NCBI RefSeq assembly: GCF_001428065.1
Contig: NZ_LMSE01000001.1
Location: 415,417 to 479,416, forward strand
From: Nostocoides sp. Soil756
Lineage (GTDB): Bacteria > Actinomycetota > Actinomycetes > Actinomycetales > Dermatophilaceae
Direction of reading: 5' to 3'
Length of the DNA stretch: 64,000 bases
The number at the start of each line of letters is the position of its first letter. Positions within the stretch are counted from its first letter, which is position 1. The notes beneath the pieces were generated by a model. The model saw nothing but the letters and a program-made list of their open reading frames with translations, was not told the origin of the DNA and made no database searches. Made by a program: the position numbers and the translations under genes. This document shows positions 1 to 64,000 of this stretch, piece by piece.

Positions 1-536
1 AGAGTGAATTCGTCTTTCTGCCAAGTATTTTCCCGCCATGATCGGTGCTGGTGAGGCGGGTGTGACGACCCCGGCGAGGGGTGCCGAGGCCCGCCCAGCG
101 TGCGCACCAACGAGGCCGCCAAGGTCGTTCGGGACGAGCGCCGAGAGGTGCCAGGCACGCCGGGCGTGAGCACCACGGAAGCCGCCAGGGTCGGTCGGGA
201 CGAGCGCAGAGAGGTACCAGGCCACGCCCGGCGTGAGCACCACGGAAGCCGCCAGGGCCGGTCGGGACGAGCGCAGAGAGGTACCAGGCCACGCCCGGCG
301 TGAGCACCACCGGAACCGCCATCAAGGCCATCTGGAAGCCCGCCCCGAGACACCGCCGAGGCCGCCCGGAGGTCCCGCCCGAGTCAGCCGGCGGTCCCGC
401 CCGAGTCATCCGGCAGCCGTGACGTCCGCCGGGAACCGGGCGAACGCGCCTCCGTGGGAGCCGACCCCACCGATGAGTCCCGCCCCACTGGCCGGTCGAT
501 CCAGATGTCACCACCCCTCGCAGAGGAGATGTCCCG
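1..536. other. Gene-free stretch at left edge
   Basis: No reading frame here has a convincing start, codon pattern or recognisable product. The first 50 bases are noticeably richer in A and T than the rest of the window and could be the end of a promoter region for a gene outside the window. The middle is occupied by 67-bp tandem repeats (listed separately). Around 374-416 a 22-bp unit beginning GGTCCCGCCCGAGTC occurs twice in tandem. The open frames across the repeats change frame from unit to unit because 67 is not a multiple of three, so I do not call them genes. Confidence 0.6.
98..320. repeat. 67-bp direct tandem repeat, three units plus a partial fourth
   Basis: Units begin at 98, 164, 231 and 298, each with GCGTG(A/C)GCACCA and continuing through GGACGAGCGC and GAGAGGT. 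The first unit is 66 bp and the most diverged. The second and third are 67 bp and nearly identical. The fourth stops after about 23 bp. The period breaks the reading frame, so this is a DNA-level repeat. No inverted symmetry or spacer pattern suggests CRISPR. Its function is unknown. Confidence 0.85.
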
Positions 537-818
537 ATGTCCTTCCAGGCCTACCTCGACACCATCGAGAAGAAGACCGGCAAGATCCCGCAGGACCTCG
601 TCGACGAGGCCCACGCCCGCGGCTACGGCCCGGACACTCCGGCGGCCGAGATCGTCAGCTGGCTCGCCGACGACTACGGCCTCGGCCGGGGGCACGCGAT
701 GGCCCTCGTGCACGTCGTCAAGAACGGGCCGCAGATCTCCGACAGGCACGTGGGGACCGACGGGATGCACCGCGACGTGTCGGACCGCCTACGGCTCGAC
801 GGCGTCGCCCACCGCTGA
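537..818 (+). CDS. DUF4287 domain protein
   Basis: This is a 93-residue soluble protein. The N-terminal 60 residues match the actinobacterial DUF4287 pattern as I recall it: an opening SFQAYLDTIEKKTGK, a central EIVSWL, then GLGRGHAMALVHV. The family has no established biochemical role. The ATG is preceded by AGGAG 8 nt upstream, which fixes the start. The last 25 residues fall outside the domain and look low in structure. It converges on the epimerase-like gene at 846, with no room for other genes between them. The call is confident as a gene; the function is unknown. Confidence 0.8.
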   Translation: MSFQAYLDTIEKKTGKIPQDLVDEAHARGYGPDTPAAEIVSWLADDYGLGRGHAMALVHVVKNGPQISDRHVGTDGMHRDVSDRLRLDGVAHR

Positions 819-845
819 GCCAACCGGCGCCCCAGCCGCGAGTCC

Positions 846-1745
846 TCAGCCGGCGCGCGGGTCGTCGAGCACGTCGCGCCACGAGTGCTGCGGCTCGTAC
901 CCCAGCAGCCGCCGTGCCTTGTCGATCGAGTAGAACGTCTCGCGTTCTCCCAGCTCACGGCGCACCTCGACCCCGTCGTAGAACCGCGCCACCAGTTCGG
1001 AGGTCGGCGCCGCCACCGAGTGGTCGGCGGCCGCCACGTTGAACACCTCGTAGCCCAGCCCGTCGGTGTGCAGGCAGCGGTCGATGATCTGACCCAGGTC
1101 GCGGGCGTCGATGTAGGCGAAGATGTTTCGCCGCCGCTGCTCGGGCGCCTCGAGGAACGACGGGAACAGCTGGGCGTACTCGTGGGGCTCGATGACGTTG
1201 TTGATCCGCAGCCCGTACACGTCGGCCCCGGTGCGCCGCTGCACCGAGCGCGCCGTCACCTCGCTGGCGACCTTCGAGATCGCGTACGCGTCCTCGGGAA
1301 CCGTCGGGTGCTCCTCGTCGACCGGGAGGTACTCGGGCCGCCACTCACCGCGAGCGAAGCAGATGCCGTACGTGGTCTCCGACGACGCGAAGACGACCTT
1401 GCGGATGCCGAGCAGGGCCGAGGCCTCCAGCACGTTCCACGTCGAGACCACGTTGGTGACGTAGGTGTCGTGGTCCGAGCGCAGCAGGATGCGGGGCACG
1501 GCCGCCAGGTGCACGACCGCGTCGTACGCCGGCTCCTGCGGTTCGTCGAGCTCGGCGAACGAGGCCGGCATCCGCAGCGCGGACACCAGCGCCCCGAGGT
1601 CGGTCAGCTCCACGTCGAGGTCGGTGACCCCGTCGAGTCCCAGGGGTGCCCGGTCGAGGTTGGTGACCGTGTGCCCGTGCTCCAGCAGGTAAGGGACGAC
1701 GTGACGGCCGGCCTTGCCGCTGCCGCCGGTGACGAGGATGCGCAT
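846..1745 (-). CDS. NAD-dependent epimerase/dehydratase family protein
   Basis: This is an extended SDR enzyme of 299 aa. The nucleotide-binding TGGSGKAG lies at the N-terminus directly after MRILV. VVHLAAV sits about residue 85, SSETTYG supplies the catalytic Ser/Thr region, and the YAISK motif supplies the Tyr-Lys pair. I start at the ATG giving MRILVTGG rather than an ATG five codons upstream, because the beta-strand begins there. Members act on NDP-sugars or related polyols; the substrate cannot be read from sequence. It lies 43 bp downstream of another SDR gene on the same strand and may be a distal member of the sugar-acid operon. Confidence 0.8.
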   Translation of the reverse strand: MRILVTGGSGKAGRHVVPYLLEHGHTVTNLDRAPLGLDGVTDLDVELTDLGALVSALRMPASFAELDEPQEPAYDAVVHLAAVPRILLRSDHDTYVTNVVSTWNVLEASALLGIRKVVFASSETTYGICFARGEWRPEYLPVDEEHPTVPEDAYAISKVASEVTARSVQRRTGADVYGLRINNVIEPHEYAQLFPSFLEAPEQRRRNIFAYIDARDLGQIIDRCLHTDGLGYEVFNVAAADHSVAAPTSELVARFYDGVEVRRELGERETFYSIDKARRLLGYEPQHSWRDVLDDPRAG

Positions 1746-1788
1746 GCCTGCCATCCTCACACCGACCGGGCCGCCCCGCCGACCGGGG

Positions 1789-2703
1789 TCAGAACCGGAA
1801 GACGACCCCGGTGAGCTCCTCCGAGCGGTCCCACAGCGTGCGGGCCAGGGTCTCGTCGCGGGCCCACGTCGAGCGCTTGGCCTCGCCGACGGCGCCCCGG
1901 CTCTCGCCGATCCCGGTGGGGCCCGAGTACGACCCGGGCGGGGCGACGGTCGCGGCGTAGAGCGGTCCCTGTGCCCCCTTCTCGGGGCCGGGGAAGATGA
2001 CCTTCGAGGCCAGCTGCATCAGGGAGCCGACCACGGGGATGGCACCGAGGCCGTCCTTGCTGGCGATGAGGTTGGTGGCCGAGACGCCGGGGTGGGCGGC
2101 GGTCGAGGTCAGCGGCACCCCGGCGGCCGAGGCGCGCCGCTGCAGCTCCTGGGCGAACAGCAGGTTGGCCAGCTTCGAGCGCCCGTACGCGGTCTGCGGG
2201 TCGTAGCCCTGGCGCGGGTTGCCCTCGCACACGGCGCCGTCGCCGGCCTGGTGCGCGATGGACGACACCGTCGTCACCCGCGAGGTGGGGGCCTCGAGCA
2301 GCCGCGGCAGCAGCAGCCCGGTCAGCGCGAAGTGGCCCAGGTGGTTGGTCCCGAACTGCAGCTCGAAACCGTCCTCGGTCTCGCGGTAGCGCGGCGGCAT
2401 CATCACGCCGGCGTTGTTGAGCAGCAGGTGCAGCGGCCCGGTGAACCGCTCGGCGAGCGCCCTGATGGACGCCTGCGACGCCAGGTCGAGGGTCTCGACG
2501 GTGACCGAGCCCGGGGCCCCCGTACGGCGGATGCGCTCGGCGGCCTGCTCTCTTGCAGCGGTGTTGCGGACGGCCAGGACGACGTCGGCACCCTTCTGGG
2601 CCAGCGCGCGGGCCTCGACGAGCCCGATGCCGGAGTTGGCCCCCGTGACCAGGGCTCGCTTCCCGGTGAGGTCGGGGATGTCCTCGGCGGTCCAGCGGGT
2701 CAT
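1789..2703 (-). CDS. SDR oxidoreductase, retinol-dehydrogenase/protochlorophyllide-reductase-like
   Basis: This is a classical SDR-fold protein of 304 aa. TGANSGIG binds the cofactor near residue 20. LLNNAGVM follows at about 95, then a TVSS strand and a YGRSK catalytic Tyr-Lys motif. The length and the extra segment after the Tyr motif resemble the broad group often annotated as WW-domain oxidoreductase or retinol dehydrogenase-like; bacterial substrates are mostly unknown. A 125-bp gap separates it from the upstream idonate-dehydrogenase-like gene, so it may have its own promoter. Confidence 0.8.
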   Translation of the reverse strand: MTRWTAEDIPDLTGKRALVTGANSGIGLVEARALAQKGADVVLAVRNTAAREQAAERIRRTGAPGSVTVETLDLASQASIRALAERFTGPLHLLLNNAGVMMPPRYRETEDGFELQFGTNHLGHFALTGLLLPRLLEAPTSRVTTVSSIAHQAGDGAVCEGNPRQGYDPQTAYGRSKLANLLFAQELQRRASAAGVPLTSTAAHPGVSATNLIASKDGLGAIPVVGSLMQLASKVIFPGPEKGAQGPLYAATVAPPGSYSGPTGIGESRGAVGEAKRSTWARDETLARTLWDRSEELTGVVFRF

Positions 2704-2828
2704 GGCGTCCTCTCGTCGTGCGGATGGGGGCCGGTGGGCCCCGACGGTGGAACGAGCGGGGTGGACACACCATTCCGCAGGACCACCGGGCCCAGCCCCT
2801 CTCCCGTCGTCGCCGAGGACGTGCCGGG

Positions 2829-3839
2829 TCAGCGGAAGTGCAGGAGGACCTTGGACGCCACCGCGCGGTCACCCGCTGTGTCGAACGCGGCGACCGCATC
2901 CTCCACAGCCATCTCGTGGGTGATGACCGGAGCCACCGGGAGACCGCCCGCGAGCAGCGCCAGCGCCTCGTCGAGCTCGTGGTCGAAACGGAACGCTCCG
3001 CGCAGCTCGACCTCGCGCGTCACGAGCAGGTTGCCCGGGAACGGTGTGGTCCCCGGCGGAAGCAGACCGAGCTGCACCACCGTCCCGCCGCGCCGGGTGG
3101 CGTTGATGGCCGCTGCCAGCCCCGGTGCGCTCCCCGAGGCCTCGACCGCGACGTCGACGTCGACCACTGCCCGGTCGTCGGCGAGATCGCTCGCCAGCAC
3201 CGTGTGCGTCGCCCCCACCGCTCGAGCCACCGCGAGGGCTGCCGGCGCGAGGTCGCTGACGACGATCTCCGCCGCCCCCCGCGCCGCCAGCACGGCCACG
3301 GTCAGGGCGCCGATCGGCCCGGCACCGGTGACGAGGCAGCGTCGCCCGCGCACCTCGCCGGCCCGACCGACGGCGTGGGTGGCGACGGCGAGGGGTTCGG
3401 CCACCGCCGCCAGGCGCAGGTCGACCCCTTCCGGGACCGCTCGCAGCTGCCCCACCGGCACGGCGAGCACGTCGCGGAAGCCCCCCTGGATGTGCGGGAA
3501 GCGGGCCGCGCTGCCCAGGTAGCGGGTGTCCCGGCAGATGTTCCGGCGCCCTGAGAGGCACTCCGGGCAGCGGTCACACGGGGTGGCGGGATGGACGGCC
3601 ACCGGGGTGCCCGGTTCCCAGCCCGGTGCCGAGCGGACCCGGCCCACGACCTCGTGGCCGACCACCAGGGGTTCGCGCAGGGTGAAGTCACCGACGGCGC
3701 CGCGGTGGTAGTAGTGCAGGTCCGAGCCGCACACGCCGCCGTAGACGATGTCGACCAGCGCGGTCCCGGGGCCGCCCTCGGGCACCGGGACCTGGTCCAC
3801 GCGCAGGTCGCCGGCGCCGTGCACGGTGACGGCCCTCAT
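2829..3839 (-). CDS. idnD: Zinc-dependent L-idonate 5-dehydrogenase-like enzyme
   Basis: This medium-chain zinc dehydrogenase of 336 aa would oxidise a C5 hydroxyl of a hexonate such as L-idonate to a 5-keto acid. The catalytic zinc region GGVCGSDLHYYHRG and the GHEVVG that follows are characteristic of IdnD-type enzymes. The structural zinc loop has CDRCPECLSGRRNIC. GAGPIGAL is the NAD(P)-binding turn. It precedes a gluconate-5-dehydrogenase-like SDR gene by 60 bp, the classical IdnD/IdnO pairing. The class is secure; the exact substrate (idonate, sorbitol or another polyol acid) is inferred. Confidence 0.75.
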   Translation of the reverse strand: MRAVTVHGAGDLRVDQVPVPEGGPGTALVDIVYGGVCGSDLHYYHRGAVGDFTLREPLVVGHEVVGRVRSAPGWEPGTPVAVHPATPCDRCPECLSGRRNICRDTRYLGSAARFPHIQGGFRDVLAVPVGQLRAVPEGVDLRLAAVAEPLAVATHAVGRAGEVRGRRCLVTGAGPIGALTVAVLAARGAAEIVVSDLAPAALAVARAVGATHTVLASDLADDRAVVDVDVAVEASGSAPGLAAAINATRRGGTVVQLGLLPPGTTPFPGNLLVTREVELRGAFRFDHELDEALALLAGGLPVAPVITHEMAVEDAVAAFDTAGDRAVASKVLLHFR

Positions 3840-3899
3840 CGCCGTCCCCCGTCGCCGGCCCGGGCGCCCATCCCCGCGGAGCGCCGCGTCCCCTCCCGC

Positions 3900-4673
3900 T
3901 CACAGGACACTGGTCATCCCTCCGTCGACGTAGACGATCTGGCCGTTGACGAACGACGAGGCCGGCGACACCAGGTAGACCAGGGTCCCCACGAGGTCAC
4001 GCACGTCGCCCCACCGACCGGCCGGCGTGCGGCCCCGGACCCACGAGCTGAACTGCTCGTCGGCCACCAGTGCCGCGGTCAGCTCGGTGTCGAAGTAGCC
4101 CGGCCCGATCGCGTTGACCGTGATGCCGTGCGGGGCGAGGTCGGCGCACAGCCCCTTCGTCAGCATCAGCAGCCCGCCCTTGGTGGCCGAGTAGGGGGCG
4201 ATGCCGGGTCGGGCCACCATCGACTGCAGCGAGCAGATGTTGACGATCCGGCCCGCCCCCCGGGCCGTCATCGCGCGGGCGACCTCCCTGGAGACGTAGA
4301 ACGCCGTGGTGAGGTTGGTGTCCAGGATGCGGTGCCACTCGTCGTCACCGAACTCCGTCACCGGCTTGCGGTTCTGCATGCCGGTGTTGTTCACCAGGAT
4401 GTCGATCGCCCCGACCTCGGCCTCCAGGCGGCCGACGGCGGCCCGCACCGCCTGGGCGTCGGTGGCGTCGAACGGCGCCTCGTGCACCCGGGCACCGTCC
4501 CGGGCGTCCTGCCGGAGGGCGGTGGCCGCGACCGCCACCGCGTCCGGATCGCGGCCGTTGACCACCACCGAGCAGCCGTGCTCGACCAGCCCTCGGGCCA
4601 GGGCCAGCCCGATGCCGCGGCTGGAACCGGTCACGAGGGCGAGGCGGCCGGTGATGTCGAACAGCGTGCTCAT
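3900..4673 (-). CDS. idnO: SDR, gluconate 5-dehydrogenase-like
   Basis: This 257-aa classical SDR has TGSSRGIG, NNTGMQNR where NNAG is usual, a Ser in CSLQS and YSATKGG for Tyr-Lys. The NNTGMQNRKPV segment is typical of gluconate 5-dehydrogenases, which reduce 5-keto-gluconate to gluconate. It therefore fits with the neighbouring idonate-dehydrogenase-like enzyme in a two-step inversion. The start ATG (MSTLFDITG) lies 16 bp after the stop of the hydroxyacid dehydrogenase gene. The family call is firm; the substrate is inferred from context. Confidence 0.75.
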   Translation of the reverse strand: MSTLFDITGRLALVTGSSRGIGLALARGLVEHGCSVVVNGRDPDAVAVAATALRQDARDGARVHEAPFDATDAQAVRAAVGRLEAEVGAIDILVNNTGMQNRKPVTEFGDDEWHRILDTNLTTAFYVSREVARAMTARGAGRIVNICSLQSMVARPGIAPYSATKGGLLMLTKGLCADLAPHGITVNAIGPGYFDTELTAALVADEQFSSWVRGRTPAGRWGDVRDLVGTLVYLVSPASSFVNGQIVYVDGGMTSVL

Positions 4674-4689
4674 GGTGCTCCCTGGAGGG

Positions 4690-5808
4690 TCAGTAGCCGG
4701 CGACGGGGTCGACGACGTTGCGGAGGGGCTCGCCGTCGAGGGCACGCCCCAGGTTCTCGGCGAAGAAGGCCACGATCCGGTCGTCCTCGGCGGTCGACAG
4801 GGCGGCGGTGTGCGGGCTGAGGAGCAGGCGGGGGGCACCCCAGAGCGCAGACGTGTCCGGGAGCGGCTCGGGGTCGGTCACGTCGAGGACCGCTCCGGCC
4901 AAATGGCCGGCGTGCAGCACCCGGGCGAGGGCGTCGCCGTCGACCACCGACCCGCGCCCGACGTTGACCAGCACTGCGTCGCTGCGCATCCGGCCCAGCA
5001 GGTCGGCGTCGAACAGCCCGCGCGTCTGCTCGGTGCCCGGCAGGGTGAGGACCACGGCATCCGCGTCGGCCACGAGGTCGGGCAGCCGTTCGAGAGGCTC
5101 GGTGCGCTCGACCCCCGGCGCGGGCCGGGGGCGCCGGGCCACGCCGGTGACGTGCATCCCGAAGGCCGCTCCCCGGGCCGCCACCGCTCGCCCGATCCCG
5201 CCGAGCCCGACCACGAGCAGCCGCGACCCGGCCAGCGACCGCATCGGCCAGCGGGCCGGCCACTCACGCCGTTGCTTCTGGGCCTGGAGCCGCTCGACGT
5301 CCTTGGCGACGTGCAGGATGCCGGCCAGGGCGAACTCGGCGAGCTGCTCCGCGTGCAACCCGGCCGCCGAGGTGACGACCACCGGGCCCAGGGCAGCGGC
5401 GTCGAGCCCGGCGCGGGTCAGCTGCTCCCCGGCACCCGCGGCGGTGGCCTGGGCCCAGACCACGGGTGCCCCGCCGGCGAGGGCGTCCCGCAGCCCCTGG
5501 CCGCTGTCGCCGGGCAGCCCGAGGAGGAGCTGGGCACGGCTCAGCAGGGACTGCCACTCGCGTTCCTGCTCGGGGCTCCGCCGCCAGCCGGGGTCGCCCT
5601 TGTGGTCGGCGACGAACCGCTGCGGGGGCAGCAGGTCGGGGCGGTGGTGGACCACGACCGAGGTGCCGCGGGCGTCGGTGACCCGCCGGACGGCGGGCGC
5701 GGGGTCGAGCCCGAGCGGCACCGCGACGAGGACCTCCGGAGCCACCCCAGCGGGCAGCCGCACGATGCCGTGCGGCTGCCCGGAGGTGCTCGGCGGGGCC
5801 GGGCTCAC
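4690..5808 (-). CDS. D-isomer-specific 2-hydroxyacid dehydrogenase (first of two)
   Basis: This 372-aa enzyme belongs to the D-2-hydroxyacid dehydrogenase family. The cofactor turn is GLGGIG, then VNVGRGSVVD carries the conserved Arg, DVTDPEPLP the acidic residue and LSPHTA the catalytic His. It is about 40-50 residues longer than usual at the N-terminus. The GTG start overlaps the stop of the solute-binding protein gene by 4 nt, implying translational coupling. Members reduce or oxidise 2-keto/2-hydroxy acids such as glyoxylate, hydroxypyruvate or 2-ketogluconate. With gluconate-type enzymes next to it, a 2-ketogluconate or hydroxypyruvate reductase role is plausible but unproven. Confidence 0.75.
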   Translation of the reverse strand: MSPAPPSTSGQPHGIVRLPAGVAPEVLVAVPLGLDPAPAVRRVTDARGTSVVVHHRPDLLPPQRFVADHKGDPGWRRSPEQEREWQSLLSRAQLLLGLPGDSGQGLRDALAGGAPVVWAQATAAGAGEQLTRAGLDAAALGPVVVTSAAGLHAEQLAEFALAGILHVAKDVERLQAQKQRREWPARWPMRSLAGSRLLVVGLGGIGRAVAARGAAFGMHVTGVARRPRPAPGVERTEPLERLPDLVADADAVVLTLPGTEQTRGLFDADLLGRMRSDAVLVNVGRGSVVDGDALARVLHAGHLAGAVLDVTDPEPLPDTSALWGAPRLLLSPHTAALSTAEDDRIVAFFAENLGRALDGEPLRNVVDPVAGY

Positions 5809-6956
5809 TTGCCCCAGATCTTCTTGTACGCGTCCTGGTAGCCGTTCTGCGGGTCCCAGGAGGTGCTCGTCCCGACGTTGCTGGTGTCGGTGACGTGCAC
5901 GGCCGGGACGTAGCCGGACGCCGGTGCCTTGTTGAAGGCGCGGTTGAACTCGTCCACGATCTGCCATCCCTCCTGGTTCAGCGGCTCGGGCACGGTGGCG
6001 GCCTGGTACTGCTTGGCCGCGATGCGCTGGAAGGCCGCGGGCGAGCCGTCACCGGCGCCGACGTTGAAGGGGGCTCCGTCGCCCTGCTTGCCCGCCGCCC
6101 GCAGCGGCGTCGCGGCGTTGTCGAAGTAGAGGTCGTTGATCGCCACCGAGTACGTCCAGGAGTCGGCGAGCTGCGAGACGAGGGACGAGAACTCCTGGGG
6201 CGTGCGGGTCCCGGCGTCCGGGATCGGGATGTTCTCGACCTTGAGCACCTTCACGCTCGAGCACGTGGCGAGCTCGTCCTCGATCATCTTGGCCTTGCCG
6301 GCCGCGAACGGGATGGAGTTGTCGGTGAACACGACCACCCCGGCCGTACCCCCGGACTTGGCGATGATGTACTGCGCGCTGATCTTCGAGACGTCGCTGA
6401 CCTTGGTGGTCACGTTGGAGAACAGCTTCGGGCTGGTGCTCGGGCCCGGCTCGGCGAGCGCGTGCCAACCGATCACGGGGATGCCGGCCGCGTCGGCGGC
6501 CGCCATCTGCGCCGTGACGGTGTTGGGGTCGAAGCCCCCCACGACGATGCCGTCGGGCTTGAGCTGCACGGCCTGACCGAAGGCGGCGGAGATGCCCGCC
6601 GGGTCACCCTGCCCGTCGATCACCCGCACGTTCCAGCCGATCGTCTTCGCGGCGTCCTGGATGCCGGCCGCGACGCCCGAGACTCCGGGGTTGGTCATGG
6701 TCTGGGCGACGAAGACGAGCGTCTTGCCCGCCGCGGCCTTGGGGCCGTCGGTGGGACCGTCCCACGCCGGGGCGGGGTCGGTGGCGGCGGCGACGGCCGT
6801 CGTGGCCGAGGCCACCACGTCGGGGCAGGCACCGGTGCCCGTGCTGGTGCTGGCCGCGGGGGTCGCGGTCGACCCCCGGGTACAACCGGTGACCGCCGCG
6901 AGGGCGACCACCGTCAGCGCGAGGCCCCGCACGGTGCGGGTGGGGCGAGCACTCAT
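5805..6956 (-). CDS. Sugar ABC transporter solute-binding lipoprotein (RbsB type)
   Basis: This 383-aa periplasmic-binding-type lipoprotein has a basic n-region, a hydrophobic stretch and a lipobox ending AVTGC with the lipidated Cys at residue 25. A Ser/Thr/Ala-rich linker of about 15 residues follows. The mature part has the two-lobe pattern of type-1 sugar binders (LVFVAQTMTNPGVSG near the start, IVVGGFDPNTV mid-lobe). It delivers a pentose, hexose or sugar acid to the permease and ATPase encoded upstream in the same operon, and its stop overlaps the hydroxyacid dehydrogenase start. Confidence 0.85.
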   Translation of the reverse strand: MSARPTRTVRGLALTVVALAAVTGCTRGSTATPAASTSTGTGACPDVVASATTAVAAATDPAPAWDGPTDGPKAAAGKTLVFVAQTMTNPGVSGVAAGIQDAAKTIGWNVRVIDGQGDPAGISAAFGQAVQLKPDGIVVGGFDPNTVTAQMAAADAAGIPVIGWHALAEPGPSTSPKLFSNVTTKVSDVSKISAQYIIAKSGGTAGVVVFTDNSIPFAAGKAKMIEDELATCSSVKVLKVENIPIPDAGTRTPQEFSSLVSQLADSWTYSVAINDLYFDNAATPLRAAGKQGDGAPFNVGAGDGSPAAFQRIAAKQYQAATVPEPLNQEGWQIVDEFNRAFNKAPASGYVPAVHVTDTSNVGTSTSWDPQNGYQDAYKKIWGK

Positions 6957-7033
6957 CGAGCTTCTCCTTGTTCTGGTGCCGGGGGGCACGGGGGGTCGAG
7001 CGGAAAGGAAAGGGGTGGGCCGGGCGAGGCCGG

Positions 7034-8098
7034 TCAGGACCTCGGGCCGGCGTCGTCGGCGGCGGGGGCGGCCGGGGCCGCCGGCGGGGGCGGAGACCCA
7101 CTGGTGCGGGACGCGGCTCCGACGACGGTGCCGGCCCGCTGTCGCCGGCGGGCGGCGAAGCCGGCCAGGCCGACCGCGGCGAGCAGGGTGAGGCCGTTGA
7201 AGAGCGGGGTCACCCAGAACGCGGCGCCCTTCTGCTGGAGCCCCGAGAGCCCGATGGCGAGCACCGCGACGGCCACGAGGGTGCCGACCGCGTTGGCCCG
7301 GCCCGGCTTGATGGTGGTCGAGCCCAGCAGGGCCCCGACGAACGCCGGCAGCAGGTAGGACTGGCCGGCGCTGGGGTCGCCGATCTGCTGCTGGGCCGCC
7401 AGGAGAACGCCGGCGAGTGCGGTGACCACCCCGGACCCGAGGAACGCGTAGAGGATGACGCGCCGCCGTGGGATGCCCACGAGCTCGGCGGCGCGGGGGT
7501 TGGCCCCGACCACGTAGAGGTAGCGCCCGAGGGGGAGGTGCTCGAGCATCAGCCAGAGGGCCAGCACCAGGAGCACGACGTACCAGAAGGTCACGGGCAG
7601 TCCCGCCAGCGACGAGTTGGTGAGGTCGGTGAACGCCGGGGGGAGGCCGCCCTGCCCGGGGACGATGCGCCCCCCTCCCGTCACCCACCCGGTGAGGGCG
7701 TAGAGCACGCTGCCGGTGCCGAGGGTCGCGATGAAGGAGTCGATCTGGGCGACCTCCACCAGGAAGCCGTTGACGAGACCGACCACGACACCCCCCGCCA
7801 GGACCAGGACGACCACCAGCGGCCAGGCCAGACCGCCCTCGACGAGCAGCCACATCGCCAGCACGTGGCTCAGGCCGAGCCCGTAGCCGATCGAGAGGTC
7901 GAAGCGCCCCGTGACGATCGGGATCGTGGCGCCGAGCGCCAGGATCGCCGGGATCGACTGGTTCGTGAGGATGGCCCGGATGTTGCCCGTCGTCGGGAAC
8001 GTGGTCGGCAGGAGGACGGCGAAGAGGACGAAGAGGGCGACGGTGAGCACGGGCAGCCCCCACGTGCCGACGAACGAGCCGCCGCTGCGCCGCTTCAC
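7034..8098 (-). CDS. Sugar ABC transporter permease (RbsC/XylH type)
   Basis: This integral membrane protein of 354 aa has about eight to ten hydrophobic segments. It carries the RbsC-family landmarks ALGATIPIVTGRFDLSIG near residue 55 and VGANPRAAELVGI in the cytoplasmic coupling loop. The last 40 residues are a Pro/Ala-rich tail. GTG start, overlapping the ATPase stop by 4 nt. As a single permease gene it should form a homodimer with the double-domain ATPase. The 77-bp gap before the binding-protein gene has no obvious terminator. Confidence 0.87.
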   Translation of the reverse strand: MKRRSGGSFVGTWGLPVLTVALFVLFAVLLPTTFPTTGNIRAILTNQSIPAILALGATIPIVTGRFDLSIGYGLGLSHVLAMWLLVEGGLAWPLVVVLVLAGGVVVGLVNGFLVEVAQIDSFIATLGTGSVLYALTGWVTGGGRIVPGQGGLPPAFTDLTNSSLAGLPVTFWYVVLLVLALWLMLEHLPLGRYLYVVGANPRAAELVGIPRRRVILYAFLGSGVVTALAGVLLAAQQQIGDPSAGQSYLLPAFVGALLGSTTIKPGRANAVGTLVAVAVLAIGLSGLQQKGAAFWVTPLFNGLTLLAAVGLAGFAARRRQRAGTVVGAASRTSGSPPPPAAPAAPAADDAGPRS

Positions 8099-9618
8099 GC
8101 GACCGCTCCCGACGCGTTCTCGACCAGGGCGGCGACCGACAGCTCGTCGCGTGGGATCTCCCGCACGATCCGCCCGTCCTTGAAGACCACGGCACGGTGG
8201 GACACGGAGGCGACCTCCTCGAAGTCGGTCGAGATGAGCAGGACGGCGACGCCTCGTTCCAGCGCCTCGTCCAAGAGGGTGTAGAGCTCGTGCTTGGCGC
8301 CGACGTCGACGCCGGCGGTGGGCTCCTCGAGCACCAGGACGGAGGCGTCGGTCGAGAGCCAGCGGCCGAGGATGACCTTCTGCTGGTTACCCCCGCTCAG
8401 CGCGGACACGGGCAGGTCGGGGTCGCTCGGGCGGACGCCGAAGGTGTCGATGAGCTGGCGGGCGTCGGTGCGCTCGCGGGCGTGCCGGCGCAGCGTGAAC
8501 GGGCCGTGGTGCTGCAGGGCCGGGTTGGGCCGGAGGTTCTCGGTGAGGGTCAGCGCCATGGCCAGGCCCTCGTCGGCGCGGTTGCTGGTGACGAAGCCCA
8601 GACCTTCGCGCACCGCCTCCCGCACCGACGAGGGAGCGAAGGGGCCGCCCCGCAGCGACATCGAGCCGGAGAACGTCGGGAGGTCACCGAGCACGGTGCG
8701 CCCGAGCTCGACGTGGCCCGCGCCGGCGAGGCCGACGAGGCCGACCACCTCACCCGCACCGACCCGCAACGACACCGGCCCCACCCGTTGACCGACCACC
8801 TGGTCGAGGACCAGGACGGCCTCGTCGTCTCGCCGCGCGACCGGTGGGGGCGGCGGAACGGGGGTGCGGCCGACGATGTGCTCGACGACGGCGGACGGGG
8901 TGAGCTCGGCGATGGGAGCGTCGGCGACCACGGCCCCGTCGCGCATCACCGTCACGTGGTCGGCGATCTCGAACACCTCGTCCAGGCGGTGCGACACGTA
9001 CACCAGCCCCAGGCCTTCGTCCCGCAGACGCCGCAGCACCCGGAACAGCCGGTAGGTCTCGTCGACCGGCAGGCTGGCCGTCGGCTCGTCCAGGACCAGC
9101 ACCTTGGCATCGACCACCAGGGCGCGGCCGATGGCGACCAGCGACTTCTCGGTCCGCGAGAGGTCGGCGACGCGGGCCGAGGGGTCCACCTCGCTCCCGA
9201 CCAGCTCGAGCGCGCGAGCCGCCCGCTCCCGCACCGTCCGCCAGCCGATGAACGGGCCGGCGGTGCGGGGGTACCCGGTGCCCAGGGCGACGTTCTCGCC
9301 CACCGACAACCCGTCGACGAGCCCGAGGTCCTGGTGGATGAACGAGATCGAGCGGGAGGCGACCTCACTGCCGAGGGGGGCCCCGCAGATGGTCACCTCG
9401 CCGGCGTCCAGGGTGTAGACGCCCGCGAGCACCTTGATGACGGTGGACTTGCCGGCGCCGTTCTGGCCGAGCAGGGCCAGCACCGACCCGGGGTGGACGT
9501 CGAGGTCGACGCCGGCCAGGGCCTGGGTGGCTCCGAAGCGCTTGCTCGCCCCCCGGACCTGCACCAGGGGTGGAGCGCCGAGCGTCAAGGACGCCGTGCG
9601 CGCTGACGCGTCGCTCAT
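8095..9618 (-). CDS. Sugar ABC transporter ATPase, two nucleotide-binding domains (RbsA type)
   Basis: This 507-aa tandem ATPase has a complete Walker A (GQNGAGKST) in the first domain. That domain's signature is degenerate (LSRTEKSLVAIGRAL) and its Walker B is KVLVLDEPTAS. In the second domain the Walker A is lost, as usual for the family, while LSGGNQQKVILGRWL and VLVLEEPTAGVD are kept. I start at ATG 9618 (MSDASART) rather than an open frame 13 codons longer, since the 5' extension covers a candidate promoter and inverted repeat. It powers import by the permease and binding protein downstream. Confidence 0.87.
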   Translation of the reverse strand: MSDASARTASLTLGAPPLVQVRGASKRFGATQALAGVDLDVHPGSVLALLGQNGAGKSTVIKVLAGVYTLDAGEVTICGAPLGSEVASRSISFIHQDLGLVDGLSVGENVALGTGYPRTAGPFIGWRTVRERAARALELVGSEVDPSARVADLSRTEKSLVAIGRALVVDAKVLVLDEPTASLPVDETYRLFRVLRRLRDEGLGLVYVSHRLDEVFEIADHVTVMRDGAVVADAPIAELTPSAVVEHIVGRTPVPPPPPVARRDDEAVLVLDQVVGQRVGPVSLRVGAGEVVGLVGLAGAGHVELGRTVLGDLPTFSGSMSLRGGPFAPSSVREAVREGLGFVTSNRADEGLAMALTLTENLRPNPALQHHGPFTLRRHARERTDARQLIDTFGVRPSDPDLPVSALSGGNQQKVILGRWLSTDASVLVLEEPTAGVDVGAKHELYTLLDEALERGVAVLLISTDFEEVASVSHRAVVFKDGRIVREIPRDELSVAALVENASGAVA

Positions 9619-9635
9619 GGACTGCCTCCGACTGG

Positions 9636-9667
9636 CGGCTACGGTACCGCCGTCCACGATGATGGAC
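9636..9667 (-). promoter_or_regulatory. Candidate operator/promoter upstream of the ABC operon
   Basis: In the 80 bp between the IclR gene and the ATPase start there is a 16-bp inverted repeat with arms GTCCA and TGGAC and a 6-bp centre (9652-9667). It is flanked by GCTACGGTACC. The same two words, CCGTCCA-n-GATG and GCTACGGT, recur next to the large palindrome at 10489-10530. A shared IclR-family site serving both operons is therefore possible. The arms are short, so this is tentative. Confidence 0.35.
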
Positions 9668-9698
9668 GACGTTCAGCCCATTGGCAATAGGTTGTCTA

Positions 9699-10472
9699 TC
9701 AGGCGACCGTCACCATCGGGTTCGACAGGGCCGCCCCGACCTCCCGGAGCTCCACGAGCAGGCGGTCGCGCAGGGAGGGGTCGAACTGGGTGCTGATCGT
9801 GGTCACGCTGATCGCGAAGGGGTCGCTGTCGGTGCGGGAGCCGGGCACCGCGATCGAGACGCAGGTGACGCCCGGAGTGGTCTCCTCGTCGTCGGCCGCC
9901 CAGCCCTGCGAGCGCACCCGGTCGAGCTCGGCGCGCAGCTCGCCCACGTCGGTGATCGACCGTTCGGTGAGGCCGGCCAGCGAGCGCCGACCGCGCAGCC
10001 GCTCGTCCAGGGCTGCGAGCGGTAGTGCGGCCAACAGCGCCTTGCCCGTGGCCGTGCAGTTCGCGGGGAAACGGTCGCCGATGTTGGCGGTGAAGCGGAT
10101 CGGCATGCTGCCGTCGTAGCGGGCCAGGTACAGGACGTCGAGCCCGTCGAGCACCGCCACGCGTGCGGTGAGGCCGCTGATGGTGGGCTCCCGGCGACAG
10201 GCTGCGTAGAACTCCTTGACCTGGTCGACGGTCGCCAGGTAGGCCCCGCCCAGCTCGACCAGGCGGCGCCCCAGCAGGTAGCCGGCGTCGACGCGCGAGA
10301 CGAGGCGCTCGGACTCCAGCGCCTGGCACAGGTTGGCCGTGGAGGACTTGGGCAGGCCGAGCGTGCGGGCCAGCTCGCTGACCGAGACGGGTGCTCCGGC
10401 GGCCTGGGCGAGCGCCTCGAGGATGGCTGCTGCTCGCGTGACCGCGGGCACGCTGCTCGATTCCGCCGCCAC
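9699..10472 (-). CDS. IclR-family transcriptional regulator
   Basis: This 257-aa regulator has a winged helix-turn-helix in the first 70 residues (VSELARTLGLPKSSTANLCQAL). The C-terminal effector domain has RFTANIGDRFPANCTATGKALLA, which is the IclR ligand-domain signature, and GVTCVSIAVPG. The GTG start follows AGGAGG by 7 nt. It sits between the ABC operon and a divergent catabolic operon and faces a 22-bp palindrome, so it is the natural local regulator, with a sugar acid or its breakdown product as effector. Confidence 0.87.
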   Translation of the reverse strand: MAAESSSVPAVTRAAAILEALAQAAGAPVSVSELARTLGLPKSSTANLCQALESERLVSRVDAGYLLGRRLVELGGAYLATVDQVKEFYAACRREPTISGLTARVAVLDGLDVLYLARYDGSMPIRFTANIGDRFPANCTATGKALLAALPLAALDERLRGRRSLAGLTERSITDVGELRAELDRVRSQGWAADDEETTPGVTCVSIAVPGSRTDSDPFAISVTTISTQFDPSLRDRLLVELREVGAALSNPMVTVA

Positions 10473-10488
10473 GACGGTCCTCCTACCT

Positions 10489-10510
10489 GGTGGCCAACCT
10501 GTTGGCCACC
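10489..10510. promoter_or_regulatory. 22-bp perfect palindrome, likely IclR operator
   Basis: Perfect 9-bp arms GGTGGCCAA and TTGGCCACC flank CCTG, in the divergent gap between the IclR gene and the cyclase-family gene. The right arm contains the candidate -35 hexamer of the rightward promoter, and the left arm lies just upstream of the IclR Shine-Dalgarno. Binding here could control both directions. Size and placement fit known IclR-family operators; binding is inferred. Confidence 0.6.
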
Positions 10511-10530
10511 GTCCAAGATGGTGCTACGGT
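10502..10530 (+). promoter_or_regulatory. Candidate sigma-70-type promoter for the rightward operon
   Basis: TTGGCC at 10502-10507 and TACGGT at 10525-10530 are separated by exactly 17 bp, and the -35 lies within the right arm of the palindrome. The gene start is at 10662, leaving a leader of about 125 nt. The match to consensus is moderate, as is common in high-GC actinobacteria. Confidence 0.45.
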
Positions 10531-10661
10531 CGCGCCGACCGCGCAAGAGCCCGCGACCTCGGCCCCGGACAGCCGCATGCTACCGCCGAGCCGAACCAGG
10601 GCCCCGGCCTCCGGCGGCGTCCGCGTCGTCCCGCATCCGTTCCGAGAGAACCGAGGTACCG

Positions 10662-11630
10662 ATGGACCACGGCACCGACCACCCCGTTCCCCCGCCCCTG
10701 CGGCCCGACGAGCGGCTGACGACCACGGAGTTCGACGAGCTCTTCGACCGGCTGCGGCGATGGGACGACGACGGGACCGACGTCGACGAGCGCGGTGCCC
10801 TGGCCGGGCTCAGCGGCCAGGACCGCCTCCGGGCCCTGGCGGCCGCGACCACCGGCCGTGCGGTCAGCCTGTCCCTGCCCCTCAACACGGTGGCCGGCGT
10901 GGACAACCCCAAGCCGGCCCTGCACCACATGGTCGACCTCGGCGACGTCGAGGAGCCCGAGCCCAGCGGCCACAAGGACTTCATCGGCATCGACTACCAC
11001 GGCAAGGCCACGACCCACCTGGACGCGCTCTGCCACATCGGCTACCGCGGGCACCTCTACGGGGGGCGGCCCAGTCGCGACGCCTACCGGTCCTCCGGAA
11101 CGTCCTGGGCGGCGGTGACCCAGCTCGCCGACGGCCTGGTGCTGCGCGGCGTCCTCCTCGACCTGCCGGTCGTCCGCCGCGAGGCGTGGCTGGCGCCCGG
11201 GACCGCGGTGCACGCCGCGGACCTGCTGGCGGCCGAGGAGGCCCTGGGGGTGCGGGTCGGCCCCGGTGACGCCGTGCTGCTCCGCTCCGGCCACGGGGCC
11301 CGGCGCGCCGCGCACGGCTGGTGGGACTCCGGCGCTGCGAGCGCCGGGTGGCACGTCGACGCCATGCCGGTCCTCGCCGACCGCGGTATCGCGGTGCTGG
11401 GAGGTGACGGTGACAGCGACGTCCGCCCGTCCCCGGTGGCGGGCGTGCACTCCCCGATCCACGCCCTGGCCCTGACGGCCCTCGGCATCCCGCTGCTCGA
11501 CAACCTCGACCTGGAGCCCCTCGCCGCCGCCTGCGCGGAGCAGGGGCAGTACACCTTCACCCTCTTCGTGGCACCGCTCGTCGTCCCGCGGGGGACCGGC
11601 TCTCCCGTCAACCCGATCGCGGTGCTGTGA
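10662..11630 (+). CDS. Cyclase-family metal-dependent hydrolase
   Basis: This 322-aa protein belongs to the cyclase family (kynurenine-formamidase-like fold). The metal-binding segment is present as HGKATTHLDALCH near residue 115, a variant of the usual HxGTHxDxPxH, followed later by GDAVLLRSG and VAGVHSPIH. Such enzymes hydrolyse amides, lactones or isatin-like rings. In a sugar-acid locus a lactonase-type role is possible, but the substrate is not evident. It is the first gene of a four-gene rightward operon; its TGA overlaps the next ATG by one base. Confidence 0.78.
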   Translation: MDHGTDHPVPPPLRPDERLTTTEFDELFDRLRRWDDDGTDVDERGALAGLSGQDRLRALAAATTGRAVSLSLPLNTVAGVDNPKPALHHMVDLGDVEEPEPSGHKDFIGIDYHGKATTHLDALCHIGYRGHLYGGRPSRDAYRSSGTSWAAVTQLADGLVLRGVLLDLPVVRREAWLAPGTAVHAADLLAAEEALGVRVGPGDAVLLRSGHGARRAAHGWWDSGAASAGWHVDAMPVLADRGIAVLGGDGDSDVRPSPVAGVHSPIHALALTALGIPLLDNLDLEPLAAACAEQGQYTFTLFVAPLVVPRGTGSPVNPIAVL

Positions 11631-12664
11631 TGGGCGCCGACCCCTCCGGTGGCCGTCCGTTCCGGGTGGCCCTCAGCGGCGACCTCGCCTCGGCCACCCA
11701 GCAGTCCTCCTGGGGCGACATCGGCCTCGACGCGCTCGCCGCCGAGGGCATCGGGCACTCCTTCCTCCCGGATGAGCCCGTGCTCCGGCCCGAGGACCTC
11801 GACGGGCTCGACGCGGTCCTCTTCGCCGCACCGCGGGTGGATGCCGCGTCGGTGTCGGGCCCGCGGCCGCCGTGCCTGCTCGCCCGCTTCGGCGTGGGGC
11901 TCGACGCCGTCGACGTGGAGGCCTGCACCGCCGCCGGGGTCGGAGTGACCATCACCCCGGACGGTGCCCGGCGCCCGGTCGCGACCGCCGCCCTGACGCT
12001 GGTCCTGGCCGTGCAGCACCGGCTGCTGGTCAAGCACCGCCTGGTCGAGCGCGGCCGGTGGGACGACAAGCTGGCGTACATGGGCCGGGGGTTGACGGGG
12101 TCCACGCTCGGGACCGTCGGGCTCGGCAACGTGGCCCGTGAGCTGTTCGCGCTGACCCGCCCCTTCGGCACCCGCAACCTGGCGGCGGACCCGTGGCGCA
12201 CCCCCGAGCAGGCGGCCGCGCTCGGGGCGGAGCTGGTCGAGCTGCCCGAGCTGCTGCGCCGCAGCGACGTCGTCGTCGTCACGAGTGCCCTCACCCCGGA
12301 GACCCATCGGCTGCTCGACCGCGAGATGATCGCTCTCATGCCGCCGCACGCCGTGCTCGTCAACGTCGCCCGTGGGCCGATCGTCGACACCGAGGCCCTG
12401 ACGGCCGCCCTCGTCGAGGGCCGGCTCGCCGGAGCGGGCCTCGACGTCGTCGACCCCGAGCCGCTTCCGCCGGACCACCCGCTGGTCGGGCTCGACCAGG
12501 TGATCCTCAGCCCGCACGGGCTCGCCTGGACCGACGAGCTGGCCCGCGGCAACGGGTCCAGCGCCGTGCGCGCCATCCTCGCGGTGCGCGACGGCCGGCG
12601 CCCCGACCACGTCGTCAACCCCGAGGCGTTCGAGCACCCCCGCTACGCGGGAGCGTTCCGGTGA
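11630..12664 (+). CDS. D-isomer-specific 2-hydroxyacid dehydrogenase (second of two)
   Basis: This 344-aa enzyme has RFGVGLDAVDV near residue 85, the cofactor turn GLGNVA (the usual last Gly is Ala), VNVARGPIVD with the conserved Arg, DVVDPEPLP and the catalytic His in LSPHGLAW. It is related to phosphoglycerate-dehydrogenase-type enzymes. I start at ATG 11630, whose A is the last base of the previous stop; a GTG one codon upstream is the alternative. It differs clearly from the hydroxyacid dehydrogenase at 4690, so the two likely act on different intermediates of one pathway. Confidence 0.75.
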   Translation: MGADPSGGRPFRVALSGDLASATQQSSWGDIGLDALAAEGIGHSFLPDEPVLRPEDLDGLDAVLFAAPRVDAASVSGPRPPCLLARFGVGLDAVDVEACTAAGVGVTITPDGARRPVATAALTLVLAVQHRLLVKHRLVERGRWDDKLAYMGRGLTGSTLGTVGLGNVARELFALTRPFGTRNLAADPWRTPEQAAALGAELVELPELLRRSDVVVVTSALTPETHRLLDREMIALMPPHAVLVNVARGPIVDTEALTAALVEGRLAGAGLDVVDPEPLPPDHPLVGLDQVILSPHGLAWTDELARGNGSSAVRAILAVRDGRRPDHVVNPEAFEHPRYAGAFR

Positions 12665-13518
12665 GCGCTCCCGTCGCGGTCCTCGGGCTCGGCCGGATGG
12701 GGCTGCCGATGTCACTCAACCTGGCCCGGTCCGGCGTGGCGGTGCAGGCCTGGAACCGGAGCCCCCGAGAGGTGCCGGACGCACCCGCGGGATGGCGGGC
12801 GTGCGGGTCGGTGGCCGAGGCCCTCGACGGCGCCGAGGTCGTGGTGACGGTCCTGCCCGACCTCGCGCAGGTGTGCGAGGTCCTCGACGGACGGCTGCGG
12901 CGGGGCCAGGTGGTGGTCGTCATGGGCACCGTCTCGCCGGTGGGGCTGCGCGAGTGGGCGTCCGGCCTCGACGGCGTGGGCGTGGTCGACGCCCCGGTCA
13001 GCGGGGGCACGGTCGGCGCGGTCGACGGCACGCTCTCGGTCATGGTCGGGGGAGCCGACGCCGACGTCGTGCGGGTCCTGCCCCTCCTGGAGCCCATGGC
13101 CTCGCGGGTGGTCCGGCTGGGGCCCCTCGGCAGCGGGCAGCTGGCCAAGGCGTGCAACCAGATCGTCGTGGCGACCACCCTGTCGGCCCTGGCCGAGGCG
13201 GTCGCGCTGGGGCGCCGGGGCGGACTCGACGTCTCCGCCCTGCTCGACGTGCTGGCGGCCGGCCTCGCGGGGAGCCGGGCGCTCGAGGTCAAGCGCGACC
13301 TGCTGACCCGCCACGACTTCACCCCCCAGGGCTCAGCGGCGTTCCAGCACAAGGACCTCGGCTTCGCGCTCGAGGCGGCGCGGTCCGAGGGTGTGGCCGT
13401 GCCCGTCACCGCGCTCGTCGACCAGCTCTTCGGCGCGATGCGGTGGACCGGCCACGGCGAGGACGACCACAGCGGCGTCCTGCAGATGATCGAGCTGCTC
13501 TCGGGGGAGCCGGGGTGA
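12661..13518 (+). CDS. 3-hydroxyisobutyrate dehydrogenase-like beta-hydroxyacid dehydrogenase
   Basis: This 285-aa protein opens with the cofactor motif LGLGRMGLPMSLNLA. The substrate-site DAPVSGGTVGAVDGTLSVMVGG follows at about residue 115, and the catalytic Lys lies in GSGQLAKACNQ. Members include tartronate semialdehyde reductase, 2-hydroxy-3-oxopropionate reductase and L-threonate dehydrogenase, all of which occur in sugar-acid breakdown. GTG start, overlapping the previous stop by 4 nt. The class is firm; the substrate is inferred from the locus. Confidence 0.8.
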   Translation: MSAPVAVLGLGRMGLPMSLNLARSGVAVQAWNRSPREVPDAPAGWRACGSVAEALDGAEVVVTVLPDLAQVCEVLDGRLRRGQVVVVMGTVSPVGLREWASGLDGVGVVDAPVSGGTVGAVDGTLSVMVGGADADVVRVLPLLEPMASRVVRLGPLGSGQLAKACNQIVVATTLSALAEAVALGRRGGLDVSALLDVLAAGLAGSRALEVKRDLLTRHDFTPQGSAAFQHKDLGFALEAARSEGVAVPVTALVDQLFGAMRWTGHGEDDHSGVLQMIELLSGEPG

Positions 13519-14033
13519 GCGAGCGCGTCTTCCTCGTCGGGCTGATGGGCAGCGGCAAGTCGACGGTCGGGCGTCTCCTGGCCGGCGAGCTGGACCGCCC
13601 CTACGTCGACAACGACGCCACCATCGCGGCGCTGGCGGGACGCTCGACGGTCGACCTCGCCCGGGCCGGCGGCACCACCCTGCACGAGTGGGAGGCGCGC
13701 TACGCCCAGCATCTGGTGCAGGCCCAGCCGGCGCCGTTCGTGGCCGGGGTCCCGGCCAGCAGCGGTGACCGGCCCGACGAGCTCGACGCGCTCGCGGCCA
13801 CCGGCCTCCTGGTCTACCTCGACGTCCCCGTCGACGTGCTGGTCGAGCGGGTGCTGGCCGACCCGCCCCGCCCCTGGCTCACCGAGTCGCCCGGGCCGCT
13901 GCTGCGCCGGCTGCACGCGAGCCGCCACGAGGTGCTGCGGCGGCACAGCACCCTGGTCGTCGACGGCACCCGCGCACCGGCGCTGGTCGCGGGCGAGGTG
14001 CTGGCCGCGCTCCCGGGCGCCGGTCGCCGCTGA
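13515..14033 (+). CDS. Small P-loop kinase, shikimate-kinase-like
   Basis: This 172-aa protein has Walker A GLMGSGKST at residue 9 and a DND in the position of the shikimate-kinase DxD. The family's substrate-binding FR pair and the GGG turn are not recognisable; their region reads GGTTLHEWE and VAGVPASS. It is therefore probably not AroK, but a relative phosphorylating another hydroxylated acid. GTG start overlapping the previous stop by 4 nt, last gene of the operon. It fits a catabolic scheme ending in a phosphorylated product. Confidence 0.65.
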   Translation: MSERVFLVGLMGSGKSTVGRLLAGELDRPYVDNDATIAALAGRSTVDLARAGGTTLHEWEARYAQHLVQAQPAPFVAGVPASSGDRPDELDALAATGLLVYLDVPVDVLVERVLADPPRPWLTESPGPLLRRLHASRHEVLRRHSTLVVDGTRAPALVAGEVLAALPGAGRR

Positions 14034-14061
14034 GCCCAGCGCCGGGGTCGACCCCTCGGCG

Positions 14062-14457
14062 TCAGGCGTCGCCCCGCTCAGCGGCGTTGCGCAGGATGCA
14101 GAACTCGTTGCCCTCGGGGTCGGCCAGGACGACCCAGCCGGTGCCGGGCCCGTACTGGCCGCGGTGGTCGGACACCTCGGTGGCCCCGTGGGCGAGGAGC
14201 CGGGCCAGCTCGTCGTCGCGGCTGCCCTGGACCGGCTCGAGGTCGAGGTGGAGGCGGTTCTTGCCGCTCTTGCCCTCGGGGACCTCGATGAACAGCAGCC
14301 GGTGGCCCCCGTCGCGCGACACGATCATGCACTCCTGGTGTCCGGGCAGGTTGGGGTCTCCGTCGAGGTCGACGTAGTCGAGCACGCCCTTCCACCACTG
14401 GGACAGGGCGTAGGCGTCGTGGCAGTCGACGGTCGTGTGCGCGACGCGGGCGGTCAT
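14062..14457 (-). CDS. VOC/glyoxalase-fold protein
   Basis: This 131-residue protein has the pattern of a single glyoxalase-like (VOC) unit: an opening HTTVDCHD, HLDLEPVQG in the middle and VLADPEGNEFCIL near the end. It resembles the actinobacterial glyoxalase-like group, usually small monomers or dimers of unknown substrate. It converges on the kinase gene with a 28-bp gap holding GGGGTCGACCCC, a possible shared terminator. A CAGGCT box lies 7 nt upstream of the ATG, so the transcript may be leaderless. Confidence 0.75.
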   Translation of the reverse strand: MTARVAHTTVDCHDAYALSQWWKGVLDYVDLDGDPNLPGHQECMIVSRDGGHRLLFIEVPEGKSGKNRLHLDLEPVQGSRDDELARLLAHGATEVSDHRGQYGPGTGWVVLADPEGNEFCILRNAAERGDA

Positions 14458-14505
14458 GCGGGCGAGCCTGCCACCGACGCGGCCCGGCGGCCACCGGGTT
14501 CTCGC

Positions 14506-15339
14506 TCAGACCGTGATGGCGGCCGGGATGCCGTCGGAGAACACCTCGGGCGGGTCGGGCAGGCGGTGCGAGCGCCCGGCCACCCGGCGCGCGGCGGTCC
14601 AGGCGACGGCGCACGCGTCGAGCACGTCGTCAGCGGCGTAACCGCGGCCGTCGAGCACCGACGGCCGGCCGATCCCGGCCGCGGCCAGCGCAGCGAGTCG
14701 GGCGGTGCGGCCGGCGTCGGTCTTCTTGCCCGCCGCCACCGGGGCCCCGGCCATGGCGGCGAAGGAGACCTCCGGGTGCACCTCGAGCACTTCGACGGTG
14801 GGGCGCGCTCGGACCCAGGCGTCGACCTCGAGGATCTTGGCCCGCAGGGCGAACGCCTGCGCCCCCACCCCCTGCCCGCTGAGCCCCCGGTTGACGGCGT
14901 CGGCCGCAGCGCGGTCGGGCGCGGCGTACGCGGCCCGCGTCAGGGTCGTGAACACCGACGACGCCTTGCCGGGCAGCGCGCGGCGCGCCAGGGCGTCGGC
15001 CGCGCGCGTGGTGTCGTCGGGCAGGCCGATCGGGATGTCGATGCCGACGACGCGCACCGCAGCGTTCTCGCGCACCGTCTCGACCAGCCGGGCGATGGTG
15101 GGGGCCACCACGATCCGCGGCCGGGGGGCGCCGGGCTCGAGCAGGGCGCCGACCCATCCGGCCCGGCAGCCGTCGACGCCCAGCACCGGCTCGGCGAGCT
15201 CGACCGTCGGGGCGGGGCCACTCGCGGCCGGCGCCAGCAGCTCGGCCATCCCCGCCACGACGTGGTCGGCGAACCCGGCGGCGGCCAGCCGGTGCAGGAC
15301 CTCGGCGGCCACGACGGCCCGCTCCTCGTCGGCTCCCAT
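14506..15339 (-). CDS. DUF429 domain protein
   Basis: This 277-aa protein has the features I associate with DUF429 (RNase H-like fold): GVDGCRAGWVGALL, then VVGIDIPIGLPDD, EVHPEVSFAAM and DDVLDACAVAWTA. Conserved acidic residues in DG and GIDIP suggest a metal-dependent nuclease-like core. No role is established. The first 45 residues are an extra Ala-rich segment. TAGGCT ends 6 nt before the ATG, a likely leaderless promoter. It lies downstream of dctA on the same strand but is separated from it by a strong hairpin. Confidence 0.75.
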   Translation of the reverse strand: MGADEERAVVAAEVLHRLAAAGFADHVVAGMAELLAPAASGPAPTVELAEPVLGVDGCRAGWVGALLEPGAPRPRIVVAPTIARLVETVRENAAVRVVGIDIPIGLPDDTTRAADALARRALPGKASSVFTTLTRAAYAAPDRAAADAVNRGLSGQGVGAQAFALRAKILEVDAWVRARPTVEVLEVHPEVSFAAMAGAPVAAGKKTDAGRTARLAALAAAGIGRPSVLDGRGYAADDVLDACAVAWTAARRVAGRSHRLPDPPEVFSDGIPAAITV

Positions 15340-15375
15340 GGCGCCAGCCTAGGGACCGGTCCTCCCGACGCGACC

Positions 15376-15411
15376 GGGCCCCGGCCGAGCGGGGGCTCGA
15401 CCGGGGCCCGT
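15376..15411 (-). terminator. Strong hairpin downstream of dctA
   Basis: Ten-base arms CGGGCCCCGG and CCGGGGCCCG enclose an inner GAGC/GCTC stem. It sits just after the dctA stop (15432) and ahead of the DUF429 gene on the same strand. There is no U-tract, as is usual for actinobacterial terminators. Confidence 0.7.
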
Positions 15412-15431
15412 GGGTCTGGGGGTGGTCCGGG

Positions 15432-16820
15432 TCAGCGGTGGGCACCCGAGCCGGCGCCGACGACCGCGCCCTCGACGACGTCACCCGAGTGGTCGTCGAT
15501 CATCGTGGCCTCGTCGAACGGCCGGTGGCCCGCGAGGACCGCCTCCATCTGCTCGCGGTCGACCGCGTGGACCCAGGTGCCGATGAGCACGCAGGCGATC
15601 GAGTTGCCGGCGAAGTTGGTCAGTGCCCGCGCCTCGCTCATCAGCCGGTCGATGCCGACGATGAAGCCCACGCCGTCGACCAGGTCGGGGCGGTGCGACT
15701 GCAGACCGCCGGCGAGCGTGGCCAGGCCCGCCCCGGTGACGCCGGCTGCACCCTTGCTGGCGATGATCATGAAGACGAGCAGGCCGATCTGCTGGCCGAT
15801 GCTGAACGGCTTGTCGAGCGCCTCGGCGATGAACAGCGAGGCCATCGTGAGGTAGATGGCGGTGCCGTCGAGGTTGAACGAGTAGCCGGTCGGGACGGTG
15901 ATGCCGACGACCGGGCGCGACACCCCGAGGTGCTCCATCTTCGCGATGAGCCGCGGCAGGGCCGACTCCGACGACGAGGTCGACAGGATGAGGAGGAACT
16001 CGCGCGCCAGGTAGCGGAACAGCGCGACCACGCTGACGTGCGCGACCATCCGCAGGATCGTGCCCAGGATGAGGAACACGAAGATGAGGCAGGTGGCGTA
16101 GAAGGCCACCATGATCAGGCCGAGGCTCTTCAGCGCCTGCAGGCCGGTGGCGCCGACGACCGCGGCCATCGCCCCGAAGGCACCCACGGGCGCGACCCAC
16201 ATGATCATCGCCATGAGCCGGAAGACGAGCTTCTGGAAGTGCGTGATGCCGCGCAGGACGGGCTCGCCGGCCGGCCCCATCTTCTGCAGCGCGAACCCGA
16301 CGAGCAGCGCGACCAGCAGGGTCTGCAGCACCGAACCGGAGGTCAGCGCCGACACCAGGGTGTCGGGCACCAGGCCGAGCAGGAAGTCGACGGTGGTCTC
16401 GGCCTCGCCCGAGACCTGGCTCTGCCCGGTCTTGGCCAGCTCGTCGGTGAGGTTCAGCCCCGCCCCGGGCTTGACGATGTTGCCGACGACGAGGCCGACG
16501 GCCAGCGCCACGGTCGACATCGTGAGGAAGTAGCCGAGGGCGAGGCCGCCCACCCGGCCGACCTGGGCCGCGCGGCGCACCGAGCCGATGCCCAGCACGA
16601 TGGTGACGAAGATGATCGGGCTGATCATCATCTTGATGAGGTTGACGAAGAACGTCCCGAGCGGCTTGAGCTCCTTGCCGAGCTCCGGGAACAGGAACCC
16701 GACGAGGATGCCGAGCACCATCGCGGCGATCACCGCGAGGTAGAGGATGTGGGTGCGGTCGCGACGGGGAGCCGGTTGCGGCTCGCCCCCGTGGCGCCGG
16801 GCGGGCGCGTCTGCGGTCAT
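15432..16820 (-). CDS. dctA: C4-dicarboxylate:cation symporter
   Basis: This 462-aa dicarboxylate/amino acid:cation symporter has about eight membrane helices plus two re-entrant hairpins. Diagnostic segments are the serine-rich STSSSESALPR, the PTGYSFNLDGTAIYLTMA helix and MIIASKGAAGVTGAG. It imports succinate, fumarate or malate with H+ or Na+. The ATG start gives MTADAP and a 30-residue cytoplasmic N-terminus. It is divergent from a DcuS/CitA-type sensor kinase and its response regulator, the standard arrangement for substrate-induced DctA. Confidence 0.9.
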   Translation of the reverse strand: MTADAPARRHGGEPQPAPRRDRTHILYLAVIAAMVLGILVGFLFPELGKELKPLGTFFVNLIKMMISPIIFVTIVLGIGSVRRAAQVGRVGGLALGYFLTMSTVALAVGLVVGNIVKPGAGLNLTDELAKTGQSQVSGEAETTVDFLLGLVPDTLVSALTSGSVLQTLLVALLVGFALQKMGPAGEPVLRGITHFQKLVFRLMAMIMWVAPVGAFGAMAAVVGATGLQALKSLGLIMVAFYATCLIFVFLILGTILRMVAHVSVVALFRYLAREFLLILSTSSSESALPRLIAKMEHLGVSRPVVGITVPTGYSFNLDGTAIYLTMASLFIAEALDKPFSIGQQIGLLVFMIIASKGAAGVTGAGLATLAGGLQSHRPDLVDGVGFIVGIDRLMSEARALTNFAGNSIACVLIGTWVHAVDREQMEAVLAGHRPFDEATMIDDHSGDVVEGAVVGAGSGAHR

Positions 16821-16887
16821 GGCGTGAACTCCTTTGTCCGACGCAGGGGTCCTGCGGTCGGGGGTCATCGTGCCCACGCGCCGCGGC

Positions 16888-16942
16888 TAGGGTCGCGGTT
16901 GTGTTCGCAGTGTTCACGGCCTCCTGCGGGGTGCCCCGGTGA
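16888..16942 (+). promoter_or_regulatory. Possible leaderless 13-codon upstream ORF before the sensor kinase
   Basis: TAGGGT (16888-16893) is a good -10 box, and 7 nt after it lies GTG 16901. From there 13 codons (VFAVFTASCGVPR) run to TGA 16940-16942, which overlaps the GTG start of the kinase by 3 nt. Such an ORF could couple translation of the kinase or act as an attenuator. It is too short to judge by codon use. Confidence 0.35.
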
Positions 16943-18552
16943 CGTCGGCGGCGGCCGCGGAGGTGGACGGACGCCGCGGGCTGAGCGTCGCGGGGCAGAC
17001 CGCGGCACTGGTCGTGGCGCTGGTCTTCGCGGTCATCGCGGCCGGGCTGGGCGCCGCCTACCTGCAGGCGCGGCGCGCCGTGACGGACGAGTCGACGGCC
17101 CAGGTGCTGGCCGTCGCCCGGTCGGTGGCCGCCGAGCCCGACGTCGTGGCCGGGGCGGCGGCGGGGGACCCCCGGGGCTCGCTCCAGGCCCTCGGCGAGG
17201 GGGTCCGGGCCGCCACCGGCACCGACTTCGTCGTCATCATGAGCCCGGCCGGCATCCGCTACAGCCACCCCAACCCGGCCCAGGTCGGCCGGCGGTTCGT
17301 GGGCCACATCGAGGCCGCGCAGGCCGGCGGCACGGTGGTGGAGGACTACGTCGGCACCCTCGGGCCGAGCCGCCGCGCCGTGGTCCCGGTGCTCCAGGGC
17401 GACCGGGTCGTCGGGCTGGTCGCGGTCGGCCTGCGCAAGGAGGCGGTGAACGCGCGGCTGGCCGGTGAGCTGCCGCCGCTGCTGGTGGCGGGGGCGGCGG
17501 CCGGGCTGCTGGCCGCCGTCGGCACCACCCTGATCGCCCGCCGGGTGCGCCGCCAGACCCGCGGGCTGCGGGCGGCCGAGCTGCAGACCATGCACGACCA
17601 CCACGACGCGGTGCTGCACTCGGTGAGCGAAGGGCTGGTCCTCGTCGACCCCGAGGGCCGGGTGCGGCTGGCCAACGACGAGGCCCGCCGGCTGCTCGGC
17701 CTGGACGCCGACCCGCGCGGCCGCGAGGTCGCGGAGCTCGGGCTCGCCCCCGCCCTGGTCGGCGCCATGACCGACGCCGACGTGCGCGAGGACGACCTGC
17801 ACGTGACCGGGGCCCGGGTGCTGGTCCTGAACAAGGCGCGCGCCCAGCGCGACGGGGCCGACCTGGGAGCGGTGGTGACCATCCGCGACCGCACCGACCT
17901 CGAGGAGCTCACCGGCGAGCTCGGCGCCACCCGCAGCCTGGCCGAGGCGCTGCGCTCGCAGGCGCACGAGTCGGGCAACCGGCTGCACACCATGGTCTCG
18001 CTCATCGAGCTCGGCCACCCCGAGCGGGCCGTCGAGTTCGCGACCGGCGAGCTCGCGCGGGCCCAGACGCTGACCGACCGCGTCGTCGAGGGCGTCGACG
18101 ACCCGGTGGTGTCGGCGCTGCTGCTCGGCAAGGCGGCCGAGGCGCACGAGCGGGGGGTCGACCTCGTGCTCGACCCGGCCCTGCGCTGGCCGGCCGGGGT
18201 GGCGGCCCCGCGTGACCTCGTGACGGTGGTGGGCAACCTGGTCGACAACGCCCTCGACGCCGTGCTGCCGCAGGCCGGTGAGCGCCGGGTCGAGCTGGCC
18301 GCGCGCGACCTGGGCGACCGGGTCGAGCTGGTCGTGGCCGACACCGGCCCCGGCATCCCCGCCGAGGTCCGCGACCGGGTGCTGGAGCGGGGCTTCTCGA
18401 CCAAGGCCCGCGACGGGTCCGGGGCCGGACGCGGCATCGGGCTGGCCCTCGTGCGCGAGACCGTGGAGCGGCTCGGCGGCAGCCTCGTCATCGGTGACCC
18501 GCCGGGAGCCAGGGTCACGGTGACGCTGCCGGTGACGGGGGAGGGCTCGTGA
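16939..18552 (+). CDS. Sensor histidine kinase, DcuS/CitA (DctB-like) family
   Basis: This 537-aa membrane kinase has a first TM at about 20-43 and an extracytoplasmic PAS-like sensor (44-180) with the family's RYSHPNPAQVGRRF segment. The second TM is at about 180-200 and a cytoplasmic PAS at 215-320. The H-box is QAHESGNRLHTM with His343, and the ATPase domain has NLVDNALDA, DTGPGIP and GRGIGLALV. The HxxxNxLH arrangement marks the CitA/DcuS group, which senses C4-dicarboxylates or citrate. GTG start; its stop overlaps the response regulator start. Its likely target is dctA on the other side of the gap. Confidence 0.87.
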   Translation: MTSAAAAEVDGRRGLSVAGQTAALVVALVFAVIAAGLGAAYLQARRAVTDESTAQVLAVARSVAAEPDVVAGAAAGDPRGSLQALGEGVRAATGTDFVVIMSPAGIRYSHPNPAQVGRRFVGHIEAAQAGGTVVEDYVGTLGPSRRAVVPVLQGDRVVGLVAVGLRKEAVNARLAGELPPLLVAGAAAGLLAAVGTTLIARRVRRQTRGLRAAELQTMHDHHDAVLHSVSEGLVLVDPEGRVRLANDEARRLLGLDADPRGREVAELGLAPALVGAMTDADVREDDLHVTGARVLVLNKARAQRDGADLGAVVTIRDRTDLEELTGELGATRSLAEALRSQAHESGNRLHTMVSLIELGHPERAVEFATGELARAQTLTDRVVEGVDDPVVSALLLGKAAEAHERGVDLVLDPALRWPAGVAAPRDLVTVVGNLVDNALDAVLPQAGERRVELAARDLGDRVELVVADTGPGIPAEVRDRVLERGFSTKARDGSGAGRGIGLALVRETVERLGGSLVIGDPPGARVTVTLPVTGEGS

Positions 18553-19280
18553 GCGGCCCCGGGGACGCCCCGCGCGACGCGGCCGGAGAGGCGACGGCCC
18601 CCATCGCCGTGCTGGTGGTCGAGGACGAGCCGGTGGCCGCCCGGGCGCACGCCACCTACGTCGGCCGTGTCGAGGGCTTCGTGGTCTCCGGCGTGGTGCA
18701 CACCGCCCGCGACGCCCTGCGCCACCTCGGCACCGAGCGGGTCGACCTGGTCCTGCTCGACATGGGGCTGCCCGACCTGCCGGGGCTCGACGTGGTGCGC
18801 TCGATGCGGGCCCACGGGCACCGGGCCGACGTCATGGCCGTCACCTCGGCCCGCGACCTGGCCCTGGTCCGGGCGGCCGTCTCGCTCGGCGTCGTGCAGT
18901 ACGTGCTCAAGCCGTTCGTGTTCGCGACCCTGCGCGAGCGGTTGCTGGCCTACGCCGAGTACCGCCGCGACGCCGGCGAGGCCGACACCCAGGCCGAGGT
19001 CGACACCCTGTTCACCCGGCTGCGACCGGTGACGACCTCCAGCGTGCCGAAGGGGATGACCGAGGAGCTGCTGGGCCGGGCCGCCGTCGCCCTGCGCGAG
19101 GCCGGCTCGACCGCGGACGGCACCTCGGCCGCCGAGCTGGCCGCGGTCCTCGGGGTGAGCCGGGTGACGGCCCGCCGCTACGCCGAGCACCTGGTCGACT
19201 CCGGCCGGGCGCGCCGCGGCAACCGCTACTCCGGTGCCGGGCGGCCCGAGGTCGTCTACGCCTGGGAGGCACCGCGGTAG
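18549..19280 (+). CDS. Response regulator, DcuR/CitB family
   Basis: This 243-aa regulator has a receiver domain with acidic pair ED (25-26), phospho-acceptor Asp71 in LVLLDMGLPD and Lys121 in VLKPF. A linker and a C-terminal HTH with LAAVLGVSRVTARRYAEHL follow. The single HTH of this type, rather than OmpR or LuxR output, is characteristic of partners of CitA/DcuS kinases. GTG start coupled to the kinase stop. It is expected to activate dctA and perhaps the following oxidoreductase gene, 79 bp downstream. Confidence 0.87.
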   Translation: MSGPGDAPRDAAGEATAPIAVLVVEDEPVAARAHATYVGRVEGFVVSGVVHTARDALRHLGTERVDLVLLDMGLPDLPGLDVVRSMRAHGHRADVMAVTSARDLALVRAAVSLGVVQYVLKPFVFATLRERLLAYAEYRRDAGEADTQAEVDTLFTRLRPVTTSSVPKGMTEELLGRAAVALREAGSTADGTSAAELAAVLGVSRVTARRYAEHLVDSGRARRGNRYSGAGRPEVVYAWEAPR

Positions 19281-19359
19281 GCCCCTCACCTGTGACGACG
19301 CCCGGTTCTCTCAGGAACCAGGGGGCCATCTGGCCCGCTCGGGATGCAACAGTGGGTCC

Positions 19360-21777
19360 ATGCCCGAGAACAACCGCGTCACCCGCATGCTCGAGCCCTG
19401 GCGCGGTGCGCCCGAGGCCGACGTCAACCCCACCGACGTCGACGTCCACCACCGGCGCAAGGCCGCCGCCGGCCTCGAGGCGGTCGCCGTCTCGATGAAC
19501 CGCGGCGTCGGCCAGATGGGCCCGGTGCGCACCCTCAACACCCTGCGCCGGCTCAACCAGGCCGACGGCTTCGACTGCATGGGCTGCGCGTGGCCCGACC
19601 CCGACCCCGAGCACCGCAGCTTCGCGGAGTTCTGCGAGAACGGCGCCAAGGCCGTCGCCGAGGAGGCCACCAAGCAGCGTGCCGACCCGGCCTTCTTCGC
19701 GCAGCACTCGGTGGCCGAGCTGGCGACCTGGAGCGACTTCCAGCTGGGCCGCGCCGGCCGCATCACCGAGCCGATGCTGCTGCGTGAGGGTGGGACGCAC
19801 TACGAACCGGTGTCGTGGGAGGAGGCCTTCGCGGTCGTCGCCGACGCCCTGCGGGGGCTCGACAGCCCGGACGAGGCCGTCTTCTACACCAGCGGGCGCG
19901 CCTCCAACGAGGCTGCGTTCGTCTACCAGCTCTTCGCTCGGGCCTACGGCACCAACAACCTGCCCGACTGCTCGAACATGTGCCACGAGTCGACCTCGGT
20001 CGCGCTCGCCGAGTCGATCGGCATCGGCAAGGGCTCGGTGAGCCTGCAGGACATCCACGAGGCCGAGCTGATCATCGTCGCCGGCCAGAACCCGGGCACC
20101 AACCACCCCCGCATGCTCAGCGCGCTCGAGAAGTGCGTGCAGGGCGGCGGCAAGATCGTCGCGGTCAACCCGCTGCCGGAGACCGGGCTGATCAAGTTCG
20201 ACAACCCCCAGAAGGTCAAGGGCCTCGTGGGCCTCGGCACCGACCTCGCCACCGAGTTCCTGCCCATCCGCCTCGGCGGTGACCTCGCGCTCTTCCAGGC
20301 GCTGGGGGCGCTGCTCATCGAGCGCGGGGCCGTCGACCACGACTTCGTCGACCGGCACACCACGGGCTACGACTCCTACCGCACCCACGTGGCCGAGCTC
20401 GACTGGGACCAGGTGCTGAAGGCCACCGGGCTCCCGCGGGCACAGATCGAGAAGCTGGCCGACATGCTCGTGGCCTCGAGCCGGACGGTCTTCGTCTGGG
20501 CGATGGGCGTCACGCAGCAGAAGCACGCCGTGGCCGCCATCAAGGAGATCACCAACGTCGCTCTGCTGCAGGGCAACATCGGCAAGCCCGGCGCCGGCCT
20601 GTGCCCCGTGCGCGGCCACTCCAACGTGCAGGGCGACCGCACGATGGGCGTCTGGGAGAAGCTGCCGGCGCACTTCTCCGACGCGCTGCGCCAGGAGTTC
20701 GGCTTCGACCCGCCCACCGAGCGCGGCCACGACGTCGTCAACACCATCCGCGCGATGCGGGAGGGCAAGGTCAAGGTGCTGATGGGGCTCGGCGGCAACT
20801 TCGCCTCGGCCACCCCCGACACCGACGCCGTGTTCGAGGCGCTGCGTTCGGTCGAGCTCGGCATCCAGATCTCGACCAAGCCGAACCGCACCCACGTGAT
20901 CCCCGGCCGGCAGATGCTCATCCTCCCGTGCCTCGGGCGCACCGAGAAGGACATGACCGAGGCCGGCTGGCAGGGCCTGACGGTCGAGGACTCGATGTCC
21001 GACGTGCACCTCTCGGTCGGGCGCAACGAGCCGGCCGGTCCGATGCTGCACGGCGAGCCGTGGATCCTCGCCAAGATCGCCGAGGCCACCATCGGCGACC
21101 GCCCCGAGAGCGCGAACATCGACTGGGCCGCGATGGCCACGGACTACCGCGCCATCCGTCGCCACATCGCCAACGTGGTGCCCGGCTGCGACGCCTACGA
21201 GGACAAGATCTCGCGGCCCGGCGGCTTCACCCTGCCGCACCCGCCGCGCGACACCCGCACCTTCGAGACCCCCTCGGGCAAGGCCGAGATCGTGGTCAAC
21301 CCGATCGCGGTGCTCGAGGCGCCGGAGGGGCACCTGCTGCTGCAGACCCTGCGCAGCCACGACCAGTTCAACACCACGATCTACGGGCACGACGACCGCT
21401 ACCGCGGGCTGGCCGGCGGCCGGCAGGTCGTGATGGTGCACCCCGACGACATCCGCGACCTGGGGCTCACCGAGGGCGAGCTCTACGACGTCGTCTCGGT
21501 GTGGACCGACGGGTCGGAGCGGGTGGTCCACGGCTACCGCGTGGTCTCGTACCCCACGTCGCGCGGGTGCGCCGCCGCGTACTACCCCGAGTGCAACGTG
21601 CTGGTGCCGCTCGACCACACCGCCGAGGGCAGCAACTGCCCGGTGTCCAAGGCCGTGGTGGTGCGCTTCGCCCCCCACGGGACCCGGGACGCCAACGACG
21701 GCAGGGAGCCCTCGCGGGTGGCGTCGGGCAGCGACCACTCGCACCGCAGCCAGGTCGAGCCCCACCACCTGAGCTGA
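19360..21777 (+). CDS. Molybdopterin oxidoreductase, FdhF/YdeP family
   Basis: This 805-aa Mo-bisMGD enzyme begins with the family's DCMGCAWPDP and FAEFCENGAK. SNMCHESTSVAL lies near the cofactor, GQNPGTNHPRML follows, and the C-terminal dinucleotide-binding segment has LQTLRSHDQFNTT. It lacks the four-cysteine N-terminal iron-sulfur domain of true formate dehydrogenases, as do YdeP proteins. YdeP is linked to acid resistance in E. coli; its reaction is not known. The last 35 residues are a polar His-rich tail. A 76-nt repeat element begins 11 nt after its stop. Whether it belongs to the DctA two-component regulon is speculative. Confidence 0.85.
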   Translation: MPENNRVTRMLEPWRGAPEADVNPTDVDVHHRRKAAAGLEAVAVSMNRGVGQMGPVRTLNTLRRLNQADGFDCMGCAWPDPDPEHRSFAEFCENGAKAVAEEATKQRADPAFFAQHSVAELATWSDFQLGRAGRITEPMLLREGGTHYEPVSWEEAFAVVADALRGLDSPDEAVFYTSGRASNEAAFVYQLFARAYGTNNLPDCSNMCHESTSVALAESIGIGKGSVSLQDIHEAELIIVAGQNPGTNHPRMLSALEKCVQGGGKIVAVNPLPETGLIKFDNPQKVKGLVGLGTDLATEFLPIRLGGDLALFQALGALLIERGAVDHDFVDRHTTGYDSYRTHVAELDWDQVLKATGLPRAQIEKLADMLVASSRTVFVWAMGVTQQKHAVAAIKEITNVALLQGNIGKPGAGLCPVRGHSNVQGDRTMGVWEKLPAHFSDALRQEFGFDPPTERGHDVVNTIRAMREGKVKVLMGLGGNFASATPDTDAVFEALRSVELGIQISTKPNRTHVIPGRQMLILPCLGRTEKDMTEAGWQGLTVEDSMSDVHLSVGRNEPAGPMLHGEPWILAKIAEATIGDRPESANIDWAAMATDYRAIRRHIANVVPGCDAYEDKISRPGGFTLPHPPRDTRTFETPSGKAEIVVNPIAVLEAPEGHLLLQTLRSHDQFNTTIYGHDDRYRGLAGGRQVVMVHPDDIRDLGLTEGELYDVVSVWTDGSERVVHGYRVVSYPTSRGCAAAYYPECNVLVPLDHTAEGSNCPVSKAVVVRFAPHGTRDANDGREPSRVASGSDHSHRSQVEPHHLS

Positions 21778-21788
21778 CGCCGCCGGGC

Positions 21789-21864
21789 AACTTTTTCGCC
21801 CGATGCGGCAACCTTCAGCCCGGCACCGGAACCGAAGGGGTGCGAACCCCAAGGTTCCGGTGCC
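21789..21864 (+). repeat. 76-nt post-stop element, copy A
   Basis: The element begins AACTTTTTCGCCC 11 nt after the molybdoenzyme stop, in the same orientation, and ends CGGTGCC. The internal outer stem AACCTT/AAGGTT and inner stem GCACC/GGTGC are both present. The centre (GAACCCC) matches copy B and is not paired. It lies ahead of the sigma factor gene in the same direction, so it could be terminator, 3' UTR structure or inserted element. Confidence 0.85.
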
Positions 21865-21924
21865 GAACGGCCGGCGCGCTCGGGGCCGATGAGTCGGCGG
21901 GTTCCGTACGGTCGGTACCGGTGC

Positions 21925-21940
21925 GGCACCATCCGGTGCC
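21925..21940 (+). promoter_or_regulatory. Leader hairpin before the sigma factor gene
   Basis: GGCACC and GGTGCC enclose ATCC, ending 2 nt before the GAGGAGG ribosome-binding site of the sigma factor gene. It could limit access to the ribosome-binding site. There is no other evidence. Confidence 0.3.
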
Positions 21941-21954
21941 CGAGGAGGCCCCAG

Positions 21955-23025
21955 ATGACGACCACGCCCAGCGACGCGAACGGCACGACCGGCACGACCA
22001 CCGCGGCCCGACCGGCACCGGCCGCGACCGACCCGGCGTTCGACGACGCCGTCACCCGCTACCGGCGCGAGCTCCTCGCGCACTGCTACCGAATGACGGG
22101 CTCGCCGACCGAGGCCGAGGACCTCGTGCAGGAGGTCTACCTGCGGGCCTGGCGGGCCTACGGCTCGTTCGAGGGCCGCTCCTCGCTGCGCACCTGGCTG
22201 CACCGCATCGCCACCAACGTCTGCCTCAGCGCCCTCGAGGGCAAGGAGCGGCGCACCCTGCCCACCGGGCTCGGCGCCCCGTCGTCCTCCGGGGCCGACC
22301 CGCTCGACGAGCGCGTCGAGGTGCCCTGGCTCGGGCCGATGCCGGATGCCGCGCTCACCGGGACGGCCGACCCGGCCGACATCGTGGCCGAGCGCGACAC
22401 CCTGCGCATCGCGTTCGTCGCGGCCCTGCAGCACCTGCCGCCCCGGCAGCGGGCGGTGCTCGTCCTGCGCGAGGTGCTGCGCTGGAGCGCGGCCGAGGTC
22501 GCCGAGGCCACCGGCAGCAGCGTGGCGTCGGTCAACAGTGCGCTGCAGCGGGCCCGCGCCACCCTCGAGGCCGTGGCGCCCTCCCCCGACGCCCCCTCGC
22601 GGCCCGATCTCACCGACGAGCAGCGCGCGCTCCTCGACCGCTACGTCGACGCGTTCTGGCGCAAGGACGTCGAGGCCATCGCGGCCCTGTTCACCGAGGA
22701 CGCCGTCTGGGAGATGCCGCCCTTCGCAGGTTGGTACCAGGGCCCGCGCACCATCGCCGAGCTGGTCGGCACCCAGTGCCCCGGCGGCCGCCACGACATG
22801 CCCCTGGTCGCCACCGACTGCAACGGCCAGCCGGCGTTCGGGCTGTACATGCGCGAGGACGGCCCTGACGGCGACCGCTACCTGCCGTTCCAGCTGCACG
22901 TCCTCGACCTCGAGGGCCCGGCGGTCCGGCACGCCGCGGTGTTCTTCGACACCGCGTACTTCGCGCTGGCCGGGCTCCCCGCCGTGCTCGGCCCCCAGGA
23001 CGTCCCGGGCGGGCCGGAGTCGTGA
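21955..23025 (+). CDS. ECF sigma factor with SnoaL-like C-terminal domain (SigG/SigJ type)
   Basis: This 356-aa sigma factor has region 2 at about 35-105 (LLAHCYRMTGSPTEAEDLVQ, TWLHRIATNVCL) and region 4 at about 160-210 (LPPRQRAVLVLRE, AEVAEATGSSVASVNSALQRAR). A 140-residue SnoaL-like extension (ALLDRYVDAFWRKDVEAI, FTEDAVWEMPP) follows. Such extensions regulate or replace an anti-sigma factor. The ATG is fixed by GAGGAGG. It overlaps a TIGR03086-like gene by 4 nt, a pairing I have seen recurrently for this sigma group. No anti-sigma gene is adjacent. Confidence 0.87.
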   Translation: MTTTPSDANGTTGTTTAARPAPAATDPAFDDAVTRYRRELLAHCYRMTGSPTEAEDLVQEVYLRAWRAYGSFEGRSSLRTWLHRIATNVCLSALEGKERRTLPTGLGAPSSSGADPLDERVEVPWLGPMPDAALTGTADPADIVAERDTLRIAFVAALQHLPPRQRAVLVLREVLRWSAAEVAEATGSSVASVNSALQRARATLEAVAPSPDAPSRPDLTDEQRALLDRYVDAFWRKDVEAIAALFTEDAVWEMPPFAGWYQGPRTIAELVGTQCPGGRHDMPLVATDCNGQPAFGLYMREDGPDGDRYLPFQLHVLDLEGPAVRHAAVFFDTAYFALAGLPAVLGPQDVPGGPES

Positions 23026-23600
23026 CCGTGCGACCCGTCGGCCTCCGGCCCCGGGTCGACGTCGAGCTGCTGGAGCGTTCCCTGGGCTGGGCCCGTGGGG
23101 CGCTGGCGGGTGTGGCCGACGACGAGGCCCCCCGGCCGACGCCGTGCGCCGGATGGGTGCTCGCCGACCTGCTCGTGCACATGGTCGACACCCTCGAGGT
23201 GGTGACCGAGCTGTCGCTGGGCCGGATGGCCGAGGTCGGGCCGCCGCCGACGTCCACGCGGCCGTCGGTGCTGGCCGACCATCTCTCGGTGCTCGGCTGC
23301 GCCCTGCTGGAGGGCTGGCTGCGGGGGCCGCCGCCGGGTGCGTTGGCCGTCGGGGAGCGACGCATCGAGCCGGAGGTGGCGGTGGAGGTGTCGGCCCTCG
23401 AGATCGCGGTGCACGGCTGGGACGTGGCCCGGGCCCGGGGCCTGGCGACGCCCTTCCCGCCGCTGCTGGCGGCCGCCCTGCTGCCGGTGGCCGTGCACCG
23501 GGTGCCGCGGGTCGGGCGGGGGGCCCGTTTCGCCCCGCCGCTCGCCCCGTCGGCCACCGACCCGGCCTCGTTGCTGCTGGCCCACCTCGGGCGCTCGTGA
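23022..23600 (+). CDS. TIGR03086-like / maleylpyruvate-isomerase N-terminal domain protein
   Basis: This 192-aa protein of the DinB-like four-helix superfamily has the family's TPCAGWVLADLLVHMVD near residue 40 and LEIAVHGWDVARA near 125. In related proteins the equivalent His residues bind a divalent metal and act with mycothiol or bacillithiol. GTG start, coupled to the sigma factor stop, so it is made together with it and may be a thiol-stress effector or partner. The biochemical role is unknown. Confidence 0.75.
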   Translation: MTVRPVGLRPRVDVELLERSLGWARGALAGVADDEAPRPTPCAGWVLADLLVHMVDTLEVVTELSLGRMAEVGPPPTSTRPSVLADHLSVLGCALLEGWLRGPPPGALAVGERRIEPEVAVEVSALEIAVHGWDVARARGLATPFPPLLAAALLPVAVHRVPRVGRGARFAPPLAPSATDPASLLLAHLGRS

Positions 23601-23616
23601 CCGGGATGCCGGTCGG

Positions 23617-24501
23617 TCACCGGGGGAGCGGCGCCACGACGAGGCGGACGGCTTCACCCGGGCGCAGCTGGGCCGCGCGGTCGGAGGCGTCCTCGGTGAG
23701 CACCGCCACGACGGGGTAGCCGCCCGTGACCGGGTGGTCCGCGAGGAAGAGCACCGGGCCGCCGTCGGGAGGCAGCTGCACCGCGCCGCGCACCATCCCC
23801 TCGCTCGGCAGCTCGGCGTCGCGCCAGGGGTCGACGCGGGTGACGGCGGCGCCGTGAGGGTCGCTGAGCCGCAACCCGATCCGGTCGCTGTCGGGCCCGA
23901 CGACCCACGTGGGCGCGCTCAACGCGGCGAGGCCACCGACCCAGTCGGTCCGCGGGCCGGGCAGCACCTGGAGCCGGACGGGCCCGGGGGTGGGCGATGG
24001 GTGGGCGGCGGCATCCACCCGCGGGAAGGTCGAGGGGGCAGGCCCCACGGGCAGGATGTCGCCGGCCGCCACTCGCGGCGGCCCCACCCCCGAGAGGGTG
24101 TCGGTCGAGCGGGACCCGAGCACCGGCTCGACGGCGATGCCGCCCCGGACGGTGACGTAGGTGCGGCATCCGGTCGGCGGCGTCCCGAGGGTGAGGAGGG
24201 CGCCGTCGGGCACGTCGAGGAGGGCGTGGTGGGCCACCGGCCGGTCGTCGAGGGCCGCGGGGGCCGGGGCTCCGGTGAGCGCCATCGTGAGCCGGCCGCG
24301 GGCCCGGACCACCAGACCGCCGAGGAGGACCTCGAGGGCGGCCAGGTCCTCGCGCTGCCCGACGAGGCGCGCACCCAGGCGGTGGGCCCCCCGGTCGGCC
24401 GCCCCCGACCGGCCGACGCCGACGGCGGCGTACCCCGGGCGGCCGGTGTCCTGCACCAGGGTCAGCGGGCCGGTGCGCACGACCTCGAGCGCGGGTGTCA
24501 C
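23617..24501 (-). CDS. pxpC: 5-oxoprolinase subunit C
   Basis: This 294-aa biotin-dependent-carboxyltransferase/urea-amidolyase-fold protein has the diagnostic [20 protein letters not shown] near the N-terminus, [12 protein letters not shown] and the C-terminal [31 protein letters not shown]. With PxpA and PxpB it hydrolyses 5-oxoproline (pyroglutamate) to glutamate at the cost of ATP. It is the last gene of pxpABC here, overlapping pxpB by 4 nt. Confidence 0.88.
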
Positions 24502-25232
24502 GGTCGCACCCGCTCGGGACCGGTCGCCGTGAACCGGACGACCGCGCCCGGACGGAGCAGGGCCGGGGGGTCACGCCGGACGTCCCAGAGGGCGGCGTCC
24601 GTCGTGCCGATCAGCTGCCAGCCGCCCGGCGAGGCGCGCGGGTAGACCCCGGAGTATCCGCCGGCCAGGCCCACCGACCCGGGCGGGACCGACGGGCGGG
24701 GTGCGGCTCGGCGGGGCACGGCCAGCCGGGGGTCGCCGCCCACGAGGTAGGCGAAGCCCGGGGCGAAGCCGCCGAAGGCCACTCGCCACGGGGTGCCGGT
24801 GTGGGCGGCCACCACCTCGTGCGCGTCCAGGCCGGTGAGGCGGGCCACGTCGTCGAGGTCAGGGCCGTCGTAGCGGACGGCGATCTCGACCACCGGGTGC
24901 CCGAGGGAGCCGGCGGCGAGCGCGCCCGGCGACGGCTCGAGCTCGGCGGCCAGTCGACGCACGTCGGCCGCGAGGATGTCGAGGCGGCCGCCGTCCGTGA
25001 CGTGGAGCAGCACCGTCCGGGCGGCCGGGACGACGTCGCGCACGGTGGCCCAGGGGCCCGCACCGGCGGCGGCGCAGGCCCGGAACGCGGCGTCGAGAGC
25101 CAGGACGGCGCCGATCTCCGACGTTCCGTCCCCATCGCCATCGCCATCGGCCCGGTCGGCCTCGGGCGCGGCGACCTCGACCAGCAGCGCCCGCTCACCG
25201 GCCGGCAGCAGCCGAACCCCGATGCCGCTCAC
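24498..25232 (-). CDS. pxpB: 5-oxoprolinase subunit B
   Basis: This 244-aa KipI-like subunit has [25 protein letters not shown], and the family signature [11 protein letters not shown] with a GWQLIGTT near the C-terminus. An Asp/Gly-rich insert ([13 protein letters not shown]) near residue 30 is unusual and probably a surface loop. GTG start, overlapping the pxpA stop by 4 nt. It forms the B/C complex that completes pyroglutamate cleavage. Confidence 0.87.
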
Positions 25233-25996
25233 GGCCGGGTGAACGCCTCGAGCCCGATGCCGGCCCGGGCGAGCGCCGTGCGCACCGCCGTCGCCAGCCC
25301 CACCGCGCCCGGGGTGTCGCCGTGGACGCAGACCGACCGCGCCCGGATGCCGACCTCGGTGCCGTCGACGGCGGTGACGACCCCGTCGCGCACCATCCGC
25401 ACGACCCGCTCCGCCACCTCGTCGGGGTCGTGCAGGATCGCCCCGGGCGCGGTCCGGGGCACGAGCCGGCCGTCGGCGTCGTACCCCCGGTCGGCGAACG
25501 CCTCGCCGACCGTGGTCAGCCCCCGCTCGCCGGCCACCCGCAGCAGCACCGACCCCGGCAGCCCGAGCAGGGGCAGGGTCGCGTCGTAGGCGGCCACGGC
25601 ATCCACCACGGCGCCGGCCTGGCCCTCGTCGACGGCGGCCGTCGTGTACAGCGCCCCGTGCGGCTTGACGTAGGCGACGCGGGTACCGGCCACGCGGCAC
25701 ATCGCCTCGAGGGCGCCCAGCTGGTAGAGCACGTCGGCGGTGAGGTCGGCGGCTGCGACGTCCATCCGGCGCCGGCCGAAGCCCGCGAGGTCGCGGTAGC
25801 CGACCTGGGCGCCGACCACCACGCCGCGCTCGGCCGCACGGGCGACGGTGCGCCGCAACGTGGTCGGGTCGCCCGCGTGGAAGCCGCACGCGACATTGGC
25901 GCTGGTGACGACCTCGAGCATCGCGTCGTCGTCGCCCAGCACCCAGGTGCCGAACGATTCGCCGAGGTCGGCGTTGAGGTCGATGTCGAGACTCAC
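25229..25996 (-). CDS. pxpA: 5-oxoprolinase subunit A
   Basis: This 255-aa LamB/YcsF-family protein opens with [11 protein letters not shown] and has [21 protein letters not shown] and [10 protein letters not shown]. It is the component that activates 5-oxoproline. GTG start; TAGCGT lies 7 nt upstream, suggesting a leaderless transcript for the whole pxpABC operon. It is divergent from a PPOX-fold gene with only 54 bp between the starts. Confidence 0.9.
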
Positions 25997-26050
25997 CGTG
26001 CCGACGCTACCGGCCGCGGGTCGCGCCCGCCGCGGCCGTAGCCTGGGCGT

Positions 26051-26479
26051 ATGGAGCCCTCGCGCCATCCGTTGGCCACCGCGAAGTACGTGCAGCTGAC
26101 GACGTTCCGCCGCAACGGCACACCGGTCGCGACGCCGGTGTGGGTCGCGCCGGCCGCCGACGGCTCGGAGCACCTGGTCGTCATCACCGTCGACGACACG
26201 GGCAAGACCAAGCGGCTCGGGCACACCTCGCGCGTCGAGCTGCGCCCGTGCGACATGCGCGGGCGGGTGGCCGAGGGGGCGCCGAGCTACCGGGGCGAGG
26301 GTGCGGTCGTCCGGGATGCCGCGGAGGTGGCGGCGGTGCGCGCGGCCGTGGTCGCCAAGTACGGGCTGCCGGCGCGCTTCTCGGACCTGGTCGACGCGGT
26401 GACCTCGCGCGTCGGCATCCGGCGGGCGGCGCGGGCCGGCATCCTGCTCACCGTCGAGCCCACGCCCGTCGGCGCCTGA
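26051..26479 (+). CDS. PPOX-class (F420-type) oxidoreductase
   Basis: This 142-aa split-barrel flavin/F420-binding protein has TTFRRNGTPVATPVWVAP near the N-terminus, KTKRLGHTSRVELRPCD and a C-terminal helix with KYGLPARFSDLVD. It resembles small F420H2-dependent reductases of actinobacteria (TIGR03666 group, recalled). The substrate is unknown. TAGCCT ends 6 nt before the ATG and no Shine-Dalgarno is present, so it is probably leaderless. Confidence 0.78.
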   Translation: MEPSRHPLATAKYVQLTTFRRNGTPVATPVWVAPAADGSEHLVVITVDDTGKTKRLGHTSRVELRPCDMRGRVAEGAPSYRGEGAVVRDAAEVAAVRAAVVAKYGLPARFSDLVDAVTSRVGIRRAARAGILLTVEPTPVGA

Positions 26480-26510
26480 GCGGCACGCACCCTCCCCGAG
26501 ACCCCGGTTC

Positions 26511-26569
26511 GTCAGGGTCACCCCGCTTTCGAACCGGGGTGACCCTGACATTTCGGGGTGACCCCGAAA
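26511..26569. terminator. Two adjacent perfect palindromes, probable bidirectional terminator
   Basis: A 15-bp perfect inverted repeat (GTCAGGGTCACCCCG and its complement, 9-nt loop, 26511-26549) is followed at 26551-26569 by TTTCGGGGT-G-ACCCCGAAA. The two share the word GGGGTGACCC, so each arm can pair in more than one way. They lie between the converging PPOX and cspA genes. T and A runs flank the second hairpin, giving it terminator character in both directions. Confidence 0.6.
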
Positions 26570-26596
26570 AGCTGGGAGGGGCGGTGGGAAACGCAC

Positions 26597-26627
26597 GACC
26601 GCCGCCCGGCGAGGCCGGACGGCGGTC
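26597..26627 (-). terminator. cspA terminator hairpin
   Basis: Outer arms GACCGCCG/CGGCGGTC and inner arms CCGGC/GCCGG form a near-continuous stem with a GAG loop. It is positioned 35 nt after the cspA stop on the minus strand. Confidence 0.6.
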
Positions 26628-26661
26628 ATGAGGTGCGCCCGAGGGCGCGGGGGGTCTCAGG

Positions 26662-26865
26662 TCAGAGAACGGTGATGTTCGCGGCCTGCGGACCCTTGGG
26701 GCCCTGCTGGGTCTCGTACTCGACCTTGGCGTTCTCGTCGAGCGAGCGGTACCCGCTGGAGTTGATGGCCGAGTAGTGGGCGAAGACGTCGGCGGAGCCG
26801 TCGTCGGGGGCGATGAAGCCGAAGCCCTTCTCGGCGTTGAACCACTTCACGGTGCCAGTAGCCAT
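26662..26865 (-). CDS. cspA: Cold shock protein
   Basis: This 67-aa single CSD protein binds single-stranded RNA/DNA and prevents RNA structure. RNP1 is KGFGFIAPD and RNP2 is [20 protein letters not shown] leads. Length is standard. The ATG giving MATGTVKWF is the usual start; an in-frame ATG 36 codons upstream lies inside the untranslated leader and is rejected. It stands alone between convergent and divergent genes, with a long leader and its own terminator. Confidence 0.95.
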
Positions 26866-27010
26866 GTTGGCCTTCTTTCCGGGTGGGCGCTCCGCGTGTC
26901 GGAGTCGCCCGGCGTTGGTGATGCTTGCTGCGTACCTCTGATCGGAAAGTGCCTCGGGCCCCGGCGGGGCCATGCTGCTACTACGTCACAACGGAAAGCT
27001 CAACAACTGG
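26866..27010 (-). promoter_or_regulatory. Long cspA leader with candidate promoter
   Basis: On the minus strand, TTGTTG is followed after 17 bp by TAGTAG, and then by about 110-120 nt before the ATG. The leader holds a stable hairpin (GGCCCC-GCC-GGGGCC). Long structured leaders are typical of cold-shock genes and often act as thermosensors, but this one is only predicted. Ribosome-binding site: GGAAAGAAGG. Confidence 0.4.
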
Positions 27011-27043
27011 TGACGAGCGTAGCGGGTCCTGGCGAGATCCGCC

Positions 27044-27463
27044 TCATCGGGGGCGCTCGTCCGCCACGAGCCGCCCCAGTGCCCATCGCGCGACCGGCGC
27101 GTAGGCCACCACGACAGGCCACAGCGAGTGCACCCGCGCCCACCCCGTGCTCCCCCCACCGGCGGCCTCGACCCCGTGCTCGAAGCGCAGCCGCAACGGG
27201 CCCGACCGCACGCTCCAGGCCCACACCCGCGCCTCGTGGTCGACGGCGTCGATGCGGAAGACCGCCACCACCCCCGCCGGCCCCGTGACCCGTCCGCTCG
27301 TGCCGGGGCGGATGACGGTGTGCGGGTAGTCGACCTCGCGGATCTGCGGCGCCCACTCCGACCAGCGCCGCGGCTCGGTGTAGCGCGCCCAGGCGTGCTC
27401 CGGGCCGAGCGGACCGGTGGCCTGGACGCGCAGGCTGCCGAGGGCGAGCGAGGGGAGGTCCAC
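27044..27463 (-). CDS. SRPBCC (polyketide cyclase/dehydrase-like) protein
   Basis: This 139-aa START-like helix-grip protein has HAWARYTEPRRWSEWAPQI at residue 20, a typical SRPBCC entry loop. Beta-strands follow (VVAVFRIDAV, ARVWAWSVRSG, LRLRFEHGVE), and a C-terminal helix contains PVARWALGRL. It probably binds a hydrophobic ligand; the substrate is unknown. GTG start chosen because the preceding sequence lies in the divergent promoter gap with the Rieske gene (78 bp). That neighbour and the carotenoid cluster nearby suggest, but do not prove, an isoprenoid connection. Confidence 0.72.
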   Translation of the reverse strand: MDLPSLALGSLRVQATGPLGPEHAWARYTEPRRWSEWAPQIREVDYPHTVIRPGTSGRVTGPAGVVAVFRIDAVDHEARVWAWSVRSGPLRLRFEHGVEAAGGGSTGWARVHSLWPVVVAYAPVARWALGRLVADERPR

Positions 27464-27541
27464 GCGCCCATGGTGGCGCACCGTCGAACCTCGTGGTGGC
27501 GGGGTCGCCGCCCCGGGCCGGGCGCGACTAGCGTGGAGGAC

Positions 27542-28555
27542 GTGAGCCTCCTCCGGACCGACCGTTCCTGGCGCGCGGAGGTCCGCGGCCGGGTGCCGGT
27601 CCGCTACCTCCCGCAGACCACGCCCGACCACCTGCGCGGCACCTGGCGCGAGGCCCGCCCGGCCCGCATCGACGCCGCCCTGGCCGCGGCGCAGCGCCGG
27701 CCCACCCACGGCTGGCTGGTCGCCGGCGCTTCGGACGAGGTCCCGGGCCGGCGCTCGGTGGTGCGGACCGTCGCCGGCCGCGAGGTCGTGCTCTGGCGGG
27801 ATGCCGGGGGCGCGCTGCTCGCCGGGCCGGGCGCCTGCCCGCATCTCGGGGCCCGCCTGCACGACTGCGACGTCGTCGACGGCACGGTCCTCTGCCGGTG
27901 GCACGGGATGCCGCTGGGCCGCGACTCCGACCCGCCCTGGGCCACCTACGCCGCGTACGACGACGGGGTGCTGGTCTGGGTGCGCCTCGGCCCGGTCGAA
28001 GACGGTGCCGAGCCCACCGACCGCCCGGTGCTGGCCGCCCGCCCGGCCCCCGAGGGCGCCATCGCCTCGGTCGTCTCGCTGGCCGCGACGTGTGAGCCGC
28101 GCGACATCGTGGCCAACCGCCTCGACCCCTGGCACGGCGCGTGGCTGCACCCCTACGCCTTCAGCGACCTGCGGGTCGACGACGCCGCGTCCAGCGACGA
28201 CCGGCTCGTGCTGGACGTGGCCTACCGGCTGGGGCGCACCTTCGCGGTGCCGGTGCGGGCCGAGTTCACCTGCCCCGACTCGCACACCATCGTCATGACC
28301 ATCACCGACGGCGAGGGCACCGGCAGCGTCGTCGAGACGCACGCGACGCCGCTGACCGCACCCGGCGCCCATCCCGCCCGCACCGTGATGACCGAGGCCA
28401 TCGTCGCGACCTCCGACCGGGTCGGCTTCGGGGTCGCCCGGCGGATGGCGTCGCTGGTGAAGGTGGGGATGCGGGCCTCGGCCGTGCAGCTGTGGGCCGA
28501 CGACCTGATGTACGCCGAGCGGCGCTACGCGCTGCGGCGGGGCGCCGTCGGCTGA
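27542..28555 (+). CDS. Rieske [2Fe-2S] protein with DUF5914-like C-terminal domain
   Basis: This 337-aa soluble protein has complete Rieske ligands, Cys99/His101 (CPH) and Cys118/His121 (CRWH). The 200 residues that follow contain DIVANRLDPWHGAWLHPYAF, reminiscent of a mononuclear-iron site, and resemble the actinobacterial DUF5914 domain from memory. This could be a ring hydroxylase or desaturase-type oxygenase. It lies about 1.7 kb from the crtU end of the carotenoid operon, and Rieske enzymes do modify carotenoid end groups; a link is inferred only. GTG start; TAGCGT lies 7 nt upstream, with GGAGGA between. Confidence 0.72.
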   Translation: MSLLRTDRSWRAEVRGRVPVRYLPQTTPDHLRGTWREARPARIDAALAAAQRRPTHGWLVAGASDEVPGRRSVVRTVAGREVVLWRDAGGALLAGPGACPHLGARLHDCDVVDGTVLCRWHGMPLGRDSDPPWATYAAYDDGVLVWVRLGPVEDGAEPTDRPVLAARPAPEGAIASVVSLAATCEPRDIVANRLDPWHGAWLHPYAFSDLRVDDAASSDDRLVLDVAYRLGRTFAVPVRAEFTCPDSHTIVMTITDGEGTGSVVETHATPLTAPGAHPARTVMTEAIVATSDRVGFGVARRMASLVKVGMRASAVQLWADDLMYAERRYALRRGAVG

Positions 28556-28598
28556 CGCGGCACTGGCCGGGCGCGCGCCGGGCTCCTACCCTGTCGGC

Positions 28599-28970
28599 AT
28601 GGCCGAGCACCGCATCTTCAGCACGAGCCTCGCCGACATCCACGCGCTCTACGTGGCCAAGGTCGAGCGCAAGGGGCACACCCGGGCGGAGGTCGACGAG
28701 GTCCTCCGGTGGCTCACCGGGTACGACCAGGCGGGTCTCGAGCGGGTGCTGGCCGACGGCACCGACCTGCGGACCTTCTTCGCGCAGGCGCCGGCGATGA
28801 ACCCGCACACCGGCCTCATCACGGGCGTGGTCTGCGGCATCCGGGTGGAGGAGATCGAGGACCCGCTGATGCAGCAGATCCGGTGGATGGACAAGCTCGT
28901 CGACGAGCTCGCGCGCGGCAAGCGGATGACCTCGATCCTGCGCGAGCCGAAGGCGCCGGCCGCCCGCTGA
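28599..28970 (+). CDS. DUF2200 family protein
   Basis: This 123-aa cytoplasmic protein begins HRIFSTSLADIHALYVAKVERKGHTRAEVDEVLRWLTGYDQ in overlapping segments that are the recognisable DUF2200 pattern, followed by FFAQAPAMNP and GVVCGIRVEEIEDPLMQ. The function is unknown. TACCCT ends 6 nt before the ATG with no Shine-Dalgarno, so the mRNA is probably leaderless. Confidence 0.8.
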   Translation: MAEHRIFSTSLADIHALYVAKVERKGHTRAEVDEVLRWLTGYDQAGLERVLADGTDLRTFFAQAPAMNPHTGLITGVVCGIRVEEIEDPLMQQIRWMDKLVDELARGKRMTSILREPKAPAAR

Positions 28971-29021
28971 GAGGCTGCGAACCGGACGCGTTCCGCCCGC
29001 CGCCCGTGCCAGGGTGGCGGG

Positions 29022-30116
29022 ATGAGCGCAGCGGCCGAGGTGTCCGTCCCGTGGGGGCAGGCGCTGGCGTGGCGGCTCGGGCGGCAGCTGCTCGACCCGG
29101 TGGGGTCCGCGTCGGCGGCCGACGTCGTGCGCCGGCTGGGAGCGGTCCCCTCGATGGACGAGTCCCTGGCCGAGCTGGCCGTGCGGACCCGCTGCACCAC
29201 CTCGCGCCCCGGCGAGCTGGCTCGGGCGCTGACGGCCGGGACCGTCGTGAAGGTCTTCGCCTTCCGGGGCGCCGTGCACTACCTCTCGGCCGAGGACGGC
29301 GGGATGTACCTCGCGCTGCGCGCCGCGGGCCGCCAGTGGGAGCGCACCAGCTGGGTCGAGTACTACGGGCTGACGCCGCAGGCCTGGCCCGACTTCCGCG
29401 CGGCCGTGCGCGAGGCGCTGACCGACGGTCCGCTGACGGTCGGCGAGCTGGGCGAGGCGCTGGCGGCGCACCCCGAGTACCGGCACCTGGTGCCGGTGTT
29501 CGAGGAGGGTGCCGGCACCCTGGTGAAGCCGCTGACCTGGCAGGGCGACATGGGGTTCGCGGCGCCGCGCGACGGGCGGGCGACGTTCCAGCGCCTCGAC
29601 ACGAACCCGCACTGGCGCGGCATCCCGCTGCTGGAGGAGGCCGGGCCGCGGGCGGTCGAGGCGTACCTGGAGGCGTACGGTCCCGCGACGCGCGACGCCC
29701 TCCACCACTGGCTGGGCGACGGGCTCAGCGCCGGGACGCGGCGGATCGACGGCTGGCTCGCGGGCCTGGCCGACCGCGTGGTCGAGGTCGACGTCGAGGG
29801 CACGCCCGCACTGCTGCTGCGCGACGACGTGGACGACCTGCTGGCGACCGAGCCGTCGGATGCCGTGCGCCTGCTGCCGGGGCACGACCCGTGGGTGATG
29901 GGGCCGGGGACCCAGGACGAGCACGTCGTGCCCGCGGCGCGGCGCGAGGCGATGACCCGCAAGGCCAACCCCGTGCTCGAGGGCGGGGTGGTGCGGGGGA
30001 CCTGGACCCGGCGTGGGGACGAGGTCAGAGTGACGTGGCTCGACGGCCGGCCGCGGCCCGTCGCCGCGATCGCGCGGGAGGTCGAGCGGCTGGCCGGCAT
30101 CCTCGGGGACGGCTAG
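29022..30116 (+). CDS. Winged-helix DNA-binding protein, AlkZ-like (HTH_42)
   Basis: This 364-aa protein has the tandem winged-helix pattern of the AlkZ/YcaQ group: LAWRLGRQLLDP near residue 15, VKVFAFRGAVHYLSAEDGGMYLALR, ATRDALHHWLGDG, and the C-terminal LLPGHDPWVMGPGTQDEHVVP. Some members unhook DNA interstrand crosslinks as glycosylases, but the paired Gln catalytic motif is not evident here. A repair or regulatory role is therefore open. Its TAG stop abuts the far end of a 76-nt repeat. CAGGGT lies 6 nt upstream of the ATG. Confidence 0.75.
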   Translation: MSAAAEVSVPWGQALAWRLGRQLLDPVGSASAADVVRRLGAVPSMDESLAELAVRTRCTTSRPGELARALTAGTVVKVFAFRGAVHYLSAEDGGMYLALRAAGRQWERTSWVEYYGLTPQAWPDFRAAVREALTDGPLTVGELGEALAAHPEYRHLVPVFEEGAGTLVKPLTWQGDMGFAAPRDGRATFQRLDTNPHWRGIPLLEEAGPRAVEAYLEAYGPATRDALHHWLGDGLSAGTRRIDGWLAGLADRVVEVDVEGTPALLLRDDVDDLLATEPSDAVRLLPGHDPWVMGPGTQDEHVVPAARREAMTRKANPVLEGGVVRGTWTRRGDEVRVTWLDGRPRPVAAIAREVERLAGILGDG

Positions 30117-30191
30117 GCACCGGGACCTTGGGGTTCGCACCCCTACCGAAGCGGTGCGAGGGTGAAGGTTCCCGCAGGGGGCGAAAAAGTT
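30116..30191 (-). repeat. 76-nt post-stop element, copy B
   Basis: On the minus strand it begins AACTTTTTCGCCC 10 nt after the crtU stop. Its far end touches the last base of the converging winged-helix gene, so it fills the whole intergenic gap. It differs from copy A at about 12 of 76 positions by hand alignment. Confidence 0.85.
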
Positions 30192-30201
30192 GCCCGGGGG
30201 G

Positions 30202-31835
<1,634 letters not shown>

Positions 31836-31839
<4 letters not shown>

Positions 31840-32573
31840 GACGGCGAGCTCCCCACGACGGTGTGCACGACGTCGCTCTGCCACCCGGGGTACGTGCGGT
31901 GCCGGACGTCGACCAGCCCCACCTCCTGCAGCCGCCGGCAGATGCGCGCCACCGAGTCGAAGTCGCGCACGCTGGTGTACAGGTAGCGGTGCAGCGGCAC
32001 GTCGGAGCGCTTCAGCACGGCCAGCGGGATGATGATGCCGTGGCACACCGCCGCCCAGATGGCCTGGGCGCGAACGCTACCCGCCACCGAGTAGTCGTGG
32101 ATGACGAACGCGCCGCCGGGCCGCAGGACCCGCGCCACCTCGGCCACCAGGGCCGCGCGGTCGGGCACGTTGCGCAGCAGGTAGGCCCCGAGCACGCCGT
32201 CGACCGAGGCGTCGGGCTGCTCGCGCAGGTAGGCCACGGCATCCGCGACGACGAGCTCGACGCCCGGGCGCCAGGCCTTGGCCCGGGCCTGCGCCACCAT
32301 GCCCTCGGAGGCGTCGACGCCGGTGACCGACAGCCCGGACGCCGAGCGGCCGGCGGCCTCCCAGGCGTCGAGGAGGGCCTGGGTCGAGGCCCCGGACCCG
32401 CAGCCGAGGTCGAGCACCCGCGCCGACCCCGCACCCGACGGCATCCGGGCGACGAGCGCCTCGGCCGCGGTGCGCAGCTGGTCGTGGTACCCGGGCGACA
32501 GGGCCACCATGGCGTCGTACGTCGGGGCGGCGCGGTCGAACGCGTCGGCCAGTACCCACTCGCGGCCGGTCAT
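31836..32573 (-). CDS. SAM-dependent methyltransferase in carotenoid operon (CrtT-like)
   Basis: This 245-aa class I methyltransferase has motif I VLDLGCGSGAST at about 50-60, the acidic residue in VTGVDASEGMV, and post-motif RVLRPGGAFVIHDYS. It resembles the methyltransferase found beside crtU in streptomycete isorenieratene clusters (crtT). Its substrate there is not settled. ATG overlaps the crtYd stop by 4 nt and its stop overlaps the crtU start. The UbiE-like LRNVPDRAALVAEVARVL segment hints at a quinone- or isoprenoid-type substrate. Confidence 0.75.
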
Positions 32574-32890
32574 CCGGCCACCTCCTCGTCTCGTCGACCC
32601 CAGCGGACCCAGAGCAGGATCGTGAGGGTCACCATGCTGAACCCGAAGAGGTAGTCCTCGACGGGGATGTCCCAGGGGACCCGCACGCCCAGCGTCTGCG
32701 ACTCGTCGTAGATGACGATCGGCGCCGAGAGCTTGGTGAGCCAGCCGTCGACCAGCACCTGGAAGGCGAACACGATCGCCATCGACAGCCAGTACTGGAG
32801 ACGGCCGAACACCCCGGTGCGCAGCCAGAACAGCTCGACCGCCGCCGTCAGCAGCACCGACAGCACGGCCAGGGCGGTGTACTCAGGCAT
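32570..32890 (-). CDS. crtYd: Lycopene cyclase subunit d
   Basis: This 106-aa membrane protein has three predicted helices and carries the conserved VPWDIPVEDYLFGFSMVTLT segment. It is half of the heterodimeric actinobacterial lycopene beta-cyclase and works with CrtYc to cyclise both ends of lycopene to beta-carotene. Its ATG lies 8 nt inside the end of crtYc. The last 10 residues are charged and cytoplasmic. Confidence 0.88.
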   Translation of the reverse strand: MPEYTALAVLSVLLTAAVELFWLRTGVFGRLQYWLSMAIVFAFQVLVDGWLTKLSAPIVIYDESQTLGVRVPWDIPVEDYLFGFSMVTLTILLWVRWGRRDEEVAG

Positions 32891-33233
32891 CGCCGGCCTC
32901 CCGCCGCGACGCGCGGCGGCGCAGCAGCCCGAGCATGGTGCCGACCGCCTCGTAGGTGAGCAGCCCGCAGATCGGGATGACGACGAAGAACACCAGCTCC
33001 TCGAGGGGCACCCGCAGCGGCAGCAGGATGCCGGTGGTGTAGCGCTCGCTGTAGGTCCAGTGCCCGCGCACGATGCCGAGGACGTCCCAGGCGACGAACA
33101 GTGCGACCACCGGCAGCAGCGCCACCAGGAGCCGCACCGGGCGGCGGTAGACGCGCGCCCGGAGGACGAACTCGAGCGGCAGGGTGATGAGGAGGCACCC
33201 CGCCATGAGCAGCAGGTACTGGTAGCGGTCCAC
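32883..33233 (-). CDS. crtYc: Lycopene cyclase subunit c
   Basis: This 116-aa membrane protein has three hydrophobic helices and the family signature LLPLRVPLEELVFFVVIPICGLLTYEA. It pairs with CrtYd. GTG start, only 3 nt after the crtB::idi stop, so translation is surely coupled. The split Yc/Yd form, rather than a fused or CrtY/CrtL enzyme, is typical of Micrococcales and Brevibacterium. Confidence 0.88.
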   Translation of the reverse strand: MDRYQYLLLMAGCLLITLPLEFVLRARVYRRPVRLLVALLPVVALFVAWDVLGIVRGHWTYSERYTTGILLPLRVPLEELVFFVVIPICGLLTYEAVGTMLGLLRRRASRREAGDA

Positions 33234-33236
33234 CGC

Positions 33237-34742
33237 TCAGACCATCCCGGCCGGCACGGCCCGCGCGGCCTCGGGGAGCTCGGCGCGGTCGGCGGCCGGC
33301 CACGCGAGCGGGTCGGGGCCGAGGGCCGTCAGCAACGGCATCTGCTCGGCGCACCACGGCGAGACGGTGCGTCGCCCGGCCAGCACGTCGGCGCTGAACT
33401 CGCCCCACGGCACCCAGCCGGCGTCGTCGACCTCGGCCGGGTCGGGCGCCAGCGCCGGGTCCTCGACCCGCGCCACGAACACCGGGCACAGCTCGTGCTC
33501 GACGACCTGCCCCATCGCGGCGCGGTACCGGAAGCGCGGCAGCACGAGACGCAGCTCCCCGACCTGGACGCCCAGCTCGTCGCCGGCGCGGCGGCGCACG
33601 GCGTCCTCGAGGTCCTCGCCCGGCAGCGGGTGGCCGCAGACGGTGTTGGTGACGACGCCGGGGAAGCTCGGCTTGCTGGCCGCCCGGGTGGTGACCAGGA
33701 GGCGCCCAGCGGGGTCGAGCACGTAGCAGGAGAAGGCCAGGTGCAGCGGGGTGTCGTCGTGGTGCACCTGCGACTTGGGTGCGGTGCCCAGGGCCCGGCC
33801 GGCGTCGTCGACGAGCACGACCGGGTGGTCGGCCACCCAGCCCAGCGCGGGCGCCGCCGCGGCCCGGTCGGCGCGCACCAGGCGCATCGGCTCGCGCGCG
33901 GTCACCATCCGGGCCGACAGCGCGACCTTCTCGCGGGTGGGGACGCGGACCCGGGCGGTGAAGACGTCGGTGTCGGCGGCCTCGATGCGCTCGAGGATGC
34001 GGGCGTAGAGGACGCGCGCGGTGGCCACGCAGCGGCGCGAGGCCGGCGGCAGGGTGGGGATGCCCTCGTCCGCCTCGCGGTAGAGGCGCCGGTTGCGCGC
34101 GACCTCGAAGGCCATCAGGGCCCGCCACTCGGGGGTGACGCGTCGCTCCCACGGGTCGGCCCCGAAGCGGCGCAGGTCCTCCTGGGGGACGTAGACCCGG
34201 CCGCGGTCGAGGTCCTCGCCGACGTCGCGCAGGAAGTTGGTGAGCTGGAAGGCCAGGCCCAGGGCCCGGGCCGGGGTGCGGGCCTCGGCGCCGGGCTCGA
34301 GCACCGGCAGCATCATCTCGCCGATGACCGCGGCGCTGCCGTCCATGTAGCCGAGCAGGTCGTCCCAGGTCTCGTAGGTGGTGCGGCTGAGGTCGGTGCG
34401 CATGGCGCCGAAGAAGCGCGCGAAGCACTCGTCGGGGATGCCGCAGGCCCGCACCGTCTCGGCCACGGCCGCCAGCACCGGGTCGGCGGAGCCGCCGTCG
34501 GCCAGGGCCGACCAGAAGGAGGCCTCGAACGCGTCGAGCGCGGCCCCGGTGGCCGCGCCCGGCTCGGGCCCCGCGAGGTCGACGATGTCGTCGGCCCGGC
34601 GGGCCAGGGTGTAGATCGCATGCACGTGCCGGCGCCGCGCGGCCGGCAGCAGCCGGGCGCCCCACCAGTAGGTGGTGCCGTAGCGCCGGGTGACGTCGGC
34701 GCACTCGGCGTAGCCGCGCGCCAGGAGGGTGGGCTCGCTCAT
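33237..34742 (-). CDS. crtB-idi: Phytoene synthase fused to isopentenyl-diphosphate isomerase
   Basis: This is one 501-codon frame with two complete enzymes. Residues 1-295 are phytoene synthase, which condenses two GGPP: Asp-rich motifs are D51/D52/D55 in RRADDIVD and D173/D177 in RDVGEDLD, plus QLTNFLRD. Residues 303-480 are type 1 IPP isomerase: metal His327, His334 and His371, catalytic Cys369 in TNTVCGHP and Glu417 in VEHELCPVF. The linker of a few Ala-rich residues has no stop. ATG overlaps the crtI stop by 4 nt. The fusion would supply DMAPP at the site of carotenoid synthesis. Usually idi is a separate gene. Confidence 0.87.
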   Translation of the reverse strand: MSEPTLLARGYAECADVTRRYGTTYWWGARLLPAARRRHVHAIYTLARRADDIVDLAGPEPGAATGAALDAFEASFWSALADGGSADPVLAAVAETVRACGIPDECFARFFGAMRTDLSRTTYETWDDLLGYMDGSAAVIGEMMLPVLEPGAEARTPARALGLAFQLTNFLRDVGEDLDRGRVYVPQEDLRRFGADPWERRVTPEWRALMAFEVARNRRLYREADEGIPTLPPASRRCVATARVLYARILERIEAADTDVFTARVRVPTREKVALSARMVTAREPMRLVRADRAAAAPALGWVADHPVVLVDDAGRALGTAPKSQVHHDDTPLHLAFSCYVLDPAGRLLVTTRAASKPSFPGVVTNTVCGHPLPGEDLEDAVRRRAGDELGVQVGELRLVLPRFRYRAAMGQVVEHELCPVFVARVEDPALAPDPAEVDDAGWVPWGEFSADVLAGRRTVSPWCAEQMPLLTALGPDPLAWPAADRAELPEAARAVPAGMV

Positions 34743-36247
34743 CGCGCCCCCGCGGTGGTGACCCGTCGGGCCGGGCGGGACCGGCCGGCGTAGGCGTCGA
34801 CCCGCTCGGCCGCCAGCTTGCCGCTGATCAGGACCATCGGGATGCCCACGCCGGGCGTGGTGCCCGAGCCGGCGAACACCAGGCCCGGCACGCGCCGGTC
34901 GATGTTCGACGCCCGGAACGGCCCCGACTGGGTGAAGGTGTGCGCCAGCGCGAAGGGCGTGCCCAGGTGCATCCCCTGCGCGGCCCAGTCGTCGGGGGTC
35001 ACGAGGCGCTCCTGCACCACGTCGGTGGGGTAGCCGTTGGCCCCGAGGAACGCGTGCAGGCGCTCGCGCATCGGGCCCGACTCGCGCGCCCAGTCGATCC
35101 TGGAGCCGGTGTGCGGCACCGGCTCGAGCACGTACAGCGTCGAGCAGCCCTCGGGCGCGGCGGTGGGGTCCGAGACGGTGGGGACGGTGACCAGGCGGCT
35201 GGGGTCGGGCATCAGCTCGCCGCGGTCGATGAGGGCCTCGAAGGCGGTGTCCCACTCGTGGCCGAAGTGGATGTTGTGGTGGGCGACCTCGGGCCCGGGC
35301 ACCCCGCGGACCCCGACGTGCCACACCACGGCCGACGGCGAGAACGCGCCGCGCCGCACGACCCGGGGCGCGCTGACCCCGGGCAACAGCCGCTCGTAGA
35401 CCACCGGCAGGTCGACGGTGCACACCACGGCGTCGGCGGCGATCCGGGTGCCGTCGGCGGTGGCGACCCCGGCCGCCGCCCCGTCGCTACGGCGCAGCAC
35501 CTCGGCCACCTCGACCCCCAGCTGCAGGGTCGCGCCCGCCTCGGTGAGCGCGGTCGCCATCCCGACCGGCACGGCGTTCATCCCGCCCTCGGGGTGGAAG
35601 ACGCCCCGCACGGTGTCCATGTAGGTGATGACGGCGAACACGGCGCGCGCGGCGGCCGGGGCCACCCCGGCGTAGAGCGCCTGGAACCCGAAGATGCGGT
35701 GCAGCCGCTCGTCGTCGAAGAACGAGGCCACCTTGGGGCCGAGCGCCCCGAGGCCGCCGAGCCGCAGCAGCTTGGCGGCCGTCAGCGGGTGCTGCAGCAG
35801 GTCGAGCGGGCTGTCGAAGTTGTGGTCGATGAAGGTGTCGAACTCGACCTGGTACATCTGCTCGAGCCAGTCGAGGAAGCGGTCGAAGCCGGCGGCGTCG
35901 CGCTCGCCCGAGAGCCGGCGCACCTCCTCGCGCAGGTCGGCCATGTCGGCCCGCACCGAGAGCTCGGAGCCGTCGGCGTAGCGGGCGCGGTAGGCCGGGT
36001 CGAGGCGGTGCATCGGCACCAGGCGCTCGGGGTCACCGCCCACGGCCCGGATGGGGGCGTGCACCAGCTCGGGCATCGTCATCACGACCGGGCCGGTCTC
36101 GAACCGGAAGCCGCCCAGGTGCAGCAGCCCGGCGCGGCCCCCGACGATGTCCTCGCGTTCGAGCACGGTGACGTCGTGGCCGGCCGCGGTGAGGTGGCAG
36201 GCGGCGGCGAGCCCCGACAGGCCCGCACCGACGACGAGGACCCTCAT
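34739..36247 (-). CDS. crtI: Phytoene desaturase
   Basis: This 502-aa FAD-dependent desaturase converts phytoene to lycopene in four steps. VVGAGLSGLAAACHL binds FAD at the N-terminus, then DIVGGRAG, QALYAGVAP, an internal GGMNAVPVGMATAL, and the C-terminal FAGSGTTPGVGIPMVLISG signature. ATG chosen at MRVLVVGAG, overlapping the crtE stop by 4 nt. Although the frame is open far upstream, that part is antisense to crtE codons. Confidence 0.92.
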   Translation of the reverse strand: MRVLVVGAGLSGLAAACHLTAAGHDVTVLEREDIVGGRAGLLHLGGFRFETGPVVMTMPELVHAPIRAVGGDPERLVPMHRLDPAYRARYADGSELSVRADMADLREEVRRLSGERDAAGFDRFLDWLEQMYQVEFDTFIDHNFDSPLDLLQHPLTAAKLLRLGGLGALGPKVASFFDDERLHRIFGFQALYAGVAPAAARAVFAVITYMDTVRGVFHPEGGMNAVPVGMATALTEAGATLQLGVEVAEVLRRSDGAAAGVATADGTRIAADAVVCTVDLPVVYERLLPGVSAPRVVRRGAFSPSAVVWHVGVRGVPGPEVAHHNIHFGHEWDTAFEALIDRGELMPDPSRLVTVPTVSDPTAAPEGCSTLYVLEPVPHTGSRIDWARESGPMRERLHAFLGANGYPTDVVQERLVTPDDWAAQGMHLGTPFALAHTFTQSGPFRASNIDRRVPGLVFAGSGTTPGVGIPMVLISGKLAAERVDAYAGRSRPARRVTTAGAR

Positions 36248-37359
36248 CGGGTCCGCCAGGCGACGGCGTGCGTGACGGCCCGCAGCGACTCGGCGGTGCC
36301 GCGGTCGGCGCCGAGGTCCTCGAGGGCCCCGTGGGACCGCTGCACCAGCTGCTCGACGCCCTCCTCGGCCCGCGCCAGCACCCCGGAGCGCTGCATGGCC
36401 CGCTGCAGGGCGTGCACCCCGGCGTCGTCGAGGGCCCCCTCGTCGCAGGCGGCCAGCAGCGACAGGTCCGACTCGGGCAGCATCTCCTCGGCCCACACCA
36501 GCAGCACGGTGGGCTTGCCCGAGCGCAGGTCGTCGCCGGCCGGCTTGCCGGTGACGACCGGGTCCCCCCAGACGCCGAGGATGTCGTCGCGCAGCGCGAA
36601 GGCGTCGCCGACCAGGTCGCCCCAGGTCATCAGGCGCTGGACCAGCCCCGGCTCGGCACCGCCCACGAGCGCGCCGAGCTCGAGCGGGCGGGTGATGGTG
36701 TAGCGGCCGCTCTTCAGGCGGGCGATGCGGCGCGAGGCCGCGAGGTCGCGGCGTCGGCCGGCGGTGTGAGTGACGTCGAGCAGCTGGCCCTCGACGAGCT
36801 CGGTGGCCATCCGGCGCCACGCGCGGGCCAGGTCGGGCCCGGCCTCGGCCGCCAGCAGGGTGGCCTCGCTGAGGGCGAGGTCGGCCACCAGGACCGCCAC
36901 GCTGTCGCCGAACAGGGCGGGGTCGCCGAGCCCGGCGCTGGCGCGGTGCCGTTCGGCCGCCACGACGTGCAGACTCGGGCGGCCGCGCCGCTCGGCGGAG
37001 CGGTCCATGACGTCGTCCTGCACCAGGGCGAACAGCTGGAGCAGCTCGAGGGCCGCGGCCACGCGCACCAGCGCCTCCCGCGAGCCGGGGCCGCCCCCGG
37101 CGACCTCCCAGCCCCAGCCGGCCAGGATGGGGCGCAGCCGCTTGCCGTGGTGGCGGACGCGGGCCGCGAGCTCGCCGACCAGGTCGAGGCCGAGGGGGCC
37201 GGGCGAGCCGCAGGGCGGCAGGTCGCCGACCTCGACGAGGATGCCGCGGAGCTGGCCGATGACGTCCTCGAGCAGGGCGTCGACCTCGCCGAGCAGGGCC
37301 GCGGAGTGGTCATCGCGGCGCAGGCCGTCGAGAGAGATGGTGTCGGGCTCGGTGCTCAT
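36244..37359 (-). CDS. crtE: Geranylgeranyl diphosphate synthase
   Basis: This 371-aa trans-prenyltransferase has its first Asp-rich motif at D115-D119 (LVQDDVMD) and its second at D258/D259 in LRDDILGVWGD, followed by TGKPAGDDL. It makes GGPP for CrtB. First gene of the crt operon, with its promoter in the 181-bp gap shared with the divergent FAD oxidoreductase gene. The Arg-rich HHGKRLRP segment at residue 70 is the usual allylic-diphosphate binding site. Confidence 0.9.
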   Translation of the reverse strand: MSTEPDTISLDGLRRDDHSAALLGEVDALLEDVIGQLRGILVEVGDLPPCGSPGPLGLDLVGELAARVRHHGKRLRPILAGWGWEVAGGGPGSREALVRVAAALELLQLFALVQDDVMDRSAERRGRPSLHVVAAERHRASAGLGDPALFGDSVAVLVADLALSEATLLAAEAGPDLARAWRRMATELVEGQLLDVTHTAGRRRDLAASRRIARLKSGRYTITRPLELGALVGGAEPGLVQRLMTWGDLVGDAFALRDDILGVWGDPVVTGKPAGDDLRSGKPTVLLVWAEEMLPESDLSLLAACDEGALDDAGVHALQRAMQRSGVLARAEEGVEQLVQRSHGALEDLGADRGTAESLRAVTHAVAWRTR

Positions 37360-37409
37360 GCCGTGGTCCGCCTCGTCGCCTCATCCCGATCTCACGCTGT
37401 ACGTCGTCC

Positions 37410-37432
37410 GGACGCCGGTCGGTCCGGCGTCC
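37410..37432. promoter_or_regulatory. 23-bp perfect inverted repeat in the crt divergent region
   Basis: Arms GGACGCCGG and CCGGCGTCC flank TCGGT, 51 bp upstream of crtE and 109 bp upstream of the FAD oxidoreductase start. It could be an operator for both operons or a leader hairpin in the crtE transcript. No regulator gene is adjacent, and no LitR/CarH gene is in the window. Confidence 0.5.
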
Positions 37433-37540
37433 TCGATTCAACCATCGGCACGACGCGACGCGGAGACGAGGCAGCCCAACCCTAGACGGCGGCTGCGCCC
37501 GGCGCATCGGGGCCCGCCGCCCGCGTACTACGGTGCCAGC

Positions 37541-38794
37541 GTGGATGCGGACGTCGTCGTCGTCGGGGCCGGGCTGGCGGGGCTGCGGTGTGCCGACCGG
37601 CTGGCCGAGGCCGGGCGGCGGGTCGTCCTGCTCGAGCGCGACGACGTGGTGGGGGGGCGCCAGCGCACCGACGAGGTCGACGGGTTCCTGCTCGACCGGG
37701 GCTTCCAGGTGCTCAACCCCGCCTACCCGGCCGTCCAGCGCTGGGTCGACGTCGACGACCTGGCCCTGCGGCCCTTCGGAGCCGGGCTGCTGGTCCGCCG
37801 GGCGCGCGGCCTGGTCGCGCTGACCCATCCGCTGCGCTCGCCCCGCGGGGTGCCGGCCACGCTGCGCAGCGGGCTGCTGCGCCCGCGCGAGCTGGGAGCC
37901 CTGGCCCGCTGGGCCGCCCCTGCCATCGCCCGCCCACGCGCGGTCGTCACCGGGCCCGACCGCACGGTGCGCGAGGGGCTCGACGCGGCCGGGGTCACCG
38001 GGCCGCTGCGCACGGAGGTGCTCGAGCCGTTCCTGGCCGGCGTGGTGGCCGAGGACCGGGGCGAGACCTCCGAGGCCTACGTGCGCCTGCTGGTGCGGAT
38101 GTTCGCACTCGGCGTGCCGGGGCTGCCGGCCCGCGGCATCGGGGCGCTGCCGGCCTGGATGGCCGACCGGATGACCCGCCGTGCGCTGGCCCCCGAGGTG
38201 CGGCTCTCGGCCGGGGTGGTGGGCGTCCGGGCCGGGGCCGAGCCCGGTGTGGAGTGCCTCGACGGGACGAGCCTGACGGCCCGCGCGGTCGTGGTGGCGG
38301 TCGGGCCGGAGGCCGTGGCCGGGCTCGTCGACGTGGCCGCCCCGCGGACGCGTGGCCTGCGGACCTGGTGGTTCGCGGCCCCCGAGGCCCCGACCGACTC
38401 CGACCTGGTCGTGGTCGACGGGCGGCGCCGCGGGCCGATGGTCAACGCGGCCGTCGTCAGCAACGCCGTCCCCTCCTACGCCCCGCCGGGCCAGCACCTG
38501 GTGCAGGTCACGACGCTGCTGGGCGACGGCGCCGACCCCTCCGAGGACGACGTGCGCCGCCAGGCCGCCGAGGTGTTCGGGCGCCCCACCACCGCCTGGC
38601 GCACCATCCGCCGCGACGACGTCTTCGACGCCCTGCCCGCCCAGCCGGCGCCGCTGCGCGTCACCTCGCCCGCCCGGGTCGCCGCCGGGGTCTACGTGGC
38701 GGGCGACCACCGCGACACCGCCAGCATCCAGGGCGCGCTGGTCTCGGGGCACCGGGTCGCCGGCGTCGTGCTGGCCGACCTGGGCGCGGCGTGA
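37541..38794 (+). CDS. FAD-dependent amine-oxidase/protoporphyrinogen-oxidase-like oxidoreductase
   Basis: This 417-aa flavoprotein starts with VVVVGAGLAGLRCADRLAEAG, then DDVVGGRQRTDEVDGFLLDRGFQ, and ends with VYVAGDHRDTASIQGALVSGHRVA, the FAD-closing motif. It belongs to the same superfamily as CrtI but is shorter and nearer to protoporphyrinogen-oxidase-like proteins. Its stop overlaps the photolyase start by 4 nt and it is divergent from the crt operon, so a role in carotenoid modification or light protection is likely but unproven. GTG start with TACGGT 6 nt upstream, likely leaderless. Confidence 0.75.
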   Translation: MDADVVVVGAGLAGLRCADRLAEAGRRVVLLERDDVVGGRQRTDEVDGFLLDRGFQVLNPAYPAVQRWVDVDDLALRPFGAGLLVRRARGLVALTHPLRSPRGVPATLRSGLLRPRELGALARWAAPAIARPRAVVTGPDRTVREGLDAAGVTGPLRTEVLEPFLAGVVAEDRGETSEAYVRLLVRMFALGVPGLPARGIGALPAWMADRMTRRALAPEVRLSAGVVGVRAGAEPGVECLDGTSLTARAVVVAVGPEAVAGLVDVAAPRTRGLRTWWFAAPEAPTDSDLVVVDGRRRGPMVNAAVVSNAVPSYAPPGQHLVQVTTLLGDGADPSEDDVRRQAAEVFGRPTTAWRTIRRDDVFDALPAQPAPLRVTSPARVAAGVYVAGDHRDTASIQGALVSGHRVAGVVLADLGAA

Positions 38795-40281
38795 GCGGCC
38801 TCCGGCTGCGCCTGGTCTTCCCGCACCAGCTGTTCGAGGCGCTGCTCGACGAGCCCGCCGGCACCCGGTTCGTCCTGGTCGAGGACGACCTGCTGTTCCG
38901 CCACCAGCCCGTGCACGCCCAGAAGCTGGTGCTGCACCGGGCCTCGATGCGCCTGTTCGCGACGCGGCTGCGGGAGGCGGGCTTCGCGGTCGACGTGGTG
39001 GAGACCGACGCCGCCGCGCCCACCGGCGAACGACTGACGGCCCTGGTGGCGGCGCTCGCGCCGTCCGAGGTGCGCGTGTACGACGTGGTCGACGACTGGC
39101 TGCTGCGCGACACCCGGGCCGCCCTGGCCGCCGCCGGGGTCGAGCTCGCGCCCGAGGACGTCGACGAGACACCGAGCTTCTTCTGCACCCGCCCCGAGCT
39201 GGCCGCGTGGTTCGGCGAGCACCGGGCCCGGATGCAGACCTTCTACCAGTGGCAGCGGCGCCGGTTGGACGTGCTCGTCGAGGGCCCCGAGCACGACCGG
39301 CCCGTGGGCGGTCAGTGGTCCTACGACCCCGAGAACCGCAAGAAGCTGCCGAAGGGGCACCGGGTGCCGTCGCGCCGGCCGGTCGAGCGGCTGCCCGAGG
39401 TCGACGAGGCCGTGGCCTGGGTGGGCGAGGCGTTCCCGGACGCGCCCGGCCGGGCCGACACCTTCGACTGGCCGGTCACCCACGAGCAGGCCCGGGCCGG
39501 GCTGCGGGAGTTCGTCGACGAGCGGCTCTCGCAGTTCGGGCCCTACGAGGACGCCGTGGCCACCGCGCATCCGTTCGTCTTCCACGCGGCCATCACCCCG
39601 GCCCTGAACTGCGGGCTGCTCGACCCCCGCGAGGTGCTCGAGACCGTGCTGGCCGCGGCCGAGGAGCACGACGTGGACCTGCCCTCGCTCGAGGGGTTCG
39701 TGCGCCAGCTCATCGGCTGGCGCGAGTACATGCGGGCCACGTACCACCTCTACGGGCGGCGGATGCGGACGTCGAACCACCTGGGGCACACCCGGTCCCT
39801 GGCGCCGGGCTGGTGGGACGCCGGCACCGGGCTCGACCCCGTCGACCACGTCGTGCGGGGGGCGCTGGAGCGCGGGTACGCCCACCACATCGAGCGGCTC
39901 ATGGTGCTGGGCAACGCGATGTGCCTGCTGCGCACCGACCCCGACGAGGTCTACGCGTGGTTCATGGCGCTCTTCGTCGACGCCTACGACTGGGTGATGG
40001 TGCCCAACGTCTACGCGATGTCGCAGTTCGCCGCGGGCACGGGCATCACGACCAAACCGTACGTCTCGGGCAGCAACTACCTCAGGACGATGACCGACTT
40101 CGGCACCGGCCAGTGGCGTGACGACTGGGACGCCCTCTACTGGACCTTCGTCGCCGACCACCGTGAGGTGTTCGAGGGCAACGTGCGGGCCCGGATGGTG
40201 ACGCGCACGTGGGACGGGATGGACCCGGGCCGGCGCGACGAGCTGCTGGCGCGCGGCCGCTCCGCCATCACCCGCCTCTGA
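38791..40281 (+). CDS. Photolyase/cryptochrome of the FeS-BCP lineage, cluster ligands absent
   Basis: This 496-aa flavoprotein resembles deoxyribodipyrimidine-photolyase-related (PhrB/CryPro) proteins: RLVFPHQLFEALLD at the N-terminus, VRQLIGWREYMRATYHLYG, AHHIERLMVLGNAMCLL, DAYDWVMVPNVYAMSQFA and TKPYVSGSNYLRTMTDF. In the family the last motif continues into CxxC and a later ACPF that hold a [4Fe-4S] cluster. Here it reads FGTGQWRDDWDALYW (437-451). Only three Cys exist in the whole protein, none in the ligand positions. It would repair UV photoproducts or act as a light sensor. GTG start coupled to the FAD oxidoreductase. Confidence 0.82.
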   Translation: MSGLRLRLVFPHQLFEALLDEPAGTRFVLVEDDLLFRHQPVHAQKLVLHRASMRLFATRLREAGFAVDVVETDAAAPTGERLTALVAALAPSEVRVYDVVDDWLLRDTRAALAAAGVELAPEDVDETPSFFCTRPELAAWFGEHRARMQTFYQWQRRRLDVLVEGPEHDRPVGGQWSYDPENRKKLPKGHRVPSRRPVERLPEVDEAVAWVGEAFPDAPGRADTFDWPVTHEQARAGLREFVDERLSQFGPYEDAVATAHPFVFHAAITPALNCGLLDPREVLETVLAAAEEHDVDLPSLEGFVRQLIGWREYMRATYHLYGRRMRTSNHLGHTRSLAPGWWDAGTGLDPVDHVVRGALERGYAHHIERLMVLGNAMCLLRTDPDEVYAWFMALFVDAYDWVMVPNVYAMSQFAAGTGITTKPYVSGSNYLRTMTDFGTGQWRDDWDALYWTFVADHREVFEGNVRARMVTRTWDGMDPGRRDELLARGRSAITRL

Positions 40282-40285
40282 GCCC

Positions 40286-40361
40286 AACTTTTTCGCCCCC
40301 TGCGGGAACCTTGACCCCAGCACCGCAACGGTGGGGGTGTGATCCTGAAGGTTCCGGTGCC
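40286..40361 (+). repeat. 76-nt post-stop element, copy C
   Basis: It begins AACTTTTTCGCCC only 4 nt after the photolyase stop, same orientation, and ends CGGTGCC. The outer stem AACCTT/AAGGTT and inner GCACC/GGTGT-like stem are retained. It is followed within 8 bp by a 12-bp tandem repeat array. Confidence 0.85.
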
Positions 40362-40368
40362 CACCCCT

Positions 40369-40428
40369 TCGCGAGCCCCGTCGCGAGCCCCGTCGCGAGC
40401 CCCGTCGCGAGCCCCGTCGCGAGCCCCG
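40369..40428. repeat. 12-bp tandem repeat, five perfect units
   Basis: TCGCGAGCCCCG is repeated exactly five times. Each unit contains the palindrome TCGCGA. It lies between the 76-nt element and the gnd ribosome-binding site. It is in phase with an open frame that would give a Ser-Arg-Ala-Pro repeat, but gnd starts further down, so I read it as non-coding. It is probably prone to copy-number change. Confidence 0.9.
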
Positions 40429-40569
40429 CGCCGCGCGCCCGGCGACCTCGCGCCCCTCGCCGCCGCCGTCCCACGGCCCGGCCCAAACGTTCGACAGCCC
40501 GGGACTGACGTGGCCTTCCTCGACGTTGGGCCCGACGACGGCATCCGAGCAGCGACGACAGGAGAGCAC

Positions 40570-42072
40570 GTGTCCGCGAGCACCCCGACCACCGCGACCC
40601 CCGCCACCGACCAGGACCACCCGCAGGGGACGGCGCAGGTGGCCGTGACCGGGCTCGCCGTCATGGGCCGCAACCTGGCGCGCAACCTGGCCCGCAACGG
40701 CTTCCGGGTCGCGGTGCACAACCGCACGACGAGCAGGGCGGAGGCACTGGTCGAGGAGTTCGGCCACGAGGGCGACTTCACCCTGGCCCGCACCGCCGAG
40801 GAGCTCGTGGCCGCGCTCGAGCGGCCCCGCCGCATCATCGTGATGGTCAAGGCGGGCGAGGCCACCGACGCCGTGCTCGACGAGCTCGTGCCGCTGCTCG
40901 ACGAGGGCGACATCGTGGCCGACGCCGGCAACGCGCACTGGCGCGACACCGCGCGCCGGCACGCCGCGCTGGCCGAGAAGGGCATCCGCTTCGCCGGGGT
41001 CGGGGTCTCCGGCGGCGAGGTCGGTGCGCTCGAGGGCCCGTCGATCATGCCCGGCTGCGACGCCGACACCTACGGCGAGCTGGGTCCCTTCCTCGAGATC
41101 ATCTCGGCCCACGTCGACGACGAGCCCTGCTGCACCCTCATCGGCCCCGACGGCTCGGGCCACTTCGTGAAGATGGTGCACAACGGCATCGAGTACTCCG
41201 ACATGCAGCTCATCGCCGAGACCTTCGACCTGCTGCGCGGGCCCCTGGCCCTCCCCGTGGAGGCCGTCGCCGACACCTTCCGCGCGTGGAACGACACCGA
41301 GCTCGAGTCCTACCTGGTGCAGATCACCGCCGAAGTGCTGGCGCACACCGATGCCGACACCGGGCGCCCGTTCGTCGACGTCGTGCGCGACGCCGCCGAG
41401 CAGAAGGGCACCGGGCGCTGGACCGTGCAGACCGCCCTCGACCTGGGGGTGCCGGTCACCGGCATCGCCGAGGCCACGATGGCGCGCGCGGTCTCCGGTG
41501 ACACCGAGCGTCGCACCGCGGTCCGCGAGGCCCTCGAGCCCGTCGACGACGGGGCCGACGAGGGGGGCTCGGATGCCGCCGCCGTCGACCTCTCCGTCGA
41601 CGACCTGCGCGCGGCCCTCTACGCGGCCAAGGTCGTCTCGTACGCGCAGGGGCTCGACATGGTCCGCGAGGGGTCGCGCGAGAACGACTGGGACATCGAC
41701 CCGGCCGACCTGTCACGGATCTGGCGCGACGGGTGCATCATCCGGGCCCGGCTGCTCGGCGACATCACCTCGGCCGTCGAGGAGCACCCCGACGCCCCGA
41801 GCCTGCTCGCCACGCCCACGTTCGCGGCCGCCGTGGCCGACCGGCTGCCGGCGCTGCGCCGGGTCGTCACCGCGGCCGTGGCCTCGGGCACCCCGGTGCC
41901 GGTCTTCTCGGCGGTGCTCGCCTACGTCGACGCGCTGCGGGCCGAGCGGCTGCCGGCGGCTCTGGTGCAGGGGCTGCGCGACTACTTCGGCGCCCACACC
42001 TACGAGCGCGTCGACCGCGAGGGCACCTTCCACACCGAGTGGTCGAAGGACCGCGCCGAGGTCGAGGCCTGA
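40570..42072 (+). CDS. gnd: 6-phosphogluconate dehydrogenase, decarboxylating
   Basis: This 500-aa pentose-phosphate-pathway enzyme oxidises 6-phosphogluconate to ribulose 5-phosphate plus CO2. The cofactor motif VTGLAVMGRNLARNLA lies at about 27, Ser147-Gly-Gly in GVSGGEVGALEGPSIMPG, catalytic Lys201 in GHFVKMVHNGIEY with His204, Asn205 and Glu208. GTG 40570 follows AGGAGAG; the first 20 residues are a polar extension. An open frame 77 codons longer crosses the repeats and is rejected. It stands alone, with the lipid gene pair converging on it. Confidence 0.92.
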   Translation: MSASTPTTATPATDQDHPQGTAQVAVTGLAVMGRNLARNLARNGFRVAVHNRTTSRAEALVEEFGHEGDFTLARTAEELVAALERPRRIIVMVKAGEATDAVLDELVPLLDEGDIVADAGNAHWRDTARRHAALAEKGIRFAGVGVSGGEVGALEGPSIMPGCDADTYGELGPFLEIISAHVDDEPCCTLIGPDGSGHFVKMVHNGIEYSDMQLIAETFDLLRGPLALPVEAVADTFRAWNDTELESYLVQITAEVLAHTDADTGRPFVDVVRDAAEQKGTGRWTVQTALDLGVPVTGIAEATMARAVSGDTERRTAVREALEPVDDGADEGGSDAAAVDLSVDDLRAALYAAKVVSYAQGLDMVREGSRENDWDIDPADLSRIWRDGCIIRARLLGDITSAVEEHPDAPSLLATPTFAAAVADRLPALRRVVTAAVASGTPVPVFSAVLAYVDALRAERLPAALVQGLRDYFGAHTYERVDREGTFHTEWSKDRAEVEA

Positions 42073-42094
42073 GCCGCCGGCCGCCGGCAGTCGG

Positions 42095-43489
42095 TCAGGG
42101 GCGCGCGGCCTCGAGCTCGGCCAGCGCCTCGCCGGTGTGCACGGCCAGGCGCTGCAGGTGCGGCAGCGCCTCGCGGTCACCGATGAAGCCGATGTCGAGG
42201 GTGCCGGCGTAGGACTGGGCCGTGATGTTCAGCGCCATCGAGTGCCCGGGGATCGAGACCGGGAAGGCGGCCTCGAGCCGGGCCCCTCGCCAGTAGAGGT
42301 GCTTGGTCGGGCCCGGCACGTTCGAGATGCAGACGTTCAGGGTCAGCGGAACGGGCAGCGGGAGGCCGCTCATGGCGCGGGTGATCTGCAGGCCGGCGGG
42401 CGCCAGCAGCATGGCGCTGTAGGCGATCACCGCGTCCCCGTCCATCCCGCGCATCCGGGCCTTGGCCGCTCTCGACGACGAGGCGATGGCGGCCAGCCGG
42501 GCCACCGGGTCGTCGATGTCGGTGGCGAGCGAGACCAGGGTGGCGCCGACGTAGTTGCCGCCACCCTCGCTCGACGGGGCCCGCACGTTCACCGGGATGA
42601 AGCCGATGAGCGGGCGGTCGGGCAGCTCGTCGAGCTCGCCCAGGAAGCGCCGCAGACCGCCCGCGCAGATCGCCATCAGGACGTCGTTGAGGGTGACGCC
42701 CCGGTGCCGGGCCACCGCCCGCAGCCGCTCGAGGTCGTACTGCTGGGTCGCGAAGCGGCGCGAGCGGCCGGTGCGGCCGTTGAGCACCGACATCGGCGCC
42801 TGGTACGAGGTGACGGCCCGCGTCGAGGCCTGGCCGCGGCGCAGCTGGGTCTCGGCCAGCGTCCGGGCGACCGCGGGCAGCGACGTGAGCGCGGACGACA
42901 CACTGCGCAGGATGGACGCGACGTCGCCCACCGGCTCGGCTCGTGCCTCCTCGGTGCGCGGTCGGCGGTCGAGGCTGAAGAAGTGCGGGTGGCTGCGGTC
43001 CTCGGGGGTGGTGGCCAGGCCCCGCTGGAGGAAGCGCATGGCGGTGAAGCCGTCGACGAGGCTGTGGTGGATCTTCACGTAGACCGCGAACCGCCCCGGC
43101 CCGACGCCCTCGATGAGGTGGATCTCCCAGGGCGGGCGGCGGAAGTCGATCTGGTTCGAGTGCAGCCGCGAGACGAGGATGCCCAGCTCGCGCTCGCCGC
43201 CCGGGGCCGGCAGGGCCGAGTGCCGCACGTGGTAGCCCATGTCGACACCGGTGTCCTCGACGAAGCGGTGCACCGGCTGGCGCATCAGGCGCCGGGTCTG
43301 CAGGCGCAGGGACCAAGGGGGGTGCACCGGCGCGGAGCGGAGGTCGGCGGTGAGGTCGCGCAGGAAGGTGTCCTCCTCGCCCTCGGGGTAGCTGAAGTGC
43401 AGCAGCGACCCCACGTGCATCAGCGTCTCGGGCGACTCCGCCACGAGGAAGACCGCATCCAGGGGTGAAGCCCAGCGCGCGTGCGCCAC
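42095..43489 (-). CDS. Wax ester synthase/diacylglycerol acyltransferase (WS/DGAT)
   Basis: This 464-aa acyltransferase makes triacylglycerol or wax esters from acyl-CoA. The active-site HHSLVDG lies at residues 141-147, SPLDAVFLVAE at the N-terminus, and the conserved PLTLNVCISNVPGP plus a late NITAQSYAGTLDIGFIGD are present. Length matches the family. GTG start 4 nt after the stop of the lipase gene, so the two are co-translated. This gives a synthesis and mobilisation pair for storage lipid. Confidence 0.88.
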   Translation of the reverse strand: MAHARWASPLDAVFLVAESPETLMHVGSLLHFSYPEGEEDTFLRDLTADLRSAPVHPPWSLRLQTRRLMRQPVHRFVEDTGVDMGYHVRHSALPAPGGERELGILVSRLHSNQIDFRRPPWEIHLIEGVGPGRFAVYVKIHHSLVDGFTAMRFLQRGLATTPEDRSHPHFFSLDRRPRTEEARAEPVGDVASILRSVSSALTSLPAVARTLAETQLRRGQASTRAVTSYQAPMSVLNGRTGRSRRFATQQYDLERLRAVARHRGVTLNDVLMAICAGGLRRFLGELDELPDRPLIGFIPVNVRAPSSEGGGNYVGATLVSLATDIDDPVARLAAIASSSRAAKARMRGMDGDAVIAYSAMLLAPAGLQITRAMSGLPLPVPLTLNVCISNVPGPTKHLYWRGARLEAAFPVSIPGHSMALNITAQSYAGTLDIGFIGDREALPHLQRLAVHTGEALAELEAARP

Positions 43490-43493
43490 GCGG

Positions 43494-44336
43494 TCATCCG
43501 GCCTGTTCGTGGGCGTCCGCGGGGGTCGCCGCCGGGGCCTGCCAGGGCGTCCAGGCGCCCTCGGGCTGGGCCAGCCGGTCGCACAGCACCCGGAGCGTCT
43601 CGAGGTGGTGGCCGTAGCCCAGGTGGGTGGCGCTGACCTCGATGTTCTCGGTCTGCGGCGCCTCCGCGGCCACGCAGCACTGCCAGGCCACGATGCCGTC
43701 GTCGCGCGAGTAGATGCTGGTCGTCGGCACCTCCAGGGCGCCGGCCCGGGCCGCGATGGCCTCCTGGGTGAACAGCTCGCTGGTGTACGGGCCCCGGTTG
43801 AGCAGCCGGTACATGGCCCAGGCGCGGGTCGAGGCCGGGTGCCCGGCGAACGGGCTGCCCAGCGTGATGACCGAGCGGGTGTAGTGCGGCAGCGCGCGGG
43901 CCAGCTCGCGGGCGTAGATGCCGCCGGCGCTCCAGCCGACGACGCTGACCCGGCGGCCGTAGCGGTCGTACAGCTCGAGGAGCAGCTCCTCGAGGTCGGC
44001 GGCCAGGGCGGCGCTGGCCCCGAGGTTACGGCCCTGGCGCCAGTCGTGGGTGCGGTAGCCCAGGCGGCGCAGGTGCTGGCGCAGGAAGAGGGTCGACTCG
44101 GGGCCGGCCAGGAAGCCGGGGATGACGAGCACGGGGTGGCCGTCGCCGGGGGGCCAGCCGGCGAGGTCGCGAGTCCGCACGGCGGTGGCGGCCAGGTCGA
44201 GCGCGGTGCGCCACTCGCGCGAGGTCGCCCAGAGGGTAGGGGCCAGCGGGGCGCTGGGCGTGTCCGGGGTGTCGGGAGCGTCGGCGTCGGGAGCGGCGGC
44301 GACGGGAGCGGCGTCGGGCGCGGGGGCCGTGGTCAT
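43494..44336 (-). CDS. Alpha/beta-hydrolase, lipase-like
   Basis: This 280-aa hydrolase has the nucleophile elbow GWSAGG with Ser136, the oxyanion segment [11 protein letters not shown] at about 70, and a late [10 protein letters not shown] that supplies the likely His; the Asp lies in [11 protein letters not shown]. The first 35 residues are an Ala/Pro/Asp-rich extension without a clear signal peptide. Its partner downstream is the WS/DGAT gene, so triacylglycerol or wax ester turnover is the likely role. Confidence 0.8.
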
Positions 44337-44488
44337 CGGTCGCTCCTTCCGGGGGACGGGCGTCGCGACGACCCACCCGGGGCCGCGACGCTGCGAGGGC
44401 AGACGAGCAGTGTCGCAGAACGCGGCCCGATGTGGGTGGGTGCGGGCCCCGGCGTTCGACATCCGGCGGGCAGGCTTACCGTGGAGCG

Positions 44489-45946
44489 ATGACGACCTCC
44501 CACGACGACCAGGACGCCCGGGCCACCCCCGCCGCCGCGGGTGCGGACCCCGGCAGGACCCGCACCGAGCGCGACACCATGGGCACCGTCGAGGTGCCGG
44601 CTGACCGCTACTGGGGCGCGCAGACCCAGCGCAGCCTCGAGCACTTCGACATCGGGCGCGACACCTTCGTGTGGGGGCGGCCGGTCATCCGCGGGCTCGG
44701 GCTGCTGAAGAAGTCGGCGGCGCTGGCCAACGCCGGGCTCGGGCTGCTGCCCGAGGACGTGGCGCGCGCGGTGGTCGAGGCGGCCGACGAGGTCGCGCGC
44801 GGCGAGCTGGACGAGCACTTCCCGCTGGTGGTGTTCCAGACCGGCTCCGGCACGCAGTCGAACATGAACGCCAACGAGGTCGTGGCCAACCGCGCCATCG
44901 AGCTCCTGGGTGGCGTCCTCGGGTCGAAGGACCCGGTGCACCCCAACGACCACGTCAACCGCAGCCAGTCGAGCAACGACACCTTCCCCACGGCGGTGCA
45001 CGTGGCGGTGGCGCTCGAGCTGGCCGAGCGGCTGCATCCGGCCGTCGACGCGCTCGTCGCGGCCCTCGACGCCAAGGCGGCCGAGCTGGGCGACGTCGTG
45101 AAGGTCGGGCGCACCCACCTGCAGGACGCCACGCCAGTGACCCTCGGGCAGGAGATCGGTGCCTGGGCCGGGCAGCTGCGTGAGGCCCAGGCCGACGTCC
45201 GGTACGCCGGTGAGAAGGTGCTGGCGCTCGCCATCGGGGGCACCGCGGTGGGCACTGGGCTCAACGCGCCCGCGGCGTTCGGGCCGGCGGTCGCCGAGCA
45301 CCTCGCGGCCGAGACCGGGCTGGGGTTCCGGCAGGCCGACAACCTGTTCGTCCAGCTGGCTGCGCACGACGGGCTGGTGGCGGTGTCGTCGTCGCTGCGC
45401 ACGCTGGCCGGGGGGCTGATGAAGCTGGCCAACGACGTGCGCTGGCTGGCGTCCGGGCCGCGCACCGGCATCGGCGAGCTGCGCATCCCCGAGAACGAGC
45501 CCGGGAGCTCGATCATGCCGGGCAAGGTCAACCCCACCCAGAGCGAGGCGATGACGATGGTCGTCACGCGGGTGTTCGGCAACGACGCGACCGTGGGGTT
45601 CGCGGGGACGCAGGGCAACTTCCAGCTCAACGTGTTCACGCCGGTGATGGCGCACGCGGTGCTCGAGTCGGTGCGGCTGCTGGCGGATGCGTGCTGGTCG
45701 TTCACCGAGCACTGCGTCGTGGGGCTCGAGGCCGACCGCGAGCGCATCGCCGAGCACCTCGACGCCGACCTGATGCTGGTCACGGCGCTGGCTCCGCACA
45801 TCGGGTACGACCGGGCGGCGGCCATCGCCAAGCAGGCGCACCGCGACGGCTCGACGCTGCGCGAGGCCGCGGTGGCGTCGGGCGCGGTGTCGGACGCCGA
45901 CTACGACCGCTGGGTCGACCCCGAGGCCATGACCCGCCCCGACTGA
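44489..45946 (+). CDS. fumC: Class II fumarate hydratase
   Basis: This 485-aa TCA-cycle enzyme interconverts fumarate and malate. [49 protein letters not shown] and the superfamily signature [17 protein letters not shown] are all intact. An N-terminal extension of about 25 residues precedes [19 protein letters not shown] ends 6 nt before the ATG and the spacer is GGAGCG, so the transcript could be leaderless or very short-leadered. Divergent from the lipase gene; a 76-nt element lies after its end but on the other strand. Confidence 0.93.
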
Positions 45947-45987
45947 GCCGGGCCGAAGGGCGCGGCATCCTGGCCGGACGACCACCA

Positions 45988-46063
45988 CGCACCGGGACCT
46001 TCACCTCGGCACCGCAACGGAAGTGGTGCCGGCGTGAAGGTTCCCGCATCGGGCGAAAAAGTT
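45988..46063 (-). repeat. 76-nt post-stop element, copy D
   Basis: Minus orientation, beginning AACTTTTTCGCCC 8 nt after the SNF2 helicase stop. A long hairpin is possible, with A23 to C39 pairing with G51 to T67 apart from a 2-nt internal loop (element numbering). The far end has one change (CGGTGCG). Confidence 0.85.
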
Positions 46064-46071
46064 GTCGGGGC

Positions 46072-49000
46072 TCAGCCGGAGAGGAGGCCGCGCAGGTCGT
46101 CGGCGGTCAGGGCCGAGCTCATCGCCGCGCCCTCGTCCACCACCCGGGCGAACAGGTCGCGCTTGCGCTCCTGCAGCGCGACGACCTTCTCCTCGACGGT
46201 GTCGCGCGCCACCAGGCGGTAGACGTTGACCGGCCGGGTCTGCCCGATGCGGTGGGCGCGGTCGATGGCCTGGGCCTCGGCCGCGGGGTTCCACCACGGG
46301 TCGAGCACGAACACGTAGTCGGCCTCGGTGAGGGTGAGCCCGAAGCCGCCGGCCTTGAGCGAGATGAGGAACACCGGGGCGTCGCCGTCGCGGAAGGCGG
46401 CGATGCGGTCGGCGCGGTCGCGGGTGCGGCCGTCGAGGTACTCGTAGGCGATGCCCTCGGCCGCCAGCCGCTCGCGCACGACGCCCAGGAAGCCCGTGAA
46501 CTGCGAGAACACCAGGGCCCGGTGCCCCTCGCCGGCGAGCTCGGCCACGTGCTCGACCAGCGTGTCGACCTTGGCCGAGGTCGCCAGCCCCGCGTACTCG
46601 GGGTCGACCAGCGCCGGGTCGAGCGCCATCTGCCGCAGCGCCGTCAGCGCGCGCAGCACCGCCATCCGGTTGCCGTCGAGGTCGTCGATGAGCCCGAGCA
46701 GCCGCTGCCGCTCGCGCTGGAGGTGCCGGTCGTAGACCGCCCGGTGGCGCGGGTGCAGGTCGACGGTGAGGATCTGCTCCTGCTTGGGCGGCAGCTCGGT
46801 GGCCACCGCCTCCTTGGTGCGGCGCAGCATCAGCGGCCGGATGCGGCGGCGCAGCGTGGCCAGCCGTTCGCTGTCTCCGTCGCGCTCGATGGGGTTGGCC
46901 CACTGCTCCTTGAACGCGCCGGGCCGGGGGTGCAGCCCGGGCGCGACGATCGAGAGCAGCGACCAGAGGTCCATCAGCGAGTTCTCGAGCGGGGTACCGG
47001 TGATCGCGAACTTGGCCCGGGCGCTCAGCCGGCGCACCGCCTGGTAGGTCTTGGCCTGGTGGTTCTTGACGAACTGCGCCTCGTCGAGGACGACCGCCGC
47101 CCACGGCCGCGAGCGCCACGCCGCCTCGTCGATGCGCGCCACGGTGTAGGACGTGATGACCAGCTGGGCGCCGTCGATGGCGGCCTCGAGGGAGCGCCCG
47201 TCCTTGCCGCGGGTCCGCTCGACCACCGCGGTCTTCAGGCTGGGCGCGAACCGCGCGGCCTCGCCCGCCCAGGTCGAGAGCACCGAGGTCGGGGCCACGA
47301 CCAGCACCGGATGCTCGAGCTCGCCGCGCTCCTGGGCCCGCAGCACCATGGCCAGCATCTGTACGGTCTTGCCCAGGCCCATGTCGTCGGCCAGCACCCC
47401 GCCGAGCCCGGTGTCCCAGAGCAGCGACAGCCACCGGAAACCGTCGACCTGGTACGGGCGCAGCGTGGCATCGAGGCTCGCGGGCACCTCGGCCGGCTCG
47501 ACCCCGGTGCCGTCGACCAGCCGGCCCACGGTGGTCTGCCAGCGCTCGCTCTGCTCGTCGACCACGCCCAGGTTCGCGAGCTCCTCCCACAGCCCGACGT
47601 GCACCGCCGAGATGCGCAGCGGGTCGCTGGGCTTGTCCTGCAGTGAGCGCGCCTCCTCGACCAGCCGGCGCAGCGACTCGAGCTCGGGGCGGTCGAGCGA
47701 GAACCAGGTCCCGGAGTCGAGGATGAGGTGCGGGTGCCGGCGGGCCAGGGCCTCGATGAGCGGCGCCAGGGGCACGTCCTCGCCGCCGACGGTGACCGAG
47801 ATGCCGAGGTCGAACCAGTCGGTGGCGCCCGGGCCGCCGCGGGACTCGGTGGCGGACACCTGGATGAGCGGCGCCTCGTCGGTCTCGCTGTAGTCGGCGA
47901 CCTCGCCCACGACGGTGACGTCGAGGTCGGGCAGCTCCTGGAGGATGGGCAGCACGTGGCTGAAGCCCACCGTGGTGAAGCCGTGCAGGCGGGTCTCGGG
48001 CACCAGGCGCGGCTGCTGCCCCACGACCTGCCAGAGCACGGCGAACCCGGCGACCTCGGGCACCGCGCGCAGGGCCTCGACCAGCCGCCGCTCGGCGCCG
48101 CGGTCGCGCATCGGGTCGGGGTCGTCGGGGCCCAGCGGCACGTGCACCCCGGACGGGCCGCCGTAGCGGTAGCCCCAGCGCAGGTGGGTTTGGTGCCCGG
48201 GCTCGGCGGTGACGGTGAGGTCGAGCCGCGGCGGGACCGCCTCGGGCAGGTCGAGCCGCGGCGAGAGGCTGCGCACGTGCGCCTTGCGGCGCAGCCCCGG
48301 CAGGTGGGTGACGGTGAAGCGCGCCCAGTCAGCCTCGGGGACCTCGATGGTGCCGAGGTCGAGGAGGCGCTGGCGGGTGGCGTCGAGCGGCTCGGCCAGC
48401 GAGCCCAGCACCAGGGTGTCGTCATCACGCAGCCAGAACCCGGTGGCGGGCGAGCCGACCAGGTGCGTGGTGGTGCCGGGGGTGACGGGCAGGTCGAGGT
48501 GGGGGTGCAGGGCGGCGCCGTCGTCGGTGCGGTCGATGTCGACGACGAGCTCGGCCGGCTCGGGCGCGAACGCCACGCGGCCCTCGCCGGTGAGGTCGGC
48601 CAGCAGGCGCACCCCGGCGCGGTCGGCGGCGCGCAGCAGGCCGACCCACCCGGCCCCGAGGTGGTCGAGCAGGATGGCGTCGGGCATCCGGCCGTACCCG
48701 AAGGCGCGCACCGAGCGGCGGTGGGCGTCGGCGACGGCGGTGAGGGCGTCGCGGTGCTCGTCGGGGAAGGTCACCTTCCCGAAGCCGTAGTAGCCACCCG
48801 CGAAGGTCTCCCAGGACACTCCGCTGCGGATCCAGGCGCCGCGCACGCCGGGCACCACCGGGCGCAGCCGCAGCTGGGCCCGGCCGGTGTCGTCGGCCAG
48901 GCGCGCGCGACCGCCGGCGGGGCGGGCGGGCTCGATGAGCAGCCCGACGGGGGTGGTGTCGACCGGGCGGTCGTCGTCGAGGAGGCCGCCGAGCGCCTGC

Positions 49001-49392
49001 TCCCAGGTGGGCCGAGGCGAGGGGCCCCCGGCGGCCGCCCGGGCGGCGTCCGGCATCGCGGGCTCGCGCTCGCGGACGGCGACGGCGACGGCGACGGCGT
49101 GCTTGCAGTCGCTCCCGACGGGGCAGGAGCACTGGCTGTACCAGCGGCGCAGGGGGCGGCGGGCGGAGGTCTCCCCGGTGGGGCGCAGGGTGACCTGGGT
49201 GGTGTAGGTCTGGCCGGCGCTTCCGCCGACCCAGCCGGTGGCGTCGGTGCCGTCGGGGGAGACCTCGACGTCGACGACGCGCCCCTCCTTGGCGTAGGCG
49301 AGCCCGCGAGCGACGGTGACGGTGCCGCACAGCTCGCCGAGGGTGCGGTTGGTGAGCGCGGCGAGGCGGTCGACGCCGACGACCCGTGCCAT
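46072..49392 (-). CDS. SWIM zinc finger SNF2-family helicase
   Basis: This 1106-aa protein has an N-terminal SWIM zinc finger (CSCPVGSDCKHA at about 88-99) and a long middle region without clear motifs. The C-terminal 500 residues form an SNF2 ATPase: DDMGLGKTVQ as Walker A, VVLDEAQFVKN, ITGTPLENSLMDLWSL, then ALVFSQFTGFL, SLKAGGFGLTLTEADYV and DPWWNPAAEAQAIDRAHRIGQ. Such proteins translocate on DNA and remodel protein-DNA complexes; bacterial members act in repair or transcription. Stand-alone gene. The last 35 residues are a possible coil (VVALQERKRDLFARVVDEG). Confidence 0.88.
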   Translation of the reverse strand: MARVVGVDRLAALTNRTLGELCGTVTVARGLAYAKEGRVVDVEVSPDGTDATGWVGGSAGQTYTTQVTLRPTGETSARRPLRRWYSQCSCPVGSDCKHAVAVAVAVREREPAMPDAARAAAGGPSPRPTWEQALGGLLDDDRPVDTTPVGLLIEPARPAGGRARLADDTGRAQLRLRPVVPGVRGAWIRSGVSWETFAGGYYGFGKVTFPDEHRDALTAVADAHRRSVRAFGYGRMPDAILLDHLGAGWVGLLRAADRAGVRLLADLTGEGRVAFAPEPAELVVDIDRTDDGAALHPHLDLPVTPGTTTHLVGSPATGFWLRDDDTLVLGSLAEPLDATRQRLLDLGTIEVPEADWARFTVTHLPGLRRKAHVRSLSPRLDLPEAVPPRLDLTVTAEPGHQTHLRWGYRYGGPSGVHVPLGPDDPDPMRDRGAERRLVEALRAVPEVAGFAVLWQVVGQQPRLVPETRLHGFTTVGFSHVLPILQELPDLDVTVVGEVADYSETDEAPLIQVSATESRGGPGATDWFDLGISVTVGGEDVPLAPLIEALARRHPHLILDSGTWFSLDRPELESLRRLVEEARSLQDKPSDPLRISAVHVGLWEELANLGVVDEQSERWQTTVGRLVDGTGVEPAEVPASLDATLRPYQVDGFRWLSLLWDTGLGGVLADDMGLGKTVQMLAMVLRAQERGELEHPVLVVAPTSVLSTWAGEAARFAPSLKTAVVERTRGKDGRSLEAAIDGAQLVITSYTVARIDEAAWRSRPWAAVVLDEAQFVKNHQAKTYQAVRRLSARAKFAITGTPLENSLMDLWSLLSIVAPGLHPRPGAFKEQWANPIERDGDSERLATLRRRIRPLMLRRTKEAVATELPPKQEQILTVDLHPRHRAVYDRHLQRERQRLLGLIDDLDGNRMAVLRALTALRQMALDPALVDPEYAGLATSAKVDTLVEHVAELAGEGHRALVFSQFTGFLGVVRERLAAEGIAYEYLDGRTRDRADRIAAFRDGDAPVFLISLKAGGFGLTLTEADYVFVLDPWWNPAAEAQAIDRAHRIGQTRPVNVYRLVARDTVEEKVVALQERKRDLFARVVDEGAAMSSALTADDLRGLLSG

Positions 49393-49566
49393 CGCGGACC
49401 TCCTCGCAGGGTTGTGCCACCGCCCGGTACCGGCGACCCGAACACCCGAGCGTACGTCGCCGCGACGACATCCGTGGAACTCCTCCACAGGGTCGCCGGC
49501 CGGCCGGAGGGTTCCTCGGGGTGCCCTGGAGACGCTGCCCCGGTGTCGTGACGCTGGGTGCAGCCG

Positions 49567-50139
49567 TCACGCGGGGGCGCGCAGCCCCGCGACGAGCAGG
49601 GCGACGAGCGAGCGGGCGTCGTAGCGCGGGTCGTCGCCGGCCCCGATGCACAGGTTGCCGACCCCGCGCAGCACCCCGTAGGCGCCGATCTCCGACGTGA
49701 CCTCGCCGGCGTCCCTGGCCGCGTCGAGGAGCCGGCCGCAGACCGGGACGAGCCGGTCGACGAAGTACGTGTGCAGAGCGGAGGAGGACGGGTCGTCGGC
49801 CCGGATCGCCTCCGCCAGACCGTGCTTGGTCACCAGGAAGTCGACGAAGAGGTCGAGCCAGCGGGCTAGGGCCTCGCCCGGGCTGTCGTGCTCTGCGAGG
49901 AGGGCCGGGCCGGCGTCGGCACACGTCTCCACCTGATGCCGGTAGACCGCCACGACCAGGTCGGCGCGGGTGGGGAAGTGCCGGTAGATCGTGCCGACCC
50001 CCACGCCCGCCCGCGCTGCGACGTCGCGCACGGGGACATCGACGCCCGACGCCACGAACGCGGCCGCCGCGGCCTCGAGGAGGGCCGCTTCGTTGCGCCG
50101 GGCGTCGGCCCGTTTGCGCGTGCTCCCGACCTCGCTCAT
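49567..50139 (-). CDS. TetR-family repressor
   Basis: This 190-aa regulator has an N-terminal HTH (VRDVAARAGVGVGTIYRHFPTRADL at about 37-61) and an all-helical ligand domain with WLDLFVDFLVTKHGL. ATG preceded by GGAGGCGG. Divergent from an aldo-keto reductase gene; a perfect 17-bp palindrome lies between, so it probably represses that gene and itself. The ligand is unknown. Confidence 0.87.
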   Translation of the reverse strand: MSEVGSTRKRADARRNEAALLEAAAAAFVASGVDVPVRDVAARAGVGVGTIYRHFPTRADLVVAVYRHQVETCADAGPALLAEHDSPGEALARWLDLFVDFLVTKHGLAEAIRADDPSSSALHTYFVDRLVPVCGRLLDAARDAGEVTSEIGAYGVLRGVGNLCIGAGDDPRYDARSLVALLVAGLRAPA

Positions 50140-50168
50140 CGGACCGCCTCCTGGAGTGGGTGGACAAA

Positions 50169-50185
50169 ACGGAACATTGTTCCGT
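50169..50185. promoter_or_regulatory. 17-bp perfect palindrome, likely TetR operator
   Basis: ACGGAACATTGTTCCGT, 30 bp from the TetR start and about 88 bp from the aldo-keto reductase start. A degraded second copy (ACGGAACGCAGATCCGGT) follows at 50195-50212. Two tandem sites in a divergent gap are typical of TetR autoregulation. Confidence 0.65.
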
Positions 50186-50273
50186 ATCATCTAAACGGAA
50201 CGCAGATCCGGTATGGCGGAGTATGCCAGGGCGCCGGGTCCGCCACCATCCCCCACCCTCGGAAGGACCGCAC

Positions 50274-51293
50274 ATGCAGTACCGCACCCTCGGCACCACG
50301 GGCATCCGGGTCAGCGCCCTCGCGCTCGGCACGATGAACTTCGGCGCCCTCGGCCGGACCACCCAGAAGGACGTCACCGCCCTGGTCGACGGCGCCCTCG
50401 CGGCGGGCATCACGCTCGTCGACACCGCCGACGTCTACTCCGGCGGCCAGTCCGAGGAGATGCTCGGGCGGGCGCTCGCCGGCCGCCGCGACGACGTGGT
50501 GCTGGCGACGAAGGCCGGCCTCCCGATGGGGGAGGACCCGGCCCGTCGTGGTGCCTCCCGCCGGTGGCTCGTGCAGGCGCTGGAGGACAGCCTCCGCCGG
50601 CTCGGCACTGACCACGTCGACCTGTACCAGGTGCACCGCTGGGACCCGACCACGAGCGACGAGGAGACCCTCGCGGCGCTCACCGACCTCCAGCGCGCGG
50701 GCAAGATCCGCGCCTTCGGGTCGTCGACCTATCCCGCCGACCGCATCGTCGAGGCGCAGTGGGCGGCCCGGGAGCGCGGACTCGGACGGTACGTGACCGA
50801 GCAACCGCCGTACTCGATCCTCCAGCGGGGGGCGGAGGCGCACGTGCTGCCCGTCGCCGAGCGGTACGGGCTCGGGGTGCTGGCCTGGAGCCCGCTCGCC
50901 TCCGGCTGGCTCTCCGGCGCCGTTCGGGCTGGGCACGAGGTGAGGACGAACCGCTCGGGCTTCATGCCGGCCCGGTTCGACGTGAGCCAGCCGCACAACC
51001 GGGCTCGGCTCGACGCGGTGGAGCGGCTGGTGGCGGTGGCGGATGCGGCCGGGCTGACGATGGTCCAGCTCGCACTGGGGTTCGTCACCGCGCATCGCGC
51101 CGTCACCGCCGCTCTCATCGGCCCACGCACGACCGAGCACCTGGGCTCGCAGCTCGCGGCCGCCGACACGGTCCTCTCCGCCGATGTGCTCGACGCCGTC
51201 GACGAGATCGTGGCCCCCGGCCTCGACCTCGCGCCGGGTGAGCGCAACGACACCCCGCCGTCGCTCCTGGACGCCGCCCTGCGCCGGCGCTGA
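50274..51293 (+). CDS. Aldo/keto reductase
   Basis: This 339-aa NADPH-dependent reductase has TIM-barrel motifs with catalytic Asp/Tyr in DTADVYSGGQSEE, Lys in LATKAGLP and His in QVHRWDP. SSTYPADRIVEAQW, WSPLASGWLSG and the C-terminal ALIGPRTTEHL complete the AKR pattern. It reduces aldehydes or ketones; the substrate is not readable. ATG preceded by GGAAGGA. Likely induced when the neighbouring TetR binds its ligand. Confidence 0.88.
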   Translation: MQYRTLGTTGIRVSALALGTMNFGALGRTTQKDVTALVDGALAAGITLVDTADVYSGGQSEEMLGRALAGRRDDVVLATKAGLPMGEDPARRGASRRWLVQALEDSLRRLGTDHVDLYQVHRWDPTTSDEETLAALTDLQRAGKIRAFGSSTYPADRIVEAQWAARERGLGRYVTEQPPYSILQRGAEAHVLPVAERYGLGVLAWSPLASGWLSGAVRAGHEVRTNRSGFMPARFDVSQPHNRARLDAVERLVAVADAAGLTMVQLALGFVTAHRAVTAALIGPRTTEHLGSQLAAADTVLSADVLDAVDEIVAPGLDLAPGERNDTPPSLLDAALRRR

Positions 51294-51333
51294 CCCCACC
51301 GCGGCCGGTGGTGCTCGACGGGTGCCCGGGTCG

Positions 51334-51409
51334 GGCACCGCAACCTTCAGCGAGACACCCCTACCGTTGGGGTGCCTCGCTGAAGGTTCCCGCACCGGGC
51401 GAGAAAGTT
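51334..51409 (-). repeat. 76-nt post-stop element, copy E
   Basis: Minus orientation, beginning AACTTTCTCGCCC (one T to C change) 6 nt after the aminotransferase stop. This copy has the best hairpin: AACCTTCAGCGAG pairs fully with CTCGCTGAAGGTT, and CACCCC with GGGGTG, around AACGGTA. It lies in the gap where the aldo-keto reductase and aminotransferase genes converge. Confidence 0.85.
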
Positions 51410-51415
51410 GTGCGG

Positions 51416-52792
51416 TCAGGCGGTGACGTGGCGGTCGGTGACGTCGAGGGCGCGGTCGAGGATGTCCAGGCCCTCGGCCATCTCCTCGGCGGTGGTCGTG
51501 CACGGCGGCACCACGTGGGTGCGGTTGAAGTGGGTGAACGGCCAGAGCCCTTCGGCCTTGCACGCCGCGGCGAGCTCGGTCATCGGGGCCGCGGCCTCCC
51601 CGGAGGCGTTGTAGGGCACCAGCGGCTCGCGGGTCTCGGGGTCACGCACCAGGTCCAGGGCCCAGAAGAACCCCAGCCCGCGCACCTCACCCACGCTGGG
51701 GTGCTTGTCGGCGATCTCGGCCAGGCGGGGCGCGATGACGGTGTCGGCGACCTTGCGGACGTTCTCCAGGATGCCCTCCTCGTCGAAGATCCGCATCGAG
51801 GCCACCGCCGACGCACACGCCAACGGGTGCCCCGAGTACGTCAACCCACCCGGGAAGACCCGCTCGTCGAAGGTGGCGGCGATCTCGGCCGAGATGACAA
51901 CGCCACCCAGGGGCACGTACCCGGAGTTGACGCCCTTGGCGAAACAGATCAGGTCCGGCACCACCCCCCAGTGGTCGACCGCGAACCACTCACCACAGCG
52001 CCCGAAGCCGGCCATCACCTCATCGGCGATGTAGACGATGCCGTGCTCGTCGCAGATCTCCCGCACCCCGGCCAGGTACCCCTCCGGCGGCACCAGGATC
52101 CCGTTGGTCCCGACCACGGTCTCGAGCATGATGGCCGCGATGGTGTGCGCGCCCTCGACCATGATCGTCTCGCGCAGGTGCTGCAACGCCCGCTCACACT
52201 CCTGCGCCGCGTCGGCGGAGTGGAACGGCGAGCGGTACGGGTACGGGCCCCAGAAGTGCACGATCCCGGCCACCCCGGGCTCGTTGGCCCACCGGCGCGG
52301 GTCACCGGTCGCGGCGATCGACCCGGTGGTGGCGCCGTGGTAGCTGCGGTAGGTGGTCAGCACCTTGTTCCGCCCCGTGTGCAGCTTCGCCATCCGCATC
52401 GCGTTCTCGGTCGCCTCGGCACCACCGTTGGTGAAGAACACCTTGTCCAGGCTGCCCGGGGCGCGCTCGGCGATCATCCGTGCCGCCTCCGAACGGGACT
52501 CGTCCGCGAAGCTCGGCGCGATGGTGCACTGCCGGGCGGCGGCCTCCTGGATGGCCGCGACCAGCTTCGGGTGCTGGTAGCCGATGTTGACGTTGACCAG
52601 CTGGCTCGAGAAGTCCAGGTACCGCTTGCCCTCGAAGTCCCAGAAATGACTCCCCGAAGCCCCCGCGATCGGCAACGGGCTGATCTTCGCCTGCGCCGAC
52701 CACGAATGGAACACGTGCGCCCGGTCGTCCTGCGCGACGCGGGCGCCCTTCTCGGGGTCGGGGGTGATGGTCGGGGTGGCGAACTCGGTCAT
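51416..52792 (-). CDS. Class III aminotransferase (putrescine/omega-amino acid type)
   Basis: This 458-aa PLP enzyme has FFTNGGAEATENAMRMAK for cofactor phosphate binding, RSYHGATTGS, IVYIADEVMAGFGRCGEWF with the pyridine-binding Asp, and Schiff-base Lys in CFAKGVNSGYVPLG. Class III enzymes use omega-amino groups with pyruvate or 2-oxoglutarate. The adjacent aminobutyraldehyde-dehydrogenase-like gene, 28 bp upstream on the same strand, suggests putrescine or a related diamine: amine to aldehyde here, aldehyde to GABA next. Taurine or beta-alanine specificity cannot be excluded. Confidence 0.8.
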   Translation of the reverse strand: MTEFATPTITPDPEKGARVAQDDRAHVFHSWSAQAKISPLPIAGASGSHFWDFEGKRYLDFSSQLVNVNIGYQHPKLVAAIQEAAARQCTIAPSFADESRSEAARMIAERAPGSLDKVFFTNGGAEATENAMRMAKLHTGRNKVLTTYRSYHGATTGSIAATGDPRRWANEPGVAGIVHFWGPYPYRSPFHSADAAQECERALQHLRETIMVEGAHTIAAIMLETVVGTNGILVPPEGYLAGVREICDEHGIVYIADEVMAGFGRCGEWFAVDHWGVVPDLICFAKGVNSGYVPLGGVVISAEIAATFDERVFPGGLTYSGHPLACASAVASMRIFDEEGILENVRKVADTVIAPRLAEIADKHPSVGEVRGLGFFWALDLVRDPETREPLVPYNASGEAAAPMTELAAACKAEGLWPFTHFNRTHVVPPCTTTAEEMAEGLDILDRALDVTDRHVTA

Positions 52793-52820
52793 CGTCGGGG
52801 GTCCTCTCGGTCGGTCCGGG

Positions 52821-54299
52821 TCAGCCCGGCAGGGTGAAGATGGTGCGGTGCCAGGGCTTGTGCGCCTGGTTGGTTAGGTCGTGCATGACGTGCTTGACCT
52901 GCGTGTACTCCTCGAACGAGTACGCCGACATGTCCTTGCCGAAGCCGGAGTGCTTGTACCCACCATGGGGCATCTCGCTGATGATCGGGATGTGGTCGTT
53001 CACCCAGACACAGCCGGCCGCGATCTCGCGCGCGGCCCGGCCGGCCCGGTAGGTGTCGCGGGTCCAGGCGGAGGCGGCCAGGCCGTACTCGGTGTCGTTG
53101 GCCAGCGCGATGGCCTCGTCGTCGGTGTCGAACGGGACGACCGCCAGCACCGGCCCGAACACCTCGTCGGTCCACAGCTCGGAGCCGATCGGCACGTCGG
53201 CCACCAGCGTCGGCGCGTAGTAGCAGCCGCGGGCCAGGTCGCCCGTGGGGGCGGCACCGCCGGTGACGACCCGCGCGTAGCCGCGGGCGCGCTCGACCAT
53301 GCCCGCGACCTTCTCGAGGTGGCGGCGCGAGCTGAGCGGGCCCAGGTCGGTGGCCGGGTCGGCCGTGGGGCCCATCCGCACCGCCGCCATGAGGTCAGCG
53401 ACGCCGCGCACGAACGCGTCGTAGAGGGAGCGGTGCACGATGGCGCGGGTGGCGGCCGTGCAGTCCTGCCCGGTGTTGATGAGCGAGGCGGCCACGGCCC
53501 CGTGCACCGCGGCCTCGAGGTCGGCGTCGTCGAAGACCACGAACGGCGCCTTGCCGCCGAGCTCGAGGTGCACCCGCTTGCCGGTGAGCGCCGCGGTGGC
53601 CATCACCTGCCGGCCGACGGCGGTGGAGCCGGTGAACGAGGTCATGACGACGTCGGGGTGGCCCACGAGGTGCTGCCCCGCCACCGCCCCGGTGCCGGTG
53701 ACCACGTTGAAGACCCCGGGCGGGGCGCCGGCGGCGGTGAAGGCCTCCGCGAACACCAGCGCCGTGAGCGGGGTGATCTCGGCCGGCTTGAGCACGATGG
53801 TGTTGCCCGCGGCCACCGCCGGGAGCACCTTCCAGGCCGCCATCTGCAGCGGGTAGTTCCACGGGGCGATGGACCCGACGACGCCGAGGGGCTCACGCCG
53901 GATGCTGGAGGTGTGGTCGGCCGAGTACTCGCCGCTGGCCATCCCGTCGAGGCGCCGGGCGGCGGCGCCGAAGAACGCGGTGTTGTCGACGGTGCCGGGC
54001 ACGTCGAACTCGCGGGCCAGGCGGATGGGCTTGCCCGCCTGGCGCGACTCGAGCTGCGCGAGCTCCTCGGCGCGCTCGTCGAGGACGGCGGCGGCCCGGG
54101 TGAGCACGGCGGCGCGCTCGCCGGGGGTGGCGCGCGACCACTCGCCGAAGGCGGCCTTCGCCGAGGCCACCGCGGCGTCGACGTCGGCCGGGCCCGCCAG
54201 GGTCAGCGTCTCGAGGGTCTCGTCGGTGCTCGGGTCCAGCACGTCGAAGGACTCCCCCGACGCCGCCGTGCGGCGCTCGCCGTGGATGTACTGGTGCAT
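52821..54299 (-). CDS. patD: Aldehyde dehydrogenase, gamma-aminobutyraldehyde dehydrogenase-like
   Basis: This 492-aa NAD-dependent dehydrogenase has APWNYPLQMAAWK for cofactor entry, SFTGSTAVGRQV, catalytic Glu in LELGGKAP and catalytic Cys in NTGQDCTAATR. The C-terminal GGYKHSGFGKDMSAYSFEEYTQVKHVM matches aminobutyraldehyde/betaine-aldehyde members. I start at ATG 54299 (MHQYIHGER) rather than an ATG four codons earlier. Works with the following aminotransferase in putrescine-to-GABA catabolism (inferred). Confidence 0.83.
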   Translation of the reverse strand: MHQYIHGERRTAASGESFDVLDPSTDETLETLTLAGPADVDAAVASAKAAFGEWSRATPGERAAVLTRAAAVLDERAEELAQLESRQAGKPIRLAREFDVPGTVDNTAFFGAAARRLDGMASGEYSADHTSSIRREPLGVVGSIAPWNYPLQMAAWKVLPAVAAGNTIVLKPAEITPLTALVFAEAFTAAGAPPGVFNVVTGTGAVAGQHLVGHPDVVMTSFTGSTAVGRQVMATAALTGKRVHLELGGKAPFVVFDDADLEAAVHGAVAASLINTGQDCTAATRAIVHRSLYDAFVRGVADLMAAVRMGPTADPATDLGPLSSRRHLEKVAGMVERARGYARVVTGGAAPTGDLARGCYYAPTLVADVPIGSELWTDEVFGPVLAVVPFDTDDEAIALANDTEYGLAASAWTRDTYRAGRAAREIAAGCVWVNDHIPIISEMPHGGYKHSGFGKDMSAYSFEEYTQVKHVMHDLTNQAHKPWHRTIFTLPG

Positions 54300-54317
54300 G
54301 GTCGCGAGCATACGGGG

Positions 54318-54351
54318 GCGCCCCCGCTGCCGGAAAGGGCAGCAGGGGCGC
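54318..54351 (-). terminator. Hairpin terminator after the PEBP gene
   Basis: Arms GCGCCCCCGCTGCC and GGCAGCAGGGGCGC pair with a single mismatch around a GGAAAG loop. Two more short hairpins (CGACGG-ATT-CCGTCG and GCCGGG-GGCT-CCCGGC) follow up to the PEBP stop. Together they separate the PEBP gene from the aldehyde dehydrogenase gene on the same strand. Confidence 0.65.
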
Positions 54352-54398
54352 GGTGAGACGACGGATTCCGTCGCCGGGGGCTCCCGGCGATGCCGCGC

Positions 54399-54920
54399 TC
54401 AGTGCTGGAAGGTCCCGTGGATGACGGCGCGACCCAGCGTCTTGAAGGCCAGGTTGAACGAGACCACGGCCGGGGACGCGTCGGCATCGACCCCGAGGGT
54501 CGGCTCCGACACGGCGTGCACGGCCAGGAAGTAGCGGTGCGGCATGTCGCCCTGCGGCGGGGCGGCGCCCATGAAGCCGGCCTGTCCGGCGTCGTTGCGG
54601 ACGTGGAAGGCCTTCCCGGGCAGCTCGCCCGCGGCGGCGCCGGCGGCGAGGGAGCTGACGTCGGCCGGCACGTCGACCAGCACCCAGTGCCAGAAGCCCG
54701 ACGGCGTGGGGGCGTCCGGGTCGAACACGGTGACCACGTAGGACTGCGTCCCCTCGGGGGCGCCGCTCCACGACACCTGCGGCGAGGTGTTGCCGCGGTC
54801 GGCGACTTGGTCGTCCTTCAGCGGGGCGCCGTCGGTGACGTCGTCGCTGGTCACGGTGAACGAGGGCACCGCGGGGAGCAGGTCGTAGGGGTTCGGGGCG
54901 ACCGGTCGGTCCAGGCTCAT
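54399..54920 (-). CDS. YbhB/YbcL-family PEBP (Raf-kinase-inhibitor-like) protein
   Basis: This 173-aa cytosolic protein has the PEBP ligand-pocket motifs [23 protein letters not shown] and the later [17 protein letters not shown]. Bacterial members have unclear roles, with phospholipid or small-ligand binding proposed. ATG at MSLDRP preferred over one six codons upstream. Single-gene unit, with hairpins after its stop. Confidence 0.87.
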
Positions 54921-55005
54921 GCCGTTGCTCCTTCGCATCGGGGGACTGTCGTCGCGTCCAACCCCGACCAGGCCCGACTTATTGCGGGAGGACGGCCGCG
55001 ACCGC

Positions 55006-55041
55006 GAACGGGGCGCCGACCGGGTGGTCGGCGCCCCGTTC
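55006..55041 (-). terminator. HU gene terminator
   Basis: A perfect 16-bp stem (GAACGGGGCGCCGACC and its complement) closes on a GGGT/ACCC loop, starting 15 nt after the HU stop. It is the strongest terminator in the window. Confidence 0.85.
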
Positions 55042-55056
55042 GGGCGTGCGGGTGTC

Positions 55057-55332
55057 TCAGCCGTTGACGGCGCGCTTGAGCTGCGCCGCGGCCTTGAAGC
55101 CGACCGAGGTCGACGCGGCGATCTGGATCTCGGCGCCCGTCTGCGGGTTGCGGCCGGTGCGGGCCGCCCGCTCGCGGGTCTCGAAGTTGCCGAACCCGGC
55201 GAGCTTGACGTCCTCGCCCTTGGCGAGCGAGTCGCTGATGATGTCGAGGGCCGCGTTGACGACGTCCTCGGCCGCGCTGGCGGACAGGTCGGTCTTGCCG
55301 GCGAGGGCCTGGGCGAGTTCCTTCTTGGTCAT
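55057..55332 (-). CDS. hupB: HU-family nucleoid protein
   Basis: This 91-aa DNA-bending protein opens with [13 protein letters not shown] and has [30 protein letters not shown], the signature of the DNA-intercalating arms. It lacks the long Lys/Ala tail of mycobacterial and many other actinobacterial HupB proteins, so it is the short bacterial HU form. ATG preceded by AAGGAG. Monocistronic. Confidence 0.92.
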
Positions 55333-55440
55333 GCTGATGCTCCTTCGTGGCGTCTGGCTTTCCTGCTGAACCTAGCAAGGACGGGGGCCCCGCTCGTGCA
55401 GGGCACCCTCGGGGGCCTCGGCGTGGCGCCGATCCGCACG

Positions 55441-56439
55441 TCAGCGGGGGTGTGCGGCCTCCGGGCCCCGGGGCTCGCCCCAGGCGTCCCCCCACGCGGC
55501 GTCGCGGGCCCGGCGGTAGGACTCCCGGTCGCGTTTGGTGACGATCTGCGGCCCCGCCGTGCCGTCGCTGCGGCACAGCTCGAGGGTGACCATCCCCTTG
55601 CGGGAGGCGGGATGCCGCAGCACCCGGGCCTCGCTGTGCGGCAAGGGCTCTCGCGACGCCAGGACGTACGAGAACTTCTCGTCCTCGTGCCCGAGCGCGC
55701 CCCCCTTGAGCCGGCGGTGCAGGGCGCTGCGGTCGAGCCGAGCCGTGAAGTGGCACCAGTCGCCCGCCCGCGCCGCCACCGGGCACGGGCCCGGGTGCGG
55801 GCAGGGCGCGACCAGGTGCCACCCGGCGGCCACCAGCCGGTCGCGGGCGGCCAGTACCGCGGCGAACCCGCGCGGCGTCCCGGGCTCGACCACGAGGACG
55901 AGGCCCGCGGCATCGATGGCCGCGTCGACGAGATCGGCCCGCCGGTCCTCGGCCAGCTCGCCCAGGACGTACGAGACGACGGCCAGGTCGGCGGCCGGCA
56001 GGGTGGGGCGGGTCGCGAGCTCGACCGGGGCCCAGCCGGCCGCGGCCACCACCGGTGGTCCGTACCCGGCGAGGCGCCGGCCGAGGGCCAGCGCGTCGGC
56101 CGACCCGTCGAGCACGGTCGCCCGCTCGAGCCCCGGCACGGCCTCGGCCACCGCCCACAGCGCCGCCCCGGTACCACCCCCCACGTCGACCAGCGAGCGG
56201 ATGCCGGCCAGCGCGCCCAGGGCGTCGGCCTCGCCCAGCGCGCGGGCCAGCGCCGCGTGGGTGGCGGGCATCCGGTAGGCCGCGTAGGCCGCCGCGGCGA
56301 CCGGGTCGGCCAGCACCTGGCTCGAGGGTGGCGCGCCCGACCGGTAGACCTCGACCAGGCGGGCGGTGGCCCGGCGCAGCGCCGCGGTGTCGCTGTCGGC
56401 GAGGGCGGCCCCGAGGGCGTCGGTCAGGCGGTGCGGCAC
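55441..56439 (-). CDS. Rsm22/METTL17-type methyltransferase
   Basis: This 332-aa protein has a Rossmann methyltransferase core (SLVDVGGGTGAALWA, ATVLDGSADALALG, VVSYVLGEL). The family-specific Cys cluster CPHPGPCPVAARAGDWCHFTARL lies about residue 225 and is reported in eukaryotic relatives to hold an iron-sulfur cluster; a late FSYVLASREP follows. The mitochondrial homologues act in small ribosomal subunit assembly, so a ribosome-associated role is likely. GTG start; upstream sequence is non-coding up to the divergent thioredoxin gene. Confidence 0.8.
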   Translation of the reverse strand: MPHRLTDALGAALADSDTAALRRATARLVEVYRSGAPPSSQVLADPVAAAAYAAYRMPATHAALARALGEADALGALAGIRSLVDVGGGTGAALWAVAEAVPGLERATVLDGSADALALGRRLAGYGPPVVAAAGWAPVELATRPTLPAADLAVVSYVLGELAEDRRADLVDAAIDAAGLVLVVEPGTPRGFAAVLAARDRLVAAGWHLVAPCPHPGPCPVAARAGDWCHFTARLDRSALHRRLKGGALGHEDEKFSYVLASREPLPHSEARVLRHPASRKGMVTLELCRSDGTAGPQIVTKRDRESYRRARDAAWGDAWGEPRGPEAAHPR

Positions 56440-56613
56440 GGCCCCATCCTGCCGCCCGCAGGGTCCGCGCGGCGCCGCGGAGCGGACGAGGGGAGCGGCC
56501 GGCGGGATGAATCCGGGCCCGGGCTGCGTTGTCCCCACAGATCCGGGCGGAGTGCTCGGGCCCTCGGCTGGGCCCTCGCGACCGCCTCCCCCGCCCCCAG
56601 GAGGAGCACCGTC

Positions 56614-56979
56614 ATGGCAACGACCGACCTCACGGCCGAGACCTTCGAGAAGACCGTGACCGACCAGGGCATCGTCCTGGTCGACTTCTGGGCGTCCTGG
56701 TGCGGCCCCTGCCGCCAGTTCGCCCCCACCTTCGACGCCTCGAGCGAGAAGCACGAGGACGTCGTGCACGCCAAGGTCGACACCGAGGCCGAGCAGGCGC
56801 TCGCCACGATGCTGCAGATCACCTCGATCCCCACCCTCATGGGCTTCCGGGACGGCATCCTGGTCTTCCACCAGGCCGGCGCGCTGCCGCCCGCCGCGCT
56901 CGAGCAGGTCGTCCAGGGCATCAAGGGTCTGGACATGGACGAGGTCCACGCCAAGGTCGCGGCCGGCTCGGCCGGCTGA
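56614..56979 (+). CDS. trxA: Thioredoxin
   Basis: This 121-aa thioredoxin has active site WCGPC (Cys30, Cys33), a buried Asp in VLVDFWASWC and cis-Pro in SIPTLMGFRDG. It ends in a short Ala-rich tail. ATG preceded by AGGAGGAG. It lies 48 bp before a CsoR-family regulator gene, suggesting a small thiol-stress operon in which thioredoxin would reduce persulfides or disulfides. Confidence 0.92.
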   Translation: MATTDLTAETFEKTVTDQGIVLVDFWASWCGPCRQFAPTFDASSEKHEDVVHAKVDTEAEQALATMLQITSIPTLMGFRDGILVFHQAGALPPAALEQVVQGIKGLDMDEVHAKVAAGSAG

Positions 56980-57027
56980 CCCCCCACCCCGGCGGCCGCG
57001 GCCGTCCCCAGGCCAGGAGGGCCTCGC

Positions 57028-57291
57028 ATGGAGCTCGATCCCACCGAGATGCAGGCCGTCGTCAAGCGGCTGCGCCGGGCCCAGGGCCAGATCGGCGGCA
57101 TCCTCAAGATGATCGAGGACGGCCGCGAGTGCCAGGACGTCGTCACCCAGCTGGCGGCGGTCTCCAAGGCCGTCGACCGGGCCGGGTTCGCCGTCATCGC
57201 GCTCGGGCTGCGTCAGTGCCTCTCCGATCCCGAGGCCGCGGGCTCGATGGACGTCGAGCAGATGGAGAAGCTGTTCCTCTCGCTCGCGTGA
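57028..57291 (+). CDS. CsoR-family regulator, CstR-like (persulfide-sensing) by residues
   Basis: This 87-aa all-helical DNA-binding protein opens with RLRRAQGQIGGILKMIEDG. CsoR copper sensors bind Cu(I) with Cys-His-Cys. Here the two cysteines are present (Cys35 and Cys64), but the His position four residues before the second Cys is Gly60. A two-Cys, no-His pattern is that of CstR-type persulfide sensors. Its position after thioredoxin supports a sulfur-stress role. ATG preceded by AGGAGGG. The target is probably its own operon. Confidence 0.8.
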   Translation: MELDPTEMQAVVKRLRRAQGQIGGILKMIEDGRECQDVVTQLAAVSKAVDRAGFAVIALGLRQCLSDPEAAGSMDVEQMEKLFLSLA

Positions 57292-57319
57292 GGAGCCCCC
57301 GGCCGGGCGCCCCTCGGCG

Positions 57320-58375
57320 TCAGCGGGTGGGGTCGACCAGCACCATCCCGCGCGAGGGCGTCGTCCCCAGCGTCGTGAGCAGCCGGCCCGCCTCCTCGAG
57401 GCCCACGGCGTCCCCCGGGGCCGTCAGGCCGGCGAGGTCGAGGCGCCCGGCCGCGACGTCGGCCAGCAGCGCCGGGTAGTCGGCCGCCGCCATCCCGTGG
57501 CTGCCCAGGACGTCGAGCTCCCAGCCGATGACGCGCTCCATCGGGATGTCCGCGCGCCCGGCGCTCGGGGGCAGCAGCCCCACCTGCACGTGCCGCCCGC
57601 GGCGCCGCAGCGCCAGGATGCCGGTGCGTGCGGTCGCGGGGGAGCCCACGGCGTCGACCGCCAGGTGCGCTCCGCCGTCGGACCAGTCGACCACGGCGGC
57701 CACGAGGTCGGCCTCGCCGACGGAGCCGTCGAGCGTCGTCTCGGCGCCCGCCGCGAGCGCGTGCTCGCGGGAGGTGGCGTCGACGTCGACGGCGCACACC
57801 CGTGCCCCGCGCGCGGCGGCCACCTGGACGGCGGCCAGCCCCACGCCACCGCAGCCCAGGACCAGGACGCACTCGCCGGCGCCGACCCGCCCGCGGGCCA
57901 CCACAGCGCGGTGGGCGGTGGCGACGCGGCATCCGAGCCCGGCGGCGGTGGTGGCCGGCACGCCGTCGGGGAGGGCGACGAGGTTGGTGCCGGCGGCTCG
58001 CACCACGACGAGCTCGGCGAAGCTGCCGGGGTCGGTGAACCCGGGCTGGCGCTGCTGGGGGCACACCTGGCCGTCGCCCGCGGCGCAGGTCGGGCACTCG
58101 CCGCACGCGAAGACGAACGGTGCCGTCACCGCGCGGCCGACCCATCCGGCGTCCACCCCGTCGCCGACGGACTCGACGACCCCGGCCAGCTCGTGCCCCG
58201 GCACGTGCGGGAAGGCCGCGATGTCGGGGTCGTGGCCCCTCCAGCCGTGCCAGTCGCTGCGGCACAGCCCGGTCCGCACGACCCGCACCACGGCGTCGCC
58301 GGGGCCGGCCACCGGGTCGGGCCGCTGCGTCACGCGGGGGGTCGCGCCGAAGGCGTCGTAGACGAGAGCTCGCAC
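57320..58375 (-). CDS. Zinc-dependent alcohol dehydrogenase
   Basis: This 351-aa medium-chain dehydrogenase has catalytic zinc residues in GLCRSDWHGWRGHD and PGHELAGVV. Structural zinc is bound by the four cysteines of CGECPTCAAGDGQVC, and GCGGVGLAAVQVA binds NAD(P). It oxidises or reduces primary/secondary alcohols; the substrate is unknown. GTG start. Divergent from a LacI regulator gene with a large inverted repeat between, so it may be under LacI control. Confidence 0.85.
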   Translation of the reverse strand: MRALVYDAFGATPRVTQRPDPVAGPGDAVVRVVRTGLCRSDWHGWRGHDPDIAAFPHVPGHELAGVVESVGDGVDAGWVGRAVTAPFVFACGECPTCAAGDGQVCPQQRQPGFTDPGSFAELVVVRAAGTNLVALPDGVPATTAAGLGCRVATAHRAVVARGRVGAGECVLVLGCGGVGLAAVQVAAARGARVCAVDVDATSREHALAAGAETTLDGSVGEADLVAAVVDWSDGGAHLAVDAVGSPATARTGILALRRRGRHVQVGLLPPSAGRADIPMERVIGWELDVLGSHGMAAADYPALLADVAAGRLDLAGLTAPGDAVGLEEAGRLLTTLGTTPSRGMVLVDPTR

Positions 58376-58426
58376 GCGCCCAGCCTGCCAGGGGTGGGCC
58401 GGCCCGTGCCGCCGCCTCCTGTCCCT

Positions 58427-58477
58427 CGAACGTGTGTGAACACGCCGGCGGATCCGCGGCTTCTTCACACACGTTCG
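58427..58477. promoter_or_regulatory. Long inverted repeat between alcohol dehydrogenase and LacI genes
   Basis: Perfect 14-bp arms CGAACGTGTGTGAA and TTCACACACGTTCG flank 23 bp that itself contains the palindrome GCGGATCCGC. It lies 52 bp upstream of the dehydrogenase start and 83 bp upstream of the LacI start. Because the genes diverge it cannot be a terminator for either; an operator or cruciform is more likely. Confidence 0.55.
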
Positions 58478-58559
58478 GGTCGGCCGGTCCAGGTCACGGT
58501 TCGGACACGTCGCGGACGCCCCGTTGACGGCGGACGGCCCGGCGGGCGATTCTGCGCGG

Positions 58560-59687
58560 GTGACGAATGGGAGCGCTCCCACGACGAGCGACACGAGTCG
58601 CGGGAACGCCCGACGCCACCCGCCCGGGACCCGTGCCGGTGCCGATCGGGAACCCGGCCCCGGCACGGGGACCGGACGGCCCCCCACCCTCGACGACGTC
58701 GCCCGGGCCGCCGGGGTGGGGCGGGGCACGGCCTCACGGGTCCTCAACGGCTCCCCGCACGTGAGCCTGTCCGCCCGCAGCGCGGTGCTGGCCGCGGTGC
58801 GCGACCTCGCCTACGTCCCGAACGCCGCGGCCCGGGCCCTGGTCCGCCGCCGCACCGACGCCGTCGCCCTGGTCGTCACCGAGTCCGACGAGCGCATCTT
58901 CGGGGAGCCCTACTTCGCGGCGGCCGTGCGCGGCATCGGCCGGCGGCTGGGGGAGGCCGGGCTCCAGCTCGTCCTGGTGATGGCGCGCCCCGGCGGCGAC
59001 GAGGGCGCGGCGCAGACGGCGCAGTCCTTCCTCACCGACCAGCACGTCGACGGCGTCCTCCTGCTGTCGCTGCACGCCGAGGACCCACTGCCCGAGCTCC
59101 TCGAGTCGCGTGGCGTCCCCACCGTGTGCGGCGGCAGCCCGGCGACCACGCGCCCGCGCACCGTGGTCGACGCCGACAACCTGGGCGGGGGGCGCAGCGC
59201 CGTGCAGCACCTCGTCGCCACCGGGCGCCGGCGGCTGGCCGTGCTGGCCGGCCCGCAGGACATGTCCTCGGGCCGCGACCGTCTGGCCGGCGCGCTCGAC
59301 GCGGCGGCCGAGGCGCGCTGTCCCCGCGACGCCGTGGCGCTGGCCTACGGCGACTACTCGGAGGAGAGCGGGCGCCGCGCGATGGCCGAGGTGCTGGCGG
59401 CCGGGCCCCCGCCCGACGGCGTGTTCGCGGCCTCCGACCTGATGGCCGTGGGCGCCCTGCGGGTCCTGCGCGAGGCCGGGCTGAGGGTGCCCCACGACGT
59501 CGGCCTGGTGGGCTTCGACGACTCGCCGGTGTGCCGCCACACCGACCCCGAGCTGACCAGCGTGCACCAGCCCGTGGCCCGGATGGGGCGGCTCATGGCC
59601 GAGGTGCTCCTGGCCCGGATCGCCGGCGACGACGTGCCCACCGAGACCGTGCTCCCCACCCGGCTGGTCGTGCGAGGGTCCGCCTAG
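58560..59687 (+). CDS. LacI-family repressor
   Basis: This 375-aa repressor has an N-terminal extension of about 40 residues, then the HTH TLDDVARAAGVGRGTASRVLNGSPHVS and hinge YVPNAAARALVRRRT. The periplasmic-binding-like effector domain has DGVLLLSLH, FAASDLMAVGALRVL and VGLVGFDDSP. I choose GTG 58560; a TTG 12 codons upstream is an alternative. The operator-like palindrome at 58568 falls just inside the coding start. The effector is probably a sugar; the neighbouring alcohol dehydrogenase is the nearest target. Confidence 0.85.
   Translation: MTNGSAPTTSDTSRGNARRHPPGTRAGADREPGPGTGTGRPPTLDDVARAAGVGRGTASRVLNGSPHVSLSARSAVLAAVRDLAYVPNAAARALVRRRTDAVALVVTESDERIFGEPYFAAAVRGIGRRLGEAGLQLVLVMARPGGDEGAAQTAQSFLTDQHVDGVLLLSLHAEDPLPELLESRGVPTVCGGSPATTRPRTVVDADNLGGGRSAVQHLVATGRRRLAVLAGPQDMSSGRDRLAGALDAAAEARCPRDAVALAYGDYSEESGRRAMAEVLAAGPPPDGVFAASDLMAVGALRVLREAGLRVPHDVGLVGFDDSPVCRHTDPELTSVHQPVARMGRLMAEVLLARIAGDDVPTETVLPTRLVVRGSA
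58568..58581. promoter_or_regulatory. LacI-type operator TGGGAGCGCTCCCA
   Basis: This perfect 14-bp palindrome is identical to the CebR cellobiose-repressor box known from Streptomyces. It lies 5 nt after the GTG start of the LacI gene. GATTCT, a possible -10 box, lies 6 nt before the GTG, so the site would cover +9 to +22 of a leaderless transcript and allow autorepression. Confidence 0.65.
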
Positions 59688-59774
59688 GCCCCGAGGGACG
59701 ACGACGACCCCCGGCCACGGCGGGCGGAGGGTCGGTCAGGATCGCGCGGGAAGGGGCGAAAGGCGCGGACGGGC

Positions 59775-59942
59775 TCAGATCACGCGGGGTGCGGAGGTCT
59801 GGGCGAGGTAGTACAGCTCGTTGGTCTCGCGGACGAGGTCGCGGTCGACCTCGGTGTCCCAGCCGCGGCCGGCGCGACGGACGGTGCGGAGGTTGGCGGC
59901 GAGGGCACGGGCCTTCTGGACGGAGAGCGATGCGGCGTTCAT
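59775..59942 (-). CDS. Small basic protein, 55 aa, unknown function
   Basis: A short frame starts at ATG 59942. It encodes MNAASLSVQKARALAANLRT, then VRRAGRGWDTEVDRDLVRET, then NELYYLAQTSAPRVI. Codon use is strongly G/C at third positions like its neighbours, and it is divergent from the LysR gene with an 81-bp shared promoter gap, the usual position for a LysR target. It would form two amphipathic helices. I do not recognise a family. The evidence is codon bias and context only. Confidence 0.6.
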   Translation of the reverse strand: MNAASLSVQKARALAANLRTVRRAGRGWDTEVDRDLVRETNELYYLAQTSAPRVI

Positions 59943-60023
59943 GAGTCCAATGATCCCGCTGGCAACTGTTCAGCACAACGTCAAGACACTTAGGGATCTC
60001 GTAGTAGGGCTTATGATTCCGGC
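59943..60023. promoter_or_regulatory. Divergent promoter region of the LysR gene and small-protein gene
   Basis: This is the most A/T-rich 80 bp in the right half of the window. TATGAT is an almost perfect -10 box and ends 6 nt before the LysR ATG, implying a leaderless LysR mRNA. LysR proteins usually bind such gaps and control the opposite gene. Confidence 0.5.
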
Positions 60024-60923
60024 ATGCTCGACCCGCACCGTCTCACCGTCTTCCGTTCGGTCGTCGCGAGCGGGGGCGTCCAGGCCGCCGCCGACAACCT
60101 CGGGATGACCTCCTCGGCCGTCAGCCAGCACCTCGCCGCCCTCCAGCGCGAGACGGGCCTGACCCTCTTCCAGCGCGCCGGGCGGGGCATCGTCCCCACC
60201 GAGGCGGCCCTGGTCCTCGACGCGCAGAGCGACCGCCCGCTGGGCGAGTGGAGCCGTCTCGACCAGGTGGTCGGCGACCTGCGCGACGGCCGCTCCGGGC
60301 GCCTGACCATCGGCTACTTCGCCTCGGCCGGCTCGGCCTGGATGCCCACCCTGGTGCGCCGCCTCTCGTCGGAGTACCCCGACCTGGTGCTCGAGCTGGT
60401 GCTCAACGAGTTCGAGCAGCGCGGGCCCCGCCCCGACATCGACCTGGTCATCGACCCGCCCGACACCCCGCCCCCGGCCGGGCACCGCCGCGTCGACCTC
60501 ACCGAGGACCCCTTCGTCGTCATCGTGCCGCGCGACCATCCCCTGGCCGACGCGGGCGAGGTCGCGCTCACCGACCTGCGGGGGGAGACGTGGGTCAGCA
60601 ACGACCTCCCGGGGGCCGTCTGCCACCGCATCGTGGTCGCCGCGTGCGCCGCGGTCGGGCTACGGCCGCGGTTCAGCGTGCAGGCGCAGGACCACCACAC
60701 CGCCATCGGGTTCGTGGCCGCCGGGGTCGGCATCTCGGTGATGCCGGGGCTGGCCGCGCGCGGTCTCCCGGGCTCGGTGGTGCGGCTCGCCATCGCCTCG
60801 CCGGCGCCGGTACGCCACCTCGCCGCGGTCGTGCGTCAGCTGGGGGCGTCGACCGCCCCGGCGGAGCGGGCGGTGCAGCTGCTCCAGGACCTCATCGCCC
60901 ACCCGAGCGCGCGCCGCCGCTGA
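60024..60923 (+). CDS. LysR-family transcriptional regulator
   Basis: This 299-aa regulator has an N-terminal HTH (RLTVFRSVVASGGVQAAADNLGMTSSAVSQHLAALQRETGLTLFQR in overlapping motif blocks) and a periplasmic-binding-like effector domain beginning LTIGYFASAG, with DLVIDPPDTPP and GVGISVMPGLAARGL. ATG start, leaderless. Its last 32 nt overlap the end of the converging MMPL gene. The likely target is the divergent 55-aa gene; the effector is unknown. Confidence 0.87.
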   Translation: MLDPHRLTVFRSVVASGGVQAAADNLGMTSSAVSQHLAALQRETGLTLFQRAGRGIVPTEAALVLDAQSDRPLGEWSRLDQVVGDLRDGRSGRLTIGYFASAGSAWMPTLVRRLSSEYPDLVLELVLNEFEQRGPRPDIDLVIDPPDTPPPAGHRRVDLTEDPFVVIVPRDHPLADAGEVALTDLRGETWVSNDLPGAVCHRIVVAACAAVGLRPRFSVQAQDHHTAIGFVAAGVGISVMPGLAARGLPGSVVRLAIASPAPVRHLAAVVRQLGASTAPAERAVQLLQDLIAHPSARRR

Positions 60924-63534
60924 CGGGGGCGGGTTCGTGCGCGGTGCGGGAAGAACCGTCGGAACCGTGGTCGGCGCCCGCGGCGTGCTCGGGCCCGTCG
61001 AAGTGCCCGGCCTCCAGCCGCTCGGTCAGCTTCAGGCCCTCCACGTCGAGGTCGGGCAGCAGCCGGTCGAGCCAGCGCGGGATCCACCAGGCCCGGTCGC
61101 CGAGCAGGTGCATCACGGCCGGCGTCAGCGTCATCCGCACCAGGAAGGCGTCGACCAGCACGCCGACCGCGAGCCCGAAGCCGATCGGACGCACCATCAC
61201 GAGGTGGCTGTAGGCGAACCCGAGGAACACCGACGTCATGATGATCGCGGCGGCCGAGACCACTCGGGCCCCGTGGACGAACCCGGTGCGCACGGCGCTG
61301 CGCGAGTCCTCGCCGTGGGCGCGGGCCTCGTGCATGCCGGAGACGAGGAACATCTGGTAGTCCATCGCCAGGCCGAAGAGCACGCCGATGAGGATGATCG
61401 GCATGAACGACAGCAGCGGGCCGGGCTGGCTCACCCCGAGGTACTGGCCGAGCCAGCCCCACTGGTGCACGGCCACGGTGGCGCCGAAGGCCGCGCCGAC
61501 CGAGAGCAGGAACCCGCCGGTGGCGATGAGCGGCACGACCACGGAGCGGAAGACCAGCAGCAGGATCACCAGCGACATCCCGACCACGACCGCGAGGTAG
61601 CCGGGGAGGGCGCCGGCCAGCCGGTCGGAGATCTCGATGTTCGCGATCGTCTGGCCGGTGAGCCCGACCGAGATGTCGTGCTCGCGCTCCAGCCGGTCGG
61701 CGACGGAGCGGATGTCATCGACGGTGGCGCGGGTCTCCTCCGACGCCGGGCCGCTGGTGGGCACGATCTGGAACGCCAGCGTGCTGGTGTCCTTGCTGAC
61801 GCCGAACGGGACGACGCTGCTCACCGACGGCAGGTCGCTGAACGCGGTCGCGACGACCGCCTGGGCGTGCAGCACCTCGGCGTCGGTACGGGTGCCCGAC
61901 GCGGCCGGCAGGGTGGCCACGGCGATGACCGGCCCGTTCATCCCGGGGCCGAACTCGTCGGCGATGGTGGTGTACGCGGTGTAGGCCGAGGATCCGGTGG
62001 GCTCACTGCCACCGTCGGGCAGGCCGAGGAACATCGAGCGCGTGGGCAGCGCCACGACCCCGACGATGCCGACGACCGCGAGCACCGTGAGCCACGGGCG
62101 GCGGGTGACGGCGGCGACGTGCCATCCCCCGTGCTCCTCGGTGGCGGCGTGCCCCGCGCCGGTGCGGCTCGAGACCTCGCCCGGCGTCGCGAAGCCGGCT
62201 CGGCGCCAGCCGCGGCGCGACACCACGCGGGTGCCCATGAGCCGGAGCACGGCCGGCGAGATCGTGATGGCCACGAGCACGGTGACGGCCACGGTGGCGG
62301 CCGCCACCAGCCCCATCTGGGCCAGGATCGGGATGCCGGACAGGACGAGGGCGGCCAGGGCGATGACCACGGTCGTGCCGGCGAACGTCACGGCGCTCCC
62401 GGCGGTCGCCACGGCCCGCGGGATGGAGTCGCGCAGCGGCATCCCGCCCAGGATGTTGGCGCGGTGCCGGTTGACGATGAAGAGCGCGTAGTCGATGCCC
62501 ACCGCGAGCCCGAGCATGAGGGCGAGGGCCGGCGTGGTGTTGTTGAGCTCGACGAACGAGGTCATCGCCATCGCCCCGCCCAGCCCGACCCCGACGCCCA
62601 GCAGGGCCACCAGCAACGGGAGGCCGGCCGCGATCAGGCTGCCGAGCACGATGACCAGGACGAGGACCGCGACCGAGAGGCCGAGGATCTCACCGGGGCC
62701 GACCAGCGCGATGTCCTGGGTGATCTCGACGCTGTACGACGCGGTGATGCCGGCGGCCTCCAGCACGGGGTCGCCGACGGCGGGGATGCGGGCGCGGTCG
62801 TCGGTGGGGACCGACTGGGCGTTGGTGTCGAACTGGATCTGGACGACGGCGTAACGGCCGTCCTCGCTGACCAGCCGGGTCCCCTTCGAGGCCTCGGCGA
62901 CGGCCAGCCCGTCCTCGTACTGGGCCTGCCCGGCGTCGAGGCGGGCCTGGGACTGCGCGAGCTTCTGCTCCCCGGCCGAGACCTGGGCCCGACCCTGGGC
63001 CACCTGCGCCTCGATGGCGGCGATCCGGGGGTCGGACGGGTCGGCGGCCTTGAGCTGCGCGAGGGGGGCCTCGCCGGCACTCACCTGGGACTTGGCGGCC
63101 TCGAGCTGCTGGCGCGCGTCGGCGAGCTGGGCCCGGCCCTGCTCGAGGCGCGCCTTGGCGGCCGCGAGGGACGAGGCGGAGGCGTCGATCTGCTGCTGCG
63201 CCGCGAACGGGTCGACGGTGCGCTCGACGTGGGGGAGGGCCTGCCAGGCCTCCAGCGTGCGGGCGACGGCGGCCTTCTGCTCCGGGGTGAAGGCGCCGGA
63301 GTCGCTGGCCAGCACGACGCGGCCGAAGCCGCCGGCCGCGGCGGGGATCTCGTCGCCCAGCTGGGTGAGGACCTTCTCGAACTCGGTGCCCGGCATCGTG
63401 ATCTCGTTGGTCAGGGGCTTGCCGATGGTGCCGGCGAGGGTGCCCGCGGCGGCGAGCACGACGAGCCACGCGGCGATGACGGGCCACGCGTGGGCGGCGC
63501 ACCAGCGGCCGAGGCGGTACAGGGCGGTGGACAT
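60892..63534 (-). CDS. MMPL/RND-family transporter
   Basis: This 880-aa membrane exporter has 12 predicted helices in two halves, each beginning with one TM and a large extracytoplasmic loop. The first loop (about 45-255) contains a long coiled-coil-like insert of Ala/Gln/Glu/Lys heptads from about 115 to 215. Helix motifs include LALMLGLAVGIDYALFIVNRHR and GVLFGLAMDYQMFLVSGMHEARAHGED, the second carrying the proton-relay-type Asp-Tyr. It probably exports lipids or drugs. ATG start. Encoded 24 bp after a TetR gene, its likely regulator. Confidence 0.88.
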   Translation of the reverse strand: MSTALYRLGRWCAAHAWPVIAAWLVVLAAAGTLAGTIGKPLTNEITMPGTEFEKVLTQLGDEIPAAAGGFGRVVLASDSGAFTPEQKAAVARTLEAWQALPHVERTVDPFAAQQQIDASASSLAAAKARLEQGRAQLADARQQLEAAKSQVSAGEAPLAQLKAADPSDPRIAAIEAQVAQGRAQVSAGEQKLAQSQARLDAGQAQYEDGLAVAEASKGTRLVSEDGRYAVVQIQFDTNAQSVPTDDRARIPAVGDPVLEAAGITASYSVEITQDIALVGPGEILGLSVAVLVLVIVLGSLIAAGLPLLVALLGVGVGLGGAMAMTSFVELNNTTPALALMLGLAVGIDYALFIVNRHRANILGGMPLRDSIPRAVATAGSAVTFAGTTVVIALAALVLSGIPILAQMGLVAAATVAVTVLVAITISPAVLRLMGTRVVSRRGWRRAGFATPGEVSSRTGAGHAATEEHGGWHVAAVTRRPWLTVLAVVGIVGVVALPTRSMFLGLPDGGSEPTGSSAYTAYTTIADEFGPGMNGPVIAVATLPAASGTRTDAEVLHAQAVVATAFSDLPSVSSVVPFGVSKDTSTLAFQIVPTSGPASEETRATVDDIRSVADRLEREHDISVGLTGQTIANIEISDRLAGALPGYLAVVVGMSLVILLLVFRSVVVPLIATGGFLLSVGAAFGATVAVHQWGWLGQYLGVSQPGPLLSFMPIILIGVLFGLAMDYQMFLVSGMHEARAHGEDSRSAVRTGFVHGARVVSAAAIIMTSVFLGFAYSHLVMVRPIGFGLAVGVLVDAFLVRMTLTPAVMHLLGDRAWWIPRWLDRLLPDLDVEGLKLTERLEAGHFDGPEHAAGADHGSDGSSRTAHEPAPVSGGARSGGR

Positions 63535-63558
63535 GGAGGGACCTTCCGGAGGGTGGGG

Positions 63559-64000
63559 TCAGGAGCGAGGAGTGGGGGTGCCGACGAGCAGGCCGGTGCG
63601 CAGGTGCCCCAGCGACTCGGCGAGGACGGCGGGGAACGCGGGGGGCCGGTCACCGGCGACGACGGCGCGGGACCAGACGCGGATGGCGGCCTCACCGCTG
63701 CCGAGGATGGCCGCCGCCAGGGTGGCGAGGTGGACCTCGCTGAGGCCGGGGCCGACGCGGCCGCGCAGCCACTCCTCGAACCAGTCGAGCCAGGTGTGGA
63801 ACTCGGCCAGGATCAGGCCCTTGGCGTGGGCGGAGGTCTCGCCGGCGGCCGCCAGCACCCCGATGCGCTCGACGAGGGAGAGGTCGCCCGGGTCGTCGAC
63901 GACGGAGAGGACACTGTCGAGGACGTCCTCGTCGGGGGGGCGCTGGTCGAGCCGCTCGCTGAGGGCTGCGAAGAAGTCGGTGACGCTGGCGGTAAGCACG
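63559..64000 (-). CDS. TetR-family regulator, C-terminal part (runs off right edge)
   Basis: About 147 residues of an all-helical ligand domain are visible (FHTWLDWFEEWLRGRVGP, LAAAILGSGEAAIRVWSRAVV). The N-terminal HTH lies beyond the window. Composition and helix pattern fit TetR proteins that sit directly upstream of MMPL exporters and repress them. The GTG at 63999 is internal to the real gene, not its start. Confidence 0.7.
   Translation of the reverse strand, partial: VLTASVTDFFAALSERLDQRPPDEDVLDSVLSVVDDPGDLSLVERIGVLAAAGETSAHAKGLILAEFHTWLDWFEEWLRGRVGPGLSEVHLATLAAAILGSGEAAIRVWSRAVVAGDRPPAFPAVLAESLGHLRTGLLVGTPTPRS

What the first reader, a model, noticed from the sequence alone, without database searches (positions are those of the whole stretch)
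21789..51409. Five copies of an oriented 76-nt element placed just after stop codons
Copies at 21789-21864(+), 30116-30191(-), 40286-40361(+), 45988-46063(-) and 51334-51409(-) are each exactly 76 nt with no gaps. They share AACTTTTTCGCCC (one C-for-T change in copy E), then TGCGG, AACCTT, GCACC, GGTG, AAGGT and CGGTGC. Every copy begins 4-11 nt downstream of a stop codon and in the same orientation as that gene; the genes are unrelated (molybdoenzyme, crtU, photolyase, SNF2 helicase, aminotransferase). Fixed length, orientation and distance argue against random insertion. They suggest a 3'-end RNA element (terminator, stability or localisation signal) or a mobile element that targets 3' ends. 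I know of no named family matching it.
Basis: seen in the sequence. Interest (0 to 1): 0.85.

Follow-up and report, generated by a model that had tools for sequence, protein, structure and literature searches.

The report
Genome-specific hairpin repeats after stop codons
A short DNA repeat that folds into a hairpin sits just behind the stop codons of unrelated genes in this bacterium; related bacteria carry their own versions of it, sometimes behind the very same genes, so it is probably a spreading repeat that cells use to end or protect their messages.

Summary
The five copies are real (none in 100 shuffles), each starting 4-11 nt after a stop codon in its gene's direction. They belong to a dispersed repeat: 23 sites in this genome, and matches in 51 of 186 genomes of the family, 17 of 53 genera. 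The unit is an imperfect palindrome: a 5' tail, ACTTTYYCGCC, then a hairpin of fixed geometry, in one-sided (about 76 nt) and two-sided (89 nt) forms. Pairing covaries across dialects. In this genome 14 of 17 one-sided copies start 0-15 nt after a codirectional stop, against 6% by chance. Sequence is genome-specific: the nearest neighbour is in the same genome for 124 of 146 copies. Yet some slots recur across genera (gyrB, mdh), and behind one stop codon a sister species has an unrelated repeated palindrome instead. Best reading: a REPIN-like spreading palindrome, co-opted as the 3'-end hairpin (termination or mRNA protection) of the gene before it. No RAYT-type transposase was found (0 of 15 genomes), and the window gave no Rfam match. 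Function is inferred; nothing here measures RNA.

The parts
21789..21864 (+). Copy A, one-sided element, 11 nt after the stop of an FdhF/YdeP oxidoreductase gene (19360-21777 +)
   Evidence: ortholog in G006 (L099) keeps the element although the downstream gene differs
30116..30191 (-). Copy B, one-sided element, 10 nt after the stop of an FAD-enzyme gene (30202-31740 -); its far end touches the stop of the convergent gene 29022-30116
   Evidence: ortholog L027 in G006, 97% identical over the element; same slot filled in G004
40286..40361 (+). Copy C, one-sided element, 4 nt after the stop of a weakly photolyase-like gene (38791-40281 +); next gene is 6-phosphogluconate dehydrogenase, same strand
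   Evidence: ortholog L025 in G006; its own RNA fold is no better than shuffles (z 0.08)
45988..46063 (-). Copy D, one-sided element, 8 nt after the stop of an SNF2-helicase-like gene (46072-49392 -); convergent with a class II fumarase gene
   Evidence: at this stop codon G006 has an unrelated palindrome (family 2) instead
51334..51409 (-). Copy E, one-sided element, 6 nt after the stop of an aminotransferase-type gene (51416-52792 -); near-perfect hairpin
   Evidence: RNA fold z -6.74; ortholog L076 in G006

Best explanation
The copies belong to a family of non-coding, non-autonomous palindromic repeats that spread within each genome, roughly as REPINs do, and are retained where they lie just behind a stop codon. 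There the transcript carries a short tail (ACUUUYYCGCC), which puts the base of the hairpin about 19-27 nt past the stop, followed by a long GC-rich hairpin. The hairpin most likely serves as the 3' end of the upstream gene's message: a U-tract-poor terminator and/or a block to 3' exonucleases. Two-sided copies would serve both strands. SHOWN: the repeat, its geometry, covariation across dialects, orientation, spacing to stops, dialects, slot sharing and slot swapping. INFERRED: transcription, termination or stabilisation, and spread by an unidentified enzyme.
For: Position: 14 of 17 one-sided copies of this genome within 0-15 nt after a codirectional stop (6% expected); 37 sense to 12 antisense in tandem gaps. 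Covariation of the palindrome in 62 copies from five genomes: 204 double-changed cells against 97.7 in shuffles, 0 of 500 as high. In 14 G000/G006 ortholog pairs the element changes less (tail 5.0%, arms 7.7% and 10.7%) than the next 30 nt (24.7%). The element stays with the upstream gene where the downstream gene differs (A). Slots recur across genera: gyrB in 5 genomes, mdh in 5. At mdh most of the 30 genomes read carry a strong hairpin behind the stop, the element being one of several kinds. Spreading: nearest neighbour in the same genome for 124 of 146 copies (18% expected); tandem arrays in G009. Streptomyces terminators are reported to be long, stable hairpins with few U (PMC12207403, passages).
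Against: No RNA data. No U-tract behind the hairpin; the terminator scan names none of the five hairpins (its one hit at copy B uses a short stem over the stop codon). The gyrB-gyrA copy lies 20-36 nt before gyrA, where a full terminator would be odd, and five congeners lack it there. Between G000 and G006 changes do not preserve pairs (13 pairs lost, 14 gained, 8 kept, 9 unpaired in both), and within G000 alone the pairing signal is weak (73.7% against 70.3%). Copy C folds no better than shuffles. No enzyme that could move it was found (one search tested one family). In G009 only 2 of 18 one-sided copies obey the stop rule.
Confidence: 0.6

Rival explanations
1. Purely selfish miniature element (MITE- or REPIN-like) whose enzyme prefers gene 3' ends or existing terminator hairpins; the hairpin has no use to the cell, and slots recur because they are insertion hot spots.
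For: Genome-specific dialects, tandem arrays in G009, near-identical copies in G021, losses in G006 at the L009 and L015 sites, long inverted repeats in two-sided copies. At mdh same-slot copies of distant genomes are no more alike than different-slot copies, as repeated insertion would give.
Against: The element changes about as slowly as coding DNA and far more slowly than the next 30 nt. The gyrB copy keeps 79-82% identity between G000, G083 and G085, well above different-slot copies. Sense orientation. No target duplication was recognised at the two sites without an element in G006.
Confidence: 0.2
2. Not mobile at all: an ordinary terminator/3'-end RNA signal whose copies are kept alike within a genome by co-evolution with a shared RNA- or DNA-binding factor (and gene conversion).
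For: Slot recurrence across genera, conserved tail although it is unpaired in one-sided copies, slow evolution, position rule.
Against: Only 23 sites in a 3.47-Mb genome, tandem arrays, absence at the same slot in close relatives, replacement of D by an unrelated palindrome.
Confidence: 0.15
3. DNA-level site (cruciform or protein-binding palindrome, e.g. for chromosome organisation) rather than an RNA signal.
For: Two-sided palindromes; five of 23 sites within 30 kb; a copy in the gyrB-gyrA gap.
Against: Spacing and sense orientation to stop codons; few copies; sequence differs strongly between related species.
Confidence: 0.05

Closest known systems
REP sequences / REPINs with RAYT transposases (PMC3116915, PMC3733652; passages)
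   Same: Extragenic palindromes with an unpaired conserved motif at one end; single and mirror-image double forms; several families per genome and genome-specific families; mostly between codirectional or convergent genes.
   Different: No GTAG or CGTC tag at the hairpin foot; no Y1/RAYT gene in 15 genomes including five with many copies; one hairpin of 76-89 nt rather than 20-40-bp units; tens of copies, not hundreds; closely tied to stop codons; slots recur across genera.
MITEs
   Same: Two-sided copies have long terminal inverted repeats, 89 nt, no coding capacity.
   Different: No target duplication recognised, no parent transposon known, and most copies sampled are one-sided (99 of 144 by a loose rule).
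GC-rich actinobacterial intrinsic terminators (Streptomyces Term-seq, PMC12207403; passages)
   Same: Long stable hairpin shortly behind the stop codon, with few or no U behind it.
   Different: These are dispersed repeats with a conserved 5' tail and a genome-specific sequence; termination was not measured.
Integron attC sites (recalled, no call)
   Same: Imperfect palindrome just behind a gene's stop, in the gene's orientation.
   Different: Copies stand singly on the chromosome beside housekeeping genes; one-sided copies have no GTT-type right end; the box RYYYAAC is not general.

Membership tests
REP/REPIN with RAYT | RAYT / Y1 transposase (PF01797) in genomes that carry the repeat | tested here: not met
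   0 of 15 genomes, among them G000, G006, G009, G004 and G021; the control search finds it in 5 of 14 known genomes. G083 and other rich genomes were not searched.
REP/REPIN with RAYT | GTAG or CGTC tag beside the stem | tested here: not met
   By eye on alignment A4: the conserved unpaired motif is ACTTTYYCGCC; tag definition from PMC3733652.
REP/REPIN with RAYT | Two conserved ends as inverted repeats with a variable palindromic middle | tested here: met
   Two-sided copies, e.g. C2:637904-637992 and C6:106026-106114; conserved ends, variable middle; only a minority of copies have this form.
MITE | Target-site duplication at an empty-site comparison | tested here: inconclusive
   Two sites lack the element in G006 (L009, L015); neither shows a duplication; one looks like a deletion in G006.
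MITE | Parent transposon with the same ends | not tested
Intrinsic terminator | GC-rich hairpin behind the stop codon | tested here: met
   but copy C folds no better than shuffles and copy B only slightly better.
Intrinsic terminator | U-tract directly behind the hairpin | tested here: not met
   Scan of 21500-52900 finds no hairpin of the five elements with a T-run behind it.
Intrinsic terminator | RNA 3' ends at the hairpin | not testable with these tools
   No RNA data.
Any Rfam family | Score above the curated threshold | tested here: not met
   0 in the window. Five related loci were scanned at a loose threshold: 7 matches, all below their gathering scores.
Integron attC | RYYYAAC ... 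GTTRRRY boxes (recalled) and integron integrase | tested here: not met
   Boxes read by eye: present in some copies (C), absent in others (A); one-sided copies lack the GTT end. Integrase not searched.

The most novel reading that the evidence does not exclude
Gene 3' ends in this bacterial family act as refillable slots: an unidentified machinery writes a genome-specific hairpin behind particular stop codons, so the same slots (mdh, the SNF2-like gene of copy D, a polyprenyl synthase gene) are refilled with a new dialect, or with an unrelated palindrome family, while the flanking genes stay about 94-98% identical.
Probability: 0.22. Interest if true: 0.85.

Novelty: new variant of a known kind. 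Interest (0 to 1): 0.62.

Why it matters
If right, it is a REP-like repeat population without the RAYT enzyme thought to drive REPs, tied to stop codons in sense orientation, with recurring slots but genome-specific sequence. That makes two open questions testable: what spreads short palindromes in bacteria that lack RAYTs, and whether repeats supply the 3' ends of messages in GC-rich bacteria whose terminators lack U-tracts. The gyrB-gyrA copy offers one well-understood operon for a first experiment.

Tried and rejected
RAYT/REP membership: not met, PF01797 0 of 15 genomes. An unusual C<->G exchange between copies as a special process: rejected, because C<->G also dominates coding differences between G000 and G006 (166 of 273). 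Two-sided copies enriched between convergent genes: not supported (18 of 38 against 32 of 86, p=0.32). G-U against A-C asymmetry as a sign of sense RNA folding: mixed; outer pairs for (97 to 6 in one-sided copies), inner pairs against (79 to 122). Model R1 from RNAalifold kept only 2 pairs; R2 with the palindrome that I named was used for the family. Matches outside the family (9 of the 20 matching genomes of 396 in the order, 23-35 bits): by eye none shows the whole element; left uncounted and unresolved. Plasmids: no match; phages: two unverified faecal 'Bacteriophage sp.' scaffolds at 78-80% identity, not analysed further. IMG/VR: 0 exact matches for two patterns. Literature searches: nothing listed describes such a repeat in this bacterial family; I saw listings with the starts of abstracts, and passages only of PMC12306157, PMC3733652, PMC12207403 and PMC3116915. 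The library lacks most subscription journals.
Full report
OBSERVATION. The five 76-nt copies are at the stated places. The head pattern finds these five and nothing in 100 shuffles. Distances from stop codon to first base are 11, 10, 4, 8 and 6 nt.

THE FAMILY IN THIS GENOME. AACTTTTTCGCCC with up to 1 mismatch occurs 21 times in the 3.47-Mb genome; the reversed control pattern occurs 0 times. A model built from these copies gives 32 matches. I count 23 sites: 4 two-sided sites give two matches each, and 5 further matches are weak antisense readings of sites already counted. Five of the 23 lie within 30 kb of this window. Upstream genes include gyrB (read from its sequence), mdh and purA (above the NCBIfam cutoffs), fragments matching valS and aceE (cut by the locus ends), an inorganic pyrophosphatase and a polyprenyl synthase.

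ANATOMY. Positions 1-13 are the tail. Positions 16-41 pair with 49-74 around a 7-nt loop centred on position 45. Two-sided copies end in a mirror-image tail at 77-89, e.g. C2:637904-637992 and C6:106026-106114. One-sided copies often share a right end GGTGC at 71-75: 12 of 17 in G000, 7 of 10 in G006, 10 of 11 within one mismatch in G083, but 0 of 14 in G021 and 0 of 8 in G141; 29 of 99 exactly over all. Two-sided copies fold at -81 to -83 kcal/mol, z -10 to -12 (2 of 2 tried); the seven one-sided copies tried range from z -6.9 to 0.08. On 62 copies from five genomes the palindrome has 204 double-changed cells against 97.7 in shuffles (0 of 500 as high) and 78.6% of cells paired, against at most 46.2% with the partner slid. 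In the 21 G000 copies alone it is 73.7% against 70.3% in shuffles (9 of 500 as high).

POSITION. I sampled 145 copies from 11 genomes (one duplicate dropped; 99 one-sided, 45 two-sided by a loose rule that allows 3 mismatches in the second tail). Of the 99 one-sided copies, 86 have both neighbours called: ++ 37, +- 32, -- 12, -+ 5. In tandem gaps 37 are sense and 12 antisense (p=0.0005). In G000, 14 of 17 start 0-15 nt after a codirectional stop; random placement in the window's 25 gaps gives 6% (p=5e-15). Over all one-sided copies it is 42 of 99, and G009 is an exception (2 of 18). Genes came from my codon-usage script, not from annotation. Distances peak at 4 and at 9-11 nt. Sites were taken from the best pattern and model matches, so this is not a random sample.

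SPREAD AND DIALECTS. With R1, 5 of 39 genomes match, own genome included; with R2, 51 of 186 genomes of the family and 17 of 53 genera (at most 25 candidates per genome scored, strict filters, so counts are lower bounds). In 396 genomes of the order 20 match, 11 of them in this family; the other nine score 23-35 bits. The nearest neighbour of a copy (hairpin part) is in its own genome for 124 of 146 (18% expected; G000/G006, G021/G141 and G083/G084 were treated as pairs and the partner genome's copies left out; both halves of two-sided sites and array copies were kept, which raises the figure). G009 has tandem arrays with periods of about 96 and 172 nt.

SLOTS. The gyrB-gyrA gap holds an element in G000, G006, G004, G083 and G085. 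Reading the gap in 30 genomes (one had no gyrA on its contig) adds G005, G007 and a variant in G009; five congeners (G001, G002, G003, G010, G011) have a gap of 49-66 nt without it, and several other genera have other palindromes there. On a 23-row gyrase tree the element needs three changes. The mdh slot is filled in G000, G004, G009, G084 and G085 and by another subfamily in G006; most other genomes among the 30 read carry other hairpins there. Same-slot copies at mdh are no more alike (48-62%) than different-slot copies of the same genomes (50-66%); at gyrB they are (79-82%), except against G004 (43-51%).

G000 AGAINST G006. Of the 23 sites, 14 have an orthologous element. D has the unrelated palindrome family 2, itself dispersed in both genomes (26 pattern matches each, reversed control 0 and 1). 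The mdh and L014 slots have the AAACCCCGGGGTCGCA subfamily, which with up to 1 mismatch occurs at three places in G006 and nowhere in G000; the third lies 1.2 kb from mdh and might be the L005 slot, but the L005 flank was not found in G006. L009 is absent, L015 looks deleted, L017 gives way to unrelated sequence, L021 is a remnant, L095 was not found. In the 14 pairs the element differs less (tail 5.0%, 5' arm 7.7%, loop 4.1%, 3' arm 10.7%) than the next 30 nt (24.7%); coding is 6.2%. Only recognisable elements could be compared, which favours low figures, and changes did not preserve pairs (13 lost, 14 gained, 8 kept, 9 unpaired in both). In the window D is among the most changed gaps although its flanking genes are about 98% identical.

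MECHANISM. The simplest account joining these facts: a palindrome that multiplies within genomes by an unknown enzyme (not a PF01797 transposase in the 15 genomes searched), landing or surviving best just behind stop codons in sense orientation, where its RNA hairpin ends or protects the message. Tail plus spacer keeps the hairpin base about 19-27 nt from the stop; E. coli REPs within 15 nt of a stop are reported to stall ribosomes (PMC12306157, passages), so the tail may spare the terminating ribosome. That step is inference. Against simple termination stands gyrB-gyrA, where gyrA starts 20-36 nt behind the element; attenuation or processing is likelier there.

NOVELTY. It works much like a REPIN but fails two defining tests of REPs (tag, RAYT), so I do not file it as one. 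I rate it a new variant of palindromic extragenic repeats.

Noticed in passing
window 58427-58477; G000 and G006, e.g. L180, L189, L194: A second dispersed palindrome, CGAACGTGTGTGAAGAAC..GTTCTTCACACACGTTCG, with 26 pattern matches in each of G000 and G006 and 8 in G083; a diverged copy lies in this window between divergent genes. It fills the copy D slot in G006.
   Followed up: partly
window 40364-40428: Five tandem copies of a 12-mer CCCCGTCGCGAG directly behind copy C; the gap is 93 nt shorter in G006.
   Followed up: no
window 26480-26661: Convergent gap with several strong hairpins, one of them (CCCCGGTTCG..) replaced by a different one in G006 while TTTCGGGGTNACCCCGAAAA is kept.
   Followed up: no
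L298, L299, L302, L304, L305 and others (gyrB-gyrA gap of other genera); L335, L338, L343 (mdh slot): Hairpins with GTATGCCG..CGGCATAC arms recur at both slots; in the gyrB-gyrA gap some enclose a GTTYCACGTGRAAC-like core that recalls parS (parS consensus from memory).
   Followed up: no
G009 contigs C35 (54595-55240) and C139 (15476-16064): Tandem arrays of the element with periods of about 96 and 172 nt.
   Followed up: partly
L142:1497-1596 (G093): A two-sided element scores 40.9 bits (threshold 50, E 9e-6) against the Rfam mraW RNA family; chance or distant kinship not resolved.
   Followed up: no
L356 (MT836558.1) and L357 (MT838223.1): Two unverified 'Bacteriophage sp.' scaffolds from human faeces hold stretches 78-80% identical to copy E; possibly bacterial DNA.
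   Followed up: no
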